Assembly (NCBI RefSeq): GCF_030269305.1
Contig: NZ_BSTC01000008.1
Location: forward strand, 186,001-250,000
Direction of reading: 5' to 3'
Source: Kineosporia sp. NBRC 101731
GTDB taxonomy: Bacteria > Actinomycetota > Actinomycetes > Actinomycetales > Kineosporiaceae
DNA length: 64,000 bases
The notes below the pieces were generated by a model. The model saw nothing but the letters and a program-made list of their open reading frames with translations, did not search any database and was not told where the DNA came from. The translations under genes were made by a program, and so were the position numbers. This document shows, piece by piece, positions 1 through 64,000 of this stretch (position 1 is the stretch's first letter; each line of letters begins with the position of its first letter).

Positions 1-584
1 GCGCCCGCGATCGCGACGTCGCGTGTGCCGAGTGCGAGCACGGCATCGTCCAGCACGCCCGGTGAGCCCCCGGCATTGTCCGCCGCGGTCCGTCCGCCCA
101 GACCGGTGATCACCGTGGTGGGGTCACCGACGGTGAAGTAGGTGTGGAGAGCCGCGGTGAAGTTCCAGGGCGCGGTGTCGGTGTTCCGAGCGGTGAGCGT
201 CAGATCGAGGACCGAGCCGGACGCTTGCACCCGCAGCACCAGCTCGAACGCGTGAGGCCAGATCGCGCGGGTGTTTTCGTCGTCTTCCAGCTTCGCCTCC
301 CAGAAACCGGCGCCGGACTCGACCACGACCCAGGCCCGGTTGCGCGCCAGGCCGTGCTTCGGCAGCGGCCCGCGCCCGGCGAACTGCGGGAAGATCACCG
401 GAACGCCGCCCCGCACGGCCAGGCCGGGCCCGCTCTCGGCGGTGGGGCTCAGCCACAAGCGGGCCGGACCGCCCGCCGGGGCCCAGCCGAGCACGTGACC
501 GCCGTGCGCGGTCACCACCAGCTCGGCGCCGTCGGGGCTGTTCAGGGTGTGGGTGGTGGAGGGATCGATGGCCATGGTCGGCAT
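1..584 (-). CDS. D-hexose-6-phosphate mutarotase (aldose 1-epimerase family), 3' end cut
   Basis: Enzyme that interconverts the alpha and beta anomers of a hexose 6-phosphate in the cytoplasm, next to glycolysis and the pentose phosphate pathway. The translation shows the family signature GGVPVIFPQF followed by GPLPKHGLARNRAW, then FTAALHTYF, as in YeaD-like mutarotases. About 194 codons are visible; the family is usually 270-300 residues, so the C-terminus lies beyond the left edge of the window. Two in-frame ATGs (584 and 575) are possible. 584 is preferred because a GGGACGG stretch precedes it. It is divergent from serS. The family call is firm; the exact sugar substrate is inferred. Confidence 0.85.
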   Translation of the reverse strand, partial: MPTMAIDPSTTHTLNSPDGAELVVTAHGGHVLGWAPAGGPARLWLSPTAESGPGLAVRGGVPVIFPQFAGRGPLPKHGLARNRAWVVVESGAGFWEAKLEDDENTRAIWPHAFELVLRVQASGSVLDLTLTARNTDTAPWNFTAALHTYFTVGDPTTVITGLGGRTAADNAGGSPGVLDDAVLALGTRDVAIAG

Positions 585-705
585 TCTCGCCGTCCCGGGT
601 GAACAGATCCGGCAAGCACGCCACGCGAAATACCGGGAGAGATGAACACAGGTGCGCCGGTAGCATCGATGACGGCAAAAGCCCTACCTGCTGAGAGGTC
701 CTTCG

Positions 706-1995
706 ATGCACGACCCGCGCGCCCTGCTCGACCCGGGCAATGAGGCGGTTCGCCGGCTCGCCCGCCGAGGCTACACACTCGACTCGGCCGCATTGGAAGA
801 ACTGCTGTCCAGCCGGAACTCCGGCATCAAGACGGCGGACGACCTGCGTGCCGAGTCCAAGAAGCTGGCCGGTGAGGTCGGCAAGACGGCCAAGGCCGGC
901 GGCGACGTGACCGCGCTGAAAGAGCGCGCCCGCGAGCTGAAGGACGAGATCAAGCAGGCCGAGGAGCGCGCCGAGGCGGCGAGTGCCGACCTGCGTGACC
1001 TGATGCTGAACATCCCCAACCTGCCGCTGGACACGTTGCCTGACGGCTTCAGCGACGAGGACGCCACCGAGATCCGCCGCTGGGGAACCCCGCCACAGTT
1101 CGACTTCACCCCGCGCGACCACGTCGAGCTGGGGGAGCGCACGGGCATTCTCGACTTCGCCCGGGCCACCAAGCTGTCGGGCCCGCGGTTCCGGGTCGCC
1201 CGGGGCGCGGGGGCAGCGCTGGAGCGGGGTCTGGCCTCGTTCTTCCTCGACCTGCACACCCGCGAGCACGGATACACCGAGTTCTCGGTGCCGCACCTGG
1301 TGATGCCCAGCGCCCTGCTCGGCACCGGTCAGCTGCCGAAGTTCGAGGAAGACCTGTTCCGCACCGCGGCGGGCACGCGTGACCTCTACCTGATCCCGAC
1401 GGCCGAGGTTCCGCTGACGAACCTGCACGCCGACGAGATCGTCGAGCCCGGCGACCTGCCCCTGGCCTACACCGCCTGGACGCCGTGCTTCCGCTCGGAG
1501 GCCGGCTCCTACGGTCGCGACACCCGGGGCCTGATCCGGCTGCACGAGTTCGAGAAGGTCGAGATGGTGCGCATCGTCGCCGCCGACTCCTCGCAGAGCG
1601 AGCTCGAGAAGCTGGTCGGTCACGCCGAGGCGGTGCTGCAGAAACTGGGGCTGGCCCACCGCACGATCCTGCTGGCCGCGGGAGACACCGGTTTCAGCGC
1701 CCAGATGACCTACGACGTGGAGGTCTGGCTGCCCGGGCAGGACACCTACCGGGAGATCTCGTCCTGCTCGGACTGTGGTCAGTTCCAGGCGCGGCGCGCG
1801 AACATCCGTACGCGCACCGACGAGGGCAAGCGTGAGTTCGTCGCCACGCTGAACGGCTCGGGCCTGCCGATCGGCCGCACCATGGCCGCGGTGCTGGAGA
1901 ACGGGCAGCAGGCCGACGGCTCGATCGTGCTGCCCGAGGTGCTCACCAGGTACACGGGCTTCAGCACGATCCACGCCGACGGCAAGACCGACTAG
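706..1995 (+). CDS. serS: seryl-tRNA synthetase
   Basis: Charges tRNA-Ser with serine in the cytoplasm. The 429-residue length is normal. The N-terminal 110 residues form the long alpha-helical tRNA-binding arm, rich in Lys, Glu and Ala. The class II catalytic core follows with motif 2 (FRSEAGSYGRDTRGL) near residue 262 and motif 3 (GSGLPIGRTMAAVLEN) near residue 388. The ATG at 706 follows GAGAGG with eight bases between, a good ribosome-binding site. The gene stands alone, divergent from the mutarotase and convergent with a PPOX-fold gene only 3 bp away. Confidence 0.97.
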   Translation: MHDPRALLDPGNEAVRRLARRGYTLDSAALEELLSSRNSGIKTADDLRAESKKLAGEVGKTAKAGGDVTALKERARELKDEIKQAEERAEAASADLRDLMLNIPNLPLDTLPDGFSDEDATEIRRWGTPPQFDFTPRDHVELGERTGILDFARATKLSGPRFRVARGAGAALERGLASFFLDLHTREHGYTEFSVPHLVMPSALLGTGQLPKFEEDLFRTAAGTRDLYLIPTAEVPLTNLHADEIVEPGDLPLAYTAWTPCFRSEAGSYGRDTRGLIRLHEFEKVEMVRIVAADSSQSELEKLVGHAEAVLQKLGLAHRTILLAAGDTGFSAQMTYDVEVWLPGQDTYREISSCSDCGQFQARRANIRTRTDEGKREFVATLNGSGLPIGRTMAAVLENGQQADGSIVLPEVLTRYTGFSTIHADGKTD

Positions 1996-1998
1996 TTC

Positions 1999-2412
1999 TC
2001 AGCCGGAGATCGTCGGCCCCACCTCGGTCGGCGTGATCCGGATCAGGCAACGGCGTTCACGCTGCATCGCCGCGCGGTAGTCGTCCCAGTCCGGGTGTTC
2101 CCCGGAGATGCTCCGGTAGTAGTCCTCGAGCAGGGGCAGCGCGGCGGGCAGCGTGACCACGTCGGCCGGTCCGGCGATCTGCACCCACGGGCCGTAGAAC
2201 TCGTCGGTGAACACGGCCAGCCAGGCCCGGGCGTCGCGCTGCAGGTGCTTGACCTTCATCGCGGGCTCGCGGGTACTGATCACCACCTGGGTCCCGTCGC
2301 CCGACACGCCCACCGTCACCGGTGACATCTGCGGGGCGCCGTCTTTCTTCAGGGTGGTGAGCACGGCGTTGTGGTTGTCCTGGCAGAACTTCAGGGCCTC
2401 GGCGATGTCCAT
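1999..2412 (-). CDS. PPOX-fold / F420- or flavin-binding pyridoxamine 5'-phosphate oxidase family protein
   Basis: A 137-residue split-barrel protein of the pyridoxamine phosphate oxidase superfamily. Its N-terminus (AVLTTLKKDGAPQMSPVTV) is the typical first beta hairpin, followed by STREPAMKVKHLQRD and WVQIAGPADVV. Actinobacteria have many such proteins that bind F420 or FMN (or haem) and reduce small molecules; the cofactor cannot be told here. The final YRAAMQRERRCLIRITPTEV resembles the F420-type subgroup. The ATG at 2412 is the only good start. It is separated from the upstream desaturase gene on the same strand by a very strong hairpin, so it probably has its own promoter or depends on read-through. 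Confidence 0.75.
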   Translation of the reverse strand: MDIAEALKFCQDNHNAVLTTLKKDGAPQMSPVTVGVSGDGTQVVISTREPAMKVKHLQRDARAWLAVFTDEFYGPWVQIAGPADVVTLPAALPLLEDYYRSISGEHPDWDDYRAAMQRERRCLIRITPTEVGPTISG

Positions 2413-2431
2413 CCAGCCATCCTCAACCAAA

Positions 2432-2472
2432 ATTGAGGACGCACCACACGACTCGTGTGGTGCGTCCTCAAT
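2432..2472 (-). terminator. perfect 20-bp hairpin, terminator of the desaturase gene
   Basis: An uninterrupted inverted repeat: bases 2432-2451 pair exactly with 2453-2472 around a single central base. Read on the minus strand it follows the desaturase stop by about 15 bp and is followed by a run of four T. This fits a Rho-independent terminator that insulates the PPOX gene. The exact 20/20 match is unusually long for a terminator. Confidence 0.8.
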
Positions 2473-2486
2473 CGTTTCTGGTCGGC

Positions 2487-3548
2487 TCAGGCGGGTTGCT
2501 CGATCCGCTTGGCCTCGATCCGGTTCTCCTTGGGCCATTTCACGTTCCAGACCCAGCCGGCCTTCTCGAACAGCCAGATCAGCCGCGCCGAGATGTCCCA
2601 TTGGCCGGGGTCGACACCGTGCCGGGCGCAGGTCGGGTCGGCGTGGTGCAGGTTGTGCCACGACTCGCCGAAGCTCGGGATGGCCAGCAGCCACACGTTC
2701 GAGGCGCGGTCCTTCAGGGTGGTCTTGAAGGGCCGTTCGCCCATCACGTGACAGACCGAGTTCACAGCCCAGGTGACGTGGTGGATCAGGGCGATGCGCA
2801 CCAGCCCGGCCCAGAAGTACGCGGTGATGAAGCCGTGCCACGACTGGCTCACCAGACCGCCGATGATCGCGGGGCCGAACAGGCTGGCCAGCAGGAAGAA
2901 GACGAAGTTCTTCTGGATGAAGCGGATGTCCTTGTCGGCCACCAGGTCGGGGGCGAACCGGCGCGAGTTGGAGTTCTCCCGGGTGAACAGCCAGCCCATG
3001 TGAGCCCAGACCATGCCCTTGGCCAGAGCCGGCACGGTCTCGCCGAAGCGCCAGGGAGAGTGCGGGTCGTCCTCGTCGTCGGAGAACTGGTGATGGCGGC
3101 GGTGGTCGGCGACCCAGCGGATCGGCGCACCCTCGATCGCCATCGTGCCCGCGACCGTGAGCAGGATGCGCATGGGCCGCTTGGCCTTGAACGAGCCGTG
3201 GGTCAGGTAGCGGTGGAAGCCGACGGTCACACCCAGGCCGGTGAACAGGTACATCACCGTGAACAGCACCACGTCGGTCCAGCCCAGCCAGCCGCCGATC
3301 CAGGCCACCGGGATCGCTGCGGCGACCGCTACGAGGGGAGCGACGACGAAGAACCAGAGGAAGGCGATCTCGACGTTGCTCTTGCGCCCGTAGGTCAGGG
3401 GCAGTTGCTGCCGGCGGGGGGCGCGCTGGTCCGGGTCGGAGGTGGGGCCGGCCTCGGCCACGGAGGTGTTCATGTCGCCGGCGTCGGCCGCGCTGGTCGA
3501 TGCGGTCACGGAAGACCCCTGTCGCTGGGTGTAGGTCGGCTGATCCAC
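2487..3548 (-). CDS. acyl-CoA (stearoyl-CoA type) fatty acid desaturase
   Basis: A membrane di-iron enzyme that inserts a cis double bond into a saturated acyl chain and so tunes membrane fluidity. The 353 residues show the three histidine boxes that bind the two irons: HRYLTH (near residue 133), HRRHH (near residue 169) and HNLHH (near residue 313). Four hydrophobic segments lie between them. The N-terminal 45 residues are polar and low-complexity. The start is GTG at 3548, just downstream of an operator-like region. Mycobacterial DesA3-type enzymes are the closest relatives I know of. It is likely monocistronic, with a hairpin at its 3' end. Confidence 0.93.
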   Translation of the reverse strand: MDQPTYTQRQGSSVTASTSAADAGDMNTSVAEAGPTSDPDQRAPRRQQLPLTYGRKSNVEIAFLWFFVVAPLVAVAAAIPVAWIGGWLGWTDVVLFTVMYLFTGLGVTVGFHRYLTHGSFKAKRPMRILLTVAGTMAIEGAPIRWVADHRRHHQFSDDEDDPHSPWRFGETVPALAKGMVWAHMGWLFTRENSNSRRFAPDLVADKDIRFIQKNFVFFLLASLFGPAIIGGLVSQSWHGFITAYFWAGLVRIALIHHVTWAVNSVCHVMGERPFKTTLKDRASNVWLLAIPSFGESWHNLHHADPTCARHGVDPGQWDISARLIWLFEKAGWVWNVKWPKENRIEAKRIEQPA

Positions 3549-3550
3549 GT

Positions 3551-3589
3551 TCTTTACTTACGTAACCGTAACCTACGACCCCGTAGGTT
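3551..3589 (-). promoter_or_regulatory. operator/promoter region of the desaturase gene
   Basis: Two inverted repeats precede the desaturase start: AACCTACG-N4-CGTAGGTT (3570-3589, perfect 8-bp arms) and the small palindrome TTACGTAA (3558-3565). The TACGTAAGT segment could serve as a -10 region. TetR-type repressors control desaturase genes in several actinobacteria, so this looks like a lipid-responsive operator. The regulator itself is not next to the gene. Confidence 0.45.
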
Positions 3590-3706
3590 GCACAAGGTCT
3601 GGAGCGCGTGTGAAAGGGGTGACTCGCCTCCGTCTCGCGCGGGCCGGCGGCCGAATGAGCTCGCGGATTAGCACCGGACGCCGGAATCCCGCCAGAATCA
3701 GTCTTC

Positions 3707-5065
3707 GTGCCGTCCCCGCGTGTGCTCGCCGTGACCGCCCTCGCCGCCCTGGGCGGCCTGGCCGGGCTTTTCAGTGCCGGTGACGGGGGCGTACCAGCGT
3801 CCACCGACGCCCAGTCGGTGCGGGGTGGGCTGGTCAGTCAGGCCTCCGGGGCCGTCGCGGCAGAGAACGCCAAGACCGGCACGCGCACCTGGCGTATCGG
3901 CACCACCCGGGCCGCGGCGCAAGGGCTCACCGCGTACGCCGGGGCGACCTCCGCGGCCCCCGGCGAGAAGGTGTCCCTGTTCCTGCGGGGCAACGGCGCC
4001 ACCCACGCCCGGGCCTATCGGCTCGGCTGGTACGGCGGGGCGGGCGCCCGCCAGGTGTGGGAGAGCACGTTCCCGGCCACCGCGCAGACCGGTACAGCGG
4101 CGAACTGGACCTCGACCTCCTCGATCGACACCACCGGCTGGCCCGAGGGCACTTACCTGATCCGCCTCGACCTGGGCGGGGCCAGTCGTTACGTGCCGCT
4201 CACCGTCACCTCCGCCCGTTCCGGGGCCGCGGGCCGGGTGGTCGTGCTGACCTCACCGATGACCTGGGCCGCGACCGGGCGTAAGAGTTCGGTCGGCAAG
4301 GGCCGCACCGTCACCCTCGACCGCCCGCTGGTCACCGGCGACGGTGGTGGCGGGCTGGTGGCCGATGCCGGGCTGATCGCGCAGATCGAGCGCACCGGAA
4401 CCGATGTCGTCTACCTGACCGATGCCGACCTGGCCGCCGCACCCGGCCTGATCGACGGCGCCACAGCCCTGCTGGTCGACGGGGACAGCCGGTACTGGAC
4501 CGCGCAGATGCGTACCTCGGTGCGCAAGGCCGTCGACGCCGGTACCAACCTCGCGTTCTTCGGGGCCGGCTCCGCCGAGGTCAACGTCGTCCGTAATTCC
4601 ACCGCCCCGCGAACTTTCACTGTCGCGGCCGCGGCGACCGCGGCGTCCTCCCAACTCACCGGCTCGGTGGCCACCTGCCGGGCCAACTGGGCCACCGCAC
4701 TCACCGTGGCCGACCCCACCTGGTGGGGCTTCGAGGGTGGATCGGTGCGGAACGGCGAGGTGTTGCGGCGTCTGGTGTCCGGGCGGCTCGACCGGGTCGC
4801 CGTCCCGTCGGACGCGTCCGTGGCGGCCTCCGCCGACCTTGCCTGCGGTCAGACCCAGGCCACCACCTATCGCGAGAAGCCTTCCGGAGCAGGCGTTTTC
4901 ACTGCCGGAACGCAGGCCTGGGCCTGCACCGTGAGCGGCGCCTGCACCGACGCGACCGGCCGCCGGATCAAGGCCGACGCCCGCGCCCAGCAGGTCGCGG
5001 CCCTGGTCACCCGCAACGTGGTGAAGGCCTTCGCAACCCCGAAGGCCGCCCCCAACCTTCCGTGA
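3707..5065 (+). CDS. secreted protein with N,N-dimethylformamidase beta-subunit-like domain
   Basis: A 452-residue exported protein. Residues 1-33 form a signal peptide (LAVTALAALGGLAGLFSAG). The segment YRLGWYGGAGARQVWE followed by GWPEGTYLIRLDLGGA is typical of the large subunit fold of N,N-dimethylformamidase, a beta-sandwich plus a class I glutamine amidotransferase-like domain. VVYLTDADLA and NLAFFGAGSAEVN belong to the second domain. The real substrate is unknown; many secreted actinobacterial members are uncharacterised. The start is GTG at 3707 with only a weak ribosome-binding site. The last codons (Asn-Leu-Pro-stop) lie inside the first unit of a 19-bp tandem repeat, so the C-terminus has been shaped by the repeat. 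Confidence 0.7.
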   Translation: MPSPRVLAVTALAALGGLAGLFSAGDGGVPASTDAQSVRGGLVSQASGAVAAENAKTGTRTWRIGTTRAAAQGLTAYAGATSAAPGEKVSLFLRGNGATHARAYRLGWYGGAGARQVWESTFPATAQTGTAANWTSTSSIDTTGWPEGTYLIRLDLGGASRYVPLTVTSARSGAAGRVVVLTSPMTWAATGRKSSVGKGRTVTLDRPLVTGDGGGGLVADAGLIAQIERTGTDVVYLTDADLAAAPGLIDGATALLVDGDSRYWTAQMRTSVRKAVDAGTNLAFFGAGSAEVNVVRNSTAPRTFTVAAAATAASSQLTGSVATCRANWATALTVADPTWWGFEGGSVRNGEVLRRLVSGRLDRVAVPSDASVAASADLACGQTQATTYREKPSGAGVFTAGTQAWACTVSGACTDATGRRIKADARAQQVAALVTRNVVKAFATPKAAPNLP

Positions 5066-5160
5066 CGCCTCAAGCCTTCCGTGACGCCCCAAACCTTCCG
5101 TGACGCCCCAAACCTTCAGCGACGCCCCAAGCCTTCAGCGACGCCCCAAACCTTCCGTGA
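5053..5160 (+). repeat. 19-bp minisatellite overlapping a stop codon
   Basis: Five full units and one partial unit of a roughly 19-bp repeat (consensus CAAACCTTCCGTGACGCCC). The first unit contains the stop codon of the upstream gene. The units alternate between CCTTCCGTGA and CCTTCAGCGA. The last, partial unit runs directly into the left end of the long palindrome that follows, and shares CCTTCCGTGA with it. The units contain no spacer and are too few and short for CRISPR. Confidence 0.85.
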
Positions 5161-5238
5161 TCATGCAAAACCTCCCCAGTGTTCTAGAACTCTTGCGGCG
5201 ACAGTTCTAGAACTCCGGGGAGGTTTTGCATGATCACG
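5156..5238. repeat. long palindromic repeat, copy 1 (bidirectional terminator)
   Basis: The outer arms 5156-5177 and 5217-5238 pair perfectly over 22 bp. The inner arms 5181-5191 and 5203-5213 pair perfectly over 11 bp and each contain the self-palindrome GTTCTAGAAC. It lies between two convergent genes, with TTTTT just to its right, so it can terminate from both sides. The same ends (GTGATCATGC) and core recur near 31.0 kb and 52.5 kb. Confidence 0.85.
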
Positions 5239-5249
5239 AACAGGGTTTT

Positions 5250-5918
5250 TCAGCCCAGCTCCGCGTCGTGGGCCAGGATCGCTATCTGCACGCGGTTCGT
5301 CACCCCGAGCTTCGTCATCACCCGTGAGACATGCGCTTTCACCGTGGCAACACTCATGTAGAGCTCATCGCCGATCTCCGCGTTCGACCCGCCCCGTCCC
5401 ACCGCGACGGCGACATCGCGCTCGCGAGGGCTCAGGGGTTCCAGCCGGGCCCGGGCCTCCTCGCGGCGCGAGGGCGCCTGCGGCAACGGCGCACCGACGT
5501 GCTCGATGAGGCGACGGGTGATGGCGGGGGAGAGCATCGCGTCGCCGGCCGCCACCGTGCGGATGCCGCGCACCAGATCGGCCGGGGGCGTGTCTTTCAG
5601 CAGGAAGCCGCCGGCCCCGGCGCGCAACGCCCGCAGCACGTACTCGTCGGCGTCGAACGTGGTCAGCACGATGACCTGCGGGGGTGAGGGCTGTCGCATC
5701 AGCTGCTCGGTGGCGGCCAGGCCGTCGACCCGGGGCATCCGGATGTCCATGAGCACCACGTCGGGCCGGGTCTCCCGCACCGCCGCGAGCACCTGGGACC
5801 CGTCGTCGGCCTCCCCGGCCACCTCCACCTCGTCGCTGCCGGAGAGCATCATCCGCAGCGCGGCCCGCACCAGTGCGTCGTCGTCCACGATCAGCACGCG
5901 GGTCTTCTCAGGTGTCAC
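5250..5918 (-). CDS. NarL/LuxR-type response regulator
   Basis: DNA-binding response regulator, partner of the kinase upstream. Near the N-terminus VLIVDDDALVR carries the acidic pocket, and VVLMDIRMP holds the phospho-acceptor Asp. A LuxR-type helix-turn-helix (LSPRERDVAVAVGRGGSNAEI, then SVATVKAHVSRVMTKLG) occupies the last 65 residues. Two in-frame GTGs exist (5927 and 5918). 5918 is chosen because GAGGAAGG lies eight bases upstream. The gene overlaps the 3' end of the kinase gene by 11 bp, so the two are translationally coupled. The divergent ABC-2 exporter is the probable target. Confidence 0.93.
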   Translation of the reverse strand: MTPEKTRVLIVDDDALVRAALRMMLSGSDEVEVAGEADDGSQVLAAVRETRPDVVLMDIRMPRVDGLAATEQLMRQPSPPQVIVLTTFDADEYVLRALRAGAGGFLLKDTPPADLVRGIRTVAAGDAMLSPAITRRLIEHVGAPLPQAPSRREEARARLEPLSPRERDVAVAVGRGGSNAEIGDELYMSVATVKAHVSRVMTKLGVTNRVQIAILAHDAELG

Positions 5919-7149
5919 CCGGACCACCTTCCTCGTCGGGGACCGACCAGGGCAACCAGGCGGTGAGCCGGAAGTCGCCGGACGAGACGCGGCCGTGCTC
6001 CAGGCGTCCCTCGGTCAGGCTGATCCGTTCGGCCAGCCCGACCAGTCCCTGCCCGGCTCCCGGTAGTACGTCGGGCGGTGCCAGCGGGGACCGGTTCAGC
6101 ACGCTCACGTCGATGCCCCGGCCCGGACCACCGGCCACCGACACGGTGACGGCGGTGTGGGGTGCGTGTTTCCGGGCATTCGTCAGGCCCTCCTGAACGA
6201 TCCGGTACACCGTGCGGCCGATCAGCTCGGGCGCGCCCTGATCACCGTCGAGCGTGAGGGTGACATGCATGCCCGCCGCCCGGGACTCCGCCACCAGGTC
6301 GGGGATGTCACACAGGGTGGGTTGCGGCCGGGCCGGGGAGTCTTCCGTGTCCCCGGCCCGCAGTACGCCGATCACCTCGCGCAGGTCCTGGAGCGCCTGG
6401 TGCGCGCTGGCCCGGATCACCGCGGCGGACTCGGCCACCTCCGGCCCGGCCTTGTCGGCGCGGAACTCCAGGGCCCCGGCGTGCAGGGTGATCAGCGAGA
6501 TCCGGTGGCCGAGCACGTCGTGCATCTCCCGGGCGATACGGGTGCGCTCGGACTGGCGGGCCTGCTGCAGCAACAGGTTCCGCTCACTCTCGGCCCGCTC
6601 GGCCCGATCGCGCAGCGAGAGGATCAGCTGGTAGCGGGCCCGGGCGAACAGGCCCCAGGCCACCACTGCGCCGATCAGCAGGACAGCCACGACGAGGCTG
6701 GTCACCGGCTCGGTGTTCAGGTCGGGCCGGACGACGACGTAGACGACCCCGGCGGCCAGGTTGATCACCGCCAGCAGGGCGACGTGACGCAGCGGACGGC
6801 GCACGGCCACGGTGAACAACAGCACCTGGGCCGGTACCGCGGCGATCGAGGAGAAGGTGGAGAGCACGGCCATCAGCAGCCCGAGCCGGACCGGCCAGCG
6901 ACGGCGCCACCAGATCAGCACGACGCAGGGGATACCGAACAGCCCGTCGGCCACCATCAGGATCCGCGACGGCGGGGGAGTGGGCTCGGTACCGGCCACG
7001 GCCAGCAGCAGGCCCATCCCCAGGCAGATCAGGAACAGGACGGTGTCCACCGCCCAGTCACGGGGGGAACGCCGCAGCTCGCGGGCGCGCACACCCTCGT
7101 CCAGCTCCGCCGGGATCCAGCCCGAGAACCATCGTCCGCCCGTGCTCAC
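5908..7149 (-). CDS. sensor histidine kinase (HisKA_3 / NarX-type)
   Basis: Membrane sensor kinase of 413 residues. Four or five hydrophobic helices fill residues 35-160 without a large extracellular domain, so it probably senses membrane state or a ligand within the bilayer. The phospho-accepting His is in RIAREMHDVLGHRISLI. The ATPase domain ends with GQGLVGLAERISL. It starts with GTG at 7149 and is divergent from an ABC-2 transporter operon. Kinase plus LuxR regulator next to a drug-type exporter is a common actinobacterial arrangement for envelope stress or antibiotic sensing; that role is inferred. Confidence 0.9.
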   Translation of the reverse strand: MSTGGRWFSGWIPAELDEGVRARELRRSPRDWAVDTVLFLICLGMGLLLAVAGTEPTPPPSRILMVADGLFGIPCVVLIWWRRRWPVRLGLLMAVLSTFSSIAAVPAQVLLFTVAVRRPLRHVALLAVINLAAGVVYVVVRPDLNTEPVTSLVVAVLLIGAVVAWGLFARARYQLILSLRDRAERAESERNLLLQQARQSERTRIAREMHDVLGHRISLITLHAGALEFRADKAGPEVAESAAVIRASAHQALQDLREVIGVLRAGDTEDSPARPQPTLCDIPDLVAESRAAGMHVTLTLDGDQGAPELIGRTVYRIVQEGLTNARKHAPHTAVTVSVAGGPGRGIDVSVLNRSPLAPPDVLPGAGQGLVGLAERISLTEGRLEHGRVSSGDFRLTAWLPWSVPDEEGGPGDT

Positions 7150-7220
7150 CAGGCCACCGTAGGCAACCCGATCGGGCGGCCACCATCGCCCCAGGGCGAA
7201 CCGACCACCTACTTTCGTCT

Positions 7221-7241
7221 ACCTGGGGGTCATCCTCAGGT
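7221..7241. promoter_or_regulatory. inverted repeat in the kinase/exporter divergent promoter
   Basis: ACCTGGGG-N5-CCTCAGGT, an interrupted palindrome with one mismatch, lies between the divergent kinase and ABC transporter genes. It is a good candidate for the binding site of the neighbouring LuxR-type regulator. It also argues that the exporter gene starts downstream at 7303 rather than at the ATG at 7243. Confidence 0.4.
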
Positions 7242-7302
7242 GATGACTGATCGGTCCGAAGACGGACGCGGTCGGCCGGCCCGGGACGGCAGAGTTGTTC
7301 CC

Positions 7303-8241
7303 GTGATCGAGATCGAGAACCTGACGAAGCGATACGGCACCCAGACCGCTGTCGCCGACGTGTCCTTCCGGTGCGAGACCGGCACAGTGACTGGTTTTCT
7401 CGGCCCGAACGGCGCCGGAAAATCGACCACGATGCGGATTCTGTGCGGCCTCACCCCGGCGACCGGCGGGCGCGCGCTGATCGACGGCGTCCCGTACCGG
7501 GACCTCCCCAACCCCGGGCGTGCAGTGGGCGTGCTCCTGGACGCTTCCGCTCAGCACGCCGGCCGTACCGGCCGCGAGGTGCTCACCCTCGGCACGATGG
7601 TGCTCGGTCTGCCGCGCGAGCGCGCCGGCCAGGTGCTCGACCTGGTGGGCCTGGACAAGAAGGCCGCCGACAAGCGGGTCGGCAACTACTCCCTGGGTAT
7701 GCGCCAGCGTCTCGGCCTGGCTCACGCCCTGCTCGGCAACCCGTCCACCCTGGTGCTCGACGAGCCGGCCAACGGCCTCGACCCCGAGGGCATCTTCTGG
7801 ATGCGCGGTCTGCTGCGCGAGTTCGCCGACCGCGGCGGAACGGTGCTGCTGTCGTCCCACCTGCTGCACGAGATCGAAGCGGTCGCAGACCATCTGGTGG
7901 TGATCGGCAGCGGCCGGATCGCGGCCGACGGCAGTAAGCAGGAACTGCTGGCCGGTGCGGGCACCCTGGTGCGCGCCCTGGAGCCGGAGGCCCTGGCCGA
8001 CGCCCTGCGGCGTGCCGGGGTCACCATCACCCCGACCGCGGACGGCGCGTTCCTCACCGACGCCGAACCGCTCGTGATCGGTCGTACGGCCGCCGCGACC
8101 GGTGCGGTGCTGACCGAACTGCGCCCCGCCGACGGCGCCGGCCTGGAAGCCCTGTTCCTCCAGCTCACCGCCACCGCCAGTACCGCCGCCCCGGCCGGTG
8201 CCGTCAATCCGTCCGCTGCCCCGATGGAGGTCGCGCGATGA
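7303..8241 (+). CDS. ABC transporter ATP-binding protein (ABC-2 / drug-export type)
   Basis: Nucleotide-binding subunit of an exporter. It shows the Walker A sequence GPNGAGKSTTMRILCG, the signature YSLGMRQRLGLA, the Walker B sequence TLVLDEPANGLDPEG and the switch region SSHLLHEIEAVAD. The C-terminal 100 residues are the variable tail seen in bacitracin- or daunorubicin-type exporters. GTG at 7303 places VIEIENLTKRYG at the N-terminus as in homologues. An ATG at 7243 would add 20 polar residues and is the alternative. It overlaps the permease gene by four bases (ATGA). The pair probably removes a lipophilic compound or resets lipid II-type stress; the substrate is unknown. Confidence 0.92.
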   Translation: MIEIENLTKRYGTQTAVADVSFRCETGTVTGFLGPNGAGKSTTMRILCGLTPATGGRALIDGVPYRDLPNPGRAVGVLLDASAQHAGRTGREVLTLGTMVLGLPRERAGQVLDLVGLDKKAADKRVGNYSLGMRQRLGLAHALLGNPSTLVLDEPANGLDPEGIFWMRGLLREFADRGGTVLLSSHLLHEIEAVADHLVVIGSGRIAADGSKQELLAGAGTLVRALEPEALADALRRAGVTITPTADGAFLTDAEPLVIGRTAAATGAVLTELRPADGAGLEALFLQLTATASTAAPAGAVNPSAAPMEVAR

Positions 8242-9035
8242 GCGCCCCGACCGCACAGCACTCCGCCCTTCCCGCCTGGGCCGCTCCCGGCGCCACCGGG
8301 TCCACGAAGATCAGCACGCCGGGGATGCTCACGCTGACCCGGATCGAGCTGCGCAAGATGTCCGACACCCGGGCCGGGCGCTGGCTGCTGATCATCACCG
8401 CCGGGCTGGTGATCCTGGTGATCGGCGCGATGGCGATCTGGGGCTCGGACGAGGGCAGCTGGGTGAACTACACCGGTCTGGCCTCGTTCCCCATCACGAT
8501 CTTCGGCCCGGTGGTCGGGATCATGACCGTCACCAGCGAGTGGAGCCAGCGCACCGCCCTCACCACATTCACCCTGGTTCCGCAGCGCGGCCGGGTGATC
8601 GTCGCGAAACTGCTGGCCGCCGTGGCCCTGGCCGTGGTCACCGTGGCGATCACGCTGGTCGTCGCCGCCGTGGCCACCGCGATCAGCAGTGGTGACGATC
8701 CCTGGGACCACACCGCCACGTCCATCGGCACCCTGCTGCTGTACGTCGCGATCTACTTCGCCATCGGTGTCGGGTTCGGCCTGCTGTTCTCCAGCACCCC
8801 GGTCGCGATCGTCAGCTTCTTCGCCCTGCCGATCGCGTTCTCCCTGCTCTCGCTGTTCTCCGCCCTCCAGACCCCGATCGAGTGGGTGAACCCCCAGTCG
8901 ACGCTGGAGGTGCTCAACGCCACCGACCCGATCAGTGGTGAGGACTGGGCGAAGGTGCTCCTGACGTGCCTGCTCTGGATGGTTGTGCCCCTGGTGGCCG
9001 GGGGTGTTCTGACCTCTCGGCGCGAGGTGAAATAG
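8238..9035 (+). CDS. ABC-2 type permease
   Basis: Membrane partner of the preceding ATPase, 265 residues with about six transmembrane helices (for example residues 50-75, 85-100, 125-155, 165-195, 200-215 and 235-257). The N-terminal 40 residues are cytosolic and polar. ATGA overlap with the ATPase gene indicates coupled translation. A strong terminator follows. No residue identifies the substrate. Confidence 0.88.
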   Translation: MSAPTAQHSALPAWAAPGATGSTKISTPGMLTLTRIELRKMSDTRAGRWLLIITAGLVILVIGAMAIWGSDEGSWVNYTGLASFPITIFGPVVGIMTVTSEWSQRTALTTFTLVPQRGRVIVAKLLAAVALAVVTVAITLVVAAVATAISSGDDPWDHTATSIGTLLLYVAIYFAIGVGFGLLFSSTPVAIVSFFALPIAFSLLSLFSALQTPIEWVNPQSTLEVLNATDPISGEDWAKVLLTCLLWMVVPLVAGGVLTSRREVK

Positions 9036-9052
9036 GAATTCCTCAGGAGGGG

Positions 9053-9093
9053 ACAGCGAGCCGGTGGCCATCAGGCCACCGGCTCGCTGTTTT
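9053..9093 (+). terminator. Rho-independent terminator of the ABC-2 operon
   Basis: A perfect 17-bp stem, 9053-9069 with 9074-9090, has an ATCA loop and is followed by a short T run. It lies 17 bp after the permease stop codon. Confidence 0.9.
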
Positions 9094-9179
9094 CCGCCCG
9101 GAGGCGAAGCTGTGCATCTCATAGCTGGTTCACAGCCCGGATGCGGGGTTCGCTCATCCCGGCCACCAACTCTGAACAC

Positions 9180-9980
9180 ATGGCAGACAACCAGGGGCAC
9201 ACGACGACCGCGGCGCCGGTGAACAACCACCCGGCCCCTGCCCAGAACGAGAACGAGACACAGGCCGCCCCGATGTGGGCGTCGCCGCAGCCTGCACCGG
9301 TCGGTCAGCCGGTGGCGTCCGGGCCTGCGGCATCCGGTCCGGCACCGGTTCAGACACCGGTTCAGTCCCCGGTCCAGTCCCCGGTCCAGTCCCCGGTCCA
9401 GGGGCAGGCCGTCGGCCTGAACGGTGGTTCGGCGGTCGCGCCGGGACAGCCGTACGTCCAGCAGCCGCCACTGACCTTCGAGGTACCGCCGGACCAGCTC
9501 GGTGGCGCGCCGGTGGCCGGTGGTCGTTCGGGTGCGTTCACCGACAAATTGAAGACGCCGGTGGCCGCTGCGGTCATCGGTGGTGTCCTGCTTCTCGGTG
9601 TCGGTTTCGCGACCGGCTATGTGGTCGGTCACGACCGGGGCGCTTCGTCGTCCAGCAGCACCGGCGGCCAGACCGGTTTCGGTGGACAGGGCGGTTTCGG
9701 TGGACAGGGCGGTTTCGGTGGACAGGGCGGTTTCGGCGGTCAGGGTGGCTTCGGGGGTCAGTCCCAGCAGGGCACCCAGCCGTTCGGTCAGGGCGGCACT
9801 CAGGGGGGCACCGGGACTCAGGGGGGCACCGGGACTCAGGGGGGCACCGGGACTCAGGGGGGCACCGGGACGCAAGGCGGGACCGGCACCCAGCAGTTCG
9901 GCCAGAGCCAGGACGGCACCGCCACGCAGGACGGCACCACCACGGACGGCACCACCACGGATCTCTCGCAGACCCAGTGA
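9180..9980 (+). CDS. single-pass membrane protein with Pro/Gln-rich head and Gly/Gln repeat tail
   Basis: Not recognised as a named family. The 266-residue protein has a Pro/Ala/Gln-rich N-terminal half, one clear transmembrane segment (VAAAVIGGVLLLGVGFATGYV, near residues 127-147), then a tail built from repeats of GGQGGF, GTQGGT and DGTTT. The tail would face outwards if the head is cytosolic. Three tandem nucleotide repeat arrays encode these parts. The start is taken as ATG at 9180, where homology-like sequence (MADNQGH) begins; an upstream ATG at 9141 is possible. Neither has a clear ribosome-binding site. It could be a wall-associated or aggregation-prone surface protein, but function is unknown. 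Confidence 0.6.
   Translation: MADNQGHTTTAAPVNNHPAPAQNENETQAAPMWASPQPAPVGQPVASGPAASGPAPVQTPVQSPVQSPVQSPVQGQAVGLNGGSAVAPGQPYVQQPPLTFEVPPDQLGGAPVAGGRSGAFTDKLKTPVAAAVIGGVLLLGVGFATGYVVGHDRGASSSSSTGGQTGFGGQGGFGGQGGFGGQGGFGGQGGFGGQSQQGTQPFGQGGTQGGTGTQGGTGTQGGTGTQGGTGTQGGTGTQQFGQSQDGTATQDGTTTDGTTTDLSQTQ
9345..9871 (+). repeat. three intragenic tandem repeat arrays
   Basis: Inside the Gly/Gln-rich gene: five units of 12 bp (9345-9404, about CCGGTCCAGTCC), four to five units of 18 bp (about 9675-9765, encoding GGQGGF) and four units of 18 bp (9800-9871, encoding GTGTQG). The units of the last array are almost identical, which suggests recent slippage or expansion. Confidence 0.85.
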
Positions 9981-10010
9981 GCCCGCGATGCCGACCCGTC
10001 GCGAACGTCT

Positions 10011-10194
10011 GACCGGCCAGAAAGACAGACCAGCGAGTACACGGCCCGTGCCGGCGGGACATCCCCTCCGGTGGCCCGAGAACACCGGCCGTGTACTCGC
10101 TCGACATCTGTCGGCGCGCGGTTTCCGTCTGTCCGGCCACCATCGCGATGGCCGGCCGGTACGAACGACTCGGCGACCGTGGGTCACGGTCGCC
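10011..10194 (+). other. gene-free region with clustered inverted repeats, possible structured RNA
   Basis: The 390 bp between 9981 and 10371 hold no credible gene. A 15-bp perfect stem (10032-10046 with 10087-10101) encloses a 40-base loop that can itself fold (GGGACATCCC). Outside it, GGCC...ACAGAC near 10015-10030 can pair with GTCTGTCCGGCC at 10127-10138. Further hairpins are CGACA/TGTCG (10103-10114), CCATCGCGATGG (10139-10150) and a perfect 10-bp stem 10172-10181 with 10185-10194. It could be a set of terminators between convergent genes or a multi-branched RNA. From 10195 to 10371 I see nothing. Confidence 0.4.
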
Positions 10195-10371
10195 GCGTGA
10201 TGTGACACACCTCCCGGCACCCGTTGAATCAGGAGGCCGGGCGGGTATCGCGCCGCCGAGCGAGCATTCTGCCGGTGTTCACCGGTCACTGACAGGTGCA
10301 CCCCCGCACTCGGAAAACCCCCGTTGACGAGCTGATTTGTCGACGTCGAGGGCCGGTGCGAGGGCGCCTGA

Positions 10372-10827
10372 TCACTGTCCGAGGATCGTGCGGGCGTCGT
10401 CCACGCCCAGTTCCCCCGTTGCCAGGGCCCGCAGGGTGGCCAGTCTGGCCGCCTCGTCCGGGGCCGCAGAAGCGTCACGTTCCGTCGCGCTCGCCGCAGT
10501 GGCCGGTGCGGTGGGTGCGGTGGGTGCGGTGGGCCGCAGACCGAGCTTCGTCAGAAGGTCGTCGAACCGGGCCCGCGCGGTGGGGTAGCTGACCCCGAGA
10601 TGGCGCTCGAGCTCCTTCATGTTGCCGCGGGAGGCGAGAAAGACCCGCAGCACGTCGAGTTCCGACTCCTCGAGCGCGCAGAAGTCGCACTGGTGGAAGT
10701 GCCCGCTGATGCCCGTGCCACAGGCGTCGCAGCCGAGCTGGGTGACGTGGAGATCCTCGCTGCAGACCGGGCACTGCTGAGGGGCCCGGTACTCCCGGGA
10801 TCCCCCGGCCAGGGGACCGCGGCTCAC
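10372..10827 (-). CDS. DUF2089-type zinc-ribbon/HTH protein
   Basis: A 151-residue probable regulator. The N-terminal half carries paired cysteines of a zinc ribbon (CPVCSEDL, LGCDACGTGI, HQCDFCALEE). Then comes the segment RGNMKELERHLGVSYPTARARFDDLL, an HTH-like element typical of DUF2089. The C-terminal 55 residues are Ala/Thr-rich and probably flexible. The GTG start overlaps the stop of the upstream gene by four bases, so the two form an operon. Function in the family is not established; regulation of the neighbouring DUF4097-like gene is a guess from linkage. Confidence 0.75.
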   Translation of the reverse strand: MSRGPLAGGSREYRAPQQCPVCSEDLHVTQLGCDACGTGISGHFHQCDFCALEESELDVLRVFLASRGNMKELERHLGVSYPTARARFDDLLTKLGLRPTAPTAPTAPATAASATERDASAAPDEAARLATLRALATGELGVDDARTILGQ

Positions 10828-11714
10828 AGGGGCACCTCGTCCCAGATCTGGGCCCCGACCGTCACCGAACTCATCACCGCGTCGATCTTCAGCAGATCGC
10901 GCCCGTTACCGACCATGGACTGCGTGATCTGGTCGTCCAGGGGCAGGGTGCTGACCGGCTGGTCGGGAAGTTGCAGCCGGCCCATCCGGTTGGTCCCGGA
11001 GATCCGCAGGTCGCTGCCCTCCAGCAGGGTGAGCCGGGCGGACGAGGACTCGGCGTAGAACCGGGACTCGCCCAGCGGCACGGCGCTGAGCTTCACCGAC
11101 GACGACATCGCCTCGACATCGAGCCGGCCGCGCAACTTGTCGGCCTTGAGCGAGCTCGCCACCACGCGCGCCTTCAGCCCTCCGACCAGGCCGTTCAGCT
11201 TCACCTCGGCGCCGGTGGCCTCCAGCTCGACCAGCAGCGCGGGATTCACCCGCACCAGCAGCTGATGCTCCTTCCACGACCGCGCCCAGGTGAGGGTCTT
11301 GGGCAGATCGCTGAAGCTGAAGCCACCCAGCAGGTTGCCGCCCTGGCGGTTGGCCCGCTCGTCCAGCGGGCCGGTGCCCGAGACGACGAGGGTGGTGCCC
11401 TCCTGGTTGATGCGGTGCGGACCGCTCACGTAGAGCTGGGCCACGGTCGGGTCGGCCACGACCTGGACGGCCCGGTACGAGCCGAGCACCCGCACGGTGT
11501 CGATCGTGCCGGTGATGGGGGGCGTGCCACCGGCCTGACCCGCCGGGCGGCCGAACGAGGGCGCCACCGGCTGACCCGGCTGACCCGGCTGACCCGGCTG
11601 ACTTGGCACGGATGCGCCGCTCGCCTTCTGCTCGTCCATGGCCTTCATGGCCGCCTCGGGACTCATTTCCCCCGAGGCGACGCTCCTGAGAATCGCTTCT
11701 AGTTCGTCACTCAT
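10824..11714 (-). CDS. DUF4097-like beta-helical protein with N-terminal SHOCT-like helix
   Basis: A 296-residue protein. Residues 1-28 (MSDELEAILRSVASGEMSPE onwards) form an amphipathic element seen at the ends of many actinobacterial membrane-stress proteins. A short linker with repeated PGQ follows. The remainder is a series of short beta strands (LVVSGTG, VELEATGAEVKLNG, RLDVEAMSSSVKLSAV), typical of the DUF4097/adhesin-like beta helix. There is no signal peptide. The start ATG at 11714 is preceded by an AT-rich stretch (TTTAAATATTTT) that is unusual in this genome and probably part of the promoter. It is operonic with the DUF2089 gene. Confidence 0.65.
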   Translation of the reverse strand: MSDELEAILRSVASGEMSPEAAMKAMDEQKASGASVPSQPGQPGQPGQPVAPSFGRPAGQAGGTPPITGTIDTVRVLGSYRAVQVVADPTVAQLYVSGPHRINQEGTTLVVSGTGPLDERANRQGGNLLGGFSFSDLPKTLTWARSWKEHQLLVRVNPALLVELEATGAEVKLNGLVGGLKARVVASSLKADKLRGRLDVEAMSSSVKLSAVPLGESRFYAESSSARLTLLEGSDLRISGTNRMGRLQLPDQPVSTLPLDDQITQSMVGNGRDLLKIDAVMSSVTVGAQIWDEVPL

Positions 11715-11867
11715 GAAAATATTTAAACTCGAGCTTCGCAAAATGGAAACCCTGGCTTTCCACTGAGGGGTTGGGGTCGGGGGTGCGCCCCGAAATGCGG
11801 ACCTGGCCGTACCGAGGAAGAGTGAGGGCATCCGGACAACGGATACCGATGCGACGGGAGGGCCGCC

Positions 11868-12041
11868 ATGAGCGCCACCGACAAGATCAAGAACACTGGC
11901 CAGAGCGTCGTCGGCAAGGTGAAGGAAGCCGTCGGCAAGGGCAAGGACGACGAGCGTCTCGAGACCGAGGGCCGCGCCGACCAGACCTCTGCGGACTTCA
12001 AGCAGGCCGGCGAGCACGTCAAGGACGCCTTCAAGCACTGA
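11868..12041 (+). CDS. CsbD-family stress protein
   Basis: A 57-residue hydrophilic protein: DKIKNTGQSVVGKVKEAVGK then ETEGRADQTSADFKQAG, the CsbD pattern. CsbD proteins are small general-stress proteins, often under alternative sigma factor control; their biochemical role is unclear. The start is firm: GGGAGG lies six bases before the ATG. A strong terminator follows directly. It is divergent from the DUF4097-like gene. Confidence 0.9.
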   Translation: MSATDKIKNTGQSVVGKVKEAVGKGKDDERLETEGRADQTSADFKQAGEHVKDAFKH

Positions 12042-12046
12042 CGTAC

Positions 12047-12090
12047 GACGGCGGAGCCCCGGGACCCTCAGGTCCCGGGGCTCCGTCGTC
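12047..12090 (+). terminator. terminator of the csbD-like gene
   Basis: A 20-bp stem (12047-12066 with 12071-12090, one G-T pair) with loop CTCA begins five bases after the stop codon. No T run follows. Confidence 0.8.
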
Positions 12091-12113
12091 TGCGGGCATC
12101 GAGTGCCAAAAGC

Positions 12114-12158
12114 GCTTGCCGTCCTGCCTCGGAGGGGGATTCAGGCAGGACGGCAAGC
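12114..12158. repeat. 16-bp perfect inverted repeat upstream of marR
   Basis: GCTTGCCGTCCTGCCT (12114-12129) pairs perfectly with 12143-12158 around a 13-base loop. It lies between the csbD terminator and the marR promoter. It may be a second terminator or a regulatory hairpin. I found no second copy in the window. Confidence 0.55.
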
Positions 12159-12261
12159 TGTACTTACCGAGCCGGTGCAGTCGCAGCGCCGTGTCTCGGG
12201 GGGAAGACACGATGCGCGCGTAGTCGTTGCACCGACAAGTACCATGGTGCCACCGAGGTCG

Positions 12262-12289
12262 TTGCGTCGTCAACCAATCACGGTAGGCT
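12262..12289 (+). promoter_or_regulatory. promoter of the marR gene, leaderless transcript likely
   Basis: TTGCGT (12262-12267), 16-bp spacer, TAGGCT (12284-12289). The predicted transcription start falls on or next to the GTG at 12297, so the mRNA would be leaderless. GTCGTTGC occurs twice just upstream (near 12223 and 12258) and could be the operator half-sites. Confidence 0.55.
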
Positions 12290-12296
12290 GGACCGG

Positions 12297-12773
12297 GTGG
12301 ATGAGAACGACGCCCCAGACCGTGGGGCCTGGCTGAACGAGGCCGAGCAGTCCGCCTGGCGGGCCTATCTGGACAGCACCCGCATGCTTTTCGCGGCGCT
12401 CGACCGGCAGCTGGCGGCCGAGTCCGACCTGACGCTCACCGACTACGACATCCTGGTCCGCCTCGACGAGGCGCCGGGTGGCCGCCTGCGGATGCGTGAG
12501 CTGGCCGATCTCACCCTCTCCACCCGGAGCGGCGTCACCCGCGCGGTCACCCGGGCCGAGCAGGCCGGATGGGTCCGCCGCGTGGAGTGCGAGGAAGACC
12601 GGCGGGGCATGAACGCCGAGCTGACCGATGCCGGTCGGGCCAAGCTCGCGGCCAGCGCCCCGGGGCATGTGCGAGCCGTGCGCGAGATGCTGATCGATCA
12701 GCTGACGCCGGAGCAGTTGTCCCAGCTCACCGAGATCGGCCGCCGGGTGCAGGGCAAGATCGATATCGGGTAG
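12297..12773 (+). CDS. MarR-family transcriptional regulator
   Basis: A 158-residue winged-helix regulator. The DNA-binding part is typical: LRMRELADLTLSTRSGVTRAV (helix-turn-helix) and the wing VRRVECEEDRRGMNAELTDAG, with the conserved DxR. Helices at both ends form the dimer interface. No cysteine suggests redox sensing in the first domain. The GTG start coincides with the predicted transcription start. The neighbours (csbD-like gene before, small hypothetical after) do not show its target. Confidence 0.9.
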   Translation: MDENDAPDRGAWLNEAEQSAWRAYLDSTRMLFAALDRQLAAESDLTLTDYDILVRLDEAPGGRLRMRELADLTLSTRSGVTRAVTRAEQAGWVRRVECEEDRRGMNAELTDAGRAKLAASAPGHVRAVREMLIDQLTPEQLSQLTEIGRRVQGKIDIG

Positions 12774-12818
12774 CCCACGACGGTCAAGCGGGGTCACCCG
12801 TTTGCCGATGCCGTGGAC

Positions 12819-13046
12819 ATGAACCCCTCTGCCGCCCTGCTCGAACGTCTCCTCGGAATCGCCGAAGGAGTCGCCGCTTTCGGCGATCAGCTCGATGAGC
12901 CCACCGGAACCCGCCTGTCTGCCGCTGCCCGGGAGGCGATCGACGAGTACTGGGAGCAGATGCGCGGGTACCCGTCCGGCTCCCGCTCGTGGCGCGACGA
13001 GGTCTTCGCCCTTCTGATGAGCACCCAGTACCGGGCAGCGGCCTAG
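12819..13046 (+). CDS. small hypothetical protein
   Basis: A 75-residue, mostly helical, acidic protein (AALLERLLGIAEGVAAFGDQL... REAIDEYWEQMRGYP). It is not recognised. The codon usage is GC3-rich and consistent with a real gene. It follows marR by 45 bp on the same strand. A GTG six bases upstream is an alternative start. No ribosome-binding site is clear. Confidence 0.45.
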   Translation: MNPSAALLERLLGIAEGVAAFGDQLDEPTGTRLSAAAREAIDEYWEQMRGYPSGSRSWRDEVFALLMSTQYRAAA

Positions 13047-13049
13047 GGC

Positions 13050-14111
13050 TTAGGGGTTGACGCCCAGGAGCGGTGCGGCATCCCGGCTCGGGCTGGGTTT
13101 GACGGCCAGTCCCCGGGAGTCGTTCTGTTGTGCGGCGAGATGTTCGGCCACGGTGACGGCCTCGTAGTGCGCGGGTTTCCCCTCGTCGGCGCAGCCGGGT
13201 AGCACGGAGATCACTGCATCGGCGTTGCCGTCGTGGAAGAAGGCAGCCGAGCGGCGGCGTACCAGATGGCCTTCGTCGTCGGTGGGCGGCAGCACGCGGT
13301 GGAGCGGGGAGACCCAGCGGTCGTTGGTCCAGTGGGCTGCCAGATCGCCCAGATTCACCAGAAGTGCACCGGCGGTGGGCATCACGTCGTGCCAGGTGCC
13401 GTCTTGGTCGAGGATCTGCAGGCCTCTGATCTCCGGGTCGGCCCACAGCACGGTGACGATGCCGTGGTCGGTATGGGCTCCCATGCCGACCTGGTCCTGC
13501 GACAGCAGCTTTTCGTCGGCCGGGACGCAGTAGTTGTTCAGACGCAGTACTTCCAGGGCATGGTCCTGATAGCCCGCGAAGAAGTCATCGTCCAGCCCGA
13601 GCGCCACGGCCATCACCGAGGTCACCTCGCGGGCGACCCGGGCGGCCTCGGCGAACCAGATCATCACACTCGGCTCGAAGCTCTCCGGGCGCAGCGGCCA
13701 CAGGTTCGGTGCGTACTGGAGATCGTCCAGGCCCAGGCCGGGGAAGTCCTCGGAGCTGCGGCCGACGTTGAACGACTCGAACAGATCGGCGGGGGAGTCG
13801 ACGCCCAGGCTCAGGCTGAGGCGCTCGGCCCGCGGCGGGGTGTACCCGCGGTTGAACTCCGGTGACGCCGGGCGCAGGGCCTTCTTCTGCCACATCGGCA
13901 GGCCGAAGAAGCTGTCCATCGCGGAGACCATTCCGGTCTCCACCGCGGCCGGGATGTCGTGCCCGACCACCTGGACGAACCCGACGGTGGACGCGGCCCG
14001 GTCCAGTTCCGCGGCCACCAGGGCGCGATCGGCCGCCAGGCCGTCACGGAACGTGGCCAGGTCGATCGTCGGGATGTGCAGCTGACCGTCACGCGTGCGG
14101 GCTGTACTCAT
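13050..14111 (-). CDS. 2-oxoglutarate/Fe(II)-dependent oxygenase (isopenicillin N synthase-like family)
   Basis: A soluble oxygenase of 353 residues. The N-terminal DIOX_N region (IPTIDLATF... VGFVQVVGHDIP) and the iron-binding triad are visible: HTD in MGAHTDHGIVTVL and the distal His in SPLHRVLPP, followed by the 2-oxoglutarate-binding RRRSAAFF. The fold family covers hydroxylases, desaturases and ring-forming enzymes, so the substrate is unknown. ATG at 14111 follows GGAGGGG. No biosynthetic genes are adjacent, which argues for a stand-alone catabolic or modifying role. Confidence 0.85.
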   Translation of the reverse strand: MSTARTRDGQLHIPTIDLATFRDGLAADRALVAAELDRAASTVGFVQVVGHDIPAAVETGMVSAMDSFFGLPMWQKKALRPASPEFNRGYTPPRAERLSLSLGVDSPADLFESFNVGRSSEDFPGLGLDDLQYAPNLWPLRPESFEPSVMIWFAEAARVAREVTSVMAVALGLDDDFFAGYQDHALEVLRLNNYCVPADEKLLSQDQVGMGAHTDHGIVTVLWADPEIRGLQILDQDGTWHDVMPTAGALLVNLGDLAAHWTNDRWVSPLHRVLPPTDDEGHLVRRRSAAFFHDGNADAVISVLPGCADEGKPAHYEAVTVAEHLAAQQNDSRGLAVKPSPSRDAAPLLGVNP

Positions 14112-14287
14112 ACGCCTGAACTTCCCCTCCGTCACACCGTTGGGCTCGCCGGAGCCTGCTGCCGAAGTTCCGACGGTACGGGCAGGCCATGAACACGGCG
14201 TTACGGAGCACGGGTCTGGATTTCACCGTCATTGCCGGTTGTTCAGCTCGGGCGCAGGTGTTGCCCTCATCGTCCCCCGTCGGTGGG

Positions 14288-15454
14288 TCAGATCGTGTAG
14301 GCCCAGGCCGGTGCGACGGGGTGCCGGGCGGTGCGCCAAGCGTTCAGGCTGCCGGCCGCGGCGACGATCCAGCCGGTGAGAAGACCGGTGAACAGGGCCA
14401 CGGCCAGCCACTCCAGGGCCTGCGCACCGGTGGCCGAGGCCAGACCCGCGGCCCCGGTCACACAGGTGCCCACCGGGAAGGTGAAGGCCCACCAGGTCGG
14501 GGCGAACGGCAGACCCGGTGCGGTCCGCGCGGTGCGCAGGGTCAGGGTCAGGGAGAGGACGGCCCACAACAGGGCGAAGCCCAGCACCGGAAGTCCGTAG
14601 ACCGCGCCGAGGGTGCGCAGGGCCGTGGCGAGCGGATCGGTGACGGCCAGATCGGCGCGCCGGCCGACGGCGTTCGCCGCCGTCACCGACTGACCCAGCG
14701 GTCCGAGCACGATCCACAGTGTCGGAACCAGTTTCGCCGGGGGCAGGCCGTGCCGCAGCAGGCGGCCCCACAGCTGCGTGACGACCAGGCCCGAGGCGAT
14801 CAGGCTGATCCCGAACAGGCCGTACAGCGTCAGCAACAGGGTGAGCCTCGGCTGGCCCGCGGGCACGTGCGGCAGCAGCGCGGCCCCGGTCGCGGCGGAG
14901 ACCATGGGCGGCACGACCGGCATCAGCCAGCCGCCGAACGCGGCGTCCGGACGGCGGGAATCATCACCCAGAGCGCCGGTGATGTGCCAGTAGGGCACGG
15001 CGAGGGCGCTCGCCAGACCCAGCGCCGTGCCGATCAGCCAGAGGGTCCACGCGACGGTCACCGCCGCGTGCGCGCCGATCACGTCCTCACCCACGAGCAG
15101 CGTTCCCGCACCCACCGTGAGCAGAGCCATCGGCGGTGCACCGTAGAAGTGCGCGACGACCGGGTGCCGGTGGTGCGACCGGGCCCGATCCCGGTGCGAG
15201 ATCCATTGCGCGGCGAAGGCGCCGGTCATCAGTACCAGCATCGTGGTGGCCAGAAGCCAGGCCCCGACCGCGAAATCGCGCACGCCCGGGGTCGTGGACA
15301 GGCCTCGGGGCAGCGCGACGGCGGCCGTGGCGATGATTCCCGTACCCATCACGGCGGCGAACCAGTTCGGCGCGATCGCCTCGACCAGAGTGAGGTTTTC
15401 CGTTGGTCGGGGCCGGGTCGGCCGGATGGCCGGCCGAGGGGGCAGGTGGGTCAT
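14288..15454 (-). CDS. TDT/SLAC1-family transporter (tellurite resistance/dicarboxylate type)
   Basis: A 388-residue integral membrane protein with about ten transmembrane helices. It begins with the family-typical PNWFAAVMGTGIIATAAV near residue 30. Members carry C4-dicarboxylates, sulfite or other anions, or confer tellurite resistance; the substrate cannot be told from sequence. A Pro/Arg-rich cytosolic N-terminus (residues 1-25) precedes the first helix. The start ATG at 15454 lacks a good ribosome-binding site; a GTG six bases upstream is possible. It is divergent from the mmpL operon. Confidence 0.8.
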   Translation of the reverse strand: MTHLPPRPAIRPTRPRPTENLTLVEAIAPNWFAAVMGTGIIATAAVALPRGLSTTPGVRDFAVGAWLLATTMLVLMTGAFAAQWISHRDRARSHHRHPVVAHFYGAPPMALLTVGAGTLLVGEDVIGAHAAVTVAWTLWLIGTALGLASALAVPYWHITGALGDDSRRPDAAFGGWLMPVVPPMVSAATGAALLPHVPAGQPRLTLLLTLYGLFGISLIASGLVVTQLWGRLLRHGLPPAKLVPTLWIVLGPLGQSVTAANAVGRRADLAVTDPLATALRTLGAVYGLPVLGFALLWAVLSLTLTLRTARTAPGLPFAPTWWAFTFPVGTCVTGAAGLASATGAQALEWLAVALFTGLLTGWIVAAAGSLNAWRTARHPVAPAWAYTI

Positions 15455-15704
15455 GGTCACGCTGTCGAGTCTGGTGCTCCCCGGGCGCGGGCGGAACGGG
15501 CCACCCACCTGGATCGTCACAAGGCTGCCCTGTGACCCCTACTGCGCGACTCAGGGAAGTACCGCGCCCGTAGTAGCTCCAGGTGTCGATGGCTGGACGA
15601 TGTGCCCGGGACCCAAGATCACGATCCTTCTAGGGGTGGGCACCGTTGCCCGCGTTCGCAGGAATTCAAAACCGGTCATCCCGCCCGGAGGGGACTCATC
15701 CGCC

Positions 15705-17909
15705 ATGTCCGCACTCGCCCGATGGTGCTATCAGCACCGGTACGTCGTTCTCGCGCTATGGATCACGCTGCTCGTCGGCCTGGGGGCCGCCAACGCGTCA
15801 CGCGGCACCGCGTACTCCGACGAGTTCAGCCTGCCCGGAACGGAATCCTCCAAGGCGCTGGATCTCCTGGAGCAGGCCAGCCCCGCACAGGCCGGTGACA
15901 CCGGCCAGATCGTCGTCCACGCCGAGAACGGCAAGATCTCCGACGCCGGGGTCCAGCAGCGGGTGTCGGCGATGCTCGCCGAGGTCTCCGGGCTGCCGCA
16001 CGTGTCCGGGGTGACCGGTCCTTACGACGAGGCCGGGGCCACACAGGTCAGCCAGGACGGCACGATCGCCTTCGCCACCGTGCAGTTCGACGCCTTGACG
16101 GCGGACATCCCGGTGGAGGACGTCGAGAAGGTCATCGACACCGCCCAGGCGATCGACGGTGACGGCGTGCAGGTCGAACTCGGCGGCCAGGTGATTCAGA
16201 ACGCCACCCAGGAACCGCCGGGCGGCAGTGAGGTCTTCGGGGTGATCGCGGCCGCGGTCATCCTCTTCATCACCTTCGGCTCGCTGTTCGCCAGTCTGAT
16301 GCCGATCATGGTCGCGCTGTTCGGCGTCGGCGTGGGAATCCTTTCCATCGGCCAGCTCTCGCACGCCATGTCGCTCTCCTCGATCGCGCCCACCCTGGCC
16401 GCGCTGATCGGTCTGGGCGTGGGTATCGACTACGCGCTCTTCATCGTCACCCGTTACCGCAGCGGCCTGAAGTCCGGTCTGCAGCCCGAGGACGCGGCCA
16501 TCCGGGCGCTGAACACCTCCGGTCGTGCAGTGCTTTTCGCCGGTGGCACGGTGGTGATCGCTCTGCTCGGCCTGCTCGTGCTGAACGTCAACTTCCTGGC
16601 CGGCATGGGAATCGGCGCCGCCGTCACGGTGCTGGCCACCGTCGCGGCCGCGATCACCCTGCTGCCCGCTGCCCTCGGTATGCTCGGAGTGCGCCTGCTC
16701 AGCCGTCGTGAGCGGCGCGCCCTGGCTGAACACGGTCCTTCGGAAAGTCATGCTCGACAGGGATTCTGGGGTCGCTGGGCGAAGACCATCGAGCATCGGA
16801 AGGTGCTCTTCGGGCTGGTTGCCACCGCGTTGATCGTGGTGCTGTCGCTGCCCACGCTGTCGCTGCGCCTGGGGTCGTCCGACGCCGGTAACGACCCGTC
16901 GGACAGCACCACCCGTCAGGCCTACGACCTGCTCGCCGATGGTTTCGGCCCGGGTTCGAACGGCCCGCTGCTGCTGGTCGCCGAACTGGGCAACGACTCC
17001 GACGCGAAGGCACTCACCGCGCTGGCCGCCACGATCCAGGAAACCCCCGGTGTTGCCGCGGTGGCTGCCGTGCCGGTGCAGCCCGGGGCCACGCTCGGCC
17101 TGATCCAGGTCGTCCCGACGACCTCACCGCAGGACGCGAAGACCAGTGAGCTGATCCAGCACCTGCGCAAGGACGTGATCCCTCCGGCCGAGAGCGGCAC
17201 CTCGATGCAGGTGTACGTGGGCGGCGCGACCGCGATCTTCGACGACTTCGCCGACGTACTCACCGGCAAGCTGCCGTTGTTCATCGGTGTGATCGTGGCC
17301 CTGGGCTGTCTGCTGCTGCTCCTGGCCTTCCGCAGTGTCGTGGTGTCCCTGACCGCGGCGGTGATGAACCTGATTGCCGCGGCTGCCTCGTTCGGCGTGC
17401 TGGTGGCGGTGTTCCAGTGGGGCTGGGGCTCCTCGGCCATCGGGGCCGGGCCGGGCGGCCCGGTCGAGGCCTTCCTGCCGGTGATCATGCTGGCCATCCT
17501 GTTCGGCCTGTCGATGGACTACCAGGTGTTCCTGGTCAGCCGCATGCACGAGGAATGGCAGCACAGCCGCGACAACGCCCGGGCGGTGACGGTCGGACAG
17601 GCCGAGACCGGACGGGTGATCACGGCGGCGGCGCTGATCATGATCTTCGTGTTCGCGGCCTTCATCCTCGAGGGTCAGCGGGTCATCGCGGAGTTCGGCG
17701 TCGGCCTGGCCGCGGCCGTCGCGATCGACGCCTTCCTGATCCGGACGGTCCTGGTGCCGGCCGTCATGCACGGTCTCGGTGATGCCAACTGGTGGCTGCC
17801 GGGCTGGCTCGACCGGATCCTGCCGCACCTGTCGGTCGACCCGGCCGACGAGCCCCTGCCCGACGCGACCGCGGACGAGCCCCCGGCCGCCGAACTGGTG
17901 TCCCGCTGA
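15705..17909 (+). CDS. MMPL-family RND transporter
   Basis: A 734-residue exporter with the classic arrangement: one transmembrane helix, a large extracellular loop (residues 40-180), five helices, then a second half of the same layout. Conserved proton-relay motifs are visible in each half: GLGVGIDYALFIVTRY near residue 240 and GLSMDYQVFLVSRMHEEW near residue 605. MmpL proteins export lipids or small molecules across the inner membrane. ATG at 15705 follows GGAGGGG. The gene leads an operon with a histidine kinase (27 bp downstream) and its response regulator, so its expression or its cargo is probably linked to that sensor. Confidence 0.92.
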   Translation: MSALARWCYQHRYVVLALWITLLVGLGAANASRGTAYSDEFSLPGTESSKALDLLEQASPAQAGDTGQIVVHAENGKISDAGVQQRVSAMLAEVSGLPHVSGVTGPYDEAGATQVSQDGTIAFATVQFDALTADIPVEDVEKVIDTAQAIDGDGVQVELGGQVIQNATQEPPGGSEVFGVIAAAVILFITFGSLFASLMPIMVALFGVGVGILSIGQLSHAMSLSSIAPTLAALIGLGVGIDYALFIVTRYRSGLKSGLQPEDAAIRALNTSGRAVLFAGGTVVIALLGLLVLNVNFLAGMGIGAAVTVLATVAAAITLLPAALGMLGVRLLSRRERRALAEHGPSESHARQGFWGRWAKTIEHRKVLFGLVATALIVVLSLPTLSLRLGSSDAGNDPSDSTTRQAYDLLADGFGPGSNGPLLLVAELGNDSDAKALTALAATIQETPGVAAVAAVPVQPGATLGLIQVVPTTSPQDAKTSELIQHLRKDVIPPAESGTSMQVYVGGATAIFDDFADVLTGKLPLFIGVIVALGCLLLLLAFRSVVVSLTAAVMNLIAAAASFGVLVAVFQWGWGSSAIGAGPGGPVEAFLPVIMLAILFGLSMDYQVFLVSRMHEEWQHSRDNARAVTVGQAETGRVITAAALIMIFVFAAFILEGQRVIAEFGVGLAAAVAIDAFLIRTVLVPAVMHGLGDANWWLPGWLDRILPHLSVDPADEPLPDATADEPPAAELVSR

Positions 17910-17935
17910 CCGCCTGATCCGCCTACAGTTCTGAG

Positions 17936-19252
17936 ATGGGACTTCCCCTGAAGATCATGCCGAAGGCCGTCGGCCACCCCCGGGTCCGTCCCTGGGTGTC
18001 CGACGGCCTTCTGGCCTTGCTGCTCTTCGCGTTCAGTGTGGTGGCCGGGTTCAAGATGACCGAGCACCCGGAGCTGCACACGGCCGGGGTGCTGCTGGCC
18101 GAGGCGGCGATCTTCTCGGTGCTGGTGCTGCGCACGGCCCGGCCCCAGACCGTGCTCTGCTGCACCGCCGCGGGGTGCGCGGCCCTGGTCTGGCACCTCA
18201 ACGGTCTGGACACCCCCGCGCTGCTGGCGCCCGCGGCCGCGCTGTCGGTCGTGGCGGCCCGGGGAAACCGCCGGGTCACGGTGATCTGGTGGGGTCTGAC
18301 CAGCGCGGTGATCGTGGTCAGTCAGTCGATCGGCTCCGGTGAGGTGTTCCAGGCCAACCAGATCGGCACCCTGGTCTGGCTGGGGTTCTTCGCCGCGATG
18401 GGCGAGGCGGTCCAGAGCAAGAAGGCTTACGTGGCGGCGATCGAGGAACGGGCCCACCGGGCCGAGCACACCCGTGAGGAGGAGGCCGGCCGCCGGGTCG
18501 CCGAGGAACGGCTGCGCATCGCCCAGGAACTGCACGATGTGGTCGCCCACCACATCGCCGTCATCCACGTGCAGGCATCGGTGGCCGAGCATCTGGTGAA
18601 GGACAAACCGGAAGAGGCGGCCGAGGCGCTCACCCACGTACGGCGCTCCAGTCGTACCGTGCTCGACGAGCTGACCGGCCTGCTCAACGTACTGCGGCAG
18701 CCGGGTGACACGAAGACCCCGATCGAGCCGGCCGCCGGTGTGAACGACCTGCCCGCGCTCATCCACTCGTTCGAGTCCTCCGGGCTCAGGGTCACCTGGA
18801 CCATCCGGGGCGAACGTCGTCCACTGCCCCCGGCGGTCGACCTGGTGGCCTACCGCCTGGCGCAGGAGGGCCTGACCAACGCCCACAAGCACGGCCTCGG
18901 CTCGGCCAAGCTCGATGTCCGGTTCACCGGTGACGCCGTGATGATCGACATCGTCAACGCGAACGGCGTCGAGGCCCGGCCGGCCACCGACGACAGTTCG
19001 CTGACGGGTGGGTACGGCCTCATCGGGATGCGCGAGCGGGCCCTGGCGGTGGGCGGCAGCCTGCGGGCCGCGCCGGAGCCCGACGGCACCTGGCGGGTGC
19101 GGGCCCGGCTGCCGGTGCGGGCGGAGAAGGAGAAGAAGGCCCCGGTGCCGATCCCCCCGATGCCCCCGCCGGACAAGGCTGCTGTTTCCTGCAAGATCCC
19201 CGTCCGGCCCGGTGGCCTCGGCCAGCGGGAGCCGAGCCGGGGCACCGCCTGA
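17936..19252 (+). CDS. sensor histidine kinase (HisKA_3)
   Basis: Membrane sensor kinase of 438 residues, second gene of the mmpL operon. Five or six short hydrophobic helices lie in residues 20-155. The phospho-acceptor region is RIAQELHDVVAHHIAVIHVQ, and the ATP-binding region ends with GGYGLIGMRERALAVGG. An extra Pro/Lys-rich tail of about 45 residues (KEKKAPVPIPPMPPPDK) follows the kinase domain and is unusual for this family; it may be a linker or interaction tail. There is no extracellular sensing domain. Confidence 0.9.
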   Translation: MGLPLKIMPKAVGHPRVRPWVSDGLLALLLFAFSVVAGFKMTEHPELHTAGVLLAEAAIFSVLVLRTARPQTVLCCTAAGCAALVWHLNGLDTPALLAPAAALSVVAARGNRRVTVIWWGLTSAVIVVSQSIGSGEVFQANQIGTLVWLGFFAAMGEAVQSKKAYVAAIEERAHRAEHTREEEAGRRVAEERLRIAQELHDVVAHHIAVIHVQASVAEHLVKDKPEEAAEALTHVRRSSRTVLDELTGLLNVLRQPGDTKTPIEPAAGVNDLPALIHSFESSGLRVTWTIRGERRPLPPAVDLVAYRLAQEGLTNAHKHGLGSAKLDVRFTGDAVMIDIVNANGVEARPATDDSSLTGGYGLIGMRERALAVGGSLRAAPEPDGTWRVRARLPVRAEKEKKAPVPIPPMPPPDKAAVSCKIPVRPGGLGQREPSRGTA

Positions 19253-19262
19253 GAGAAATGTG

Positions 19263-19952
19263 ATGACGAACCAGATGACCCGAGTGCTGCTCGCCGACGA
19301 CCAGGCACTGATCCGCGCCGGTTTCCGGGTCCTGATCGACTCCGCGTCCGACCTGGAGGTGGTGGGCGAGGCCGGCACCGGCCGGCAGGCCGTCGACCTG
19401 GCGCGGTCCACCCGCGCCGACGTGGTGGTGATGGACATCCGGATGCCCGACCTCGACGGTCTCGAGGCCACCCGGCTGATCTGTGCCGATGACGACCTGG
19501 CCGGGGTGAAGGTGCTGGTCGTGACCACCTTCGAGATCGACGAGTACGTGCTCGCCGCGCTCCGGGCCGGCGCCAGCGGGTTCGTCGGCAAGGGGGTGGA
19601 GGCGGAAGAGCTGCTCGCTGCCATCCGTACGGTGGCCACCGGTGACGCGCTGCTGTCGCCGCGCGCCACCCGGGGCCTGATCACCGAGTTCCTGGCGCAG
19701 CCGAGCAGCGTGAACCCGCCTACCCCGGAACAGTTCTCGGCTCTCACCGAGCGTGAGCGGGAAGTGGCCACGCTGGTTGCGCTGGGCCTTTCCAACGATG
19801 AGATCGCCGAACGGCTCTTCGTCAGCCCGCTCACCGCGAAAACACATGTGAACCGAGCGATGACGAAGGTCGGCGCACGGGACCGGGCCCAGCTCGTGGT
19901 GGCTGCCTACCAGAGCGGGCTGGTGAGCCCGGCCCCCGATCTCAATCGCTGA
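19263..19952 (+). CDS. NarL/LuxR-type response regulator
   Basis: A 229-residue response regulator, third gene of the mmpL/kinase operon. VLLADDQALIR starts the receiver domain, VVMDIRMPDLDG has the phospho-acceptor Asp, and the LuxR HTH is LTEREREVATLVALGLSNDEI. The chosen ATG at 19263 lies after GAGAGAAATGTG, ten bases after the kinase stop. Its 3' end overlaps the convergent DUF427 gene by 11 bp, so the two transcripts are antisense to each other there. Confidence 0.92.
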   Translation: MTNQMTRVLLADDQALIRAGFRVLIDSASDLEVVGEAGTGRQAVDLARSTRADVVVMDIRMPDLDGLEATRLICADDDLAGVKVLVVTTFEIDEYVLAALRAGASGFVGKGVEAEELLAAIRTVATGDALLSPRATRGLITEFLAQPSSVNPPTPEQFSALTEREREVATLVALGLSNDEIAERLFVSPLTAKTHVNRAMTKVGARDRAQLVVAAYQSGLVSPAPDLNR

Positions 19953-20223
19953 AGGTGACACCCTTCCAGAACGCGACCCGGTCCTTGATCTGCGCGGCGG
20001 CCTCTTTCGGCGCCGGGTAGTACCAGGCGGCATCGGTGTTCTCGGTGCCGTCGACCGTGACCGAGTAGTACGACGCCGTGCCCTTCCACGGGCAGACACT
20101 GGTGGTGCTGCTCTCGCTGAACAGGTCCTGCCGCAGCGACGAGGCCGGGAAGTAGGGATTGCCCTCGACCTCGACGATGTCGTCCGACTCGGCGATCACG
20201 GTGCCGTTCCAGGTGGCGCGCAT
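19942..20223 (-). CDS. DUF427 domain protein
   Basis: A 93-residue beta-rich protein: MRATWNGTVIAESDD, GNPYFPASSL, CPWKGTASYYSVTVDG and AWYYPAPKEAA are all typical of DUF427, a small cupin-like fold of unknown function. The length is normal. ATG at 20223 follows GAAAGGAA with good spacing. It is convergent with the response regulator gene and overlaps its 3' end. Confidence 0.9.
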   Translation of the reverse strand: MRATWNGTVIAESDDIVEVEGNPYFPASSLRQDLFSESSTTSVCPWKGTASYYSVTVDGTENTDAAWYYPAPKEAAAQIKDRVAFWKGVTFSD

Positions 20224-20318
20224 GGACAGTTCCTTTCGCAGGGGCAACAACCTGTGAATCAGGATGCCTTTCGGTCAACGGGGCTGCCATCGCGACTATT
20301 TCTGTTTAAGGTCGGGGG

Positions 20319-21656
20319 GTGCGATGGACCGATTCGGCACGGTTCGTCCGGGGTGGCGCCACGGCGCTGCGCCGGGCTGCCGCAGTGACGGCCTTTCTGC
20401 TCGGGGTCACCGTGGTCTTCATGATGTCCGGGTCGACGGCCGCGCAGCCCAGAACCCTGGCCGACGACACGCCGGCCACTCCCTCGGGCACGTCTGCCCT
20501 GCTCCCCACGGTTTCCGGCACCAGCGGCCCGTTACTGCCCACGGCCAGTGCCACGGCCTGGCCGTTCGACTCGTTCCCGACCACGAGCACCACCCCGACC
20601 CCGTCCTCGACGTCGGGCGGCGCCTACGGCATCTCCAAGACCACCGCCCTGACCTCCTCGGGCATCCCGGCGCGGGCTTATCAGGCCTATCGGTCGGCGG
20701 CCGCGCAACTGGCCGTCTCCGACCCCACCTGCAAGATCGACTGGGCGCTCATCGCCGGCATCGGACGCGTGGAGAGCAACCACGGCCGGTACGGCGGGTC
20801 CGGCATCACCCAGGCCGGCCTGATCACGCCGCCCATTCTCGGTATCCGCCTCGACGGGTCTACCCCGGGCACCGCCCGCATCGGTGACACCGACAACGGC
20901 GCGTACGACGGCGACTCCTCCGTCGACCGCGCGGTCGGACCGATGCAGTTCCTGCCCGGCACCTGGAAGGCGTACGGCCAGGGCAACCCGCAGGACATCG
21001 ACAATGCAGCGCTCGCCACCGGAAAATACCTCTGTGCGGGCAGTTCGAGCCTCGACACCCGGGCCGGTCAGGCGGCGGCCGTGTACCGATACAACCGCAG
21101 CAACAGCTACGTCTCGCTGGTGCTCTCGCTGGCCACGGCCTATCGCACGGGCGAGGAGCAGACCGTGCCCGACGCCCCGGCCGACACGCCGACGCCCAGG
21201 CCCACCGGTGAGGACACCGACCCGCCGGGCACCGCTCCGGGCCCGCCGCCCGCACTGCCCCAGCCGCCGAAGCACACCACCCCGACGAAGACGGCCAAGC
21301 CGACGAAGACCAGCAAGCCCACCACCACGAGCAAGCCCACGAAGACCGGCAAGCCGACCCCCACCAAGACCCCCAAGCCGACGACCACGGTCACGCCCAC
21401 CACCAGGCCCACGCCGACGAAGACGGTCGCGCCCACCCCCACGCCGACCACCACGGTGGTGCCGACCACGTCGCCCACGCCCACCGTGAAGCCCCCGGCG
21501 TCCCCCACGCCCACCGACAGCTGCACGACCTCACCCACACCCACAGCGACGGGCACCGCCACCCCGACCCCCACGCCAACTCCCACCACCACGCCGAGTC
21601 CTACACCCACCCCGTGCGTGACCAGTGCGCCGGCGGTCGAAGAGTCAGGCGAGTAG
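20319..21656 (+). CDS. secreted lytic transglycosylase with Pro/Thr-rich tail
   Basis: Probable cell-wall hydrolase of 445 residues. A signal peptide (AAAVTAFLLGVTVVFMMSG) occupies about residues 20-42. The catalytic domain shows the MltB-like pattern: LIAGIGRVESNHGRYGG with the catalytic Glu, then SVDRAVGPMQFLPGTWKAYG and NIDNAALATGKYLC-like sequence (here DIDNAALATGKYLC). From residue 290 the protein is a long Pro/Thr/Lys tail (KPTKTSKPTTTSKPTKTGKP), probably crossing or binding the wall. The start is GTG at 20319. It cuts peptidoglycan glycan strands outside the cell; a role in resuscitation or division is possible. Confidence 0.85.
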   Translation: MRWTDSARFVRGGATALRRAAAVTAFLLGVTVVFMMSGSTAAQPRTLADDTPATPSGTSALLPTVSGTSGPLLPTASATAWPFDSFPTTSTTPTPSSTSGGAYGISKTTALTSSGIPARAYQAYRSAAAQLAVSDPTCKIDWALIAGIGRVESNHGRYGGSGITQAGLITPPILGIRLDGSTPGTARIGDTDNGAYDGDSSVDRAVGPMQFLPGTWKAYGQGNPQDIDNAALATGKYLCAGSSSLDTRAGQAAAVYRYNRSNSYVSLVLSLATAYRTGEEQTVPDAPADTPTPRPTGEDTDPPGTAPGPPPALPQPPKHTTPTKTAKPTKTSKPTTTSKPTKTGKPTPTKTPKPTTTVTPTTRPTPTKTVAPTPTPTTTVVPTTSPTPTVKPPASPTPTDSCTTSPTPTATGTATPTPTPTPTTTPSPTPTPCVTSAPAVEESGE

Positions 21657-21705
21657 CGCCCCGTCACCGAAAAGTCCCCGTTCCGGACCCCATGGGCAAC
21701 CAGGG

Positions 21706-21745
21706 GGTTGCCTGTTTGATAGGCAACCTCTAGGCTGCCTATTGT
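21706..21745 (+). promoter_or_regulatory. operator overlapping the promoter of the ArsR-SRPBCC gene
   Basis: The inverted repeat GGTTGCCT-N7-AGGCAACC (21706-21728) covers a -35-like TTGATA (21716-21721). An 18-bp spacer separates it from TATTGT (21740-21745). Another half-site, GGGCAACC, lies at 21694. This is the arrangement expected for autorepression by the ArsR domain encoded directly downstream. Confidence 0.6.
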
Positions 21746-21757
21746 TGAAGGGGAGCG

Positions 21758-22549
21758 ATGGACGACGAGGTGTTCCGGGCGCTGGCCGATCCCACCCGGC
21801 GGGCGTTGCTCGACCGGCTGGCCGAGGAGAACGGGCAGAGTCTCAAGCAACTCTGTGTGGGGCTGGGCATGTCCCGGCAGTCCGTGAGCAAGCACCTGGC
21901 GGTGCTCGAGGCGGCGAATGTGGTCACCACGCTGCGGCAAGGGCGTGAGCTGCTGCATCACCTGAATGCCGAGCCGATCAATGCCATTGCTGACCGGTGG
22001 ATGTCGAAGTACGACCGCGGCCGGGCGCAGGTCCTGGCCGGTCTCAAGCAGGCTCTGGAGGGGCAGAACATGGCTGAGAACAGTGAGTTCGTCTACGTCA
22101 CGTACATCCGCTCGACGCCGGAAAAGGTCTGGCGGGCGATCACCGAGCCGGAGTTCACGAAACAGTACTGGGGAGTGGAATTTCGCTCCGACTGGAAGAA
22201 GGGCAGCCCGATCGTCTGGGATTTCCAGGGGCTCGAGGTCGCCGATCCGGAGCAGGTGGTGGTGGAGTCCTCGCCCTACGAGCGCCTGGCCTACACCTGG
22301 CACGGTCTGACCCCGGAGCTCGTCGACACGATGGGCTGGGACGAGGACCGGCGGCTACGACTGGCCGAGGACCCACGGACCACGGCGACTTTCACGATCG
22401 AGCCGCAGGACGGCGGCGTGGTGAAGCTGAGTCTCGTGCACACCGGTGCACCGGACAGCACCATGGTGAAGATGGTCGAACAGGGCTGGCCCGTAGTGCT
22501 GGCCGGTCTCAAGACCTTGCTGGAGACCGGCTCTGCACTGAAGGGCTAG
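21758..22549 (+). CDS. ArsR-family regulator fused to an SRPBCC (AHSA1-like) domain
   Basis: A 263-residue fusion. Residues 1-100 are an ArsR winged helix (DPTRRALLDRLAEENGQSLKQ, then LGMSRQSVSKHLAVLEAANVV). Residues 108-263 are an AHSA1/START-like hydrophobic-pocket domain (STPEKVWRAITEPEFTKQYW, ... VVLAGLKTLLETG). These two are often separate, adjacent genes; here they form one chain, so ligand binding in the pocket may directly control DNA binding. No metal-binding Cys cluster is present. AAGGGGAG precedes the ATG. The promoter carries a matching operator. Confidence 0.9.
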   Translation: MDDEVFRALADPTRRALLDRLAEENGQSLKQLCVGLGMSRQSVSKHLAVLEAANVVTTLRQGRELLHHLNAEPINAIADRWMSKYDRGRAQVLAGLKQALEGQNMAENSEFVYVTYIRSTPEKVWRAITEPEFTKQYWGVEFRSDWKKGSPIVWDFQGLEVADPEQVVVESSPYERLAYTWHGLTPELVDTMGWDEDRRLRLAEDPRTTATFTIEPQDGGVVKLSLVHTGAPDSTMVKMVEQGWPVVLAGLKTLLETGSALKG

Positions 22550-24520
22550 CTAGACGTCGATCCGCGATCCGATGATCACCGTCTGGTCGCGGGGCAGGCG
22601 GAAGTAGTCGGCGGCGTCGGCGGTGATGCCGGAGGTGGCCAGGAACAGCCGCTTGCGCCACCTGGTCATCCCGGGCGCGTCTCCGATCTCCAGGTCGATG
22701 GTGGACAGGAAGTAGGAGGCGTCACCCAGGGAGACGGGTAGCTCGGGAGCCGTGCCGCAGATCAGGGCCAGCGCTGCGGGGACATCAGGTTCGTCCATGT
22801 AGCCGAACCAGGCGGTCACGTGGGTGATGCCGTCGTCGGCGTATCCGAGCTCGTCGAGTACCACCCGTTCGGCGGGTGGGACGTACGGCACCGGCCGGGT
22901 CTGGATCGAGACGATCACCGCGTGCTGGTGCAGAACGTGGTTGTGCTCGACGTTCGCCCGCATCGCCAGGGGTGTCGTGTCCTTGCCACGGTTCAGGAAG
23001 ACGGCGGTGCCCGGCACCCGTACCGGTTCCGGCTGCCGCGTGTGCAGGGTGTCGACGAATTCCCGCAACGACCCCTCTTCCTCCTCCCGCCGGCTGGTGA
23101 CCTGTGCCCGTCCACGCTGCCAGGTGGTCATCACGGTGAAGGCGGTGATGGCGATCAGGAGCGGCAGCCAGGCGCCGTGCACCAGCTTGGTCAGGTTCGC
23201 GCTCAGGAACAGCAGGTCGAGCAGGAAGAAGACACCACCGGCGCCGAAGACCAGCCAGCGCGGCCAGTTCCAGCCCTTCCGGGCGACGTAGAAGAACAGG
23301 ATGGTCGTGATGGTGATCGTGCCGGTGGCCGCCATCCCGTAGGCGTAGGCCAGCCGCTGCGAGCTCCGGAAGGTGAAGACCAGGGTCAGTACCGAGAACA
23401 TCAGCAGCCAGTTGATCCACGGCACGTAGATCTGGCCGATCGCCTGGTCCGAGGTGTGGGTGATCCGCAGGCGGGGCAGATACCCGAGTTGGACGGCCTG
23501 GTGGGCGACGGAGAACGCGCCGGTGATGACGGCCTGGGAGGCGATCACGGTGGCCGCGGTGGCCAGCAGGACCAGGGGCAGACGGAACCACTCCGGTACC
23601 AGCAGGAAGAACGGGCTACTCAGGTTGGCCGGGTTCTGGATGATGAGAGCACCCTGGCCGAGGTAGTTGAGGAGGCCGGCCGGGAAGACGAGGATCAGCC
23701 AGGCCCGGGTGATGGCGGCCCGGCCGAAATGACCCATGTCGGCGAACAGCGCCTCGGCGCCGGTGATCGCCAGCACCACCGCGGCCATCGAGAAGAACGC
23801 GATCCCGAAGTGGCCGAACAGGAAGCCGATCGCGTAGGTCGGTGAGAGGGCCTTGAGCACTTCCGGGTTCTGCGTGATTCCGCGCAGGCCGGCGATCCCG
23901 ATGGTGAGGAACCAGGCGATCATCACCGGGCCGAAGAGCCGTCCGACCTTGGCGGTGCCGAACTTCTGCGCGGTGAAGAGCGCCACGATGATCACGGCGG
24001 TGATCGGCACGGTCAGATTGGCCAGGGAGGGGTTCACGATCTCCAGGCCCTCGACCGCGGACAGGACCGAGATGGCCGGGGTGATCACGCTGTCGCCGAA
24101 GAACAGCGAGGCGCCGAAGATGCCCAGGCCGGCCAGCACCGCTTTGGTCCGCCGGGAGCCCGGCACCGCCTGACGACGGATCAGTGTGATGAGCGAGAGG
24201 ATCCCGCCCTCGCCGTCGTTGTCGGCCCGCAGCACGAAGAGCACGTACATCAGGGTCACGATCAGCGTCACCGACCAGATGATCAGCGAGATCACCCCGA
24301 GGACGTTGTCCGGCGTCGCCGGCACCGGATGAGGGTCGTCGGGGCTGAAGATCGTCTGGAGCGTGTAGATCGGGCTCGTGCCGATGTCCCCGTAGACGAC
24401 CCCGAGCGCGGCGATGGTCAGCGCGGTCCGGGCCAGGGAAGGGCTTCGCGTGTCGGCTGCAGGACGGTCAGGGTTGGCCACGCACGCGACTCTGGGGCCG
24501 GTTCCGTGACGGCGCAACAT
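22550..24520 (-). CDS. kup: Kup-type potassium transporter
   Basis: Proton-coupled K+ uptake protein of about 656 residues. The family signature GVVYGDIGTSPIYTLQTIF is near residue 40; about twelve helices follow to residue 440, then a cytosolic C-terminal domain that ends at GSRIDV. The start is uncertain: ATG at 24520 or GTG at 24481, the latter giving an N-terminus more like homologues. Neither has a clear ribosome-binding site, and an 11-bp direct repeat overlaps the first. It lies 31 bp downstream of an MFS gene and ends one base from the convergent ArsR fusion gene. Confidence 0.93.
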   Translation of the reverse strand: MLRRHGTGPRVACVANPDRPAADTRSPSLARTALTIAALGVVYGDIGTSPIYTLQTIFSPDDPHPVPATPDNVLGVISLIIWSVTLIVTLMYVLFVLRADNDGEGGILSLITLIRRQAVPGSRRTKAVLAGLGIFGASLFFGDSVITPAISVLSAVEGLEIVNPSLANLTVPITAVIIVALFTAQKFGTAKVGRLFGPVMIAWFLTIGIAGLRGITQNPEVLKALSPTYAIGFLFGHFGIAFFSMAAVVLAITGAEALFADMGHFGRAAITRAWLILVFPAGLLNYLGQGALIIQNPANLSSPFFLLVPEWFRLPLVLLATAATVIASQAVITGAFSVAHQAVQLGYLPRLRITHTSDQAIGQIYVPWINWLLMFSVLTLVFTFRSSQRLAYAYGMAATGTITITTILFFYVARKGWNWPRWLVFGAGGVFFLLDLLFLSANLTKLVHGAWLPLLIAITAFTVMTTWQRGRAQVTSRREEEEGSLREFVDTLHTRQPEPVRVPGTAVFLNRGKDTTPLAMRANVEHNHVLHQHAVIVSIQTRPVPYVPPAERVVLDELGYADDGITHVTAWFGYMDEPDVPAALALICGTAPELPVSLGDASYFLSTIDLEIGDAPGMTRWRKRLFLATSGITADAADYFRLPRDQTVIIGSRIDV

Positions 24521-24538
24521 TTTGACAAGATTTTGACA
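24519..24538. promoter_or_regulatory. 11-bp-period direct repeat near the kup start
   Basis: ATTTTGACA occurs twice (24519-24527 and 24530-24538), exactly one helical turn apart. Such spacing is typical of OmpR/PhoB-type response regulator sites. It sits between the MFS stop and the kup coding region and overlaps the first candidate kup start. Confidence 0.3.
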
Positions 24539-24551
24539 CGTGCCCGTTCGA

Positions 24552-26096
24552 TTACCCCGCGTTACCATGCGGCTGGACGGGGGGTGCGGCCGGGGGCTCC
24601 GTGAGCGCACAGTGATAGGGCTCGGGGGTCTCATGAACGGACGTGGTGGTCGCCGGAGCGGTGTCGGCCCGGGTGTCGGCCAGGATGTTGTCGCTGACCC
24701 CAAACCAGGCGATCAGCGCGCTCACGGCCACCAGTACGGCGCCGCCGATCACGGCGGTGTGGAAGCCGTGGGCCAGTGGGCCGGGGCGGTTGAAGTCGTC
24801 GCCGGACAGGCCCATCGCCAGTGGCAGCACGGCCACCGAGAGCAGTCCGGCGGTGCGGGCGACGGCGTTGTTCACCCCGGAGGCGACACCGGCGTGCCGG
24901 TCCTCGGCGGCGGCCAGCACGGCGGCGGTCAGAGGGGCCACGGTCAGGCTCAGGCCCAGCCCGAAGACGATCACGGCGGGCAGAACGTCGGTGAGATAGC
25001 TTGCGGTGGAACCGATCCGGAGCATCAGCAGCAAACCGCAGGCCATGATGAGAGGTCCGAACGTCATCGGGCGGCGGGGGCCGATGCGGGCCGACAGGGC
25101 TCCGGTACGGGACGACAGGGTGAGCATGATCGCGGTCAGCGGCAGCGTGGCGGCGCCGGCTTGCAGGGGGCTGAGGCCGGTGACGACCTGCAACACGATC
25201 GCGAGCAGGAAGAAGGTGCCGGAGATCGCGGCGTAGAGGGCGAAGGTGACCAGGTTCGCGGCGGTGAACTGCCGGGAGGTGAAGATGTCGAGCGGTATCA
25301 GGGGATGGTTGCTGCGACGCTCGGTGAGGACGAATGCGACCAGCCCGAGAGCGCCGATCAGCGCAGCCGCCGTCACCACCGTGGTGGAGGACCCGCCGGC
25401 CGCGATCAGGGCGTAGGTCAGGCCACCGAGACCGATGGCGCCGGTGACGGATCCGGCGAGATCGGGACGACGGGGCGCCGTCGGGTCGAGTGACTCCGGC
25501 ACGTGCCGCAGAGCCAGCCCGATCACGAAAACCGTGAGCGGCAGGTTGATCAGGAAGACCAGACGCCAGGACTGCTCGAGCAGGGCGCCGCCGAGCAGCG
25601 GGCCGAGCGCGGCGGACACCCCGCCCAGGCCCGACCATGCCCCGATCGCCCGGGCCCGGTCGGCGGGATGGAACGACGACGAGATCATCGCCAGGCTGCC
25701 GGGTGTCAGCAGCGCGCCACCGACCCCCTGGAGGGCGCGGGCCAGCACGAGAGTCTCCAGATTCGGTGCGACGCCGCACATCAGCGACGCGACGCCGAAC
25801 CAGGCGACACCGATCAGGAACACCCGCCGCCGGCCGAAGCGGTCACCCAGCGACCCGCCGAGCAGGATCAGGGAGGCCAGGGTGAGCGCGTACCCGTTGA
25901 CGGTCCACTGCATCCCGGCCACGTCCGCGTCCAGGTCACGACCGATCGTGGGCAGCGCCACGTTGACCACGGTGGCATCGAGACTGACCACCGCGCTGCC
26001 CAGAACCGCCGCGGTCAGGACCCACCGCCCGGACGGCGTGGAGAGGCGCAGCGGTGCTGCGTCCTCAGTGGGAGCTTTTCGTGGCTGACCCGTCAT
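24552..26096 (-). CDS. MFS transporter, DHA2 (EmrB/QacA) family
   Basis: A 514-residue drug:H+ antiporter with 14 predicted helices. Motif A is LGGSLGDRFGRRRVF near residue 75; the first helix carries LDATVVNVALPTIGRDL, the DHA2 signature. The protein would export cationic or lipophilic drugs. ATG at 26096 is chosen; the ribosome-binding site is weak. It is divergent from the broken aldo-keto reductase gene and upstream of kup on the same strand. Confidence 0.9.
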   Translation of the reverse strand: MTGQPRKAPTEDAAPLRLSTPSGRWVLTAAVLGSAVVSLDATVVNVALPTIGRDLDADVAGMQWTVNGYALTLASLILLGGSLGDRFGRRRVFLIGVAWFGVASLMCGVAPNLETLVLARALQGVGGALLTPGSLAMISSSFHPADRARAIGAWSGLGGVSAALGPLLGGALLEQSWRLVFLINLPLTVFVIGLALRHVPESLDPTAPRRPDLAGSVTGAIGLGGLTYALIAAGGSSTTVVTAAALIGALGLVAFVLTERRSNHPLIPLDIFTSRQFTAANLVTFALYAAISGTFFLLAIVLQVVTGLSPLQAGAATLPLTAIMLTLSSRTGALSARIGPRRPMTFGPLIMACGLLLMLRIGSTASYLTDVLPAVIVFGLGLSLTVAPLTAAVLAAAEDRHAGVASGVNNAVARTAGLLSVAVLPLAMGLSGDDFNRPGPLAHGFHTAVIGGAVLVAVSALIAWFGVSDNILADTRADTAPATTTSVHETPEPYHCALTEPPAAPPVQPHGNAG

Positions 26097-26148
26097 GTCA
26101 CCGAGACTGCCCCACTTCGTCACACCGCGTCGAGCCTATGGTGGCTGC

Positions 26149-26732
26149 ATGGAATACGTGAAGCTCGGCTCGACGGGACTGGATGTCTCCCGTCTGTGTC
26201 TCGGATGCGTGAGTTACGGGGAGCCCGGCCGTGGCACCCATCCCTGGACCCTCGGCGAGGACGAGAGCCGTCCCTTCATCAAGACGGCCGTCGAGGCCGG
26301 GATCACGTTCTTCGTCCCCCAGCGCTAGCGCGCCGGGAGGTGCCCCCACCGGCCAACATGTATTCGGACGGCACCAGCGAGGAGATCGTCGGCCGGGCGC
26401 TGGCCGACTACGCCCGCCGCCACGAGATCGTGCTGGACGCGGGTAGCGATCGGCAGAAGACTGACGCCGTCGGCCAGACCCTCTATCAGGAGGGCGATCG
26501 TGAGATCGTCGAGGCAGTCGCCAAGGTGGCGGACGCCCGGGGCGTCTCCCGAGCCCAGGTGGCACTGGCGTGGGTGGCCCGGAACCCGGTCGTGACCGCT
26601 CCGATCATCGGGGCGACCAAGCCGCACCACCTGACCGATGCGCTGGCCGGGATCGAGCTGCAGCTGACGGACGACGAGGTGTCGCAGCTGGAGGCTCCCT
26701 ACACGGCCCATGCCGTGGCCGGTCACTCGTAG
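26149..26732 (+). pseudogene. aldo-keto reductase, disrupted by a palindromic element and an internal deletion
   Basis: The 5' part encodes a normal aldo-keto reductase start (MEYVKLGSTGLDVSRLCLG ... EAGITFF). There, a 33-bp palindromic element (26316-26348) replaces the expected Asp-Thr-Ala junction, brings in a stop (TAG at 26326) and shifts the frame by a net 32 bp. The other frame then continues with NMYSDGTSEEIVGRALADY. After HEIVL, about 150 residues of the barrel are missing, including the catalytic Lys and His region; the text resumes at GQTLYQEGDREIVEAVAKVA and ends normally near AVAGHS. Two independent lesions make function impossible. Confidence 0.9.
26316..26348. repeat. short palindromic element, copy 1 (inside the aldo-keto reductase)
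   Basis: 33 bp that start CCCCCA and end GGGAGGTGCCCCCA. TGGGGG(C) on one strand faces CCCCCA on the other, with a variable 10-12 base centre. The same framework is found at 31008-31037 and 46434-46466. Each copy sits inside an older sequence. Confidence 0.8.
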
Positions 26733-26798
26733 CATCCGGAAACCTACTCGAAGCTTCCAAGTGCTCTTGTCTGCCTACTTTGAGTGATGGGAAGATCA

Positions 26799-26826
26799 TT
26801 GAGCGACAACTGAATTGCATTAAGTA
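26799..26826 (+). promoter_or_regulatory. possible promoter of the ABC importer operon
   Basis: TTGAGC (26799-26804), 16-bp spacer, TAAGTA (26821-26826), in a locally AT-rich stretch. A start near 26833 would give a leader of about 170 bases that contains the short ORF at 26864-27007. Confidence 0.35.
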
Positions 26827-26863
26827 ACGAATTGGTCTCGGTGTGTTGCCCTGGCTTGTCCGG

Positions 26864-27007
26864 ATGATGATGGGGGATTCCTCGTCCGTTTGCCATCCGG
26901 TCAGCCATCGGCTGCTCCGGGCCCCCGGTTGTCGACGCATCGACGTGTCAACGTGTGCAACGTTCAACTATGCGGGGGCAATGTGCCTGAGGAGGCAGCA
27001 GTCTTGA
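26864..27007 (+). CDS. Cys-rich leader peptide ORF upstream of the ABC importer
   Basis: A 47-codon ORF that begins with three consecutive ATGs and ends TGA overlapping the TTG start of the next gene. It encodes four cysteines and the run CRRIDVSTCATFNYAGAMC. This resembles the RRH(I)-(V)D(L/V)-...-C pattern of actinobacterial 'putative leader peptides' found before sulfur assimilation genes. The ribosome-binding site of the importer gene (GAGGAGG) lies inside its last codons, so translation of the ORF must affect initiation downstream. Cysteine-responsive attenuation is the natural reading; it is an inference from pattern and position. Confidence 0.5.
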   Translation: MMMGDSSSVCHPVSHRLLRAPGCRRIDVSTCATFNYAGAMCLRRQQS

Positions 27008-28134
27008 AGAAGGTCATGCGCGGTGTCAGTGCGACGGTGGCAATGGGCGCGATCGTAGGTCTGGCAGCCTGTGCCCCGCCGGACAAGAAGGACGACAGCG
27101 CGACCGGCGCCAACGGCGTCAGCGCCGCGTCGGCGACCTCCGCGGAGGAGTTCGGAGGGCTCGACGCCCTGGTCACGGCGGCCAAGAAGGAAGGCCAGCT
27201 GAACGTTGTCGCACTGCCGGACAACTGGGCGAACTACGGCAAGATCAAGGCCGCCTTCACCGAGAAGTACGGCATCAAGATCACCACGGACAACCCGGGC
27301 GGGTCCAGTCAGGAGGAGATCAACTCGGTCAAGGACGAGAAGGGCCGCAGCTCGGCCCCGGACGTCCTGGACATGGGTGGTGCCGTCACCCTGGCCAACA
27401 CCGCTCTGTACGCGCCCTACCAGGTCGCGACCTGGGACGACATCCCGGACAGCCAGAAGGAGTCGACCGGCCTGTGGGTCAACGACTACGGCGGCTACAT
27501 GTCGATCGGCTACGACTCGTCCAAGTTCAACGACGTCTCCGCGCTGAAAGACCTGCTCGGTAAGGACTTCAAGAACTCGGTCGCACTGAACGGTGACCCG
27601 ACGCAGGCCGGTGCCGCGTTTGCCGGCGTCGCGTTCGCCGCGCTCGGCAACGGTGGCTCGGCCGACGACGTCAGCAAGGGTGTCGACTTCTTCACCGAGC
27701 TGAAGAAGGCCGGCAACTTCGTGCCGGTGCAGGCCAGCGACACCACGATCAAGAGCGGTGAGACGCCGGTCGTGTTCGACTGGGACTATCTGAACGCCGC
27801 CCAGGTCAAGGAGGTCCCGACCTGGAAGACCGTGATCCCCGAGGGTGTCCTGCTCGGCAGCTACTACAACCAGGCCGTCAACAAGGACGCTCCGCACCCG
27901 GCCGCCGCCCGGCTGTGGCAGGAGTTCCTCTACTCCGACGAGGGCCAGAACCTCTACCTCGGTGGTGGCGCCCGTCCGGTGCGCATGGAGGCCATGACCA
28001 CGGCCGGCACCATCGACAAGGACGCCGCGGCGAAGCTGCCCGAGGCCAAGGGTGACGCGGTGTTCCTGACCACGGAGCAGACCACGAAGGCCACCGAATA
28101 CCTGACCAAGAACTGGGCCAAGGCGATCGGCTGA
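27004..28134 (+). CDS. ABC transporter substrate-binding lipoprotein (family 1, Fe3+/spermidine-like)
   Basis: The receptor of an import system, 376 residues. The N-terminus MKKVMRGVSATVAMGAIVGL is followed by the lipobox LAAC, so the mature protein is lipid-anchored outside the membrane. The fold matches type 2 binding proteins for iron, polyamines or phosphonates (KEGQLNVVALPDNW, then NSVKDEKGRSSAPDVLDMG). The start is TTG at 27004: GAGGAGG lies eight bases upstream and no better Met is placed. The Cys-rich leader ORF upstream suggests that the ligand is related to sulfur supply. It is the first gene of a four-gene operon. Confidence 0.88.
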   Translation: MKKVMRGVSATVAMGAIVGLAACAPPDKKDDSATGANGVSAASATSAEEFGGLDALVTAAKKEGQLNVVALPDNWANYGKIKAAFTEKYGIKITTDNPGGSSQEEINSVKDEKGRSSAPDVLDMGGAVTLANTALYAPYQVATWDDIPDSQKESTGLWVNDYGGYMSIGYDSSKFNDVSALKDLLGKDFKNSVALNGDPTQAGAAFAGVAFAALGNGGSADDVSKGVDFFTELKKAGNFVPVQASDTTIKSGETPVVFDWDYLNAAQVKEVPTWKTVIPEGVLLGSYYNQAVNKDAPHPAAARLWQEFLYSDEGQNLYLGGGARPVRMEAMTTAGTIDKDAAAKLPEAKGDAVFLTTEQTTKATEYLTKNWAKAIG

Positions 28135-28135
28135 C

Positions 28136-29032
28136 GTGGTGACGTCCACGCCTGTCGACGGTGAACCCGCCGCCCGGTCCTCGCGGACCGGGCGGCGGGT
28201 CCCGCTCAGCTGGCTCGGTGTGGTGCCGTTCCTGGCCTACATCGGGCTCTTCCTGCTCCTGCCCACCGTGCTGGTGGTGGTCCAGGCGTTCGCCGACCCC
28301 GACGGGCGGCCGACCCTGGACAACGTCCGGGCCCTGTCCGAGAGTTATGTGCTGACCGCCTTCTGGCGCAGCATCGAGTTGTCGTTCGTCACCGCCCTGG
28401 TCGGAGCCGTGCTCGGTGCGCTGCTGGCCTACCTGCTGGTGAGTGGCCCGGCCGACGGATTCGTCCGGCGCGTGGCCACCGCGGCCGCTGGTGTGCTGGC
28501 CCAGTTCGGCGGTGTGACCCTGGCTTTCGCGTTCATCGTGAGCGTCGGTAACCAGGGCCTGATCACCCTGCTGCTGCAGAACATCGGGATCGGCGCCTCC
28601 GGTGGCTGGCTCTACCAGATGTCCGGCCTGATCGTGGTGTACCTGTACTTCCAGATCCCGCTGATGGTGCTGGTCTTCCTGCCCGCGCTGGACGGCGTGA
28701 AACCACAGTGGCGGGAGGCCACCGAGAGTCTCGGTGGCAACAGCTGGGCCTACTGGCGGCACGTCGCGGTACCGCTGCTGACCCCGCCCTTCCTGGGAGC
28801 GTTCCTGCTGTTGTTCGCCAACGCGTTCGCCGCCTACGCCACCGCCGCGGCGCTGATCAGTCAGGGTGGCGTGATCATCCCGCTGCAGATCCGCGCGGCC
28901 ATCACCAGTGAGACCGTGCTCGGCCGGGAGAACGTGGCCAACGCGCTGGCTCTCGGCATGGTGATCGTGGTCGCCGTGGCCATGGCGCTCTACTCCTGGA
29001 TGCAGCGGAGGTCCGCCCGATGGCTGCAGTGA
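28136..29032 (+). CDS. ABC importer permease 1
   Basis: Inner-membrane channel subunit, 298 residues, six helices. The binding-protein-dependent transport signature appears as EATESLGGNSWAYWRHVAVP (the EAA loop that contacts the ATPase). The start is GTG at 28136 or 28139, directly after the binding-protein gene; the ribosome-binding site is weak, which suggests coupling. Its 3' end overlaps the second permease gene by 13 bases. Confidence 0.88.
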   Translation: MVTSTPVDGEPAARSSRTGRRVPLSWLGVVPFLAYIGLFLLLPTVLVVVQAFADPDGRPTLDNVRALSESYVLTAFWRSIELSFVTALVGAVLGALLAYLLVSGPADGFVRRVATAAAGVLAQFGGVTLAFAFIVSVGNQGLITLLLQNIGIGASGGWLYQMSGLIVVYLYFQIPLMVLVFLPALDGVKPQWREATESLGGNSWAYWRHVAVPLLTPPFLGAFLLLFANAFAAYATAAALISQGGVIIPLQIRAAITSETVLGRENVANALALGMVIVVAVAMALYSWMQRRSARWLQ

Positions 29033-29883
29033 TGACCGAACTGACCACAGCTCCACCGAAGAACCAGGGTGTGCGAGCCCGTTCGGCCCTGCGCTTCCGG
29101 ATCGGCCGGGCCGTGCTGCTCGTGCTGTTCGCCCTGTTCTTCGCCGTCCCGCTGCTCGCGCTGATCGAGTTCAGCACGCGCAGCACCGACCTGACCGGGC
29201 CACGCACGCTGGAGTACTGGCGCTACATCGGCCAGGACCCGCAGATCCTCACCGCGCTGCGCGACTCGGTGCTGCTGGCCCTGATCACCTCGGTGGTGGC
29301 CCTGGTCCTGCTGCTGCCGACCATGGTCTGGGTGCGGCTGCGGCTGCCGAAACTTCATCGGGTGGTGGAGTTCCTGTGCCTACTGCCGCTGACCATCCCG
29401 GCCCTGGTGCTGGTGGTCGGCTGGGCCCCGATCTACCTGTGGATCGCCTACTTCACCCCCGCCCAGTTCGACAGTTCACCCGTGGTACTGGCTTTCGCCT
29501 ACGTCATCCTGGTGATGCCGTACATGTACCGCTCGCTGGACGCGGGGCTGTCGTCGATCGACGTGCGCACCCTGGCCGAGGCCGCACGCAGCCTGGGCGC
29601 CGGCTGGTTCACCGTGATGGCGCGCGTGATCATGCCGAACATGCTCTCGGCCGTGCTCAACGCAGCGCTGCTGTCGGTGGCGCTGGTGCTCGGTGAGTTC
29701 ACCGTGGCCTCGCTGCTCAACTACGACAACCTGCAGGTCGTGATGAACAACGTGGCCCAGATCAGTTCCGGGGTCACGGTCGCGCTCGCCGCGGCGTCCC
29801 TGATGTTCGTGTTCGTGCTGCTGTTCGCGCTGTCGTTCGCCGGCCGCCGCCGGCCGGCCCGCGCGACCGCTGAGGAGAAGTGA
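29020..29883 (+). CDS. ABC importer permease 2
   Basis: Second channel subunit, 287 residues. Six helices are visible and the EAA loop reads LAEAARSLGAGWFTVMARVI. ATG at 29020 has a perfect GGAGGT seven bases upstream, inside the end of the previous gene. The protein pairs with permease 1 to form the heterodimeric pore of a PotBC- or FbpB-like importer. Confidence 0.9.
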   Translation: MAAVMTELTTAPPKNQGVRARSALRFRIGRAVLLVLFALFFAVPLLALIEFSTRSTDLTGPRTLEYWRYIGQDPQILTALRDSVLLALITSVVALVLLLPTMVWVRLRLPKLHRVVEFLCLLPLTIPALVLVVGWAPIYLWIAYFTPAQFDSSPVVLAFAYVILVMPYMYRSLDAGLSSIDVRTLAEAARSLGAGWFTVMARVIMPNMLSAVLNAALLSVALVLGEFTVASLLNYDNLQVVMNNVAQISSGVTVALAAASLMFVFVLLFALSFAGRRRPARATAEEK

Positions 29884-29884
29884 C

Positions 29885-30979
29885 GTGACGAAAACCGATA
29901 CCCCAGTGACGGCCGCCGAGGCCACCCGGGCCGGGGTCGAGGTCCGGCTGGAAGGACTGCGGCGCCAGTACGGTGCGGTCACCGCCCTGGACGGCCTCGA
30001 CCTCACCATCAAGCCCGGCGAATTCGTCGCTCTGCTCGGCCCCTCCGGCTGCGGGAAGACCACCGCGCTGCGGCTTCTCGCGGGTCTGGAAGACGCCGAC
30101 GGCGGGCGCGTGGTGGTCGGCGACAAGGACGTCACCCAGCTGCCCACGAACAAGCGCGACATGGGCATGGTGTTTCAGGCCTACTCGCTCTTCCCGCACA
30201 TGACCGCCCGGCAGAACGTCGCCTTCGGGCTGCGCCTGCGCAAGATCGGCGAAACCGAACGCAACCGGCGGGCGGGCGAGATGCTCGAACTGGTCGGCCT
30301 TTCGGCGCAGGCTGACCGGTACGCCCACCAGATGTCCGGCGGTCAGCAGCAGCGGGTGGCCCTGGCCCGGGCCCTGGCGATCCGCCCGACCGTGCTGCTG
30401 CTCGACGAGCCGCTCTCCGCCCTGGACGCCAAGGTCCGGGCCACCCTGCGCGACGAGATCCGCCGCGTGCAGCTGGAGGTCGGGATCACCACGCTGTTCG
30501 TCACGCACGACCAGGAGGAGGCGCTCGCCGTCGCCGACCGGGTGGGTGTGATGAACGCGGGCCGGCTGGAGCAGCTGGGCCCCCCGACCGAGGTCTACGG
30601 TCGTCCGGCCACGCCGTTCGTGGCTCAGTTCGTGGGCCTGTCCAACCGCATCCCGGCGACCGTGAACGGTTCCACGGCAGATGTTCTGGGTGCCGCGGTG
30701 CCGGTCATCCCGTCGTCGATCGACCGTGGTGAGGGCTTCGCCCTGGTGCGCCCGGAGGCCGTGGACCTGTTCCCGGTGACCGACGGCGCGACCGGCCCGC
30801 TGGTGGGTCAGGTGATCGCGACCTCGTTCCTCGGTGCGGTCAGCCGGATCACGGTCGACCTGGGCCCGGCCGGCAAGGTGCTGGCCCAGATGCCCACCTC
30901 GCAGGCTGGTGGCTTCGGCTCCGGCAGCGTGGCCCGGGTGACGTTCCGGCCCGACCCGGTGCTGGTGGTCAAGGGCTGA
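29885..30979 (+). CDS. ABC importer ATPase (PotA/FbpC-like, with TOBE domain)
   Basis: The motor subunit, 364 residues. It shows GPSGCGKTTALRLLAG (Walker A), MSGGQQQRVALARAL (signature), VLLLDEPLSALD (Walker B) and THDQEEALAVADRVG. The last 110 residues form a TOBE-type regulatory domain (FALVRPEAVDLFPVTDG). GAGGAGAAG precedes the GTG at 29885. The operon ends here; a long palindrome follows within 20 bp. The order binding protein, permease, permease, ATPase is that of iron, polyamine and sulfate-like importers. Confidence 0.92.
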   Translation: MTKTDTPVTAAEATRAGVEVRLEGLRRQYGAVTALDGLDLTIKPGEFVALLGPSGCGKTTALRLLAGLEDADGGRVVVGDKDVTQLPTNKRDMGMVFQAYSLFPHMTARQNVAFGLRLRKIGETERNRRAGEMLELVGLSAQADRYAHQMSGGQQQRVALARALAIRPTVLLLDEPLSALDAKVRATLRDEIRRVQLEVGITTLFVTHDQEEALAVADRVGVMNAGRLEQLGPPTEVYGRPATPFVAQFVGLSNRIPATVNGSTADVLGAAVPVIPSSIDRGEGFALVRPEAVDLFPVTDGATGPLVGQVIATSFLGAVSRITVDLGPAGKVLAQMPTSQAGGFGSGSVARVTFRPDPVLVVKG

Positions 30980-30993
30980 CCTGCCCCTCTTCG

Positions 30994-31103
30994 GTGATCA
31001 TGCCAATCCCCCAGCCTTCGGCCGGGAGGTGCCCCCACTCCCCGGAGTTCTGGAACTGCTGGCCCGAGAGTTCTAGAACGCCGGGGAGGTTTTGCATGAT
31101 CAC
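30994..31103. repeat. long palindromic repeat, copy 2, interrupted by the short element
   Basis: Ends GTGATCATGC (30994-31003) and GCATGATCAC (31094-31103) match copy 1. The inner arms 31038-31057 and 31069-31088 pair over 20 bp with one mismatch and one G-T. The left arm is broken by the 30-bp short element at 31008-31037, whereas the right arm (GGGGAGGTTTTGCATG) is intact. It lies between convergent genes and can still end both transcripts. Confidence 0.8.
31008..31037. repeat. short palindromic element, copy 2 (nested in the long palindrome)
   Basis: 30 bp with the same CCCCCA start and GGGAGGTGCCCCCA end as the copies at 26316 and 46434, with a CTTCGG-type loop. Its position inside the left arm of the long palindrome shows that it arrived after that repeat. 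Confidence 0.8.
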
Positions 31104-31118
31104 GAAGAGGAGGGGTGC

Positions 31119-31160
31119 GGTTCTCGGAACTCGGGGACACTTTGCAAGATCACGAACAGG
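31119..31160. repeat. right half of a long palindromic repeat
   Basis: GGTTCTCGGAACTCGGGGACAC then TTTGCAAGATCACGAACAGG matches the right half of copy 3 (52.53-52.57 kb) without a left partner. It may be the remains of a second, adjacent copy after deletion. Confidence 0.6.
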
Positions 31161-31172
31161 GGTTTGGCCGGG

Positions 31173-31979
31173 TCAGTAGGCTTGGAGGGCCAGATCGATC
31201 GCCAGACCCAGTCCGGTCAGGGCGATGAGGATGCGCAGGGGGCCGGCCGGGGCATGGCGCAGGACGATCGGGCCGATCCGGCCGCCGATCAGGGATCCCA
31301 GGGCCAGGGGCAGGCAGTACAGCCAGTCCACCGGGCCGAAAGCGATGAAGTAGACCGCGGCCACGGCATTCGCGGCCGTGAGCACGGTGGTGCGCACGGC
31401 GCTGGCCCGGGCCAGGCCCAGCCCGGTGAGACCGAGCAGCAGGGCTATCAGCATCACGCCGGCGGCGGCCCCGAAGTAGCCGCCGTAGATGCCGACGAGG
31501 AACGTGCCGATCAGGAGGGCGCGCGGTGGGCCGTCGTCCGCCGGTGCCGGATCGAGATCGGCTGCGGTGTGCGGGATTTGGTCGGCCGGAACGTCGCCGA
31601 CGGCCGATCCTTTCGCCGGTCCGGGGCGCAGCAGCACGGCCAGGGCGGCGCCGCCGATCAGGAACGGCACGACCTTCTCGAACGCGTCGGACGGGGTGAG
31701 CAGGAGCAGTACACCGCCGACGATGCCGCCGGGTACGGCCCAGAGCAGCATCTTTCGCAGCAGTGGGCCCTGGCCGCGCAGCTCCGGGCGGGAGCCGTGC
31801 AGGGTGCCCGCGCCGGAAAAGATCAGGGCCACGGTGTTGGTGACGTTGGCGCTGATCGGGGAGATGCCGGTGGCCAGCAGGGCGGGGTAGCTGATCAGCG
31901 AGGCCAGACCGGCGATGCTGCCCGTGAGACCGCTGCCGATACCGGCGAGCACCAGCAGGAGGGCCGTGGTCGCACTCAC
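31173..31979 (-). CDS. TauE/SafE (TSUP) family membrane transporter
   Basis: A 268-residue transporter with about eight helices. The family pattern GLTGSIAGLASLISYPALLA occurs in helix 1-2, and GIYGGYFGAAAGVMLIALLL is repeated in the second half. TSUP proteins export sulfite, sulfoacetate or other sulfur-carbon anions. The start is GTG at 31979, overlapping the stop of the SUFU-like gene by four bases, so they are coupled. Placement next to an importer with a Cys-rich leader supports a sulfur-linked role, but this is only positional. Confidence 0.87.
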   Translation of the reverse strand: MSATTALLLVLAGIGSGLTGSIAGLASLISYPALLATGISPISANVTNTVALIFSGAGTLHGSRPELRGQGPLLRKMLLWAVPGGIVGGVLLLLTPSDAFEKVVPFLIGGAALAVLLRPGPAKGSAVGDVPADQIPHTAADLDPAPADDGPPRALLIGTFLVGIYGGYFGAAAGVMLIALLLGLTGLGLARASAVRTTVLTAANAVAAVYFIAFGPVDWLYCLPLALGSLIGGRIGPIVLRHAPAGPLRILIALTGLGLAIDLALQAY

Positions 31980-32557
31980 CGGTGCAACACCGAGCGCCGC
32001 TCCGGATCGCGCAGGTCGGTGCCTGCTTCCAGCCACATCTGCCGGACGTGGGCCGCGCCCCGGGCCCGGGCCAGAGCAGCCTCGTCCGGGGTCATGGGCA
32101 GCACGGGGTAGAAGCCCACCGGGTCGGCCGGGGGCCCGAGATCGAGGTCGGGCACCAGGCCACCGGCGTCACCCAGCAGCACCGCGGTGAACCGGGCCCC
32201 CGGCCAGAGGGGCTGCTGCAGGTCGATCGTGGCGCCGGAGGCCAGTACGAGTCCTTCGACCTGAGGGGTGGCGGCCAGCACGGCCAGCGTTCGCAGGACC
32301 TCGTCGCGGGCGGGGCGCAGACTCAGGACGAGTTCGGCCCGGGGGCCGCGCACCGGATCGGCGACCGTGGCCGTGGGTGGGTGCATCGGCTCCTCGCTGA
32401 TCCCGACGGTGACGTAGCGGACCAGGCCGGTGGGGTCGGGTCCGAAACGGTCGACGTGCAGCGTGCGGGTGCCCAGGAAGGTCACGGAGGCACTGGCGTT
32501 CGGACCGGGGAAGGTTGTCGTCAGATGCGTCCGGACGAGGTCGGTGACGGCAGGCAC
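31976..32557 (-). CDS. Suppressor-of-fused (SUFU) domain protein
   Basis: A 193-residue protein of the bacterial SUFU-like family: RTLHVDRFGPDPTGLVRYVTVGISEEPMH at the N-terminus, RAELVLSLRP in the middle, and VGFYPVLPMTPDEAALARARGA near the C-terminus. Bacterial SUFU proteins are mostly uncharacterised; some are immunity proteins or metabolic accessory proteins. No toxin gene lies beside it. GTG at 32557 is the only in-frame start of proper length. It is operonic with the TauE-like gene. Confidence 0.75.
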   Translation of the reverse strand: MPAVTDLVRTHLTTTFPGPNASASVTFLGTRTLHVDRFGPDPTGLVRYVTVGISEEPMHPPTATVADPVRGPRAELVLSLRPARDEVLRTLAVLAATPQVEGLVLASGATIDLQQPLWPGARFTAVLLGDAGGLVPDLDLGPPADPVGFYPVLPMTPDEAALARARGAAHVRQMWLEAGTDLRDPERRSVLHR

Positions 32558-32709
32558 CCCGGCATTCCATCACGGCCCCCCGCAGCGGGATCGGGCCGCC
32601 GCCGGTAGGGGCACCTGGAGAGCCGCGGTGACCACCTCGTCCTCCGCTGCGGCACGACCACCGGGCGATCACCCGGTTCCGGGCCGGGGCATCGTGCCAC
32701 CATGCAGGA

Positions 32710-33534
32710 ATGCCTGCGGACGAGGATCTCCTGCACCGGGCCCGGTTGCTGCAGGCCGGGAAACTGGAGCCGGTTCCGCCCCGGGCGGCGGCCACGGTCG
32801 CGCTGCTGCGGGACGGCGCGGCCGGTCCGGAGGTGTATCTCCTGCGCCGGGTGCCGCAGATGGCCTTCGCCGCCGGGATGTACGTGTTCCCCGGTGGTTC
32901 GGTGGACGCCACGGACGCGGTCGGCGGGCACGGCTGGCAGGGGCCCGACCCGGCCACCTGGGCCCGGTGGTTCCGCACCCGGGAGAGCACCGCGTCGTCC
33001 GTCGTCCGGGCCGCCGTGCGCGAGACGTTCGAGGAGACAGGGGTGCTGCTGGCCTCCGGTGGGCCGTCGGCGGGGTCGTCGGCGGGGCCTCCGGCGGGGT
33101 CGAGGACGGACGAAATGGCGGACGAGGTGGTCGGCGAACGGGAGCGGGCCGGTCTGGAGGCGGGCCGGGAGAGCCTGGCCGCCCTGCTCGCCCGGCACGA
33201 CCTCGACCTGCGCGCGGACCTCCTGGCTCCGCTGCAGCACTGGATCACCCCGGAACTGGAGCTGCGTCGCTACGACACCCGGTTCTTCGTCGCCGCACTG
33301 CCGCCGGGTCAGGAACCCCGAAACGTGGGTGGTGAGGCCGATCGCCGGGTGTGGATCACTCCCGCGCGGGCGCTGAACTCAGGTCTGACCCTGATGCCGC
33401 CGACCCGGGCTGCCCTCACCGAGCTGGCGAGGTATGCCACCGTGGCCGAGGCCCTCACCGCTGAACGGGAGATCGGTGTCGTGATGCCGAGATTCGAGAT
33501 CGTCGGGGACCGGCTGGTGCGCAGCACCGGATGA
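32710..33534 (+). CDS. Nudix hydrolase, NUDT19-like
   Basis: A 274-residue Nudix enzyme. The catalytic helix AAVRETFEETGVLL carries the REUxEExGU core and is separated from FPGGSVD by about 40 residues, which is normal for the long NUDT7/19-like branch that cleaves CoA esters or nucleotide diphosphates. A low-complexity insert (PSAGSSAGPPAGS, residues 118-133) from a short GC-rich tandem repeat follows the Nudix box and may be a recent expansion. ATG at 32710 has no clear ribosome-binding site. It is divergent from the SUFU gene. Confidence 0.85.
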   Translation: MPADEDLLHRARLLQAGKLEPVPPRAAATVALLRDGAAGPEVYLLRRVPQMAFAAGMYVFPGGSVDATDAVGGHGWQGPDPATWARWFRTRESTASSVVRAAVRETFEETGVLLASGGPSAGSSAGPPAGSRTDEMADEVVGERERAGLEAGRESLAALLARHDLDLRADLLAPLQHWITPELELRRYDTRFFVAALPPGQEPRNVGGEADRRVWITPARALNSGLTLMPPTRAALTELARYATVAEALTAEREIGVVMPRFEIVGDRLVRSTG

Positions 33535-33536
33535 GG

Positions 33537-33665
33537 TCAGGTCTGCCGGATCGCGGGACCCAGGAGCAGCCGGCTCGCCGCCGGCCGGTAACGCGGTAGG
33601 CCCAGGGGTGGGAGGGGTGGCACGAAGAGCCGGGAAAAGCCCGGAAGGGCCAGTCGCTCAGGCAT
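33537..33665 (-). CDS. possible 42-residue ORF coupled to the upstream membrane protein gene
   Basis: A short Pro/Leu/Arg-rich ORF (LPGFSRLFVPPLPPLGLPRY) starts with an ATG that overlaps the stop region of the gene at 33658-34848 by eight bases. The overlap would allow coupled translation. It has no recognisable domain and may be chance; no separate ribosome-binding site is visible. Confidence 0.25.
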   Translation of the reverse strand: MPERLALPGFSRLFVPPLPPLGLPRYRPAASRLLLGPAIRQT

Positions 33666-34848
33666 CGACACCCGGCGCCGCTTCGTCCCGGCGCACTGCC
33701 AGCACCAGGGCCACCAGCAGGACCAGGGCGATGGCCAGCAGGGGCACCTCGCGGTTGTCGGTGTAGCGCAACTGCGCCAGGGCGACGGCGGCGAGGGCGC
33801 CCCCGAGGACGACGCGGGTGGGGGAGCAGCGCGGGTGCAGCAGACCGACCCCGATCACCACCGCGACCAGGAACGGTCCCCAGTAGTACGAGAGGATCAG
33901 CGGGTCCAGGAGCAGACGCACCACCAGCACGGCCAGCGGCGCGATCCAGACGACGTCGCGGCGGCGGCCCAGCCCGAGGGCGACCACCGCCCCGGCCAGT
34001 CCCGCGGCGATGCCCTGGAGCAGGCGTAGTTCCCAGCTGAACTCGGTCAGGTGGGGGAACAGCAGGCCGATCAGGGTCTCTTCACGGATGGTCCACACCA
34101 GGTGGAACATCTCGAACCGGCCGGTGGCGAGGAAGGGCAGGTACGGCAGCACGGCGCCGGCGGCGAAGGCTGTGCCGGCCCGGGCGAGTCGTCGGGGGGC
34201 GCGTTCCACCAGCAGCACCCCGGCTGCCAGCACGCCCCAGGGCTCCCAGCCCGCGGACAGCCCGATGATCAGCCCACCGGCGGTGCTACGGCCGCGCACG
34301 GCCGCAGAGGTGCCGACGACCCACATCACGGGGACGCCGTACTGGGCCAGGTGCCCGCCCAGCCAGAACTGGTGGGGCACGGTGATCAGCACGGCTGTCA
34401 GACCGGCCGCGAGTTCCATCGGGGCGCAGTCCGGCAGGTCGTGCAGCCGGCGCAGGTACCGCACGAAGGCCATGACGCCGGCGACGATGAGGGCGCCGCC
34501 GATCAGGCGCAGGAGGAACTGCCCGGCGAGGCCGACGTCGATGTAGCCGGCGTGGTGCTGATGGCCGAACGGGTACAGGGCCCAGCTGGCAAGCAGCTCG
34601 AACGGGCCGGCCTGCATCCAGGAGGTGCTGTAGATCTCACCCAGACGGCCCTGCAGGATCCAGCCTCCGGCGCGGCTGAAACGCACCAGGTCGGCCGGCT
34701 GGACGCCCAGGTTCCAGATCGACTGCACCGCCCCGACCCCGCACAACAGCCAGCGCAGCCGGGTGACCACCCGCAGGGCAGGAGCGAGCCCACTCAGCCG
34801 GCGCCCGGCGGCGACCAGCTGAGGGGCTTCCTGCGGGAAGGAGGTCAC
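33658..34848 (-). CDS. polytopic membrane protein of unknown function (glycosyltransferase-C-like layout)
   Basis: A 396-residue protein with ten or more hydrophobic helices and short loops. The first loop (about residues 50-100) is larger and carries RLGEIYSTSWMQAGPFELL. This layout resembles GT-C mannosyltransferases and DUF2029 proteins of actinobacteria, but the diagnostic DxD/ExD is not clear. The family is therefore left open. It is alone on its strand between the Nudix gene (convergent) and the DEAD helicase gene upstream. Confidence 0.65.
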   Translation of the reverse strand: MTSFPQEAPQLVAAGRRLSGLAPALRVVTRLRWLLCGVGAVQSIWNLGVQPADLVRFSRAGGWILQGRLGEIYSTSWMQAGPFELLASWALYPFGHQHHAGYIDVGLAGQFLLRLIGGALIVAGVMAFVRYLRRLHDLPDCAPMELAAGLTAVLITVPHQFWLGGHLAQYGVPVMWVVGTSAAVRGRSTAGGLIIGLSAGWEPWGVLAAGVLLVERAPRRLARAGTAFAAGAVLPYLPFLATGRFEMFHLVWTIREETLIGLLFPHLTEFSWELRLLQGIAAGLAGAVVALGLGRRRDVVWIAPLAVLVVRLLLDPLILSYYWGPFLVAVVIGVGLLHPRCSPTRVVLGGALAAVALAQLRYTDNREVPLLAIALVLLVALVLAVRRDEAAPGVDA

Positions 34849-34880
34849 CGAGTGTGGCTCGGCGACCGGGGTTGGTGCCT

Positions 34881-36701
34881 TTACTTACCCGGGTACGACT
34901 TGCGGAACGGCTTGCGGCTGTCCGGGGTGCCCCGTGGGTGCTGCGGGGGCGCCCCGTCGGTCTTGGTGAGGTGGATGAGCTTCCCCGAGATCCGGGTCTG
35001 CGTCAGCGCCTCGACGGTTTCGCGCGACAGGTTGGCCGGCAGTTCGACCAGGGTGTGGTCGGCCTGGATGTCGATGTGACCGAAGTCCGACCGGCCCAGA
35101 CCGCCCTCGTTCGCGATCGCCCCGACGATGGCGCCGGGCTGTACCCGGTGCCGGCGCCCGACCGCGATGCGGTAGGTCGCCAGAGGCACGTCGCCCCGGG
35201 GGCGACGCGGACCGGCCACCCGCGGTGCCGGACGGCCGTTGCGGGCGGCGCCGGCGGGCTCCCGGGCCGGACGACGGGCCGAGGGCGGCGGGTCGGGCGG
35301 CAGCAGGAAGGACTTACCGGCCTGGGCCATCACGGCCAGGGCGGCGGCCACGTCGGTCGCCGGCACGTCGTTCTCGGCCAGGAACTCCTCGATCAGACCG
35401 CGGAACACGGCCACCTCGGGGTTCTCCAGATTGGCCTTGATCGAGTCGGTGAACTTGCCGACGCGCGTGGAGTTCACGTCGTCGGCGGTCGGCAGCGGCA
35501 TCTCTTCGATCGTCGAGCGGGTGGCCCGCTCGATCGACCCGAGCAGGCGCTTCTCCCGCGGCGTGACGAACAGCAGCGCCTCGCCGGAGCGACCGGCCCG
35601 GCCGGTGCGGCCGATCCGGTGCACGTACGACTCGCTGTCGTGCGGGATGTCGAAGTTCACGACGTGGGTGATGCGTTCCACATCGAGACCGCGGGCGGCG
35701 ACATCGGTGGCGACGAGGATGTCGAGCTGACCGGACTTGAGCTGGTCGATCGTGCGCTCACGCTGCTGCTGAGCCAGGTCACCGTTGATGGCGGCGGCGG
35801 AGAAGCCCCGCGCCCGCAGCCGCTCGGCCAGTTCCTCGGTGGACTGCTTGGTGCGGACGAAGATGATCATCGCCCCGAAGTCCTCGACCTCGAGGACCCG
35901 GGTGAGGGCGTCCACCTTCTGCTGGTGACCCACGAAGATGTAGCGCTGCCGGGTGTTGACCGACGTCACCGTGCGGTTGGCCACGGTGATCTCGGCCGCG
36001 TCGGTGAGGTACTTCTTCGAGATGCGGCGGATCTGCGGCGGCATGGTGGCCGAGAAGAGGGCCACCTGCTTGTCGTCCGGAGTCGTCGCCAGGATCGTCT
36101 CGACGTCTTCCTGGAAGCCCATCTGCAGCATCTCGTCGGCCTCGTCCAGCACCAGGTACTTCAGCTGGGAGAGGTCGAGGGTGCGCTTCTCCAGGTGATC
36201 TATCACCCGTCCGGGCGTACCGACGACGATGTGGGCGCCGCGCTTGAGGCCGGCCAGCTGCACGCCGTAGCTCTGCCCACCGTAGATCGGCAGCACGTGC
36301 AGACCCGGGATGTGGTGGGAGTAGCGGCCGAAGGCCTCGGCCACCTGCAGCGCCAGTTCCCGGGTGGGAGCGAGCACCAGGGCCTGCGGGGCACGCTGGG
36401 AGAGGTCGATGCGGCTGAGTACCGGCAGCGCGAACGCTGCGGTCTTACCGGTACCGGTCTGGGCCAGACCGACCAGGTGGCGCCCCTCCATCAGCGGCGG
36501 GATCGCCGCGGCCTGGATGGGGGAGGGCATCTCATAGCCGACATCGCTGAGGGCTCGAAGCACGCGCTCGTCGATCCCGAGGTCGGCGAACGTGGGCTGG
36601 GCCTCGCGCGGCTCCGGCAGCTCTGCGGGGGGATGGGGGACGTCCACAGAGTGCTCCGGAGTGTCTTCCGGGGCGTCGCGGACAGCGGGATCGGTGTTCA
36701 T
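34881..36701 (-). CDS. DEAD-box ATP-dependent RNA helicase (CsdA/DeaD type)
   Basis: RNA helicase of 606 residues that remodels structured RNA or ribosomal precursors, often needed in the cold. The motifs run in order: AQTGTGKTAAFALP (I), PTRELALQ (Ia), TPGR, VLDEADEMLQMG (II), SATMP (III), IIFVRTKQST (IV), and HRIGRTGRAGR (VI). The C-terminal part has a basic Pro/Arg-rich linker and a DbpA-like RNA-binding domain (VQPGAIVGAIANEGGLGR). The N-terminal 25 residues are acidic. The start is ATG at 36701 behind GTGGGCG. Confidence 0.95.
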   Translation of the reverse strand: MNTDPAVRDAPEDTPEHSVDVPHPPAELPEPREAQPTFADLGIDERVLRALSDVGYEMPSPIQAAAIPPLMEGRHLVGLAQTGTGKTAAFALPVLSRIDLSQRAPQALVLAPTRELALQVAEAFGRYSHHIPGLHVLPIYGGQSYGVQLAGLKRGAHIVVGTPGRVIDHLEKRTLDLSQLKYLVLDEADEMLQMGFQEDVETILATTPDDKQVALFSATMPPQIRRISKKYLTDAAEITVANRTVTSVNTRQRYIFVGHQQKVDALTRVLEVEDFGAMIIFVRTKQSTEELAERLRARGFSAAAINGDLAQQQRERTIDQLKSGQLDILVATDVAARGLDVERITHVVNFDIPHDSESYVHRIGRTGRAGRSGEALLFVTPREKRLLGSIERATRSTIEEMPLPTADDVNSTRVGKFTDSIKANLENPEVAVFRGLIEEFLAENDVPATDVAAALAVMAQAGKSFLLPPDPPPSARRPAREPAGAARNGRPAPRVAGPRRPRGDVPLATYRIAVGRRHRVQPGAIVGAIANEGGLGRSDFGHIDIQADHTLVELPANLSRETVEALTQTRISGKLIHLTKTDGAPPQHPRGTPDSRKPFRKSYPGK

Positions 36702-36813
36702 CGCCCACTAATCTACGGAGCCTGGGGGCTTCCTGCACAACGCGGGGCCCCAGGAACCGAGTTGTCCCGGGGCCCACGGCTGTGCAGCGGCTTTGCTGGG
36801 TGACCCTGCGTGG

Positions 36814-38445
36814 TTAGTCGCCCGCCAGGGTGGCGGGTGCTCCGGAAGCGGCCGGTGGGGGTGCATCGGGAGCACGTTCCACGGTGAAGTCCCCCGCCTC
36901 GGTCGCGTCCGGGAGTTCTGGTGCACCGGCCCGCCGCAGCACCAGGGTGAGCAGCACGGTGATGATCAGATTGGCCAGGACCGCCACGAAACCGACGTAG
37001 ATCTGCTTGTCGCTGTCGAACCCGGCGAGTGACAGTTTGTAGGCGGAGCCACCGAAATGGTCCTTGCCGTTGTTCGGGTTCGGGATCTGGTAGAGCATCC
37101 CGATGCCGACCACCAGCCCGGCCACCAGACCGGTGCTCAGCGCCCACGGATGCAGCCAGCGGGTGTACACCCCGAGGGCCACGGACGGCAGGGTCTGGAG
37201 GATCAGGACGCCCCCGATCAGCTGCAGGTCGATGGCGAACTGCGGGTCGAGGAAGAGGATCACCGCGACCGCGCCGACCTTCACCACCAGGGACGTGATC
37301 TTGCTGACTCCCGCCTCCTGAGCCGGGGTGGCGTCGCGCTTCAGATACTCCTTGTAGACGTTGCGGGTGAACAGGTTGGCCGCCGCGATCGACATGATCG
37401 AGGCCGGCACCAGCGCCCCGATACCGATCGCCGCGTAGGCCACGCCCGCGAACCAGTCCGGGAACATCTGGTCGAACAGCGAGGGCACGATCGTGTTGGT
37501 GTCCTTGCCCAGGGGCTTGATCCCGGCGGCCAGCGCCATGTAGCCCAGCAGCGCGATCAGGCCGAGCAGGAAGCTGTAGGCCGGCAGCGCGGACATGTTC
37601 TTCTTGATCGTGTCGCGGCTCCTGGCCGCCAGCACGCTGGTGAGCGAGTGCGGGTAGAGGAACAGCGCCAGGGCCGAGCCGAGCGCCAGGGTGATGTACT
37701 GCAACTGGTTGTTCGCGTTCAGCACGATGCTGCCCCGGGGCGCCCCGGTGTTCGGGTTGGTCTGGCTCAAGGCCTGCTCGGCGCTGCCGAAGATCACTCC
37801 CCAGCCGCCGAGCTTGTACGGGATCACGATCACGGCCACGATGATCACCAGGTAGATGAGCGTGTCCTTGACGAACGCGATCAGCGCCGGCGCCCGCAGG
37901 CCCGAGCTGTACGTGTACACGGCCAGGATCAGGAACGCGATGATGATCGGCAGGTGACCGGTCACGCCCATCACCTTGAGCACCGCCTCGATGCCGATGA
38001 GCTGCAGGGCGATGTACGGCATGGTGGCGACGATGCCGGTGATCGCGACCAGCAGGGCCAGGGTGGGGGAGCCGAAGCGGCCCCGCACGAAGTCGGCCGG
38101 GGTGACGTAGCCGTGCCGGTAGCTCACCGACCACAGCCGGGTCATCACCAGGAACGCCAGCGGGTAGATCAGGATCGTGTACGGCACGGCGTAGAAGCCG
38201 ATGGCCCCGGAGGAGAAGACCAGGGCCGGGACCGCGACGAAGGTGTAGGCCGTGTAGAGGTCGCCACCGAGGAGGAACCAGGTCACCCAGGTGCCGAAGT
38301 TCCGCCCTCCGAGACCCCATTCGTCCAGATGGTCGAGCGAGTCGGCCCGTCGCCAGCGGGCGGCGGCGAAGCCCATCACCGAGACGAGCAGGAAGAGGAA
38401 GGTGAAGACGACGAGTTCGACGATGTGGTCGGAGGCGTGGGGCAT
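36814..38445 (-). CDS. sodium:solute symporter (SSS family), probably for monocarboxylates or related acids
   Basis: A 543-residue Na+-coupled importer with 13 helices. The family sequence (DEWGLGGRNFGTWVTWFLLGG near residue 40 and YGxVTPADFVRGRFGSP-like text here as HGYVTPADFVRGRF) is typical of MctC/YhjB-like members. The C-terminal 40 residues are cytosolic and acidic/Pro-rich. It lies three bases after a DUF3311 gene; this pairing is common and the small protein is thought to be a membrane partner. The substrate is inferred from the family branch only. Confidence 0.9.
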   Translation of the reverse strand: MPHASDHIVELVVFTFLFLLVSVMGFAAARWRRADSLDHLDEWGLGGRNFGTWVTWFLLGGDLYTAYTFVAVPALVFSSGAIGFYAVPYTILIYPLAFLVMTRLWSVSYRHGYVTPADFVRGRFGSPTLALLVAITGIVATMPYIALQLIGIEAVLKVMGVTGHLPIIIAFLILAVYTYSSGLRAPALIAFVKDTLIYLVIIVAVIVIPYKLGGWGVIFGSAEQALSQTNPNTGAPRGSIVLNANNQLQYITLALGSALALFLYPHSLTSVLAARSRDTIKKNMSALPAYSFLLGLIALLGYMALAAGIKPLGKDTNTIVPSLFDQMFPDWFAGVAYAAIGIGALVPASIMSIAAANLFTRNVYKEYLKRDATPAQEAGVSKITSLVVKVGAVAVILFLDPQFAIDLQLIGGVLILQTLPSVALGVYTRWLHPWALSTGLVAGLVVGIGMLYQIPNPNNGKDHFGGSAYKLSLAGFDSDKQIYVGFVAVLANLIITVLLTLVLRRAGAPELPDATEAGDFTVERAPDAPPPAASGAPATLAGD

Positions 38446-38448
38446 GCC

Positions 38449-38679
38449 TCAGTCCCTCCGCTTCGTCTTGGTGTAGACGAGCGCGGTGCAGCCGACCCCG
38501 AGCAGAACGAAGGCCAGCTGTAGCCAGTAGAACAGCGGGAAGTCGAACAGGCGCGGGTTGTCGTGATTGAAGAGCGGTGTGCTCAGCGGGATCACGATCG
38601 GGATGAGCAGGAACCAGTTCCAGTGACTGGCGTCCGAGTGCCCGCGGTGCGGCTCCTCGGGAGGTTCTGAGGACGACAT
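38449..38679 (-). CDS. DUF3311 small membrane protein
   Basis: A 76-residue protein with two helices (WFLLIPIVIPLSTPLF and YWLQLAFVLLGVGCTALVY) and a charged tail KTKRRD. DUF3311 genes nearly always precede an SSS-type symporter, as here. ATG at 38679 is chosen over a GTG at 38685: GAGGGGAAG is correctly spaced for it. It is the first gene of a two-gene operon with its own promoter. Confidence 0.88.
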   Translation of the reverse strand: MSSSEPPEEPHRGHSDASHWNWFLLIPIVIPLSTPLFNHDNPRLFDFPLFYWLQLAFVLLGVGCTALVYTKTKRRD

Positions 38680-38717
38680 TGTCACTTCCCCTCACTGACG
38701 GTGTACGACAGAGGCGA

Positions 38718-38751
38718 GTGACTGTCTATCAGGTCACAGTTTGTCCGCCAA
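38718..38751 (-). promoter_or_regulatory. promoter and inverted repeat of the DUF3311/symporter operon
   Basis: On the minus strand TTGGCG (38751-38746), 17-bp spacer and TAGACA (38728-38723) form a good promoter. The inverted repeat GTGAC-N10-GTCAC (38718-38737) covers the -10 box and may be a repressor site. Confidence 0.5.
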
Positions 38752-38780
38752 GGGTCACGGGGGCAGTCTGTGAAGAAGGG

Positions 38781-39425
38781 TCAGACGGGTTCCGAGATCG
38801 CCTTGACGATGATGATCAGCGTGCGACGGCAGACATCCAGGTCCGCGCCCTGACCGCTCGCGGCGGCGACCCACATCGCGGTGGTGCCCGTCTCGTAGCC
38901 GGCGATCACGGCGTTGATGGCGTCTTCGGGGGCGACCGCCAGGCGACGGCCGGCCCGGGCCAGTCCCACGGTGAGCAGTCGCAGCAACTCCTCACGGAAC
39001 GGCTGCATGGTCTTCAGCAAGAGCGGGGCGTGCTCCGGGTTGCGGATCAGGTAGAGCCCGACCTCGCTCTCCACCAGCCTCGACTCACGGTCCTGCGGGT
39101 TGGCGGCCATGACCTGGTCGACCAGGTAGTCGACCATCTCCACGCCGTCCGGGGGGTCCTGGGTGCTCCGGGCGCTCTGCTCGAGGATCGTCCGGACCCC
39201 GCCGAGCAGCGTCTCGTGCTTCTGCGCCATCAGCTCGTTCAGCAGGTCTTCCTTGGTGGCGAAGTTCGAGTAGAACGCGCCCCGGGTGAAACCGGCTTCC
39301 TCGCAGATGCTTTCCACGCTGGCGCCGTTCACTCCGCGCTCGGCGATGACCGCGCTCGCGGCTGCGAGTAGACGCTGCCGGGTGGCGGCCCGCCGGGGGG
39401 TGATCCGGGTCGGTTGCTCGATCAC
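38781..39425 (-). CDS. TetR-family regulator of the divergent MMPL gene
   Basis: A 214-residue repressor. The helix-turn-helix is NGASVESICEEAGFTRGAFYSNFATKEDLL, a textbook TetR N-terminus. The C-terminal ligand domain is helical and unremarkable. GTG at 39425 follows GAGGAACGACC. It is divergent from an mmpL gene with a perfect palindrome between them, the usual layout for a repressor that releases its exporter on ligand binding. Confidence 0.9.
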   Translation of the reverse strand: MIEQPTRITPRRAATRQRLLAAASAVIAERGVNGASVESICEEAGFTRGAFYSNFATKEDLLNELMAQKHETLLGGVRTILEQSARSTQDPPDGVEMVDYLVDQVMAANPQDRESRLVESEVGLYLIRNPEHAPLLLKTMQPFREELLRLLTVGLARAGRRLAVAPEDAINAVIAGYETGTTAMWVAAASGQGADLDVCRRTLIIIVKAISEPV

Positions 39426-39574
39426 GGTCGTTCCTCGGTCTCCTCGTGGTTCGCGCCCGTCGGCGTGGCGAACGCACAGTCTCCCTCAGGTGGCGGCAGC
39501 CGGCAGGTCGCCGGACGATTTGGGAGGTGTGTGAGGGCTGCACCTCGGCTGTCCAACTCCTGTTCAGTACATTA

Positions 39575-39589
39575 CTGTATTCAATACAG
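39575..39589. promoter_or_regulatory. TetR operator between tetR and mmpL
   Basis: CTGTATT-C-AATACAG is a perfect palindrome in the 221-bp divergent region. A further half-site, CTGTATC, lies at 39592-39598. Overlap with the probable promoters of both genes fits joint autorepression and repression of the exporter. Confidence 0.6.
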
Positions 39590-39646
39590 ACCTGTATCGA
39601 AGCTGTTCAGACGCCCCCTGCCCCGGGCGCTGATGGGAGAACACGT

Positions 39647-41821
39647 ATGTCCACGCTGCTTTATGCGCTCGGCCGGCGCGCCTACCGGGGGCGGTTGGTC
39701 GTCATCGGCGTCTGGGTCCTGGTGCTCGCCGGACTCGCCGCCGGGGCGGTGACCCTCGGGAGCGGCACCAGCGAGGAGTTCCGGATTCCCGGCACCGCCT
39801 CGCAGGAGGCTCTCGACACGCTCGGCGACCGCTTCCCCGAACTGGCCGGTGGCCAGGCGCAGGTGGTCGCGGTCGCGTCCGACGTCACCACCCCCGAGAT
39901 GAAGAAGGCGGTGCGCAGTTCGCTCGCCGCCGTCTCGCAGGTCGACGGCGTCACCGCCGTGATCGACCCGTACAACGAGCAGGTCAAGGGCGCGATCTCG
40001 CAGGACCGGCAGGTCGCCCTGGGCACCGTGCAGGTGGAGAGCAACTGGCGCGACGATTCCGACGCCCTGCGTGACGCCATCGAGAAGGCCGCTGAGCCGA
40101 TCACGGCCGCGGGCGGCCAGGTCGAGTTCGGCGGTGAGGTCTTCGCCGTGTCCCTGCCGTCGGTCACCCCGACCGAGGGCATCGGCGTGGTGGTCGCGCT
40201 GATCGTGCTGATCGTCACCTTCGGCTCGATCCTCGCCGCCGGGCTCCCGCTGATCACCGCCCTGGTCGGCGTCGGCGCCACGATGGCCGCGATCTGGCTG
40301 TTCACCCCGGTGCTCGACATCTCCAGCACCGTGCCGCTCCTGGCCCTGATGATCGGTCTGGCCGTCGGCATCGACTACGCGCTGCTGATCGTCTCGCGGC
40401 ACCGCGACCAGCTCCGGGACGGTCTCGACCCGGAGGAGTCGGCGGCCCGGGCGGTGGCGAAGGCCGGTTCCGCAGTGGTCTTCGCCGGTCTGACCGTGAT
40501 CATCGCCCTGGTCGGCCTGGCCGTCGCCCGCATCCCGTTCCTCACCGTCATGGGTGTGGCCGCGGCCGGAGCCGTGCTGGTGGCCGTGCTGATCGCGCTC
40601 ACCCTGCTGCCGGCCCTGCTCGGTTTCCTGGGATCGCGTCTGACGCCGAAACCCGTTGAGGGCAAGGAACGTCACCGCTTCGCCCACGCCTGGCTGAGCA
40701 CCGTCATCCGGATCCCGGTGGTGACGATCCTGCTCGTGGTGGTCGCCGTCGGCGCGCTCGCCGTGCCGGCCAAAGACCTGCGCCTGGCCCTGAACGACAA
40801 CGGCACCGCCGCGTCCGACACCACTCAGCGCAAGGCGTTCGACCTGGTCGCCACTCACTTCGGCCCCGGCGCCAACGCTCCTCTGCTGGTCACCGCCGAT
40901 CTTCCGGCCGGCTCCGACCCGCAGAAGCTCCTGGCCCAGCTGGCCCAGGAACTCGGCGGCCTGAAGGGTGTGGCCGGGGTCAGCTCGGCGGCGGTCAACG
41001 CCGACGGCGACCTGGCCGTGGTGGCCCTGGTCCCGACCGGAAGCGCCTCCTCCCAGGTCACGTCCGACCTGGTGAAGGAGATCCGTTCGGCCGACGCCGA
41101 TCTGCGGCAGAAGTACGGTGTCGATGTCGGCGTCACCGGCCAGACCGCCATCGCGATCGACATCTCCGACCGTCTCAGCGACGCCCTGCTGCCCTTCGGC
41201 ATCGCCGTCGTCGGCCTCTCCCTGGTGCTGCTCGGCGCGGTCTTCCGCTCCATCGCCGTCCCGATCAAGGCCGCCCTCGGCTACCTGCTCTCGGTCGGTG
41301 CCTCGTTCGGCGCCGTCACCGCGGTGTTCGAATGGGGCTGGCTGGGTGACCTCCTCGGCGTGCAGCGCGAGGGCCCGGTCATCAGCTTCATGCCGATCAT
41401 CCTGATGGGTGTGCTCTTCGGCCTGGCCATGGACTACGAGGTGTTCCTGGTGGCCCGGATCCGCGAGGAGTTCGTGCACAACGGTGGGGACGCCCGCAAG
41501 GCCCTGCGCGTCGGGTACGCGGCCGGTTCCCGGGTGGTCACGGCCGCCGCGCTGATCATGGTCTCGGTGTTCACCGCATTCGTGCCGGAGGGCGACGCCA
41601 ACATCAAGCCGATCGCCCTGGCACTCGCGGTCGGGGTCTTCGTCGACGCGTTCATCGTGCGGATGATCCTGGTGCCGGCCGTGCTCGCCCTGCTCGGCAA
41701 CGCCGCCTGGTGGATCCCGGGCTGGTTGGACCGCCTGCTGCCGCGCCTGGACGTGGAGGGGGAGGGCCTGGAGAAGAAGCTCGAGCACCAGAAGGAGGAG
41801 GAGCCCGCCCCGGTCCTCTGA
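39647..41821 (+). CDS. MMPL-family RND transporter, TetR-controlled
   Basis: A 724-residue exporter with the twofold MmpL arrangement. The key segments are GLAVGIDYALLIVSRHRDQL (near residue 240) and GLAMDYEVFLVARIREEF (near residue 595). It is related to the MmpL at 15705-17909 but diverged in the loops. GGGAGA lies six bases before the ATG at 39647. The C-terminal tail is rich in Glu and Lys. A strong terminator follows. The divergent TetR gene and palindrome suggest induction by a lipophilic substrate. Confidence 0.92.
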   Translation: MSTLLYALGRRAYRGRLVVIGVWVLVLAGLAAGAVTLGSGTSEEFRIPGTASQEALDTLGDRFPELAGGQAQVVAVASDVTTPEMKKAVRSSLAAVSQVDGVTAVIDPYNEQVKGAISQDRQVALGTVQVESNWRDDSDALRDAIEKAAEPITAAGGQVEFGGEVFAVSLPSVTPTEGIGVVVALIVLIVTFGSILAAGLPLITALVGVGATMAAIWLFTPVLDISSTVPLLALMIGLAVGIDYALLIVSRHRDQLRDGLDPEESAARAVAKAGSAVVFAGLTVIIALVGLAVARIPFLTVMGVAAAGAVLVAVLIALTLLPALLGFLGSRLTPKPVEGKERHRFAHAWLSTVIRIPVVTILLVVVAVGALAVPAKDLRLALNDNGTAASDTTQRKAFDLVATHFGPGANAPLLVTADLPAGSDPQKLLAQLAQELGGLKGVAGVSSAAVNADGDLAVVALVPTGSASSQVTSDLVKEIRSADADLRQKYGVDVGVTGQTAIAIDISDRLSDALLPFGIAVVGLSLVLLGAVFRSIAVPIKAALGYLLSVGASFGAVTAVFEWGWLGDLLGVQREGPVISFMPIILMGVLFGLAMDYEVFLVARIREEFVHNGGDARKALRVGYAAGSRVVTAAALIMVSVFTAFVPEGDANIKPIALALAVGVFVDAFIVRMILVPAVLALLGNAAWWIPGWLDRLLPRLDVEGEGLEKKLEHQKEEEPAPVL

Positions 41822-41835
41822 ATCCCCTGGTGAAC

Positions 41836-41876
41836 CGGGAGGGCCCCGCACGCGGTCTGCGTGCGGGGCCCTCCCG
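41836..41876 (+). terminator. terminator of the TetR-controlled mmpL
   Basis: A perfect 18-bp GC stem, 41836-41853 with 41859-41876, loop GGTCT. It starts 14 bp after the stop codon. No T run follows. Confidence 0.85.
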
Positions 41877-41998
41877 CGTCCGTACAGGTGATACCGGAAC
41901 CTCACGTGATCTGTTTCAGCCGGACGGTATTCAGGTGGCCGTCGTCCGGTCGATGAAAGCGTGACGATTTCTCCCCGGCTCTCGGTGGAAGGCCACCC

Positions 41999-43624
41999 AT
42001 GACCGTGCACTCCCCTCTGAAGTTCATCACCGATCTCCGGATCGGCCTCAAGATCCTGATACTGGCCCTGATCGCCGTCATCCTCACCGCTGCGGTGGGG
42101 TGGACCGGTCAGCACGCCCTGAACCAGGTGCAGAAGTCCGGCGAGTACGTCGTCGATGTCACCGCCGAGGGGAGCCAGGCAATTCTCTCCGCCCGGTCCA
42201 ACTACAGCGGCTTTCGACGGTTCGTCTATGCCACCGTGATCGCCCCGGACGCCGAAACTCGCGACAGCTTCCTCGAGAGCGCGAAAGAGAACTACGACGA
42301 AGCGCTCGCAGAGATGAAGCAGCTCCAGACGCTGGATCTTCCGGCCGCCGACCTGGCCGTCGTGACGGACAAACTGATTCCGGCGACCGAGAAGACCTGG
42401 ACGATGTGGCAGGACGAACTTCTGCCCACCGCATCGCTGCTCAACTTGGGCCGCGGCCGGATCGACGCCTATGTCGCCAAGGTCCGCGCTGACTTCGACC
42501 CGCTGGCCAACGACGTCCGGGACCAGATCGCGGTCATCACCGCGAGCCTGGACAAGTCGATGACCGACCAGTCGGACGCCTCGGCCTCCGACGCCAAGAG
42601 CGCCGCGATCCGGATCTGGGTGATCACGGTCCTCGGCGCGGTGCTGCTCTTCGCCGTCGGGTTGTGGATCGCCCGGATGGTGTCCGGCCCGGTGAACCGG
42701 TTGCGCCTGGCGCTGGTGGCGCTGTCCGAGGGCGACCTCACCGTGGCAGCCGACGTGGGGGGCCGCGACGAGATCGGCCAGATGGCCACGGCCCTGAACG
42801 AGGCCCGGGATTCCCTGCGCGCGGCCATGATCCAGATCAACGGAACATCGGGGACGCTCTCCGACGCCTCTCACAGTCTGGGCTCCATCTCCGCGCAGAT
42901 CTCCGCGAACGCCGAGGCGACGTCCCGGCAGGCCTCCGGCCTGGCCGGTACCGCGAACGAGGTGTCGGGGAACGTGCAGACGGTGGCCGCCGGCACGGAG
43001 GAGATGACGGCGAGCATCCGGGAGATCGCCTCGTCATCGGCTCAGGCCGTCCGGGTGGCCGCCAGCGCGGTCAACGAGGCGGTCACGGCCCGGGCGACCG
43101 TCGGGAAGCTGGGTGACTCCAGCGAGGAGATCGGCAATGTGGTCAAGGCGATCACCTCGATCGCCGAACAGACCAATCTGCTGGCGCTGAACGCGACCAT
43201 CGAGGCGGCCCGGGCCGGGGAGGCGGGCAAGGGCTTCGCCGTCGTCGCCGAGGAGGTGAAGCAACTGGCCCAGGAGACGGCCCGCGCCACCGAGGACATC
43301 TCTCGCCGGGTCGAGACGATCCAGGCAGACACCCAGGAGGCGGTCAACGCGATCGCCCGCATCTCGCAGACGATCGAGGACGTCAACTCGTACCAGACCA
43401 CGATCGCCTCGGCGGTCGAGGAGCAGACCGCCACCACGTCGGAGATCTCCCGGAGCATCACCGAGGCGGCGGCGGGATCGGCCAATATCGCCGCGAGCGT
43501 GGACTCGGTGGCCGGGGCCGCCCAGGCCTCGGGGGAAAGCATCGGCCAGGCCGAGCGGGCCGCAGGGGAGCTCGCAGGACTGTCGGGTGAGCTCCGTCAG
43601 CTGGTCTCCCGGTTCCGGCTGTGA
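41999..43624 (+). CDS. methyl-accepting chemotaxis receptor
   Basis: A 541-residue chemoreceptor. Transmembrane helix 1 (residues 18-40) and helix 2 (near 200-222) flank a helical periplasmic-side sensor domain of the four-helix-bundle type. A HAMP domain follows ([18 protein letters not shown]). The signalling hairpin contains the conserved tip [20 protein letters not shown] then [18 protein letters not shown]. The C-terminus ends [10 protein letters not shown], without the NWETF pentapeptide. GGAAGG lies six bases before the ATG. It is the first gene of a chemotaxis cluster. Confidence 0.95.
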
Positions 43625-43845
43625 CGAGATCTGATGCCACTCCTCGTCCAGCGGCTCCGGGGAGCAGCGGCCGGACGGGTGGCACGGCAGCGTGGAGCAA
43701 AAACTCGAACACGCTGAGTGTTCAGTCGTCGCAGATCGTTGCCGATGGGCTGGGGACGATCCAGGCCGCCCCAACGGCCGGTGCCCAACCGAAAGGCTCC
43801 AGGAACTACCCCGTACGTCAGCTGGTGTCCCGCTTCCGGCTGTAA
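43621..43845 (+). pseudogene. remnant carrying a second receptor C-terminus
   Basis: The last 30 bases (43816-43845) match the last 30 bases of the receptor gene (43595-43624) at 27 positions and end with the same QLVSRFRL plus stop. The 190 bp before them do not resemble a receptor. This looks like the tail of a duplicated receptor gene left after deletion. An open frame does run through it from 43621, overlapping the receptor stop, but I do not believe it is functional. Confidence 0.4.
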
Positions 43846-43908
43846 ACCACTGAAACGCAACCGAAATCCCATCAGCTGAGATCAGCATGAAAGAGAGATA
43901 GGCGGATC

Positions 43909-44280
43909 ATGCAGGCACTAGTCGTCGACGACTCGCGGGTGATGCGGACCATCCTGACCAAACTCCTCACCAACCTGAACTTCGATGTGGTTCAGGCCGG
44001 CGACGGAGCGGAGGCTCTGGCCGCACTCGATGCCGGGGCCCGTCCGGAGGTCGCGCTCGTGGACTGGAACATGCCGGTCATGGACGGGCTGACCTTCATC
44101 AAGAAGGTCCGGCAGAACCCGGAGTACCGGGACGTGGTGCTGATGATGGTCACCACCGAGAGCGAACAGAACAACATCGTGCGGGCGCTCGCCGCCGGTG
44201 CGCACGAGTACGTGATCAAGCCGTTCACCGACGAGGTCATTGCCGAGAAGCTGGAGATGCTGGGACTGATCGAGCGATGA
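43909..44280 (+). CDS. cheY: CheY-like single-domain response regulator
   Basis: A 123-residue receiver without an output domain. ALVVDDSRVMR supplies the acidic pocket, VALVDWNMPVMDGL the phospho-acceptor Asp, VTTESEQ the Thr and YVIKPF the conserved Lys. It would carry the signal from a CheA kinase to the flagellar motor. GAGAGATAGGCGGATC precedes the ATG. No CheA gene lies in the window, so the kinase must be encoded elsewhere. Confidence 0.93.
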   Translation: MQALVVDDSRVMRTILTKLLTNLNFDVVQAGDGAEALAALDAGARPEVALVDWNMPVMDGLTFIKKVRQNPEYRDVVLMMVTTESEQNNIVRALAAGAHEYVIKPFTDEVIAEKLEMLGLIER

Positions 44281-44323
44281 GCACACCGGAAGAGTTAGCA
44301 GTGGGTGAAGGGAGATCTCGCCG

Positions 44324-45151
44324 ATGAGTATCGCGACCACGGACTTCGCTTTCGTGGCCGACCTGGTGCGCCAGCGCAGTGCCATTGATCTGCAGCCTGG
44401 CAAGGAGTACCTGGTGGAGTCCCGACTGGTGCCGCTGATGCGGACCAGCGGGGAGAGCGATCTTGCCGCTTTCGTCGCCCGGCTGCGCCGCGGCGATTCA
44501 CAGCTGATCGCCTCGGTCATCGACGCGCTCACCACCAATGAGACCCTGTGGTTCCGGGACACGGCCCCTTTCGACGTCTTCACCAAGCAGCTGCTGCCGG
44601 ATGTGGCCAAGACGTCGCTGACCAAGAAGATCACCGTGTGGTCGGCAGCCTGCTCCTCCGGTCAGGAGGGCTACTCGCTGGCCATGCTGCTGCTCGACTG
44701 GCTGCCCCGGAACCCGGGTTTCGATGCCAAGATCGTCGGCACGGACATCTCGCACAAGATGGTCGAGCGGGCCGGCGCGGGTAAGTACTCGCAGCTGGAG
44801 ATCAACCGCGGTCTGCGGGTTCCCTACCTGGTCAAGTATTTCGACCAGGTAGGCCGGGACTGGGTACTGAAGAAGGAGGTTCGCGATCTGGCGACCTTCA
44901 AGTGGGGAAACCTGGCCCAGCCACCGGTCGGCCATCCGCAGTGCGACATCATCTTCCTGCGGAACGTGCTGATCTACTTCGACCCGCCCACCAAGAAGCG
45001 CGTCATCGAGAACTGCCGGTCGGTGCTGCGTCCGGGCGGTTACCTGGTGCTGGGGGGCGCCGAGACCGCTCCGTCGCTGGGTCCCAACTGGAAGCGGGTG
45101 GACGTGGACCGAGCGGTCGTGTTCCAGCACCTGGGAAATGGAGCATCATGA
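44324..45151 (+). CDS. cheR: CheR chemotaxis protein methyltransferase
   Basis: A 275-residue S-adenosylmethionine-dependent enzyme that methylates Glu residues of the receptors. The N-terminal helical domain ends around residue 80 (TTNETLWFRD). The SAM site is visible as VWSAACSSGQEGYSLAM, and the catalytic core as IVGTDISHKMVERA and CDIIFLRNVLIYFD. GGGAGATCTCGCCG precedes the ATG. It overlaps the next gene by four bases (ATGA). Confidence 0.95.
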   Translation: MSIATTDFAFVADLVRQRSAIDLQPGKEYLVESRLVPLMRTSGESDLAAFVARLRRGDSQLIASVIDALTTNETLWFRDTAPFDVFTKQLLPDVAKTSLTKKITVWSAACSSGQEGYSLAMLLLDWLPRNPGFDAKIVGTDISHKMVERAGAGKYSQLEINRGLRVPYLVKYFDQVGRDWVLKKEVRDLATFKWGNLAQPPVGHPQCDIIFLRNVLIYFDPPTKKRVIENCRSVLRPGGYLVLGGAETAPSLGPNWKRVDVDRAVVFQHLGNGAS

Positions 45152-45666
45152 TCGATCCCGCTGAACTGGCCGCATCCCAGGCTGATCTGGAGATGCTGCT
45201 CGTCGAGATGATCGCCTCGGTCCTCGGTGAGCAGGCGGAGCCGACGGCGGAGCCGCTGCCGGCGGCCGTCGGCCTGGCGGTGTCCCGCCTGGTGATCCAG
45301 GACCCGCAGGACGGCTCGTTCCTGGGGGTCGACGTGCGCGCCGAGGGCAACCTCATCACGACGCTCGCGGCGACCCTGCTGGGGGTGGCTGAGCCGGCGC
45401 CGGACGACATGCTCGACGTGATCGCCGAACTCGGCAACATCGCTGCGGGTAACGTGAAGTCGCTGCTGTGTCACAACGGTCAGCTGTCGCTGCCCGCCCC
45501 GCAGCTCGCCTTCGAGCACGAGGGCGACTCACCGGACGCGATCCGGGCCGGCGCGAGCCTGCTCGGCAACGTGATGGAACTCGTGGTGATGCCGTTGCAC
45601 TCGGCCGATGCGAAGACCCGGTGGCCGTCCGGGTCGGCGCAGCACTCGGCGGAGGTCGGCGTCTGA
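45148..45666 (+). CDS. CheX/CheC-like chemotaxis phosphatase homologue
   Basis: A 172-residue protein. The segment DDMLDVIAELGNIAAGNVKSLL contains the E-x2-N pair of CheX/CheC/FliY phosphatases, which remove the phosphate from CheY. Only one such motif is present, as in CheX. The rest is beta-alpha-beta without clear features. ATGA overlap with cheR makes it part of the same operon, which supports a role in turning off CheY. Confidence 0.75.
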   Translation: MIDPAELAASQADLEMLLVEMIASVLGEQAEPTAEPLPAAVGLAVSRLVIQDPQDGSFLGVDVRAEGNLITTLAATLLGVAEPAPDDMLDVIAELGNIAAGNVKSLLCHNGQLSLPAPQLAFEHEGDSPDAIRAGASLLGNVMELVVMPLHSADAKTRWPSGSAQHSAEVGV

Positions 45667-45683
45667 GCGGCTCTGACGCACGA

Positions 45684-45716
45684 AACTGGCCGGCACCCTC
45701 GGGGCGCCGGCCAGTT
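45684..45716 (+). terminator. terminator after the chemotaxis operon
   Basis: AACTGGCCGGC (45684-45694) pairs with 45706-45716 around an 11-base loop. It lies between the CheX-like gene and a convergent tetR gene and can serve both. Confidence 0.75.
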
Positions 45717-45720
45717 CTCG

Positions 45721-46371
45721 TCATTTCTGGGGGCGTTTGTGCGCGTCGGCGATGCGCTGCAACTGCTCGTCGCTGATCGCCGGGCGACTGCTGGGCGCCG
45801 GGTCGATGCGCAGGGCAGCCAGGTGCAGGTCGAGGTGACGCTGCCAGGCATCCGGAGCGCTCTGCCCGGTCACCGCGACGATGCCGCGCAGGGCCCACAT
45901 CAGGGCCCGGACGTCACCGAACGCGACGCCGGGGCTGATCCGGCCGTGCTCGAAGGCCTGAGCGTGCAGATCGGCGATCAGCGCGTTGAGCTGTTGCTGG
46001 TGGGTCTCGTTGCCCGGACTGAAAAGCTTGGCCGAGTAACCGTGATGCCGGGCCAGCGAACGGCCGAAGGCCCGTAGGAAGGTCTCCAGCCCGTTGCCGT
46101 GCTCGTCTTCCAGACCGGCCCGGGCGGTGCTGATCAGCTCGTCCAGGATGATCCGGACCAGCTCGTCGACCAGAGCCTGCTTGTTCGGGTAGTGCCGGTA
46201 CAGCGTGCCGACGCCGACGCCGGCCCGGGAGGCGATCTGCTCCATGCTGGCTTCGACACCGGACTCGGAGATCACGTCCCGGGCCGCGGCCAGCACGGCC
46301 TCCGAGTTGCGCGCCGCGTCTCTGCGCATCGGGCGCTCGGTGGCCCCCACTGGAGCGTCAATCCCGTTCAT
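45721..46371 (-). CDS. TetR-family regulator coupled to an MFS exporter
   Basis: A 216-residue repressor. VEASMEQIASRAGVGVGTLYRHYPNKQALV is the TetR helix-turn-helix. The gene overlaps the 3' end of the MFS gene by 14 bases and is read after it. No ribosome-binding site is clear for ATG 46371; ATG 46326 is an alternative. It probably represses the MFS operon and so itself through the paired operators upstream of the MFS gene. The C-terminal domain is Arg-rich. Confidence 0.88.
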   Translation of the reverse strand: MNGIDAPVGATERPMRRDAARNSEAVLAAARDVISESGVEASMEQIASRAGVGVGTLYRHYPNKQALVDELVRIILDELISTARAGLEDEHGNGLETFLRAFGRSLARHHGYSAKLFSPGNETHQQQLNALIADLHAQAFEHGRISPGVAFGDVRALMWALRGIVAVTGQSAPDAWQRHLDLHLAALRIDPAPSSRPAISDEQLQRIADAHKRPQK

Positions 46372-47908
46372 CAACCACGAGCGTACCGCCCGCGACCAGC
46401 GCGAGTTCGGGGGTTTCGGTGGTGATCGGGGTCCCCCCAACCCTTCGGGCACGGGAGGTGCCCCCAGAGGTGCGCGCGGTGGTCACGGCCCGCACCTTCG
46501 GCCGCAGATCGGGGATCAGCAGCCCGGCCAGCGTGGCCAGTACGAGAGCACCGCTCAGCAGGGCGAAGCCGACCGTGTAGCCGGATTCCTCCGGGAACCC
46601 GCCGGTCCCGGTGTGGGCGGTGACCACACTGGCCATCACGGCCGAGCCGATGGCGCCACCGATGGTGCGGATGTTGGCGTTCATGCCGCTCGCCACCCCG
46701 GTCTGCTCCTGCGGCACGCCCTGCACGATCAGCCCTGACATCGCCGAGAAGACCCAGCCCATACCGAATCCGAAGAGGGCACAGCCGATCAGGATCTGGC
46801 TGATGTGGTCGTGGGCGAAGGCGAACATCATCATCGAGAGGGTGGTGATCGCGCACCCGGCCACGGTGAACCACTTACCGCCATAGCGGGCCGAGAGCTT
46901 GCCGGACAGGATGCCGGTGGGCAGCTGGACGAGGCACTGGGGCGCCAGCAGCAGGCCGGAGAGGGTGATGCCGACGCCGAAGCCGTACCCGGCCCCGACC
47001 GGCGTCTGCAGCAGCTGCGGCAGGAAGCCGAACACCGCGTACATCGCCACGCCCAGCAGCAGGGCCACCAGGTTCGCCGTCCAGACCGGGCGCCGGCGCA
47101 TCATCCGCATGTCGATCAGCGGTGTGGTGGCGCGAGTCTCGGCCAGGACCCAGAGGCCGGCGAGCACTGCCGCACCGGCGGTCAGACCGAGCACCGCCGG
47201 TGACACCCAGCCCCAGGACGAGGCCTGGCTGAGTGCCAGCAGCAGGCAGACCAGCCAGCCGGACAGCAACAGCGCCGGGCGCCAGGAGATCCGGCCGGGC
47301 GATCGCACCGGGGACGCCGGGATCAGGAAGTGGGCGGCCACCGCGGCGCCCGCGGTCATGATCATCGGGATCCAGAACAGCCACCGGTAGCTCAGCGCGT
47401 CGACGATCGGGCCGGCGAGAACCAGGCCGATGCCGCTGCCGACCGCGGTCAGGGAGGCCAGGCTGCCGACCGCGCCGGTGACCCGGTGGGCGGGGTACTC
47501 GTCGCGGATGATGCCGAAGGCCAGGGGCAGGGCACCGCCTCCCAGGCCCTGGACCACCCGGGCGATGATCATCACGGCCAGGTTCGGGGCCAGGGCCGCG
47601 AGCAGCGAGCCGATCGCCAGCGCCATCAGCGTGGCGACGAAAACCCTTTCCTTGCCGACCAGGTCGCCCAGGCGTCCCATGATCGGCGTGGCCACCGAGG
47701 CGGACAGCAGGTAGGCGGTCAGGACCCAGGTGACGCCGGCCTGGGTGGTGCCGAGGTCGTGCTGGATGGTCGCCATCACCGGGATGACGAGCGACTGGAG
47801 CAGGGTGAAGGTTCCTACTCCGAGGGTCAGGACGGCGAAGGTGATGCCCGGGGGCGTGCGTCGGTGGTGTTCGCCCGGGATTCCGTTCTCGGGGAGGGTG
47901 GCCCGCAT
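46358..47908 (-). CDS. MFS exporter (DHA2-like)
   Basis: A 516-residue transporter with 14 helices; motif A is GRLGDLVGKERVF near residue 70, and ARVVQGLGGGALPLAFGI is typical of the family. ATG 47908 is chosen with AAGGAG four bases upstream; ATG 47911 is one codon earlier. The C-terminal tail after LRPKVRAVTTART is unusual: 11 codons (SGGTSRARRVGG) come from an in-frame short palindromic element at 46434-46466, then TPITTETPELALVAG ends the protein. The insertion is in the cytosolic tail and probably tolerated. Confidence 0.88.
   Translation of the reverse strand: MRATLPENGIPGEHHRRTPPGITFAVLTLGVGTFTLLQSLVIPVMATIQHDLGTTQAGVTWVLTAYLLSASVATPIMGRLGDLVGKERVFVATLMALAIGSLLAALAPNLAVMIIARVVQGLGGGALPLAFGIIRDEYPAHRVTGAVGSLASLTAVGSGIGLVLAGPIVDALSYRWLFWIPMIMTAGAAVAAHFLIPASPVRSPGRISWRPALLLSGWLVCLLLALSQASSWGWVSPAVLGLTAGAAVLAGLWVLAETRATTPLIDMRMMRRRPVWTANLVALLLGVAMYAVFGFLPQLLQTPVGAGYGFGVGITLSGLLLAPQCLVQLPTGILSGKLSARYGGKWFTVAGCAITTLSMMMFAFAHDHISQILIGCALFGFGMGWVFSAMSGLIVQGVPQEQTGVASGMNANIRTIGGAIGSAVMASVVTAHTGTGGFPEESGYTVGFALLSGALVLATLAGLLIPDLRPKVRAVTTARTSGGTSRARRVGGTPITTETPELALVAGGTLVVDERD
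46434..46466. repeat. short palindromic element, copy 3 (in the MFS 3' end)
   Basis: 33 bp with CCCCCA and GGGAGGTGCCCCCA ends and a CCCTTCGGG-like centre. As 33 is a multiple of three, it keeps the MFS frame open and adds 11 residues. Confidence 0.8.
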
Positions 47909-47929
47909 CATGCTCCTTGTCGTTCGAAA

Positions 47930-47984
47930 CGGAACTGTGATTCCGCTCCAGGTCACCGTACCTGAGAGCGGAATATCGATTCCG
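47930..47984 (-). promoter_or_regulatory. two operators upstream of the MFS/TetR operon
   Basis: CGGAAC-TGTG-ATTCCG (47930-47945) and CGGAAT-ATCG-ATTCCG (47969-47984) are two copies of one 16-bp palindrome, 39 bp apart centre to centre. They lie just upstream of the MFS start and are the obvious sites for the TetR protein of the operon. Confidence 0.65.
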
Positions 47985-48009
47985 GTTCGTGCGCACCCTC
48001 GTCCTCAAT

Positions 48010-48025
48010 CGTGATCTACATCACA
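48010..48025 (+). promoter_or_regulatory. Crp/GlxR-like binding site
   Basis: CGTGA-TCTACA-TCACA differs by one base from the TGTGA-N6-TCACA consensus of cAMP-receptor-type proteins. It lies 90 bp upstream of the secreted hydrolase gene. TATTGCC at 48042 could be its -10 region. Confidence 0.45.
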
Positions 48026-48114
48026 GCGCGAGGTGGGCATCTATTGCCAACCGGACATGGCGGCGGAACACTCGGCGGGAGGACGAAGCGGGCTGAAGGC
48101 GATCAAGAGGGCAG

Positions 48115-49725
48115 ATGGTGAACAAGAAGATCGTGGTCATGACGGCCTCCGCCGCGCTGGTGGCCGCTTCGGCGGTGACCGGCTCGGTGGCGTGGGCCAG
48201 GGATTCCGGGAACGGCACGACGAACGCCGCACCTGCTGCGAGCACGGCACCGGTGGTGGCCGCGGCGTCGACGGCTGCCACCCAGGTGGCGTTCGACCCG
48301 AAGCCGATCACCTGGGGCAAGTGCGCGAGCGCCAACCTGAAATCGCTCGGTGCCCAGTGCGGCTACCTGACGGTTCCGCTCGACTACGACAAGCCCCGGG
48401 GCAAGAAGATCAAGATCGCCGTCTCGCGGGTCAAGCACACCGTGAAGAAGGCCAAGTACCAGGGCGCGATGCTGGTCAACCCGGGTGGCCCGGGCGGTTC
48501 CGGCCTGACGCTCTCGTCGCTGGGGCAGTACGTGCCGGACAACGTCGGTGACGCCTACGACTGGATCGGGTTCGACCCGCGGGGCGTCGGCTCCAGCAAG
48601 CCCGCGCTCAGCTGTGACGGTAGCTACTTCTCGTACGACCGGCCGCAGTACGTGCCGAAGACGGCCAAGGCCGAACAGGTTTGGCTGAAGCGCTCGAAGG
48701 CTTACGCGAAGGCCTGTGCCAAGGCCGGCGGTGCGCTGCTGGACAACCTGAAGACCACGGACAACGTCAAGGACATGGACGTCCTGCGGAAGGCGCTGGG
48801 CCAGAAGAAGATCAACTTCTACGGCTTCTCGTACGGCAGCTACCTCGGTCAGGTCTACGCCACGCAGTACCCGACCCGGGTGCGGCGCATGGTGCTCGAC
48901 GGGGTGGTCGACCCGCGCAAGGTCTGGTATCAGGCGAACCTGGACCAGGACACCGCCTTCGACGCGGCCATGGACGTCTTCTTCACCTGGGTGGCGAAGA
49001 ACAACGCCACCTACAAGCTGGGTTCGACCGGTGCGGCCGTGAAGAAGCAGTACTACAAGCAGCTGGCCGCCCTGGACAAGAAGGCCGCGGGGGGCAAGAT
49101 CGGTGGGGACGAGTGGACAGACGTCTTCCTCGGCGCCGGTTACTTCACGCTCAGCTGGGAGGACACGGCGGATGCCTTCGCCGGCTGGGTGCACGACGGT
49201 GACGCCAAGACGCTGAAATCGCTCTACGACGACGCGAACCCGCAGGGCAAGGGCCAGGACAACGGCTTCGCGATGTACCTGGCCACCCAGTGCTCCGACG
49301 TGAAATGGCCGACGAGCTGGGCGAAGTGGAAGAAGGACGCCAAGACCACGAACGCGCGGGCGCCGTTCATGACCTGGTCCAACGTCTGGTTCAACGCCCC
49401 GTGCATCTACTGGGACAGCGAGGTGGGCAAGACACCGGTCGTCGACGGTTCCCAGGCCCCCGCGACGCTGCTGATCTCCGAGACCCTCGATGCGGCAACG
49501 CCGTACGAGGGGGCCCTCGAGGTGCGCAGCCGCTTCCCCCGGTCGGCCCTGATCGAGGGGGTCGGTGGTACCACCCACGCCGGCTCGCTGAACGGTGTCG
49601 CCTGCACGGACGACGCGGTCGCCGCGTATCTGAAGAACGGCACGCTGCCCACGCGGGTGAAGGGCCGGACGTCGGACAAGAAGTGCGACCCGGTGCCGCA
49701 GCCGGTGGTGGGCAAGAACACCTGA
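48115..49725 (+). CDS. secreted alpha/beta-hydrolase, tripeptidyl aminopeptidase-like
   Basis: A 536-residue exported serine hydrolase. The signal peptide covers residues 1-28 (TASAALVAASAVTGSVAWA). The oxyanion-hole segment is LVNPGGPGGSGL, the nucleophile Ser is in FYGFSYGSYLG, the Asp in LLISETLDAATPYEGA and the His in GVGGTTHAGSL. The C-terminal part is the TAP-like domain. Such enzymes remove peptides from the N-terminus of proteins outside the cell. AAGAGGGCAG precedes the ATG. It is divergent from the MFS operon and probably under a Crp-like protein. Confidence 0.9.
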   Translation: MVNKKIVVMTASAALVAASAVTGSVAWARDSGNGTTNAAPAASTAPVVAAASTAATQVAFDPKPITWGKCASANLKSLGAQCGYLTVPLDYDKPRGKKIKIAVSRVKHTVKKAKYQGAMLVNPGGPGGSGLTLSSLGQYVPDNVGDAYDWIGFDPRGVGSSKPALSCDGSYFSYDRPQYVPKTAKAEQVWLKRSKAYAKACAKAGGALLDNLKTTDNVKDMDVLRKALGQKKINFYGFSYGSYLGQVYATQYPTRVRRMVLDGVVDPRKVWYQANLDQDTAFDAAMDVFFTWVAKNNATYKLGSTGAAVKKQYYKQLAALDKKAAGGKIGGDEWTDVFLGAGYFTLSWEDTADAFAGWVHDGDAKTLKSLYDDANPQGKGQDNGFAMYLATQCSDVKWPTSWAKWKKDAKTTNARAPFMTWSNVWFNAPCIYWDSEVGKTPVVDGSQAPATLLISETLDAATPYEGALEVRSRFPRSALIEGVGGTTHAGSLNGVACTDDAVAAYLKNGTLPTRVKGRTSDKKCDPVPQPVVGKNT

Positions 49726-49751
49726 TCCGCAGCATCCGCAGCATCCGCAGC
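49725..49751 (+). repeat. three 9-bp tandem units overlapping a stop codon
   Basis: ATCCGCAGC occurs three times in a row and begins with the last base of the hydrolase stop codon. As with the 19-bp array at 5053, the repeat starts at the end of a gene. Confidence 0.7.
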
Positions 49752-49761
49752 ACGGCCCCGT

Positions 49762-49807
49762 CGTGATCGGGCCGGCGTTCCCCGGGGGAAATGCCGGCCC
49801 GATCACG
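49762..49807. terminator. bidirectional terminator between convergent genes
   Basis: A perfect 15-bp outer stem (49762-49776 with 49793-49807) has a further TTCCCC/GGGGAA inside. It ends in CGTGATC/GATCACG, the same outermost bases as the long palindromic repeats, but has no GTTCTAGAAC core. Confidence 0.85.
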
Positions 49808-49825
49808 ACAACGACGCCAGAGGCT

Positions 49826-51094
49826 CTAGTGCTGCTGGTGCTCCTGCTGCTGCTCCAGGCCGTCCTCGCCGGACTCGTCCACCTCGTCGTCCTCGTCCTC
49901 GTCGTCCTCCTCGTCGAACTCCACGAGCTCGACCAGGTAGGGCGGCAGGTGCCGCTCGGCGTTGAACGGGGTGAACCAGTGCACGAAGCCCATCGGCGCG
50001 GACTCCTCGCCGACCTGGAGATCCTCGTCGTCGACATCGTCGGGGGTCTGCGGGTCGAAGAGGATCTCGTGGTCGGAGTCCTCGAACAGGTTGGCCTCGA
50101 TCGCCCCGCGCCAGCCCTCGTCGAGCTCCACATCGGCCTGGTCGAGCTCGACCTCGGCGGCGTCGAGGATCAGGCGCAGGGCCAGCTCGTGAGCCACGCA
50201 GGCCAGCGGTTCCCAGCCGGCCGTCAGCCGCCGCGTCACGTCGGCCGTGGCGATGATCAGCCGCTGGGCGAACAGGGCGTCGTAGCGGTCGGCGTAGCGC
50301 TCCGGCAGGCCGCCCAGCACGAAGAACACGTCGTCCGGGGCCTCGGCCACGGTCTCCGTGGTGCCGTCGCGGGTCAGCGTGTCCAGATCAATGAACAGCT
50401 GGTCCACCACGGCCACCGAGGCCTGGAACAGGGCCCCGGCCACGAAGCGCGCCTGGGTCCGGGCCTCCTCCCGGGCGTCCTCGTCCTCGGCCTCGAGGTC
50501 CAGGGCGGTCAGCTGGTCGAGCTCCACGCTGGTGAGCAGCTCGGCGCTGGTGAGCAGCTGCTCCTGGGCCGCCTCGGTGTTCCGGACGGTCTCGATGCCG
50601 GTCAGGCTCAGCCCGTCCGGCCCGGTGACGATCACCACGACCTCGTCGTCGAGGTCGTCGAGATCCTCGGCGTCGTCGTGGGTGCCCGTCTCCAGCTGCC
50701 GGCGCAGGGCCTCGACGGCCTCGACATCGTCGAAGCCACCCAGCACCTGCAGGTCGGTGGCGTCGTCGAGGCCCTCGGTCAGGTCTTCGGACTCACCGGT
50801 GACGCTGACCGAGAACGGTCCCCAGCCCGGGTTGGCCGGGTCGTTGATCAGCGCCGCGACACTGTCACCGACCAGGCTGAGCGCCTCGGCCGCGGCCAGG
50901 CCGGGCGCCGCGACGGTCAGGCTGATGTCGACTTCGCCGGTGCTGCCGTTGGTCAGGTAGCCCTCGTTGGTGCACTCCGCGACGGCCAGGGTGACCGCTT
51001 CCTCCAGCCGCCGCAGCATGCCGTCACGCTCAAGCGCCGTAGATCCCTCCGCGGCGCTCACCAGGATGGTCAGCTCGTCGTCGTCGTCTTCCAT
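49826..51094 (-). CDS. large acidic protein of unknown function
   Basis: A 422-residue, very acidic protein (many Asp/Glu runs such as EDDDDELT and EEDDEDEDDEVDE) with no signal peptide or membrane segment. The middle part contains alternating hydrophobic strands and helices (VVVIVTGPDGLSLTGIETV, RFVAGALFQASVAVVDQLF). The Gln/His tail QQQEHQQH ends the chain. It is not recognised as a family. The ATG at 51094 has no clear ribosome-binding site. It is separated from the flavin reductase genes by 80 bp. It may be a cytosolic accessory protein, but no role is supported. Confidence 0.65.
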   Translation of the reverse strand: MEDDDDELTILVSAAEGSTALERDGMLRRLEEAVTLAVAECTNEGYLTNGSTGEVDISLTVAAPGLAAAEALSLVGDSVAALINDPANPGWGPFSVSVTGESEDLTEGLDDATDLQVLGGFDDVEAVEALRRQLETGTHDDAEDLDDLDDEVVVIVTGPDGLSLTGIETVRNTEAAQEQLLTSAELLTSVELDQLTALDLEAEDEDAREEARTQARFVAGALFQASVAVVDQLFIDLDTLTRDGTTETVAEAPDDVFFVLGGLPERYADRYDALFAQRLIIATADVTRRLTAGWEPLACVAHELALRLILDAAEVELDQADVELDEGWRGAIEANLFEDSDHEILFDPQTPDDVDDEDLQVGEESAPMGFVHWFTPFNAERHLPPYLVELVEFDEEDDEDEDDEVDESGEDGLEQQQEHQQH

Positions 51095-51173
51095 GTCGGC
51101 AGTCTGCCCGACCCGGGAGGTTCCCGTCAGCGGGGGCGGGCCGGGCAACTGCCGGGCGACTGTCCGGACAGGC

Positions 51174-51692
51174 TCACGCGCTGCGCGCCTCGAGCTCCTG
51201 GTGCGGGTGCAGGCGGCGGTAGACGCCGTTGAAGTAGAGCAACGGGTGCAGACCCGGCGTGGCGTGCAGCGATCGCACCCGGCCCACGGTCAGGTAGTGG
51301 TCACCCGTGACGAACTCGGTCTCCAGCTCGCAGTCGATGGACGCCAGCACGCCCTCCAGCCGCGGGCTGCCGGTCACTCCGGGCTCCCAGTTCACACCGC
51401 GCCACTTGTCCGACCCGCTGCGGGCGAACTGGTTGCAGAGCGCCTCCTGGCCGGCCTCCAGGATGTTGACGCAGAAGGCACCCGACTCCCGGATCCGCGG
51501 ATAGCTCGACGATGTGAGCGAGGGGGAGAAGGCGATGAGCGGCGGGTCGAGGGAGAGACTGAAGAACGACTGGCAGGTCATGCCCACCGGCTCGCCGTCG
51601 TTGATCGCGGTGACCACCACGATGCCGGAGGCGAAGCCCCCGACGACCTTGCGGAACTGGGCGCCGTCGAAGTCGAGGGTGTTGTCAGCCAC
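51174..51692 (-). CDS. flavin reductase-like domain protein
   Basis: A 172-residue FMN-binding split-barrel protein: FRKVVGGFASGIVVVTA, then EPVGMTCQSFFSLSLDPPL and FCVNILEAGQEALCNQFA are typical of HpaC-like flavin reductases that give FMNH2 to a monooxygenase. GTG at 51692 overlaps the upstream gene by eight bases and follows GGGAGGTCACCC. With the FMN reductase upstream it forms a reductase pair; the partner monooxygenase is not adjacent. Confidence 0.88.
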   Translation of the reverse strand: MADNTLDFDGAQFRKVVGGFASGIVVVTAINDGEPVGMTCQSFFSLSLDPPLIAFSPSLTSSSYPRIRESGAFCVNILEAGQEALCNQFARSGSDKWRGVNWEPGVTGSPRLEGVLASIDCELETEFVTGDHYLTVGRVRSLHATPGLHPLLYFNGVYRRLHPHQELEARSA

Positions 51693-52227
51693 GGGTGACC
51701 TCCCGGTTGCTCTCGATCCGCCCGTTGATCGCGGGTACCAGGCTGGCGGCGTTGGCCGACCCCCACTCGGCGGCGATCTGGTCGAGGTCGGCGATCTTCG
51801 TCATCACCAGGTAGAGGCCCCGGGAGGGCACGGTGGCCCCCAGTTCGACGAGCAGGGGACGCAGGTTGACCTCGGTGGCCATCGAGTGGTCGGCGGAGGC
51901 GCCGGTCATCACCGGGACGGCCACGACGCCGGCCAGGCCGTTGCTGGGGTAACGGTCGAGGAAAGCCTTGAGCAGGCCGGTGTAGGTGGCCTTGTAGGTG
52001 GGGGAGGCCACGACCAGCACGTCGCTGGCCGCGACCGCGTCGTTCAGCGCGGCGAGCGTCGGTTCGGGCCACTCGAACAGCCGGGACGAGTAGTCGGCCA
52101 GATCGATCACCTGACGCTCGGCGCTCTCGCCGGGCAGCAGTTTCTCGATCGCGTCGGCGACGGACTCCGCCACGCGCAGAGTTCGGGAGGCGGGCTTGGG
52201 GTTGCCCACGACCACGGCGATCTTCAC
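51685..52227 (-). CDS. NADPH-dependent FMN reductase (SsuE-like)
   Basis: A 180-residue flavodoxin-like reductase. KIAVVVGNPKPASRTLRVAE is the FMN-phosphate loop, ASPTYKATYTGLLKAFLDR is the dimer/flavin motif. SsuE-like enzymes supply reduced flavin for release of sulfite from sulfonates. The GTG at 52227 is preceded by GAAGGATGTGGAAC. The gene lies 13 bases after the leader ORF and about 190 bases after a strong promoter, so the operon is probably controlled in the leader. The sulfur link is inferred from the leader. Confidence 0.88.
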   Translation of the reverse strand: MKIAVVVGNPKPASRTLRVAESVADAIEKLLPGESAERQVIDLADYSSRLFEWPEPTLAALNDAVAASDVLVVASPTYKATYTGLLKAFLDRYPSNGLAGVVAVPVMTGASADHSMATEVNLRPLLVELGATVPSRGLYLVMTKIADLDQIAAEWGSANAASLVPAINGRIESNREVTRG

Positions 52228-52240
52228 CGTTCCACATCCT

Positions 52241-52357
52241 TCACAGCAGCCGGGCGCCGCGCTGGAGGCGCAGCGCTGACGAGATGGTCAGCCCCTGCAG
52301 TTCGCAAGCCCGACGGCGCTGTACGGGCAGCCAGAAATGCCTGCGATGCAGGAACAT
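52241..52357 (-). CDS. RRH-type leader peptide ORF upstream of the FMN reductase operon
   Basis: A 38-codon ORF in the long 5' leader. It starts MFLHRRHFWLPVQRRRACE and ends LRLQRGARLL, with one cysteine. The RRH element followed by hydrophobic residues is characteristic of actinobacterial leader peptides in front of sulfur genes, although the usual VDL is FWL here. Its stop codon overlaps the GAAGGA ribosome-binding site of the next gene, so stalling within the ORF would change access to it. The call depends on pattern and location. Confidence 0.5.
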   Translation of the reverse strand: MFLHRRHFWLPVQRRRACELQGLTISSALRLQRGARLL

Positions 52358-52416
52358 TCACCTGTCGCCTTGTTGTGGGGCGACGGCGGCTGCAACGTCT
52401 TACGCTGCTTCCATCG

Positions 52417-52444
52417 ATACTAAGGACTACCTCACTGTTGTCAA
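52417..52444 (-). promoter_or_regulatory. strong sigma-70-type promoter of the FMN reductase operon
   Basis: On the minus strand: TTGACA (52444-52439), 16-bp spacer, TAGTAT (52422-52417). Transcription would start near 52410 and give a leader of about 180 bases with the RRH ORF inside. Confidence 0.7.
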
Positions 52445-52484
52445 GATTCTCGACCGAAACAGTGAGCTTCCCCTCCGGGTCTTC

Positions 52485-52565
52485 CGTGATCATGCAAGTG
52501 TCCCCAGAGTTCTAGAACTGTGCTTGCTGGAGTTCTGGAACGCCGGGGACACTTGCCTGATCACG
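52485..52565. repeat. long palindromic repeat, copy 3
   Basis: Outer arms 52485-52505 and 52545-52565 pair at 20 of 21 positions; the inner arms contain GTTCTAGAAC and GTTCTGGAAC. It lies 12 bp after the stop of the sugar ABC operon and can terminate it, and separates it from the FMN reductase promoter. Confidence 0.85.
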
Positions 52566-52576
52566 AAGGGTTCACG

Positions 52577-53407
52577 TCATTTGACGGAGCCGGCGGTCAG
52601 ACCTCCCACCAGGTGTTTCTCGATCATGGCGAAGAGGATCACGACCGGGACCACGGCGATCAAGGACGCGGCGAACAGTTCGTCCCAGTGCTGCTGGTAG
52701 CCGGTGACGTAGGAGTTGATGCCCACCGTCAGCGGCTTCTTGGCGTCGTCCTGCATCAGGGTCAGGGCCACGACGTACTCGTTCCAGGCCGCGATGAAGG
52801 TGAAGATCACGGTGGTGACCAGGCCGGGCAGGGTGAGCGGCAGCATCACGTGCCAGAGCGTGCGCACCCGCCCGCAGCCGTCCAGGTGGGCGGCCTCCTC
52901 GACGTCCTTCGGGATCGAGGAGAAGAACCCCTGCAGGATCCAGATGGCGAAGGCCAGGTTGAACGCCGCGTTCGTGATGATGATCGAGGCGTAGGTGTTG
53001 ACCATGGTGAGGTCGAAGAACTCCCGGTAGAGCCCCACCACCAGCGAGGTCGGCGAGAACATCTGGGTGATCAGCACCACCAGCAGGAAGGCCGTACGGC
53101 CGGGGAACCGGAACCGGGCGGTGAAGTAGGCCGCCGGGACCGCCGCCAGCAGCACGATCACGGTGGACGAGACCGCCACGACGACCGACGTCTTCAGCCA
53201 GTTCAGGAACCGGGTGTCGGACAGCACCGTGCCGAAGGTGTTCCACTGCCACTCGCGCGGGAGGAACGACGGGGGCGAGGCCAGGACGTCGCCGCTGGGG
53301 CGCAGCGCGTCGAGCAGCATCACCGCGTACGGCGACACGAACACCACGGTGATGACCAGACCGATCAGCGAAAGGTAATAGGGCCGCAGTCTTTTCTGGA
53401 GAGTCAC
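52577..53407 (-). CDS. carbohydrate ABC permease (MalG-like)
   Basis: The second channel subunit of a sugar importer, 276 residues with six helices. The EAA loop reads EEAAHLDGCGRVRTLWHVMLP. The GTG at 53407 overlaps the stop of the first permease gene by four bases. It is the last gene of the operon; a long palindrome follows. No ATPase is encoded, so a shared MsiK-type ATPase probably energises the transporter. Confidence 0.9.
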   Translation of the reverse strand: MTLQKRLRPYYLSLIGLVITVVFVSPYAVMLLDALRPSGDVLASPPSFLPREWQWNTFGTVLSDTRFLNWLKTSVVVAVSSTVIVLLAAVPAAYFTARFRFPGRTAFLLVVLITQMFSPTSLVVGLYREFFDLTMVNTYASIIITNAAFNLAFAIWILQGFFSSIPKDVEEAAHLDGCGRVRTLWHVMLPLTLPGLVTTVIFTFIAAWNEYVVALTLMQDDAKKPLTVGINSYVTGYQQHWDELFAASLIAVVPVVILFAMIEKHLVGGLTAGSVK

Positions 53408-54384
53408 GCCTGGGTCACCTCCCTCCAGCGGATGATCCGCAGGTAGATCATCACGACCACCAGAATGAGCAGGACGTTGATCACGCCCATCGCGGCAGAC
53501 ATGCCGACGCTGCGCTCGGCCGCCTTGAACGCCAGCTTGTAGCTGTAGGTGATGGACGTGTCGTGGGTGAAGCCGGGATTGCGGTCGTTCAGCGTGTAGA
53601 CCAGCGGGAACGAGTTGAACACGTAGATCAGGTTCAGCACGCTGGCCACGAGCATGGCCGGCCGCAGCAGCGGCAAGGTGATGTACCGGTAGACCTTCCA
53701 CGCGGAGGCGCCGTCCATGCGGGCCGCCTCGAGGAGGTCGTGGGGGATGGCGTTCAGCCCGGCCAGCAGCACGTACGCGGTGAAGGGCAGTGAGACGAAC
53801 ACGCCCACGCCGATCATCGACGGCATGACCCAGGAGTCGTTACCGAGGAAGTCGATCGGCTCACCGGTGATGTGCAGGGTGACGAGCAGCTGGTTCAGGA
53901 TGCCGTGCTCGTAGTCCAGGATCAGCGTGAACAGCCGCGCGGTGATCACCAGCGAGGCGGCCCACGGAATGATGATGGCCCAGCGCATCACCGTGCGCCC
54001 GCGGAAGTCCTTGCTCATGAACTGGGCCAGGCCCAGGCCGATCAGGATGGTCAGCGCCACCACCACGACCACCCAGACCAGGGTGTTCCAGAGCACGAGT
54101 CCCAGGTCGTCGTGCTGGAAGATGTCGATGTAGTTGTCGAAACCGGCCGATCCACGGCGCAGGCCGGTGATCGAGTAGTCCGAGAGTGAGGCCTGCACCA
54201 GGGCGATCGCGGGATAGACCACGACACCGGCGATCAGGACGATCGGGGCGATCAGCCAGGGGATGGCCGAGAGTCCGCTGGCGTAGCCGGATTCGTGCCG
54301 CCGACGGCGGAATCGGGGAGAACGCGCGACGGGCGCGGCCGATGGTGCGGCCGCGCCCGCCGAGGCGTCGAGCTGGTCGGTCAA
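53404..54384 (-). CDS. carbohydrate ABC permease (MalF-like)
   Basis: The first channel subunit, 326 residues. A polar N-terminus of 35 residues precedes six helices, and LLEAARMDGASAWKVYRYITLP is the EAA loop. It appears to start with TTG at 54384, one base after the binding-protein stop; no nearer ATG or GTG suits the reading frame. Translation is probably coupled to the gene before. Confidence 0.88.
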   Translation of the reverse strand: MTDQLDASAGAAAPSAAPVARSPRFRRRRHESGYASGLSAIPWLIAPIVLIAGVVVYPAIALVQASLSDYSITGLRRGSAGFDNYIDIFQHDDLGLVLWNTLVWVVVVVALTILIGLGLAQFMSKDFRGRTVMRWAIIIPWAASLVITARLFTLILDYEHGILNQLLVTLHITGEPIDFLGNDSWVMPSMIGVGVFVSLPFTAYVLLAGLNAIPHDLLEAARMDGASAWKVYRYITLPLLRPAMLVASVLNLIYVFNSFPLVYTLNDRNPGFTHDTSITYSYKLAFKAAERSVGMSAAMGVINVLLILVVVMIYLRIIRWREVTQA

Positions 54385-54385
54385 C

Positions 54386-55642
54386 TCAGTTCCCGGACTC
54401 GGCCTGCTTCTGCAGGTCGTCGAGGACGGCCTGCGGGTCGCCGTCCTTGCCCACGGCGGCGCCGATCTTCTGCTGCACAGCCAGTTTCACCGTGTCCCAC
54501 TTCGGGTCGTCGGTGGGCGTGAGCTGCACGCCGGTGAGCGTGTCGAGGTAGACCTTCAGGTCCTTGTTCGAGCTGAACTTCTCCACCCCGGACTGGGTGA
54601 CGGGCAGGAAGCCCTCGTTCTCGATGAACGTGTTCACCTGGTCGGCCTGGTAGTACAGGTCGTAGAAGGCCTTGACGGCTTCGGCGTTGCCGTCCTTCTT
54701 GAACGCCATCAGGTAGTCGGTGACGCCGTACGACTTGGGCTCGTCGCCGTTGTTGGTCGGCATCGGGGCCACGCCGTAGTCGACCTTGTCGTTCTCGTCG
54801 AGCGTCGCGGCCAGCGGCGAGAAGCCCACCACCATGCCGGCCTTGCCGGCGGCGAAGTCGGCGAAAGCACCGTCGGTGCGGTTGGTCTTACCCGGGTTGT
54901 TCTGGGTGACGCCGTCGTCGGCGAGCTTCTTCAGGAACGACAGGGTCTCGACGTTCTCGGCCGAGTTGATCGTCCACTTGCCGTCGGTCTTCCAGTTGCC
55001 GCCGTTGTTGAACATCCAGATCGAGAACTCGGCCTGGGCCTCTTCCGGGCCCAGCGGCTCGGCGTAACCGGCCACCCCGTCGCCCAGGTCGGAGATCTTC
55101 TGGGCGTCGGCGGCGAACTCGTCCCAGGTGGTCGGGGCGGCCGTGATGCCGGCGTCCTTGAACAGGTCCTTGTTGTAGAACAGGGCCCGCGCGGAGGACA
55201 GGTCGGGCATGCCGTAGAGCTTGCCCTCGTAGGTGCCGCTGGTGACGAAGTTCGGCAGCAGGTCGGACTTCACCTCGGGCGACAGCACGTCATCGGCGCT
55301 GTAGAGCAGGTCGTCCTGCGCGTAACTGGCGTAGGCGTTGAGGTTCAGGATGTCCGGCGGGTTGCCGTTCTGAATCATCGTGCTGCTCTGCTGGTCGATG
55401 TCGTCCCAGCTGACCACCTGGACGTCCAGCTTGATGCCGGTCTTCTCCTGGTAGGTCTTCGCGAACGCGTCCCAGAAGCCCTGGGTCTTGTCCGAGTACT
55501 CCGCCGCGACCAGCTTGATCGAGTCGACCTTGCCCCCGCCGTCACTCTCGCTGTCACCGCCACCGGTGCCACCGCCGCACGCGGAGAGGGTGAGGGCCAG
55601 GCCGGTGATACCGACCGCGAAGGCCTGGGTTCGTCTGTTCAT
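54386..55642 (-). CDS. sugar ABC transporter substrate-binding lipoprotein
   Basis: A 418-residue family 1 sugar receptor. The signal peptide MNRRTQAFAVGITGLALTLS is followed by the lipobox LSAC and a Gly/Ser/Asp-rich linker. YQEKTGIKLDVQVVSWDDI and KLYGMPDLSSARALFYNKDLF are typical of oligosaccharide-binding proteins. CAGGAG lies eight bases before the ATG at 55642. Repeats of CTTGCGC upstream may be operator sites. It opens a three-gene operon. Confidence 0.92.
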   Translation of the reverse strand: MNRRTQAFAVGITGLALTLSACGGGTGGGDSESDGGGKVDSIKLVAAEYSDKTQGFWDAFAKTYQEKTGIKLDVQVVSWDDIDQQSSTMIQNGNPPDILNLNAYASYAQDDLLYSADDVLSPEVKSDLLPNFVTSGTYEGKLYGMPDLSSARALFYNKDLFKDAGITAAPTTWDEFAADAQKISDLGDGVAGYAEPLGPEEAQAEFSIWMFNNGGNWKTDGKWTINSAENVETLSFLKKLADDGVTQNNPGKTNRTDGAFADFAAGKAGMVVGFSPLAATLDENDKVDYGVAPMPTNNGDEPKSYGVTDYLMAFKKDGNAEAVKAFYDLYYQADQVNTFIENEGFLPVTQSGVEKFSSNKDLKVYLDTLTGVQLTPTDDPKWDTVKLAVQQKIGAAVGKDGDPQAVLDDLQKQAESGN

Positions 55643-55750
55643 CGCAGAAACTCCTGTTGCCTGATGGTGACGGGGGAGGTGTGGCGGACGCGCCGCCGAT
55701 GAACTGCTGCGAAGGGGTTTATAAAGACGCCTTACGATTTGGCCGTAACA

Positions 55751-55808
55751 CTTGCGCAGGATGCGGACCGCGTCAAGGGGTGCTTGCGCGGTTCTGCCCC
55801 CTTGCGCA
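55751..55808. promoter_or_regulatory. three CTTGCGC repeats upstream of the sugar ABC operon
   Basis: CTTGCGCA (55751-55758), CTTGCGCG (55783-55790) and CTTGCGCA (55801-55808) in one orientation. Such half-sites (TTGCGCAA is the full palindrome) resemble LacI/GntR-type sugar operators. The minus-strand TATAAA near 55720 could be the -10 box. Confidence 0.4.
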
Positions 55809-55901
55809 CCCGGGATTTCACTGGGTAACAACGGGCAAACCGGTAGGAAACTCGGGCGAAACTCGCTGTCTGGCGGCGAGAGGCCCGGTGGTCAGGCAAA
55901 A

Positions 55902-55946
55902 CGACAGGGGACGAGGAAGAGCGGTGCTCTTCCTCGTCCCCTGTCG
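55902..55946 (-). terminator. terminator of zwf
   Basis: A perfect 21-bp stem, 55902-55922 with 55926-55946, loop GGT. Read on the minus strand it is followed by TTTT. It lies 53 bp after the zwf stop codon and separates zwf from the sugar ABC promoter. Confidence 0.9.
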
Positions 55947-55998
55947 GATGACGGGCGTCCTGACGGAACCGTCGCCTAACGGTTTGCCAACAGGTTTG

Positions 55999-57495
55999 TT
56001 ACCGGTGCTCGCGCCAGGCCCGCTCGAACGGCAGACGCCAGGCGTGGGGGGCGATCAGCTGGTGGATCGCGTTCGGACCCCAGGTGCCCGGCGCGTACGG
56101 CTTGACCGGCGGCGGGTCTTCCAGCAGCGGGATGGACCGCTCCCAGAGCGACTCGATGCCTTCGGCCGTGGTGAACAGCGTGTGATCGCCGCGCATGGCG
56201 TCGAGGATCAGCCGCTCGTAGGCCTCCAGCACGTCGCCGGCCCGCTCGGTCTCCTGGGTGGAGAACTGCATGGACAGCTTGTCGAGCTTCATGCCCGGGC
56301 CGGGCCGCTTGCCGTAGAACGACAGCGACACCTTGGAGGCGTCGGCGAGGTCGAACGTCAGGTGGTCCGGACCGGCCGCGCCGACCCCGGAGCCGGCCGG
56401 GAACATCGACTTCGGCGCCTCCTTGAAGGCGATCGAGATGATCCGGGCGCCTTCGGCCAGCCGCTTGCCGGTGCGCAGGTAGAACGGCACGCCGGCCCAG
56501 CGCCAGTTGTCGATGCCGGCGCGCAGCGCGATGAAGGTCTCGGTGTCGGAGTCGCGGGCGACGCCGTCCTCACCGCGGTAGCCGCTGTACTGACCCCGCA
56601 CCACGTCGCGCGGGTCGATCGGCAGCATCGAGCGGAAGACCTTGTTCTTCTCCTCGCTGATGGCCCGGGGCTCCAGGGCCGTCGGCGGCTCCATCGCGAC
56701 GAACGCCATCACCTGGAGCAGGTGGGTGACCACCATGTCCTTGTAGGCGCCGGTGCTCTCGTAGAAGTTCGCCCGGCCGCCCAGACCCAGGGTCTCCGGA
56801 ATGTCGATCTGCACGTGATCGATGAAGTTCCGGTTCCAGATCGGCTCGAAAAGACCGTTGGCGAAACGGAACGCGAGAATGTTCTGGGCCGCTTCCTTAC
56901 CGAGGAAGTGGTCGATCCGGAAGATCTGGCTCTCCCGGAAGGTCTCGTGCACCTGGTCGTTGAGGATGATGGCCGACGTCAGGTCGGTGCCGAACGGCTT
57001 CTCCATCACCACCCGGGACTTCTCCACCAGCTTCGCATCGCGGAGCATGGTGATGACGGCCAGGGCGGCCTTCGGCGGCACGCTCAGGTAGTGCAGACGC
57101 CGCGTGTCCGGCCCGAGCTGGGCCTCGGCGTCGGCCACGGCCTGGGCCAGAGCCTCGGGTCCGGCGGACTGGGGTACGTAGCAGAGGTTCTTCGCAAAGG
57201 TGTCCCACTGCTCCTCGGTGAGCTTGTGGGTACCGAACTCCTGCATGGCGGCGTGGGCGAACGTGCGGAACGCATCGTCGCTCATGTCCTCGAGGGACGT
57301 GCCGACCACCTGGATGTCCGGTGCCAGTGCGGAAGCGGCAAGGTGCGCCATGCCGGGCAGCAACTTGCGGCGGGCGAGGTCACCGGTGGCCCCGAACAGC
57401 ACGATCACGTGAGGGGCGAGGATCTCCTGCCCACCTCGCGACGGCCGTGACCCGGGGGCCGGGTAGGAAATCGTCTGGGGTGCTAGATCGGACAC
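55999..57495 (-). CDS. zwf: glucose-6-phosphate 1-dehydrogenase
   Basis: First enzyme of the oxidative pentose phosphate pathway, about 498 residues. The NADP-binding motif GATGDLARRKLLPG is near residue 34 and the active-site motif RIDHFLGKEAAQN near residue 185, with the catalytic His pair in the usual place. The open frame extends up to a GTG at 57606. The extra 37 codons encode Arg-rich text with rare codons (AGA, AGG, CGA, CCA), so GTG at 57495 is preferred. It is alone, without opcA, tal or pgl, so it may be a second copy; the sugar importer next door suggests shared use. Confidence 0.93.
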   Translation of the reverse strand: MSDLAPQTISYPAPGSRPSRGGQEILAPHVIVLFGATGDLARRKLLPGMAHLAASALAPDIQVVGTSLEDMSDDAFRTFAHAAMQEFGTHKLTEEQWDTFAKNLCYVPQSAGPEALAQAVADAEAQLGPDTRRLHYLSVPPKAALAVITMLRDAKLVEKSRVVMEKPFGTDLTSAIILNDQVHETFRESQIFRIDHFLGKEAAQNILAFRFANGLFEPIWNRNFIDHVQIDIPETLGLGGRANFYESTGAYKDMVVTHLLQVMAFVAMEPPTALEPRAISEEKNKVFRSMLPIDPRDVVRGQYSGYRGEDGVARDSDTETFIALRAGIDNWRWAGVPFYLRTGKRLAEGARIISIAFKEAPKSMFPAGSGVGAAGPDHLTFDLADASKVSLSFYGKRPGPGMKLDKLSMQFSTQETERAGDVLEAYERLILDAMRGDHTLFTTAEGIESLWERSIPLLEDPPPVKPYAPGTWGPNAIHQLIAPHAWRLPFERAWREHR

Positions 57496-57653
57496 AGGTT
57501 TGATGATTGCACCACCTTCCGTCCGGCGCGAAGGAGCCCGTGTCCTCTTGCCTGCGGGCCTTCCTCTCTGTGGACGTCGATGTGGACGTTGGGTGACCTC
57601 ATTCACACGTCCCCCTCAGCCTCGGTGGGGATCCTGCCGATACCCGCCCTGAG

Positions 57654-60047
57654 ATGACGATGGGTGACGCGAACGGTGCCCGGATGTCTGGGGAAGAAGC
57701 CCCGGCATCCGACGATCGCGCACATCCGGAAGCCTCTGGAGCCGCCTCTGCGGTCGTGCCGCAGCAGTTCACCCCTTCAGCCCCTGGGCAGGGCGGTCAA
57801 GCTCGCCAGACGGCGCAGGGAGAGCAGCAGCGCCTGGCCGACCTGCACGCCCTCGACGTCATGGACACCCCTCCCGAACAGGGGTTCGACGACCTGGTGC
57901 AGCTGGCGGCGACCCTCACCCGCTGCCCGATCGCCCTGGTCTCCCTGATCGATGCCCAGCGTCAGTGGTTCAAGGCCAAGGTCGGTACCGACCTGTGCTC
58001 GACCGCCCGTGGCGTCGCTTTCTGTGAGCATGTGGTGCGGGACCGGGCCGAGCTGGAGGTGTCCGACCTACGGCGTGACTCCCGCTTCGCACACAACCCG
58101 TTCGTGATCGGGCCGCCCGTGGCGGTGTTCTACGCGGGGTACCCGGTCACCGCGGCCAGCGGTGCGGTGCTCGGCACGATCTGCGTCATCGACGTGGTCG
58201 AACGCACGCTCGCGCCGGAGCAGCGCGAGGGGATGCGGGCGCTGGCCCGGCAGGTCGCGACCCAGCTGGAGCTGCGCCGGCGCACCATCGAGCAGGCGCG
58301 GGAGATCGAACTGCGCACGACCGCGCAGCGCCAGCTGGCCCGTTCCCGCAGCGAGTACCGGCTGCTGGCGGAGAACTCCGGTGACGTGGTGGCCCGCTGC
58401 ACGCTGAACGGGCGGATCACCTACATCAGCCCGTCCGTGAGCCGATCGGTGGGTGTCGACCTGGAGCTGGGCGCCATGCTGCTCACCCGGGTGCACGCGG
58501 ACGACCGGCCGCCGATGCGGGCGGCGATGGAGGCGGTCGGGAACGGGGCCTCGGAACTGGTCACCGTGCGCCTGGTCGCGCGGGACAAGAGCTGGCACTG
58601 GATGGAGTGCACGCTCGCGCCGCTGTATGACCCCGAGCGGGAAAGGCTCGAGATTCATTGCGCGGCGCGAGAAATCACCGATCGAGTGAACGCTGCGGCC
58701 CGGATCGCCCGGTCGGAGGAACAGTTCCGCAGCATCTTCGACGGTTCCCCGATGGGCATCACGCTCACGGACACGCAGGGGCGCCTGCTCTCGGCGAACC
58801 CGGCCATGTCCCGGCTGCTGGGCGTGCCGCAGGAGGAGCTGATCGGGCGCCTGCGCTCGGAGTTCGTGCATCCGGCCGACAGCAACGCGCATCCGGAGGC
58901 GATGCGCCGGCTGAGGAGCAACCCGGGCTCCAGCCTGGAGGTGCTGGTGCGGTTCCGGCGCTACGACGGTGTGCTCGCCTGGGCCTCGGCCTGGCTCAGC
59001 TGGATCGACGACGGTGAGCCCGAACCACACCTGCTGGCCCACGTCTTCGACATCACCGACCGGCACCAGGCCGAGACGGAGCTGGCCGACAGCGAGGCCA
59101 ACCTGGCCGCGATCGCCCGGGTGACACGCCGCATCCTCGCCGGTGACGACGCCCGCACCGCGATCGTCACGGCGCTCGTGGAGATCGCCGGGGCGTCCAT
59201 CGCCACGGTCTTCGAGCGCGGCGGCCCGGACGAGTTCGTGGTCACCGGGTGTTCGGACTTCACCCTGGTCGGGTCCACGTACCCGGCCTGGAGCGTGCCG
59301 GCCACCGCGGCGGTCTGGCGTGAGCAGAAGCCGATGTTCATCGAGCGGGCCGAGGGGAACCCTCTGGTGAGTCAGCGGATGGTTCGGCTGATCAACGCGA
59401 AGTCGATTCTCTACCAGCCGATCCGGAAGGGTGGCGAGATGACGGCGCTGCTCGCGATCACCTGGGACTCGGAGCTCGACGAGGTCGGCGACCGGCGGCT
59501 GAAGGCGGTCGCGCAGCTCGCCGACGAGGCCGCGCTGGCACTGGAGCACGACGACCTGCTGCGCCGGTACGAGGACCTGGCCGGCACCGACCAGCTGACC
59601 GGGCTGCCGAACCGGCGGTCGTGGGACGAGCGGTTGTCGGTACTGCTCGCGCTGGCCCAGCGCACCGGCGACCCGTTCGTCATCGCGGTGGCCGACGTAG
59701 ACCGGTTCAAGGCCTACAACGACACCTACGGTCACCTGGAGGGTGACGCGTTGCTGCGCGAGGTGGCGGACGCGGCGAGAGGGCAGTTGCGCACCGAGGA
59801 CACCGTGGCCCGGTGGGGCGGTGAGGAGTTCGCGATCGCCCTGTCCAACTGCGACGAGGCGCTGGCCGGTGAGGTGCTCGACCGGGTGCGCCGGTCGGTG
59901 CCCCGGGGCCAGTCCATCTCCATCGGATACTGCTGGTGGAAGGCCGGGGAGACCGCGGAGTCGCTGATGGCCCGGGCCGATTCGGCCCTGTACGAAGCCA
60001 AACGGACCGGTCGTGACCGGGTGATCCGGGCGGTCAGCGAAGGCTGA
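57654..60047 (+). CDS. diguanylate cyclase with GAF-PAS-PAS-GAF sensors
   Basis: A 797-residue cytosolic signalling enzyme that makes cyclic di-GMP. Order: GAF (residues 60-210; CPIALVSLIDAQRQWFKAKVG), two PAS domains (about 230-345 and 350-470; SEEQFRSIFDGSPMGITLTD), a second GAF (480-630), and a GGDEF domain (635-795). The active site reads GGEEF and an inhibitory RTED lies five residues before it (RxxD I-site), so the enzyme is likely active and feedback controlled. There is no EAL domain or membrane segment. The start ATG at 57654 has a weak site. It is divergent from zwf. Confidence 0.93.
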   Translation: MTMGDANGARMSGEEAPASDDRAHPEASGAASAVVPQQFTPSAPGQGGQARQTAQGEQQRLADLHALDVMDTPPEQGFDDLVQLAATLTRCPIALVSLIDAQRQWFKAKVGTDLCSTARGVAFCEHVVRDRAELEVSDLRRDSRFAHNPFVIGPPVAVFYAGYPVTAASGAVLGTICVIDVVERTLAPEQREGMRALARQVATQLELRRRTIEQAREIELRTTAQRQLARSRSEYRLLAENSGDVVARCTLNGRITYISPSVSRSVGVDLELGAMLLTRVHADDRPPMRAAMEAVGNGASELVTVRLVARDKSWHWMECTLAPLYDPERERLEIHCAAREITDRVNAAARIARSEEQFRSIFDGSPMGITLTDTQGRLLSANPAMSRLLGVPQEELIGRLRSEFVHPADSNAHPEAMRRLRSNPGSSLEVLVRFRRYDGVLAWASAWLSWIDDGEPEPHLLAHVFDITDRHQAETELADSEANLAAIARVTRRILAGDDARTAIVTALVEIAGASIATVFERGGPDEFVVTGCSDFTLVGSTYPAWSVPATAAVWREQKPMFIERAEGNPLVSQRMVRLINAKSILYQPIRKGGEMTALLAITWDSELDEVGDRRLKAVAQLADEAALALEHDDLLRRYEDLAGTDQLTGLPNRRSWDERLSVLLALAQRTGDPFVIAVADVDRFKAYNDTYGHLEGDALLREVADAARGQLRTEDTVARWGGEEFAIALSNCDEALAGEVLDRVRRSVPRGQSISIGYCWWKAGETAESLMARADSALYEAKRTGRDRVIRAVSEG

Positions 60048-60522
60048 CCGCGACCCGTTCCAAGGCGTCCATCGATCCCTGCATGCCCTCTTCCATGCCC
60101 GAACCGATGTGGGCGTCGCGGTGGGCGGCCTGGGTATGCTCGATGAGCATCACCAGGCCGGTGCGACCGTCCTGCTCGGAGAAGGTGATCGTGTTCACCG
60201 AGTAGGCGTCGGGCATGCCCTCGAAGGTCTCGGTGCAGATGATCTTCTCGAGCTCCACGATCTCGCGGAACTCACCGTGGAACCCGACCTCGAACCCGCC
60301 GTCGGCGACCATCACCTGGCGCCAGGTGCCGCCCACCCGCAGGTCCGACTCGACCAGGGTGACCGTGCCCTTCTCGCCGGCCCACCAGCGCCGGATCAGT
60401 TCGGGCTCGGTCCACGCCCGCCACAGCAGATCTCGGGGGGCGTTGAAGTCCCGGGTGATGAGGATGGTCGTGTCCCCGGTCAGCGTGACCACGGCCGTAC
60501 CCGTGCTGGTCTCCGACGTCAT
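60034..60522 (-). CDS. SRPBCC (AHSA1-like) domain protein
   Basis: A 162-residue START-like protein: ITRDFNAPRDLLWRAWTEPELIRRWW and ...RWWAGEKG are typical of the AHSA1/polyketide cyclase branch. Such proteins bind a hydrophobic ligand or help a partner; often an ArsR regulator is beside them, here not. ATG 60522 has GGAAGGAT correctly placed. The 3' end overlaps the diguanylate cyclase gene by 14 bp in convergent orientation. Confidence 0.9.
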   Translation of the reverse strand: MTSETSTGTAVVTLTGDTTILITRDFNAPRDLLWRAWTEPELIRRWWAGEKGTVTLVESDLRVGGTWRQVMVADGGFEVGFHGEFREIVELEKIICTETFEGMPDAYSVNTITFSEQDGRTGLVMLIEHTQAAHRDAHIGSGMEEGMQGSMDALERVAVSLR

Positions 60523-60596
60523 CGGACCATCCTTCCCGCTCACCGGGGCTCGCCGCGTCCCCCGTTCTGGCGGTTCGGGCCTCCTCGGGAAGGCCC

Positions 60597-61610
60597 TCAG
60601 GCCGCCGGGAGCTGCCGGCCGCCGGCCTGCTCGACGAGCGGGGAGATCTTGATGCCGCTGTCGGTGAGCTGGTTGCCCCGCACGTCGGTGATGCGGACCT
60701 GACCGCCGCAGCCCTCACCGTCGGCGGAGAGGAAGTAGTTGTACATCTGCCGGTCGAGGGTGACCCAGCCGTTCGGCCCCTTGAGTTCGACCGTGCGGAT
60801 CGGGTTGCGGTGGTTGCGCACCTGGATGCCGCACCACCACTGGGTGGAGCCCTCCTTGTACACGTACTTCACCGGCCCGGAGAGGCTGGGGCTGACCATC
60901 TTCCAGCTGATGTCGATGCGGCCGGTGACCGGGGCGGCCAGCTTGGCGAAGGCCTCGGCGGAGAGGTCGATGTGCCCCGGCTGGCACTCCGGGCAGCGGT
61001 CGACGATCTTGACCCGGATCGTGTTGCCCTTCGGCCCGGTCACGTCGACGTAGGCGCCACAGGTCTGCGAGCCGTCGTACTGGGTCTGGTTCATCGCGGC
61101 CACCATCAGATCGCCGGTGGGGTCGTACGAGCAGTTGCCCGCGCCGGTCGCGCCGTAGAAGGTGGCGATGCCGTCGTAGGTCTTGCCGAACTGCACCTGG
61201 TCACCCGAGGAGTTCGCGGCGACCTTGGTCGACGTGGTGCCCGAACTCCGGTGGGAGGACGACGTGGATTTCGAGGTCCCGTTCCCGGAGCTCCCGGCGG
61301 CGGACTTCGGGGCGGCCTTCTTGATCTCGGCCTCGGCCGTCGGTGTCACCACCGCCGTCTTCTTCTTCGGCTTCGGTTTCGGCGTGGGGGAGGCGGAGGG
61401 CGTGGCCGTCGGGTCGGAACCGGTGTCCGGCGCGTCGTCCGGAGCCTGCGCGTTCTGCTGCGCGATCGCGACGTCCGGGCGCGACAGCACCAGCTGGGCA
61501 TCGGCCTGGCCGGAGCCGGACTGCGCGTAGAACACGCCTCCGGTCACCGCCACGACGGCGAACGCCACCAGGGCGGCGGCGGCACGGGCATCGATCCTCT
61601 GTCGCGACAC
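60597..61610 (-). CDS. expansin-like secreted protein (EXLX1 type)
   Basis: A 337-residue secreted protein. Residues 8-30 are a signal or anchor helix, then a Thr/Ser/Lys/Pro linker to residue 140 (SASPTPKPKPKKKTAVV). The double-psi beta-barrel follows: GIATFYGATGAGNCSYDP, CGAYVDVTGPKGNTIRVKIV and HIDLSAEAFAKLA with the conserved Asp. The C-terminal domain resembles the cellulose-binding half of expansins (WWCGIQVRNHRNPIRTVEL). Expansins loosen cellulose or chitin networks without hydrolysis, so the organism probably contacts plant material. GTG 61610 is the start. Confidence 0.85.
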   Translation of the reverse strand: MSRQRIDARAAAALVAFAVVAVTGGVFYAQSGSGQADAQLVLSRPDVAIAQQNAQAPDDAPDTGSDPTATPSASPTPKPKPKKKTAVVTPTAEAEIKKAAPKSAAGSSGNGTSKSTSSSHRSSGTTSTKVAANSSGDQVQFGKTYDGIATFYGATGAGNCSYDPTGDLMVAAMNQTQYDGSQTCGAYVDVTGPKGNTIRVKIVDRCPECQPGHIDLSAEAFAKLAAPVTGRIDISWKMVSPSLSGPVKYVYKEGSTQWWCGIQVRNHRNPIRTVELKGPNGWVTLDRQMYNYFLSADGEGCGGQVRITDVRGNQLTDSGIKISPLVEQAGGRQLPAA

Positions 61611-61719
61611 GTTGAGTGATCTTGGGGGGAGTGGCGTCAGGTAGACCTTCGGCCGAGGTTAAGAAATGCGCAGATCCCGTCCAGCTACTTCTCAGGATTC
61701 GCGGGTTACGTTGTCCGGT

Positions 61720-62097
61720 ATGGAAGAGAACCGGGCCCGGCGCGTGGTCGACGCACTGCGGGAACGAGGTATCGACGCGCGGATGGAGAAGGCCGGCGTC
61801 TATCAGTTCGGTCTCTGGGTGAAGCTGTCCGGCGGCCGCGAGGCGATCTGGGACACCGACGGATCGGCCGGTCTGGAGGCCCAGGTGATGGCCAACGGCG
61901 TGCTGGTCGGGTTCGTGCCGTCGATCCCCGGCTCGGACGACTTCACCGAGGCGGAGGTGGTCGACGCGATCGCGCGCACCGACTACGACAGGCCGATCGC
62001 CACGCAGCGCCGCACGGCGCCCGCCCCGGCGGCCCCTCTGCCGGTCCAGGGTGGCGCCTTCCGGCGGTTCCTCGACGGCTTCCGCTACCGGGATTAA
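61720..62097 (+). CDS. hypothetical protein
   Basis: A 125-residue protein of unknown family. It begins MEENRARRVVDALRERGIDARMEK, then AGVYQFGLWVKLSGGREAIWD and a Pro/Ala-rich region before FRRFLDGFRYRD. ATG 61720 is chosen; TACGTT at 61707 suggests that the transcript may start at the ATG itself (leaderless). A hairpin follows the stop codon. No membrane segment. Confidence 0.65.
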   Translation: MEENRARRVVDALRERGIDARMEKAGVYQFGLWVKLSGGREAIWDTDGSAGLEAQVMANGVLVGFVPSIPGSDDFTEAEVVDAIARTDYDRPIATQRRTAPAPAAPLPVQGGAFRRFLDGFRYRD

Positions 62098-62098
62098 T

Positions 62099-62130
62099 CG
62101 AGTGGACGATGCCGGTGCGTCGTCCACTCG
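62099..62130. terminator. terminator between two convergent small genes
   Basis: CGAGTGGACGA (62099-62109) pairs perfectly with 62120-62130; TATTACATT follows on the plus strand. Confidence 0.75.
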
Positions 62131-62169
62131 TATTACATTCAGCTAGTGAGAACGGTGGGGTGGGAAAGG

Positions 62170-62523
62170 TCAGGCGCTCCGGCGCCGCGCCGGGATCCGG
62201 ATGTCCGCGATCCGCTGCTCGCCCCACGCCACGTCCTCGCAGACCCAGTCCTCGAGCCGGTCGGCCAGGTAGTAGGCGACCTCGCCCAGGGTCTCCTCCG
62301 GATCGGCCTGCGGCCCGAACCAGAAGGCCGCCTGCCAGGTCTTGCCCAGTGCCGTCACCTGGGCCCAGATCTCCTGCGCCGGACCGCGTCCCACATCGAT
62401 CGCCTGCAGTTCACCCGGTCGGAGCAATGCCTCGACGGTGGGGGCGACGACTCGCTCCCGGACATCGTCCAGATCACTGGGGTCGAAACGGTCGTCGATC
62501 CCGGCACCACGCAGGCTCGGCAT
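62170..62523 (-). CDS. hypothetical protein
   Basis: A 117-residue acidic protein that I do not recognise. Its core is FDPSDLDDVRERVVAPTVEAL, then TWQAAFWFGPQADPEETLGE and WVCEDVAWGEQRIADIRIP. It has mixed helix and strand and no membrane segment. ATG at 62523 is taken; a TTG at 62577 would add 18 residues. It is convergent with the preceding small gene. Confidence 0.6.
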   Translation of the reverse strand: MPSLRGAGIDDRFDPSDLDDVRERVVAPTVEALLRPGELQAIDVGRGPAQEIWAQVTALGKTWQAAFWFGPQADPEETLGEVAYYLADRLEDWVCEDVAWGEQRIADIRIPARRRSA

Positions 62524-62639
62524 GCGCACAGGCTGACACTCCGGGGCGGTACCGACAACCGGCTCGGCCTGATTCAACAGGATCGAAACAGGGGATATCC
62601 CTCTTGTCCGAATCTTTGTAGGCCATCAGGGTGAATACG

Positions 62640-64000
62640 GTGAGGACGACGTCCATCGCTCAGACGTCGCAACAACCTCCGGCCCCGGTGTCCTCGAGTC
62701 GGCAGTGGTCCCGCACCCTGGCCGTCACCGTCGCCCTCACCCTGCTCGGTGCCGTGATCTTCGGGCCGTTATGGCGCGTATACCCCGGGGTGGCCGCCGG
62801 AAGCATCCTCTTCACGGCGATGTTCAGCTGTGCCGGGGCCATTCTCTGGAGCGAGCCCGGTCACCGTCGCACCGCCGTCCTGCTCCTTCTCGGCGGGCAG
62901 TTCTGGGCGCTCGGCTGGAGCGAGGAGTGGGCCGTCAGCCCGCTCCCCTTCGTCTCCGGCATCAGCAGCTATGTCGCCCTCTCCCTCGCGGTCTGGGCGA
63001 TGTTCCGCTACCCCGACCCGGCGCTGATGAACCGGCTGGAGCGGGTCTTCGTCCGGGTGCTCGGCACCGTCGCGGTCGGCGGCATCCTCGCGGAAGACCT
63101 CACCATGCGGCCGGAGTGGAAGGGCTACGACCCCGGCACCTTCTGGATCACCGTGTACGCCGATCGGGTCACCCACAACGGCATCGCCGAGGTCGTCCGC
63201 ACCCTCCAGGTGGTGCTGATCGCGGGTTTCCTGCTGCTCTGGATCATCCGCATCCGCCGCATGCGCGGGCTCGACCGGGAACTGCTCGCCCCGATGGCCC
63301 TGGCCGCCCCCGCCGCCGGCCTGGCCGCCGGGGCCGTGCCGGTGGCGAAACTGTTCGGCCTGAGCGGCGACCGGATGGACACGATCTACGCGTTCCAGCC
63401 GGCCGTGCTCGCCGTGGTGCCGCTGGCCTTCCTGATCAGCGTGGTGCGGCGCCGTCTGGCCGACAATGCCGTGCTCACCCTGATCCAGCAGGTGCAGCGC
63501 CGCCCCACGCCCGAGGCGGTGCAGACCGCCCTGCGCGCGGCCCTGCGAGACCACACGCTGCGGGTGCGGTACTGGGCGCCCGACCTGAACACCCACGTCG
63601 ACATCACCGGCACACCCTCCGGCCTGCCCTCCGACGATCAGCAGGACCGGCTGGTGCTGCCGGTCACCGCGCCCGGCGGGAGCCCGCTGGCCGTGATCGA
63701 CGCCGACCCGGTGCTGCGCCGTCACCCGCACGTGGTCTCGAACGCGCTGGCCGCCAGCGGCCTGGCCCTGGAGAACGCACAGCTGCAGGCCGCGGTGCTG
63801 GGGCGGCTCAGTCAGGTGCGTCAGGTGCGCATGCAGGCGGTGCAGGCCGGGGTGGCCGAACGCCGCCGGGTCGAGCGCGACCTGCACGATGGGGCCCAGC
63901 AGCGGCTGCTGGCCCTGCGGCTGGTGCTGGCGGCCTCGGACTCGCCCGGGATGAGCGAGGTCTCGCGCGAGCGCCTGCGCGCCATGAGTGCCGAGATCGC
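62640..64000 (+). CDS. sensor histidine kinase, 3' end cut
   Basis: At least 453 residues of a membrane kinase. Several hydrophobic helices occupy residues 20-275 (for example TLAVTVALTLLGAVIFGPLW near residue 28). A GAF-like segment follows, then the phospho-acceptor region VAERRRVERDLHDGAQQRLLALRLVL, typical of HisKA_3. The ATPase domain lies beyond the window. GTG 62640 is preferred because AGGGTGA precedes it by five bases; a GTG at 62631 is possible. A response regulator gene probably follows outside. Confidence 0.85.
   Translation, partial: MRTTSIAQTSQQPPAPVSSSRQWSRTLAVTVALTLLGAVIFGPLWRVYPGVAAGSILFTAMFSCAGAILWSEPGHRRTAVLLLLGGQFWALGWSEEWAVSPLPFVSGISSYVALSLAVWAMFRYPDPALMNRLERVFVRVLGTVAVGGILAEDLTMRPEWKGYDPGTFWITVYADRVTHNGIAEVVRTLQVVLIAGFLLLWIIRIRRMRGLDRELLAPMALAAPAAGLAAGAVPVAKLFGLSGDRMDTIYAFQPAVLAVVPLAFLISVVRRRLADNAVLTLIQQVQRRPTPEAVQTALRAALRDHTLRVRYWAPDLNTHVDITGTPSGLPSDDQQDRLVLPVTAPGGSPLAVIDADPVLRRHPHVVSNALAASGLALENAQLQAAVLGRLSQVRQVRMQAVQAGVAERRRVERDLHDGAQQRLLALRLVLAASDSPGMSEVSRERLRAMSAEI

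Follow-up and report, generated by a model that had tools for sequence, protein, structure and literature searches.

To our knowledge, RAYTs are the only enzyme class known to be tied to REP-like repeats. REPINs (PMC3116915) consist of conserved inverted arms around a less conserved spacer, occur in many copies and have a single-copy gene beside the repeats, and the palindromes described here share these features. REPs tagged with GTAG or CGTC (PMC3733652) are repeated hairpins of 20-40 bp with one unpaired conserved end, some of them intragenic, and the shorter element described here is similar in these respects. The words Actinobacteria and Streptomyces are absent from the text of PMC3733652.

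The window, a 64-kb stretch of DNA from a Kineosporia near K. mesophila (G000), contained copies of both elements (Table 1). We consider it likely that two repeat systems are nested here, namely a mobile hairpin and a set of REPIN-like palindromes with a nuclease partner, and most hairpin copies, the one at 31008 included, would ride within the palindromes. The observations bear on how REP-like repeats spread.

Table 1. Repeat elements and an associated pseudogene in the 64-kb window
Feature	Position	Strand	Description
Hairpin copy 1	26315..26348	+	T..A unit, 34 nt; in aldo-keto reductase pseudogene
Hairpin copy 2	31007..31037	+	31 nt; usual place in palindrome arm
Hairpin copy 3	46432..46466	+	35 nt; 3' end of MFS transporter gene (- strand), in-frame net +33
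Aldo-keto reductase remnant	26190..26735	+	Element-shifted frame; ~400 bp of relatives missing; named by sequence reading
Long palindrome, REPIN-like	30993..31104		Arms CGTGATCATGCAAA..., two GTTCTAGAAC boxes, 13-nt spacer; hairpin in left arm
Degraded half of second palindrome, same family	31116..31155		TTTGCAAGATCAC at 31141
Same-family palindrome without hairpin	5156..5238		Arm spacing 68
Diverged same-family palindrome	52485..52565		Arm spacing 66

The hairpin and its insertion sites

An earlier sequence-only reading had reported three copies of a tiny palindromic element, and the three occurrences of GGGAGGTGCCCCC in the window were found at those places. Within the window alone, 3 of 100 shuffles also gave three matches with at most one mismatch. 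Genome-wide, the pattern CCCCCA-N3..25-GGGAGGTGCCCCC was matched exactly 28 times, and its reversed form, used as a control, was not matched at all. The unit is one base longer at the left than had been reported (T26315, T31007 and T46432), giving TCCCCCA-stem-loop-GGGAGGTGCCCCCA of about 31-35 nt. The edges were counted on 28 copies (8 of 8 stand-alone copies in G000, 12 of 12 in G001 and 8 of 9 in G005); a T preceded 26 of them, and an A, which lies outside the search pattern, followed all 28. The predicted fold is a stem with a bulged A, in which the conserved tail TGCCCCCA is unpaired. At least two inner base pairs were present in 30 of 43 distinct hairpin cores; over 300 shuffles this number averaged 7.5 and never exceeded 14. 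The element is therefore, in its predicted fold, a short, imperfect and repeated stem-loop with a conserved unpaired end, as REP elements are; its ends are TCCCCCA and TGCCCCCA, with no GTAG or CGTC tag at either. It was found in all six genomes of the genus. Among the paper titles listed for the letters of the hairpin or of the arm, none was evidently related; absence from print is not claimed.

Mobility of the hairpin is supported by comparison with relatives. An empty site was visible in a related species for seven of the eight stand-alone copies of the own genome (8 of 28), with a reproducible junction. At these loci the hairpin replaces AC (or AT), mostly in GG-AC-G and most commonly in the context GAGG-AC-G, so that the target-site preference raised by the earlier reading is supported; a target-site duplication, also raised there and expected of a MITE, was not seen at the 7 loci compared with relatives. 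Four insertions in still-open reading frames add 33 bp each, whereas the defunct aldo-keto reductase gene gained 32 bp. As had been reported, the reductase frame is destroyed, the gene also being about 400 bp shorter than those of relatives, and the frame of the MFS 3' end is kept, with a net gain of 33 in the alignment.

The relative ages of the insertions had been read from their nesting. This order stands at the transporter, where the sister species is empty and where G002, G003 and G004 have GG-AC-G without the hairpin (by eye), and at the palindrome locus, where the sister species has a palindrome without the hairpin at the same convergent-gene site as 31008. At the reductase, G001, G004 and G005 read TTCTTCG-AC, after which the gene continues, and G002 has TTCTTCGTCCCC followed by a degraded remainder. 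Since the sister species carries an apparent decayed remnant in the reductase, the earlier claim that the three insertions are all recent is not supported, and the reductase insertion probably predates the split of the nearest species.

We propose that the hairpin is a non-autonomous REP-like mobile element, which would insert mostly at GAGG-AC-G by swapping out AC or AT without target duplication, through one enzyme acting in trans. The exact empty sites and the two-base replacement specify the insertion reaction that a mobiliser would have to carry out. A possible but somewhat unlikely alternative is a Y1 transposase of the RAYT or TIRYT type, lost or plasmid-borne, of which the hairpin would be the REP or TIR and which would insert it by single-strand hairpin chemistry. 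The missing target duplication fits this explanation, as do the likeness of a hairpin with one unpaired conserved end to tagged REPs (PMC3733652) and the similarity of TGGGGGCACC, the reverse strand of the element, to GGGGWSAS; that paper reports GGGGWSAS in repeats flanking tyrosine transposases. However, the transposase in trans suggested by the earlier reading, sought as the Y1 family (PF01797, E 0.001) in the own genome, which is 99 percent complete, was not found, while the same search was positive in 5 of 14 control genomes. Loss of a target dinucleotide is also not known for this single-strand hairpin chemistry. Among 23 loci from other genomes, no gene flanked by hairpins alone was seen.

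The palindrome family and the gene in its loop

The hairpin at 31008 lies in the left arm of a palindrome whose right arm is intact, as had been described, and 18 palindromes among the 28 copies have the same placement. One further element carries the hairpin in both arms. The earlier view of 31008 as an insertion event in its own right, like the other two, is not supported, because 20 of the 28 copies, 31008 included, occupy this one position within a distinct family of palindromes. The family has 140-230 copies in the genome, halves included. Exact arms numbered 143+155 in G000 and 130+130 in G002, and 0 in the other four congeners. The spacer between the inverted CGTGATCATGCAAA arms differs at nearly every locus. 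The family shares with RAYT/REPIN systems its inverted doublets, the variability of the spacer and the presence of a single-copy gene between repeats.

Seven loci were paired between G000 and G002. The spacer had one or two differences in three of the seven pairs and was inverted with about three in one; of the other three, one was seemingly inverted and diverged, another was missing a box in G002, and the third was a diverged, spacerless short form. Rapid spacer mutation within a locus was rejected by these seven pairs. At the one locus compared for target duplication by the palindrome, the intergenic regions differ wholly and an empty site is not definable. Against palindrome mobility, the differences between spacers might also stem from an old age of the copies, with selection preserving their arms, and no transposition event was seen.

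Hairpins and palindromes might instead be selected terminators or RNA stabilisers, arisen locally or spread by recombination and not mobile, which we regard as improbable. In favour of it, 23 palindromes lay between convergent, 22 between codirectional and 5 between divergent genes as placed by an approximate gene caller, compared with 7, 9 and 8 gaps of these kinds in the window. The 31008 gap holds a different sequence in the other four congeners, and in two or more of these a clear stem-loop could be read by eye. At L003, L025 and 31008 an older stem-loop carries the hairpin within one of its arms. Against this explanation, an identical sequence with a fixed junction occurs at unrelated loci, four reading frames among them, and relatives have clean empty sites.

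One palindrome has in its loop a gene whose product joins an AbiEi-fold module to a Vsr-like nuclease domain. This gene is bounded by inverted repeats of 70 bp and 40 bp (G000 and G002), and among the loci read it is the only gene seen within a palindrome in both species. The structure was predicted with a pLDDT of 92, and its PDB fold matches placed AbiEi (6y8q) first and the catalytic domain of I-Bth0305I (3r3p) at rank 4, the latter match being weak (E 0.011). I-Bth0305I is classed among the EDxHD or Vsr-like endonucleases. D243, E254, D256 and H261 are invariant in the family, and 30 of 34 members match MTES_1575 at E 0.01, with the own / K. mesophila protein below Pfam's cut-off. Among the titles and abstract openings listed, none linked this nuclease to repeats; absence from print is not claimed.

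The protein might also be a defence or autoregulated nuclease. In that case it would bind the palindromes or recognise them as self, and something else would have dispersed them. Proteins of the AbiEi type control their own expression and have inverted repeats as binding sites (PMC3985639), and PADLOC AbiEi models match three family members. However, the repeats lie on both sides of the gene, beyond the promoter alone, and no AbiEii toxin gene occurs between the arms because one long ORF fills that space. We find this explanation doubtful.

Co-occurrence of the nuclease gene and the palindrome motif

Within Kineosporia, the nuclease gene (E 1e-12) and the palindromes occur in the same two of six species. 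The motif GTGATCWWGCA was found at least 50 times in 10 of 98 genomes, the own included, and had 15-25 matches in the other congeners. A homologue of at least 150 bits was present in 8 of the 10 motif-rich genomes versus 3 of the 88 others, an association with P values of 4e-8 by genome and 5e-5 by genus, both cut-offs having been picked after the data were seen; gene and motif thus tend to go together across genera. Inverted repeats flanked the best homologue in 11 of 11 genomes. A flanking inverted match of at least 12 nt was found for 33 of 50 named homologues, leaving 17 without one, versus 18 of 350 mixed pairs, and direct flanking matches of 12 nt or more occurred at 6 of 51 loci. Two motif-rich genomes, G007 with 151 matches and G075 with 55, lack a full-length homologue at E 1e-12; in the five stretches read there, the sole trace was a partial match of 28 percent in G007. 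The homologues of G019, G085 and G094 are flanked by different motifs; a single additional motif was counted and proved rare (12 in G019).

With their many copies and terminal inverted repeats, the palindromes resemble conventional MITEs derived from DDE transposons. The nuclease is nevertheless the sole gene seen inside the palindromes read, in both species, and homologues elsewhere are likewise flanked by repeats, which makes this explanation very improbable.

The nuclease was rejected as mobiliser of the hairpin, because congeners without the nuclease have hairpins. For the palindromes it is a candidate partner, and we infer that it mobilises them: it would bind the inverted arms and nick or cut DNA, and the palindromes would thereby be copied or maintained in trans. 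With about even confidence, we suggest an actinobacterial REPIN-like system in which the role of a RAYT in maintaining and spreading palindromes is taken by an AbiEi/Vsr-EDxHD nuclease, the palindromes have lineage-specific motifs, and an unrelated hairpin parasitises them. This is possibly a new route of bacterial repeat spread. A second, unrelated nuclease class with REPIN-like palindromes in several genera would allow an independent test of the origin and persistence of such populations.

Comparison with known systems

Rickettsia palindromic elements are likewise in-frame palindromic insertions in protein genes; the hairpin here adds 33 bp net. These elements are mentioned in PMC3733652. 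Unlike in the tagged REPs of that paper, the hairpin tail is TGCCCCCA and a target dinucleotide is replaced. The homing endonuclease I-Bth0305I (EDxHD/Vsr-like) shares with the predicted structure a weak C-terminal fold match (3r3p, E 0.011) and a selfish-element logic, whereas here, with no intron or intein seen, an AbiEi DNA-binding part and dispersed non-coding palindromes are present. The type IV toxin-antitoxin AbiE (PMC3985639) has the same AbiEi fold and inverted-repeat DNA as its ligand; the protein here differs in its extra nuclease domain, in having no AbiEii between the arms and in its repeats on both sides. Compared with the REPINs and RAYTs of PMC3116915, the gene encodes an AbiEi-fold and Vsr-like nuclease instead of an HUH tyrosine transposase, and the own genome has no match to the Y1 family (PF01797). 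In both systems several gene-motif pairs occur, as in G019, where four homologues have four different flanking motifs.

Hairpin copies and their empty sites

The three hairpin copies that the sequence-only reading had located in the window were present when its sequence was re-read, one borne by a palindrome (31007) and two standing alone (26315 and 46432). The own genome comprises 8.26 Mb in 88 contigs and is 99 percent complete; it gave 28 exact matches to CCCCCA-N3..25-GGGAGGTGCCCCC, and none to the reversed control. Twenty of these lie inside a longer palindrome, immediately past the CGTGATCATGCAAA arm or a near variant, and the other eight stand alone with other inner stems.

The closest of five congeners was Kineosporia mesophila (G002, named record NZ_JAJOMA010000001.1). 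Over 18.6 kb of the window it aligned at 90-92 percent, the alignment falling into two pieces. Empty sites were compared at three window loci in the congeners (the reductase region in four of the five) and at the six other stand-alone copies in up to four congeners each, G005 left out. The proposal that the copies had inserted into older sequence was supported by a clean empty allele at seven of the eight stand-alone loci. Read by eye, the T...A of the own genome stands exactly at the relatives' AC, or at AT in G002 at L011 and L022. The palindrome at 31008 obeys the same dinucleotide-replacement rule when set against the usual arm (AAA-AC-CTCC). In the flanks of 28 copies from G000, G001 and G005, a T precedes 26 and a G precedes that T in 20, while an A follows all 28 and then a G in 22. 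No target-site duplication was visible at the hairpin sites compared. The hairpin is a mobile element of REP-like type; its insertion footprint is exact and, as far as the literature searched goes, it forms a new family. In G001 and G005, unrelated stem-loops starting GAGGAC like the hairpin target were seen in the same convergent gap (orthologues of window 30980-31175).

Coordinates and empty alleles of the features (alleles read by eye)
Feature	Coordinates	Setting and net insert	Empty allele
Hairpin in reductase	window 26315..26348	dead aldo-keto reductase, 32 bp	TTCG-AC-A, three relatives; further difference right of copy
Hairpin in palindrome	window 31007..31037	palindrome 30993..31104	
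Hairpin in transporter	window 46432..46466	MFS gene (- strand), in frame, 33 bp	GG-AC-G, three relatives; aligner put gap slightly elsewhere
L003		judged intergenic by eye, 32 bp	GAGG-AC-G
L011		ABC-ATPase-like gene, in frame, 33 bp	ATCG-AT-G (AT = G002)
L017		trpF-like gene, in frame, 33 bp	GTGG-AC-G
L022		start of an ORF, in frame, 33 bp	GAGG-AT-G (AT = G002)
L023		judged intergenic by eye, 32 bp	G002 diverged, occupied-like; other congeners unclear
L025		judged intergenic by eye, 32 bp	GG-AC-G, four relatives
Palindrome around the AbiEi/Vsr-like nuclease gene (L013, L109)	G000:C1:1543640-1544833	319-aa gene in loop; 70-bp perfect arms, hairpin in each	

Reading frames, age and fold of the hairpin

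Names of hairpin-bearing genes come from sequence reading, with about 100 codons inspected around each, the transporter excepted. The in-frame hairpins at L011, L017 and L022 add VPQPQGGREVPP-like or SGGTSRPPGGRGT-like peptides. Some frames are also open at the three loci judged intergenic, and the reductase additionally lacks about 400 bp. The recent spread proposed earlier held in part. G002 is empty at the transporter and five other hairpin sites, so these insertions would be either younger or lost in G002, but TTCTTCGTCCCC in the reductase is common to the own genome and G002, which suggests that this insertion is older than the split of the two species.

Forty-three distinct cores drawn from genus, order and phylum were folded. 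Most were predicted to form a stem, a bulged A, a stem, an A.C or A-T and, innermost, a variable stem, and to leave the TGCCCCCA tail unpaired. At least two inner pairs follow immediately on the A pair in 30 of the 43 cores, which are not all independent, compared with a mean of 7.5 and a maximum of 14 in 300 shuffles. C-G, G-C and A-T were all seen as the second inner pair, and the stem thus changes while pairing is kept. Beyond the genus, exact matches came from 4 of the 92 genomes of the family and order and from 8 of 395 others in the phylum, six of the eight within one genus of 6-10 Mb, presumably Streptomyces.

The palindrome family

Palindromes were read in 68 own-genome loci and the window. 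The commonest arm spacings are 68 without the hairpin and 97 with a 29-nt insert. Arms without the hairpin (n = 96) contain CAAAACCT in 62 cases and CAAATCCT in 3. The 22 hairpin-arm junctions (CAAAT 19, CAAT 2, CAGAT 1) fit one ancestral insertion or several alike, since the T also belongs to the hairpin elsewhere. Allowing up to one mismatch, GTGATCATGCAAA gave 461 matches in the own genome, and the control gave none; exact matches numbered 298 in G000, 260 in G002 and 0 each in G001, G003, G004 and G005. Because a full palindrome has two arms, the own genome holds some 140-230 copies, half-copies counted in. An approximate gene caller placed palindromes in 23 convergent, 22 codirectional and 5 divergent settings, with 2 called intragenic and 1 undetermined; the window's gaps comprise 7, 9 and 8 of the first three.

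The spacer between two GTTCTAGAAC boxes is 13 nt in 37 of 38 parsed, and its central seven positions are highly variable (of 666 pairs, 22 share at least 6 of 8). Orthologous loci keep a common spacer, at times inverted (seven loci, one without spacer). Since spacers vary between copies yet are shared by orthologous loci, each copy seems to have gained its spacer when it arose or later, and to have handed it down thereafter. At one locus (L095 and L230), the palindrome core is inverted between two species.

A putative nuclease gene flanked by inverted repeats

The G002 orthologue of the nuclease gene (92 percent) has 40-bp arms without the hairpin, and at E 1e-12 the gene was absent from G001, G003, G004 and G005, the four congeners without palindromes. 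A match of at least 150 bits was found in 11 of 98 genomes, own included. The best match carries a flanking inverted repeat in all eleven, of at least 13 nt in ten and of 12 nt by a second reading at L112. Ten genomes hold at least 50 copies of GTGATCWWGCA, and eight of these also belong to the eleven with a match (Fisher P 4e-8 by genome and 5e-5 by genus, with cut-offs picked afterwards and phylogeny uncorrected). Within genus g20, the nuclease accompanies 126 motifs in G086, and no match was found in G026, G043 or G058, which have 2-5 motifs. Against this co-occurrence, G007 (151 motifs) and G075 (55) hold no full-length nuclease that we found. G019 has four homologues with four flanking motifs; one, GACGATCAAGGAAG, occurs 12 times in G019, 4 times in its congener G094 and once each in G059 and G071, and was not found in the other 94 genomes counted.

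Fifty-one named homologues were examined, one without upstream DNA. Inverted flank matches of at least 12 nt were found in 33 of 50 versus 18 of 350 mixed pairs, and of at least 16 nt in 20 of 50 versus 0 of 350; direct matches of at least 12 nt were found in 6 of 51. A TTATCCACA-like or CTGTGGA-like sequence, which we take to resemble a DnaA box, lies upstream of the gene just inside the upstream repeats (L109, L110, L112-L116, L119). The homologues at L112, L113 and L117 have similar downstream neighbours, clpX-like by eye. As these homologues come from different genera, the similar neighbours suggest long vertical inheritance at one site.

The protein matched the profiles AbiEi_4, AbiEi_1 and MTES_1575, with AbiEi_1 and MTES_1575 scoring under the Pfam cut-offs in the own protein. 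One source describes MTES_1575 as a Vsr-family REase (PMC3710099). An AlphaFold model built from 34 sequences (pLDDT 92) matched the PDB entries AbiEi 6y8q (E 9e-8), Rv2827c 1zel (3e-4) and, at rank 4, the I-Bth0305I catalytic domain 3r3p (0.011). Inverted-repeat binding is described for AbiEi (PMC3985639). A natural reading is a putative binding module for the arms joined to a putative nuclease module for DNA.

The nuclease-linked palindrome family is a larger discovery than the hairpin. Because the enzyme test for REPIN/RAYT, the known repeat system with a Y1 transposase, failed in the own genome, the palindrome-nuclease system is not classed with it, although the two would work alike.
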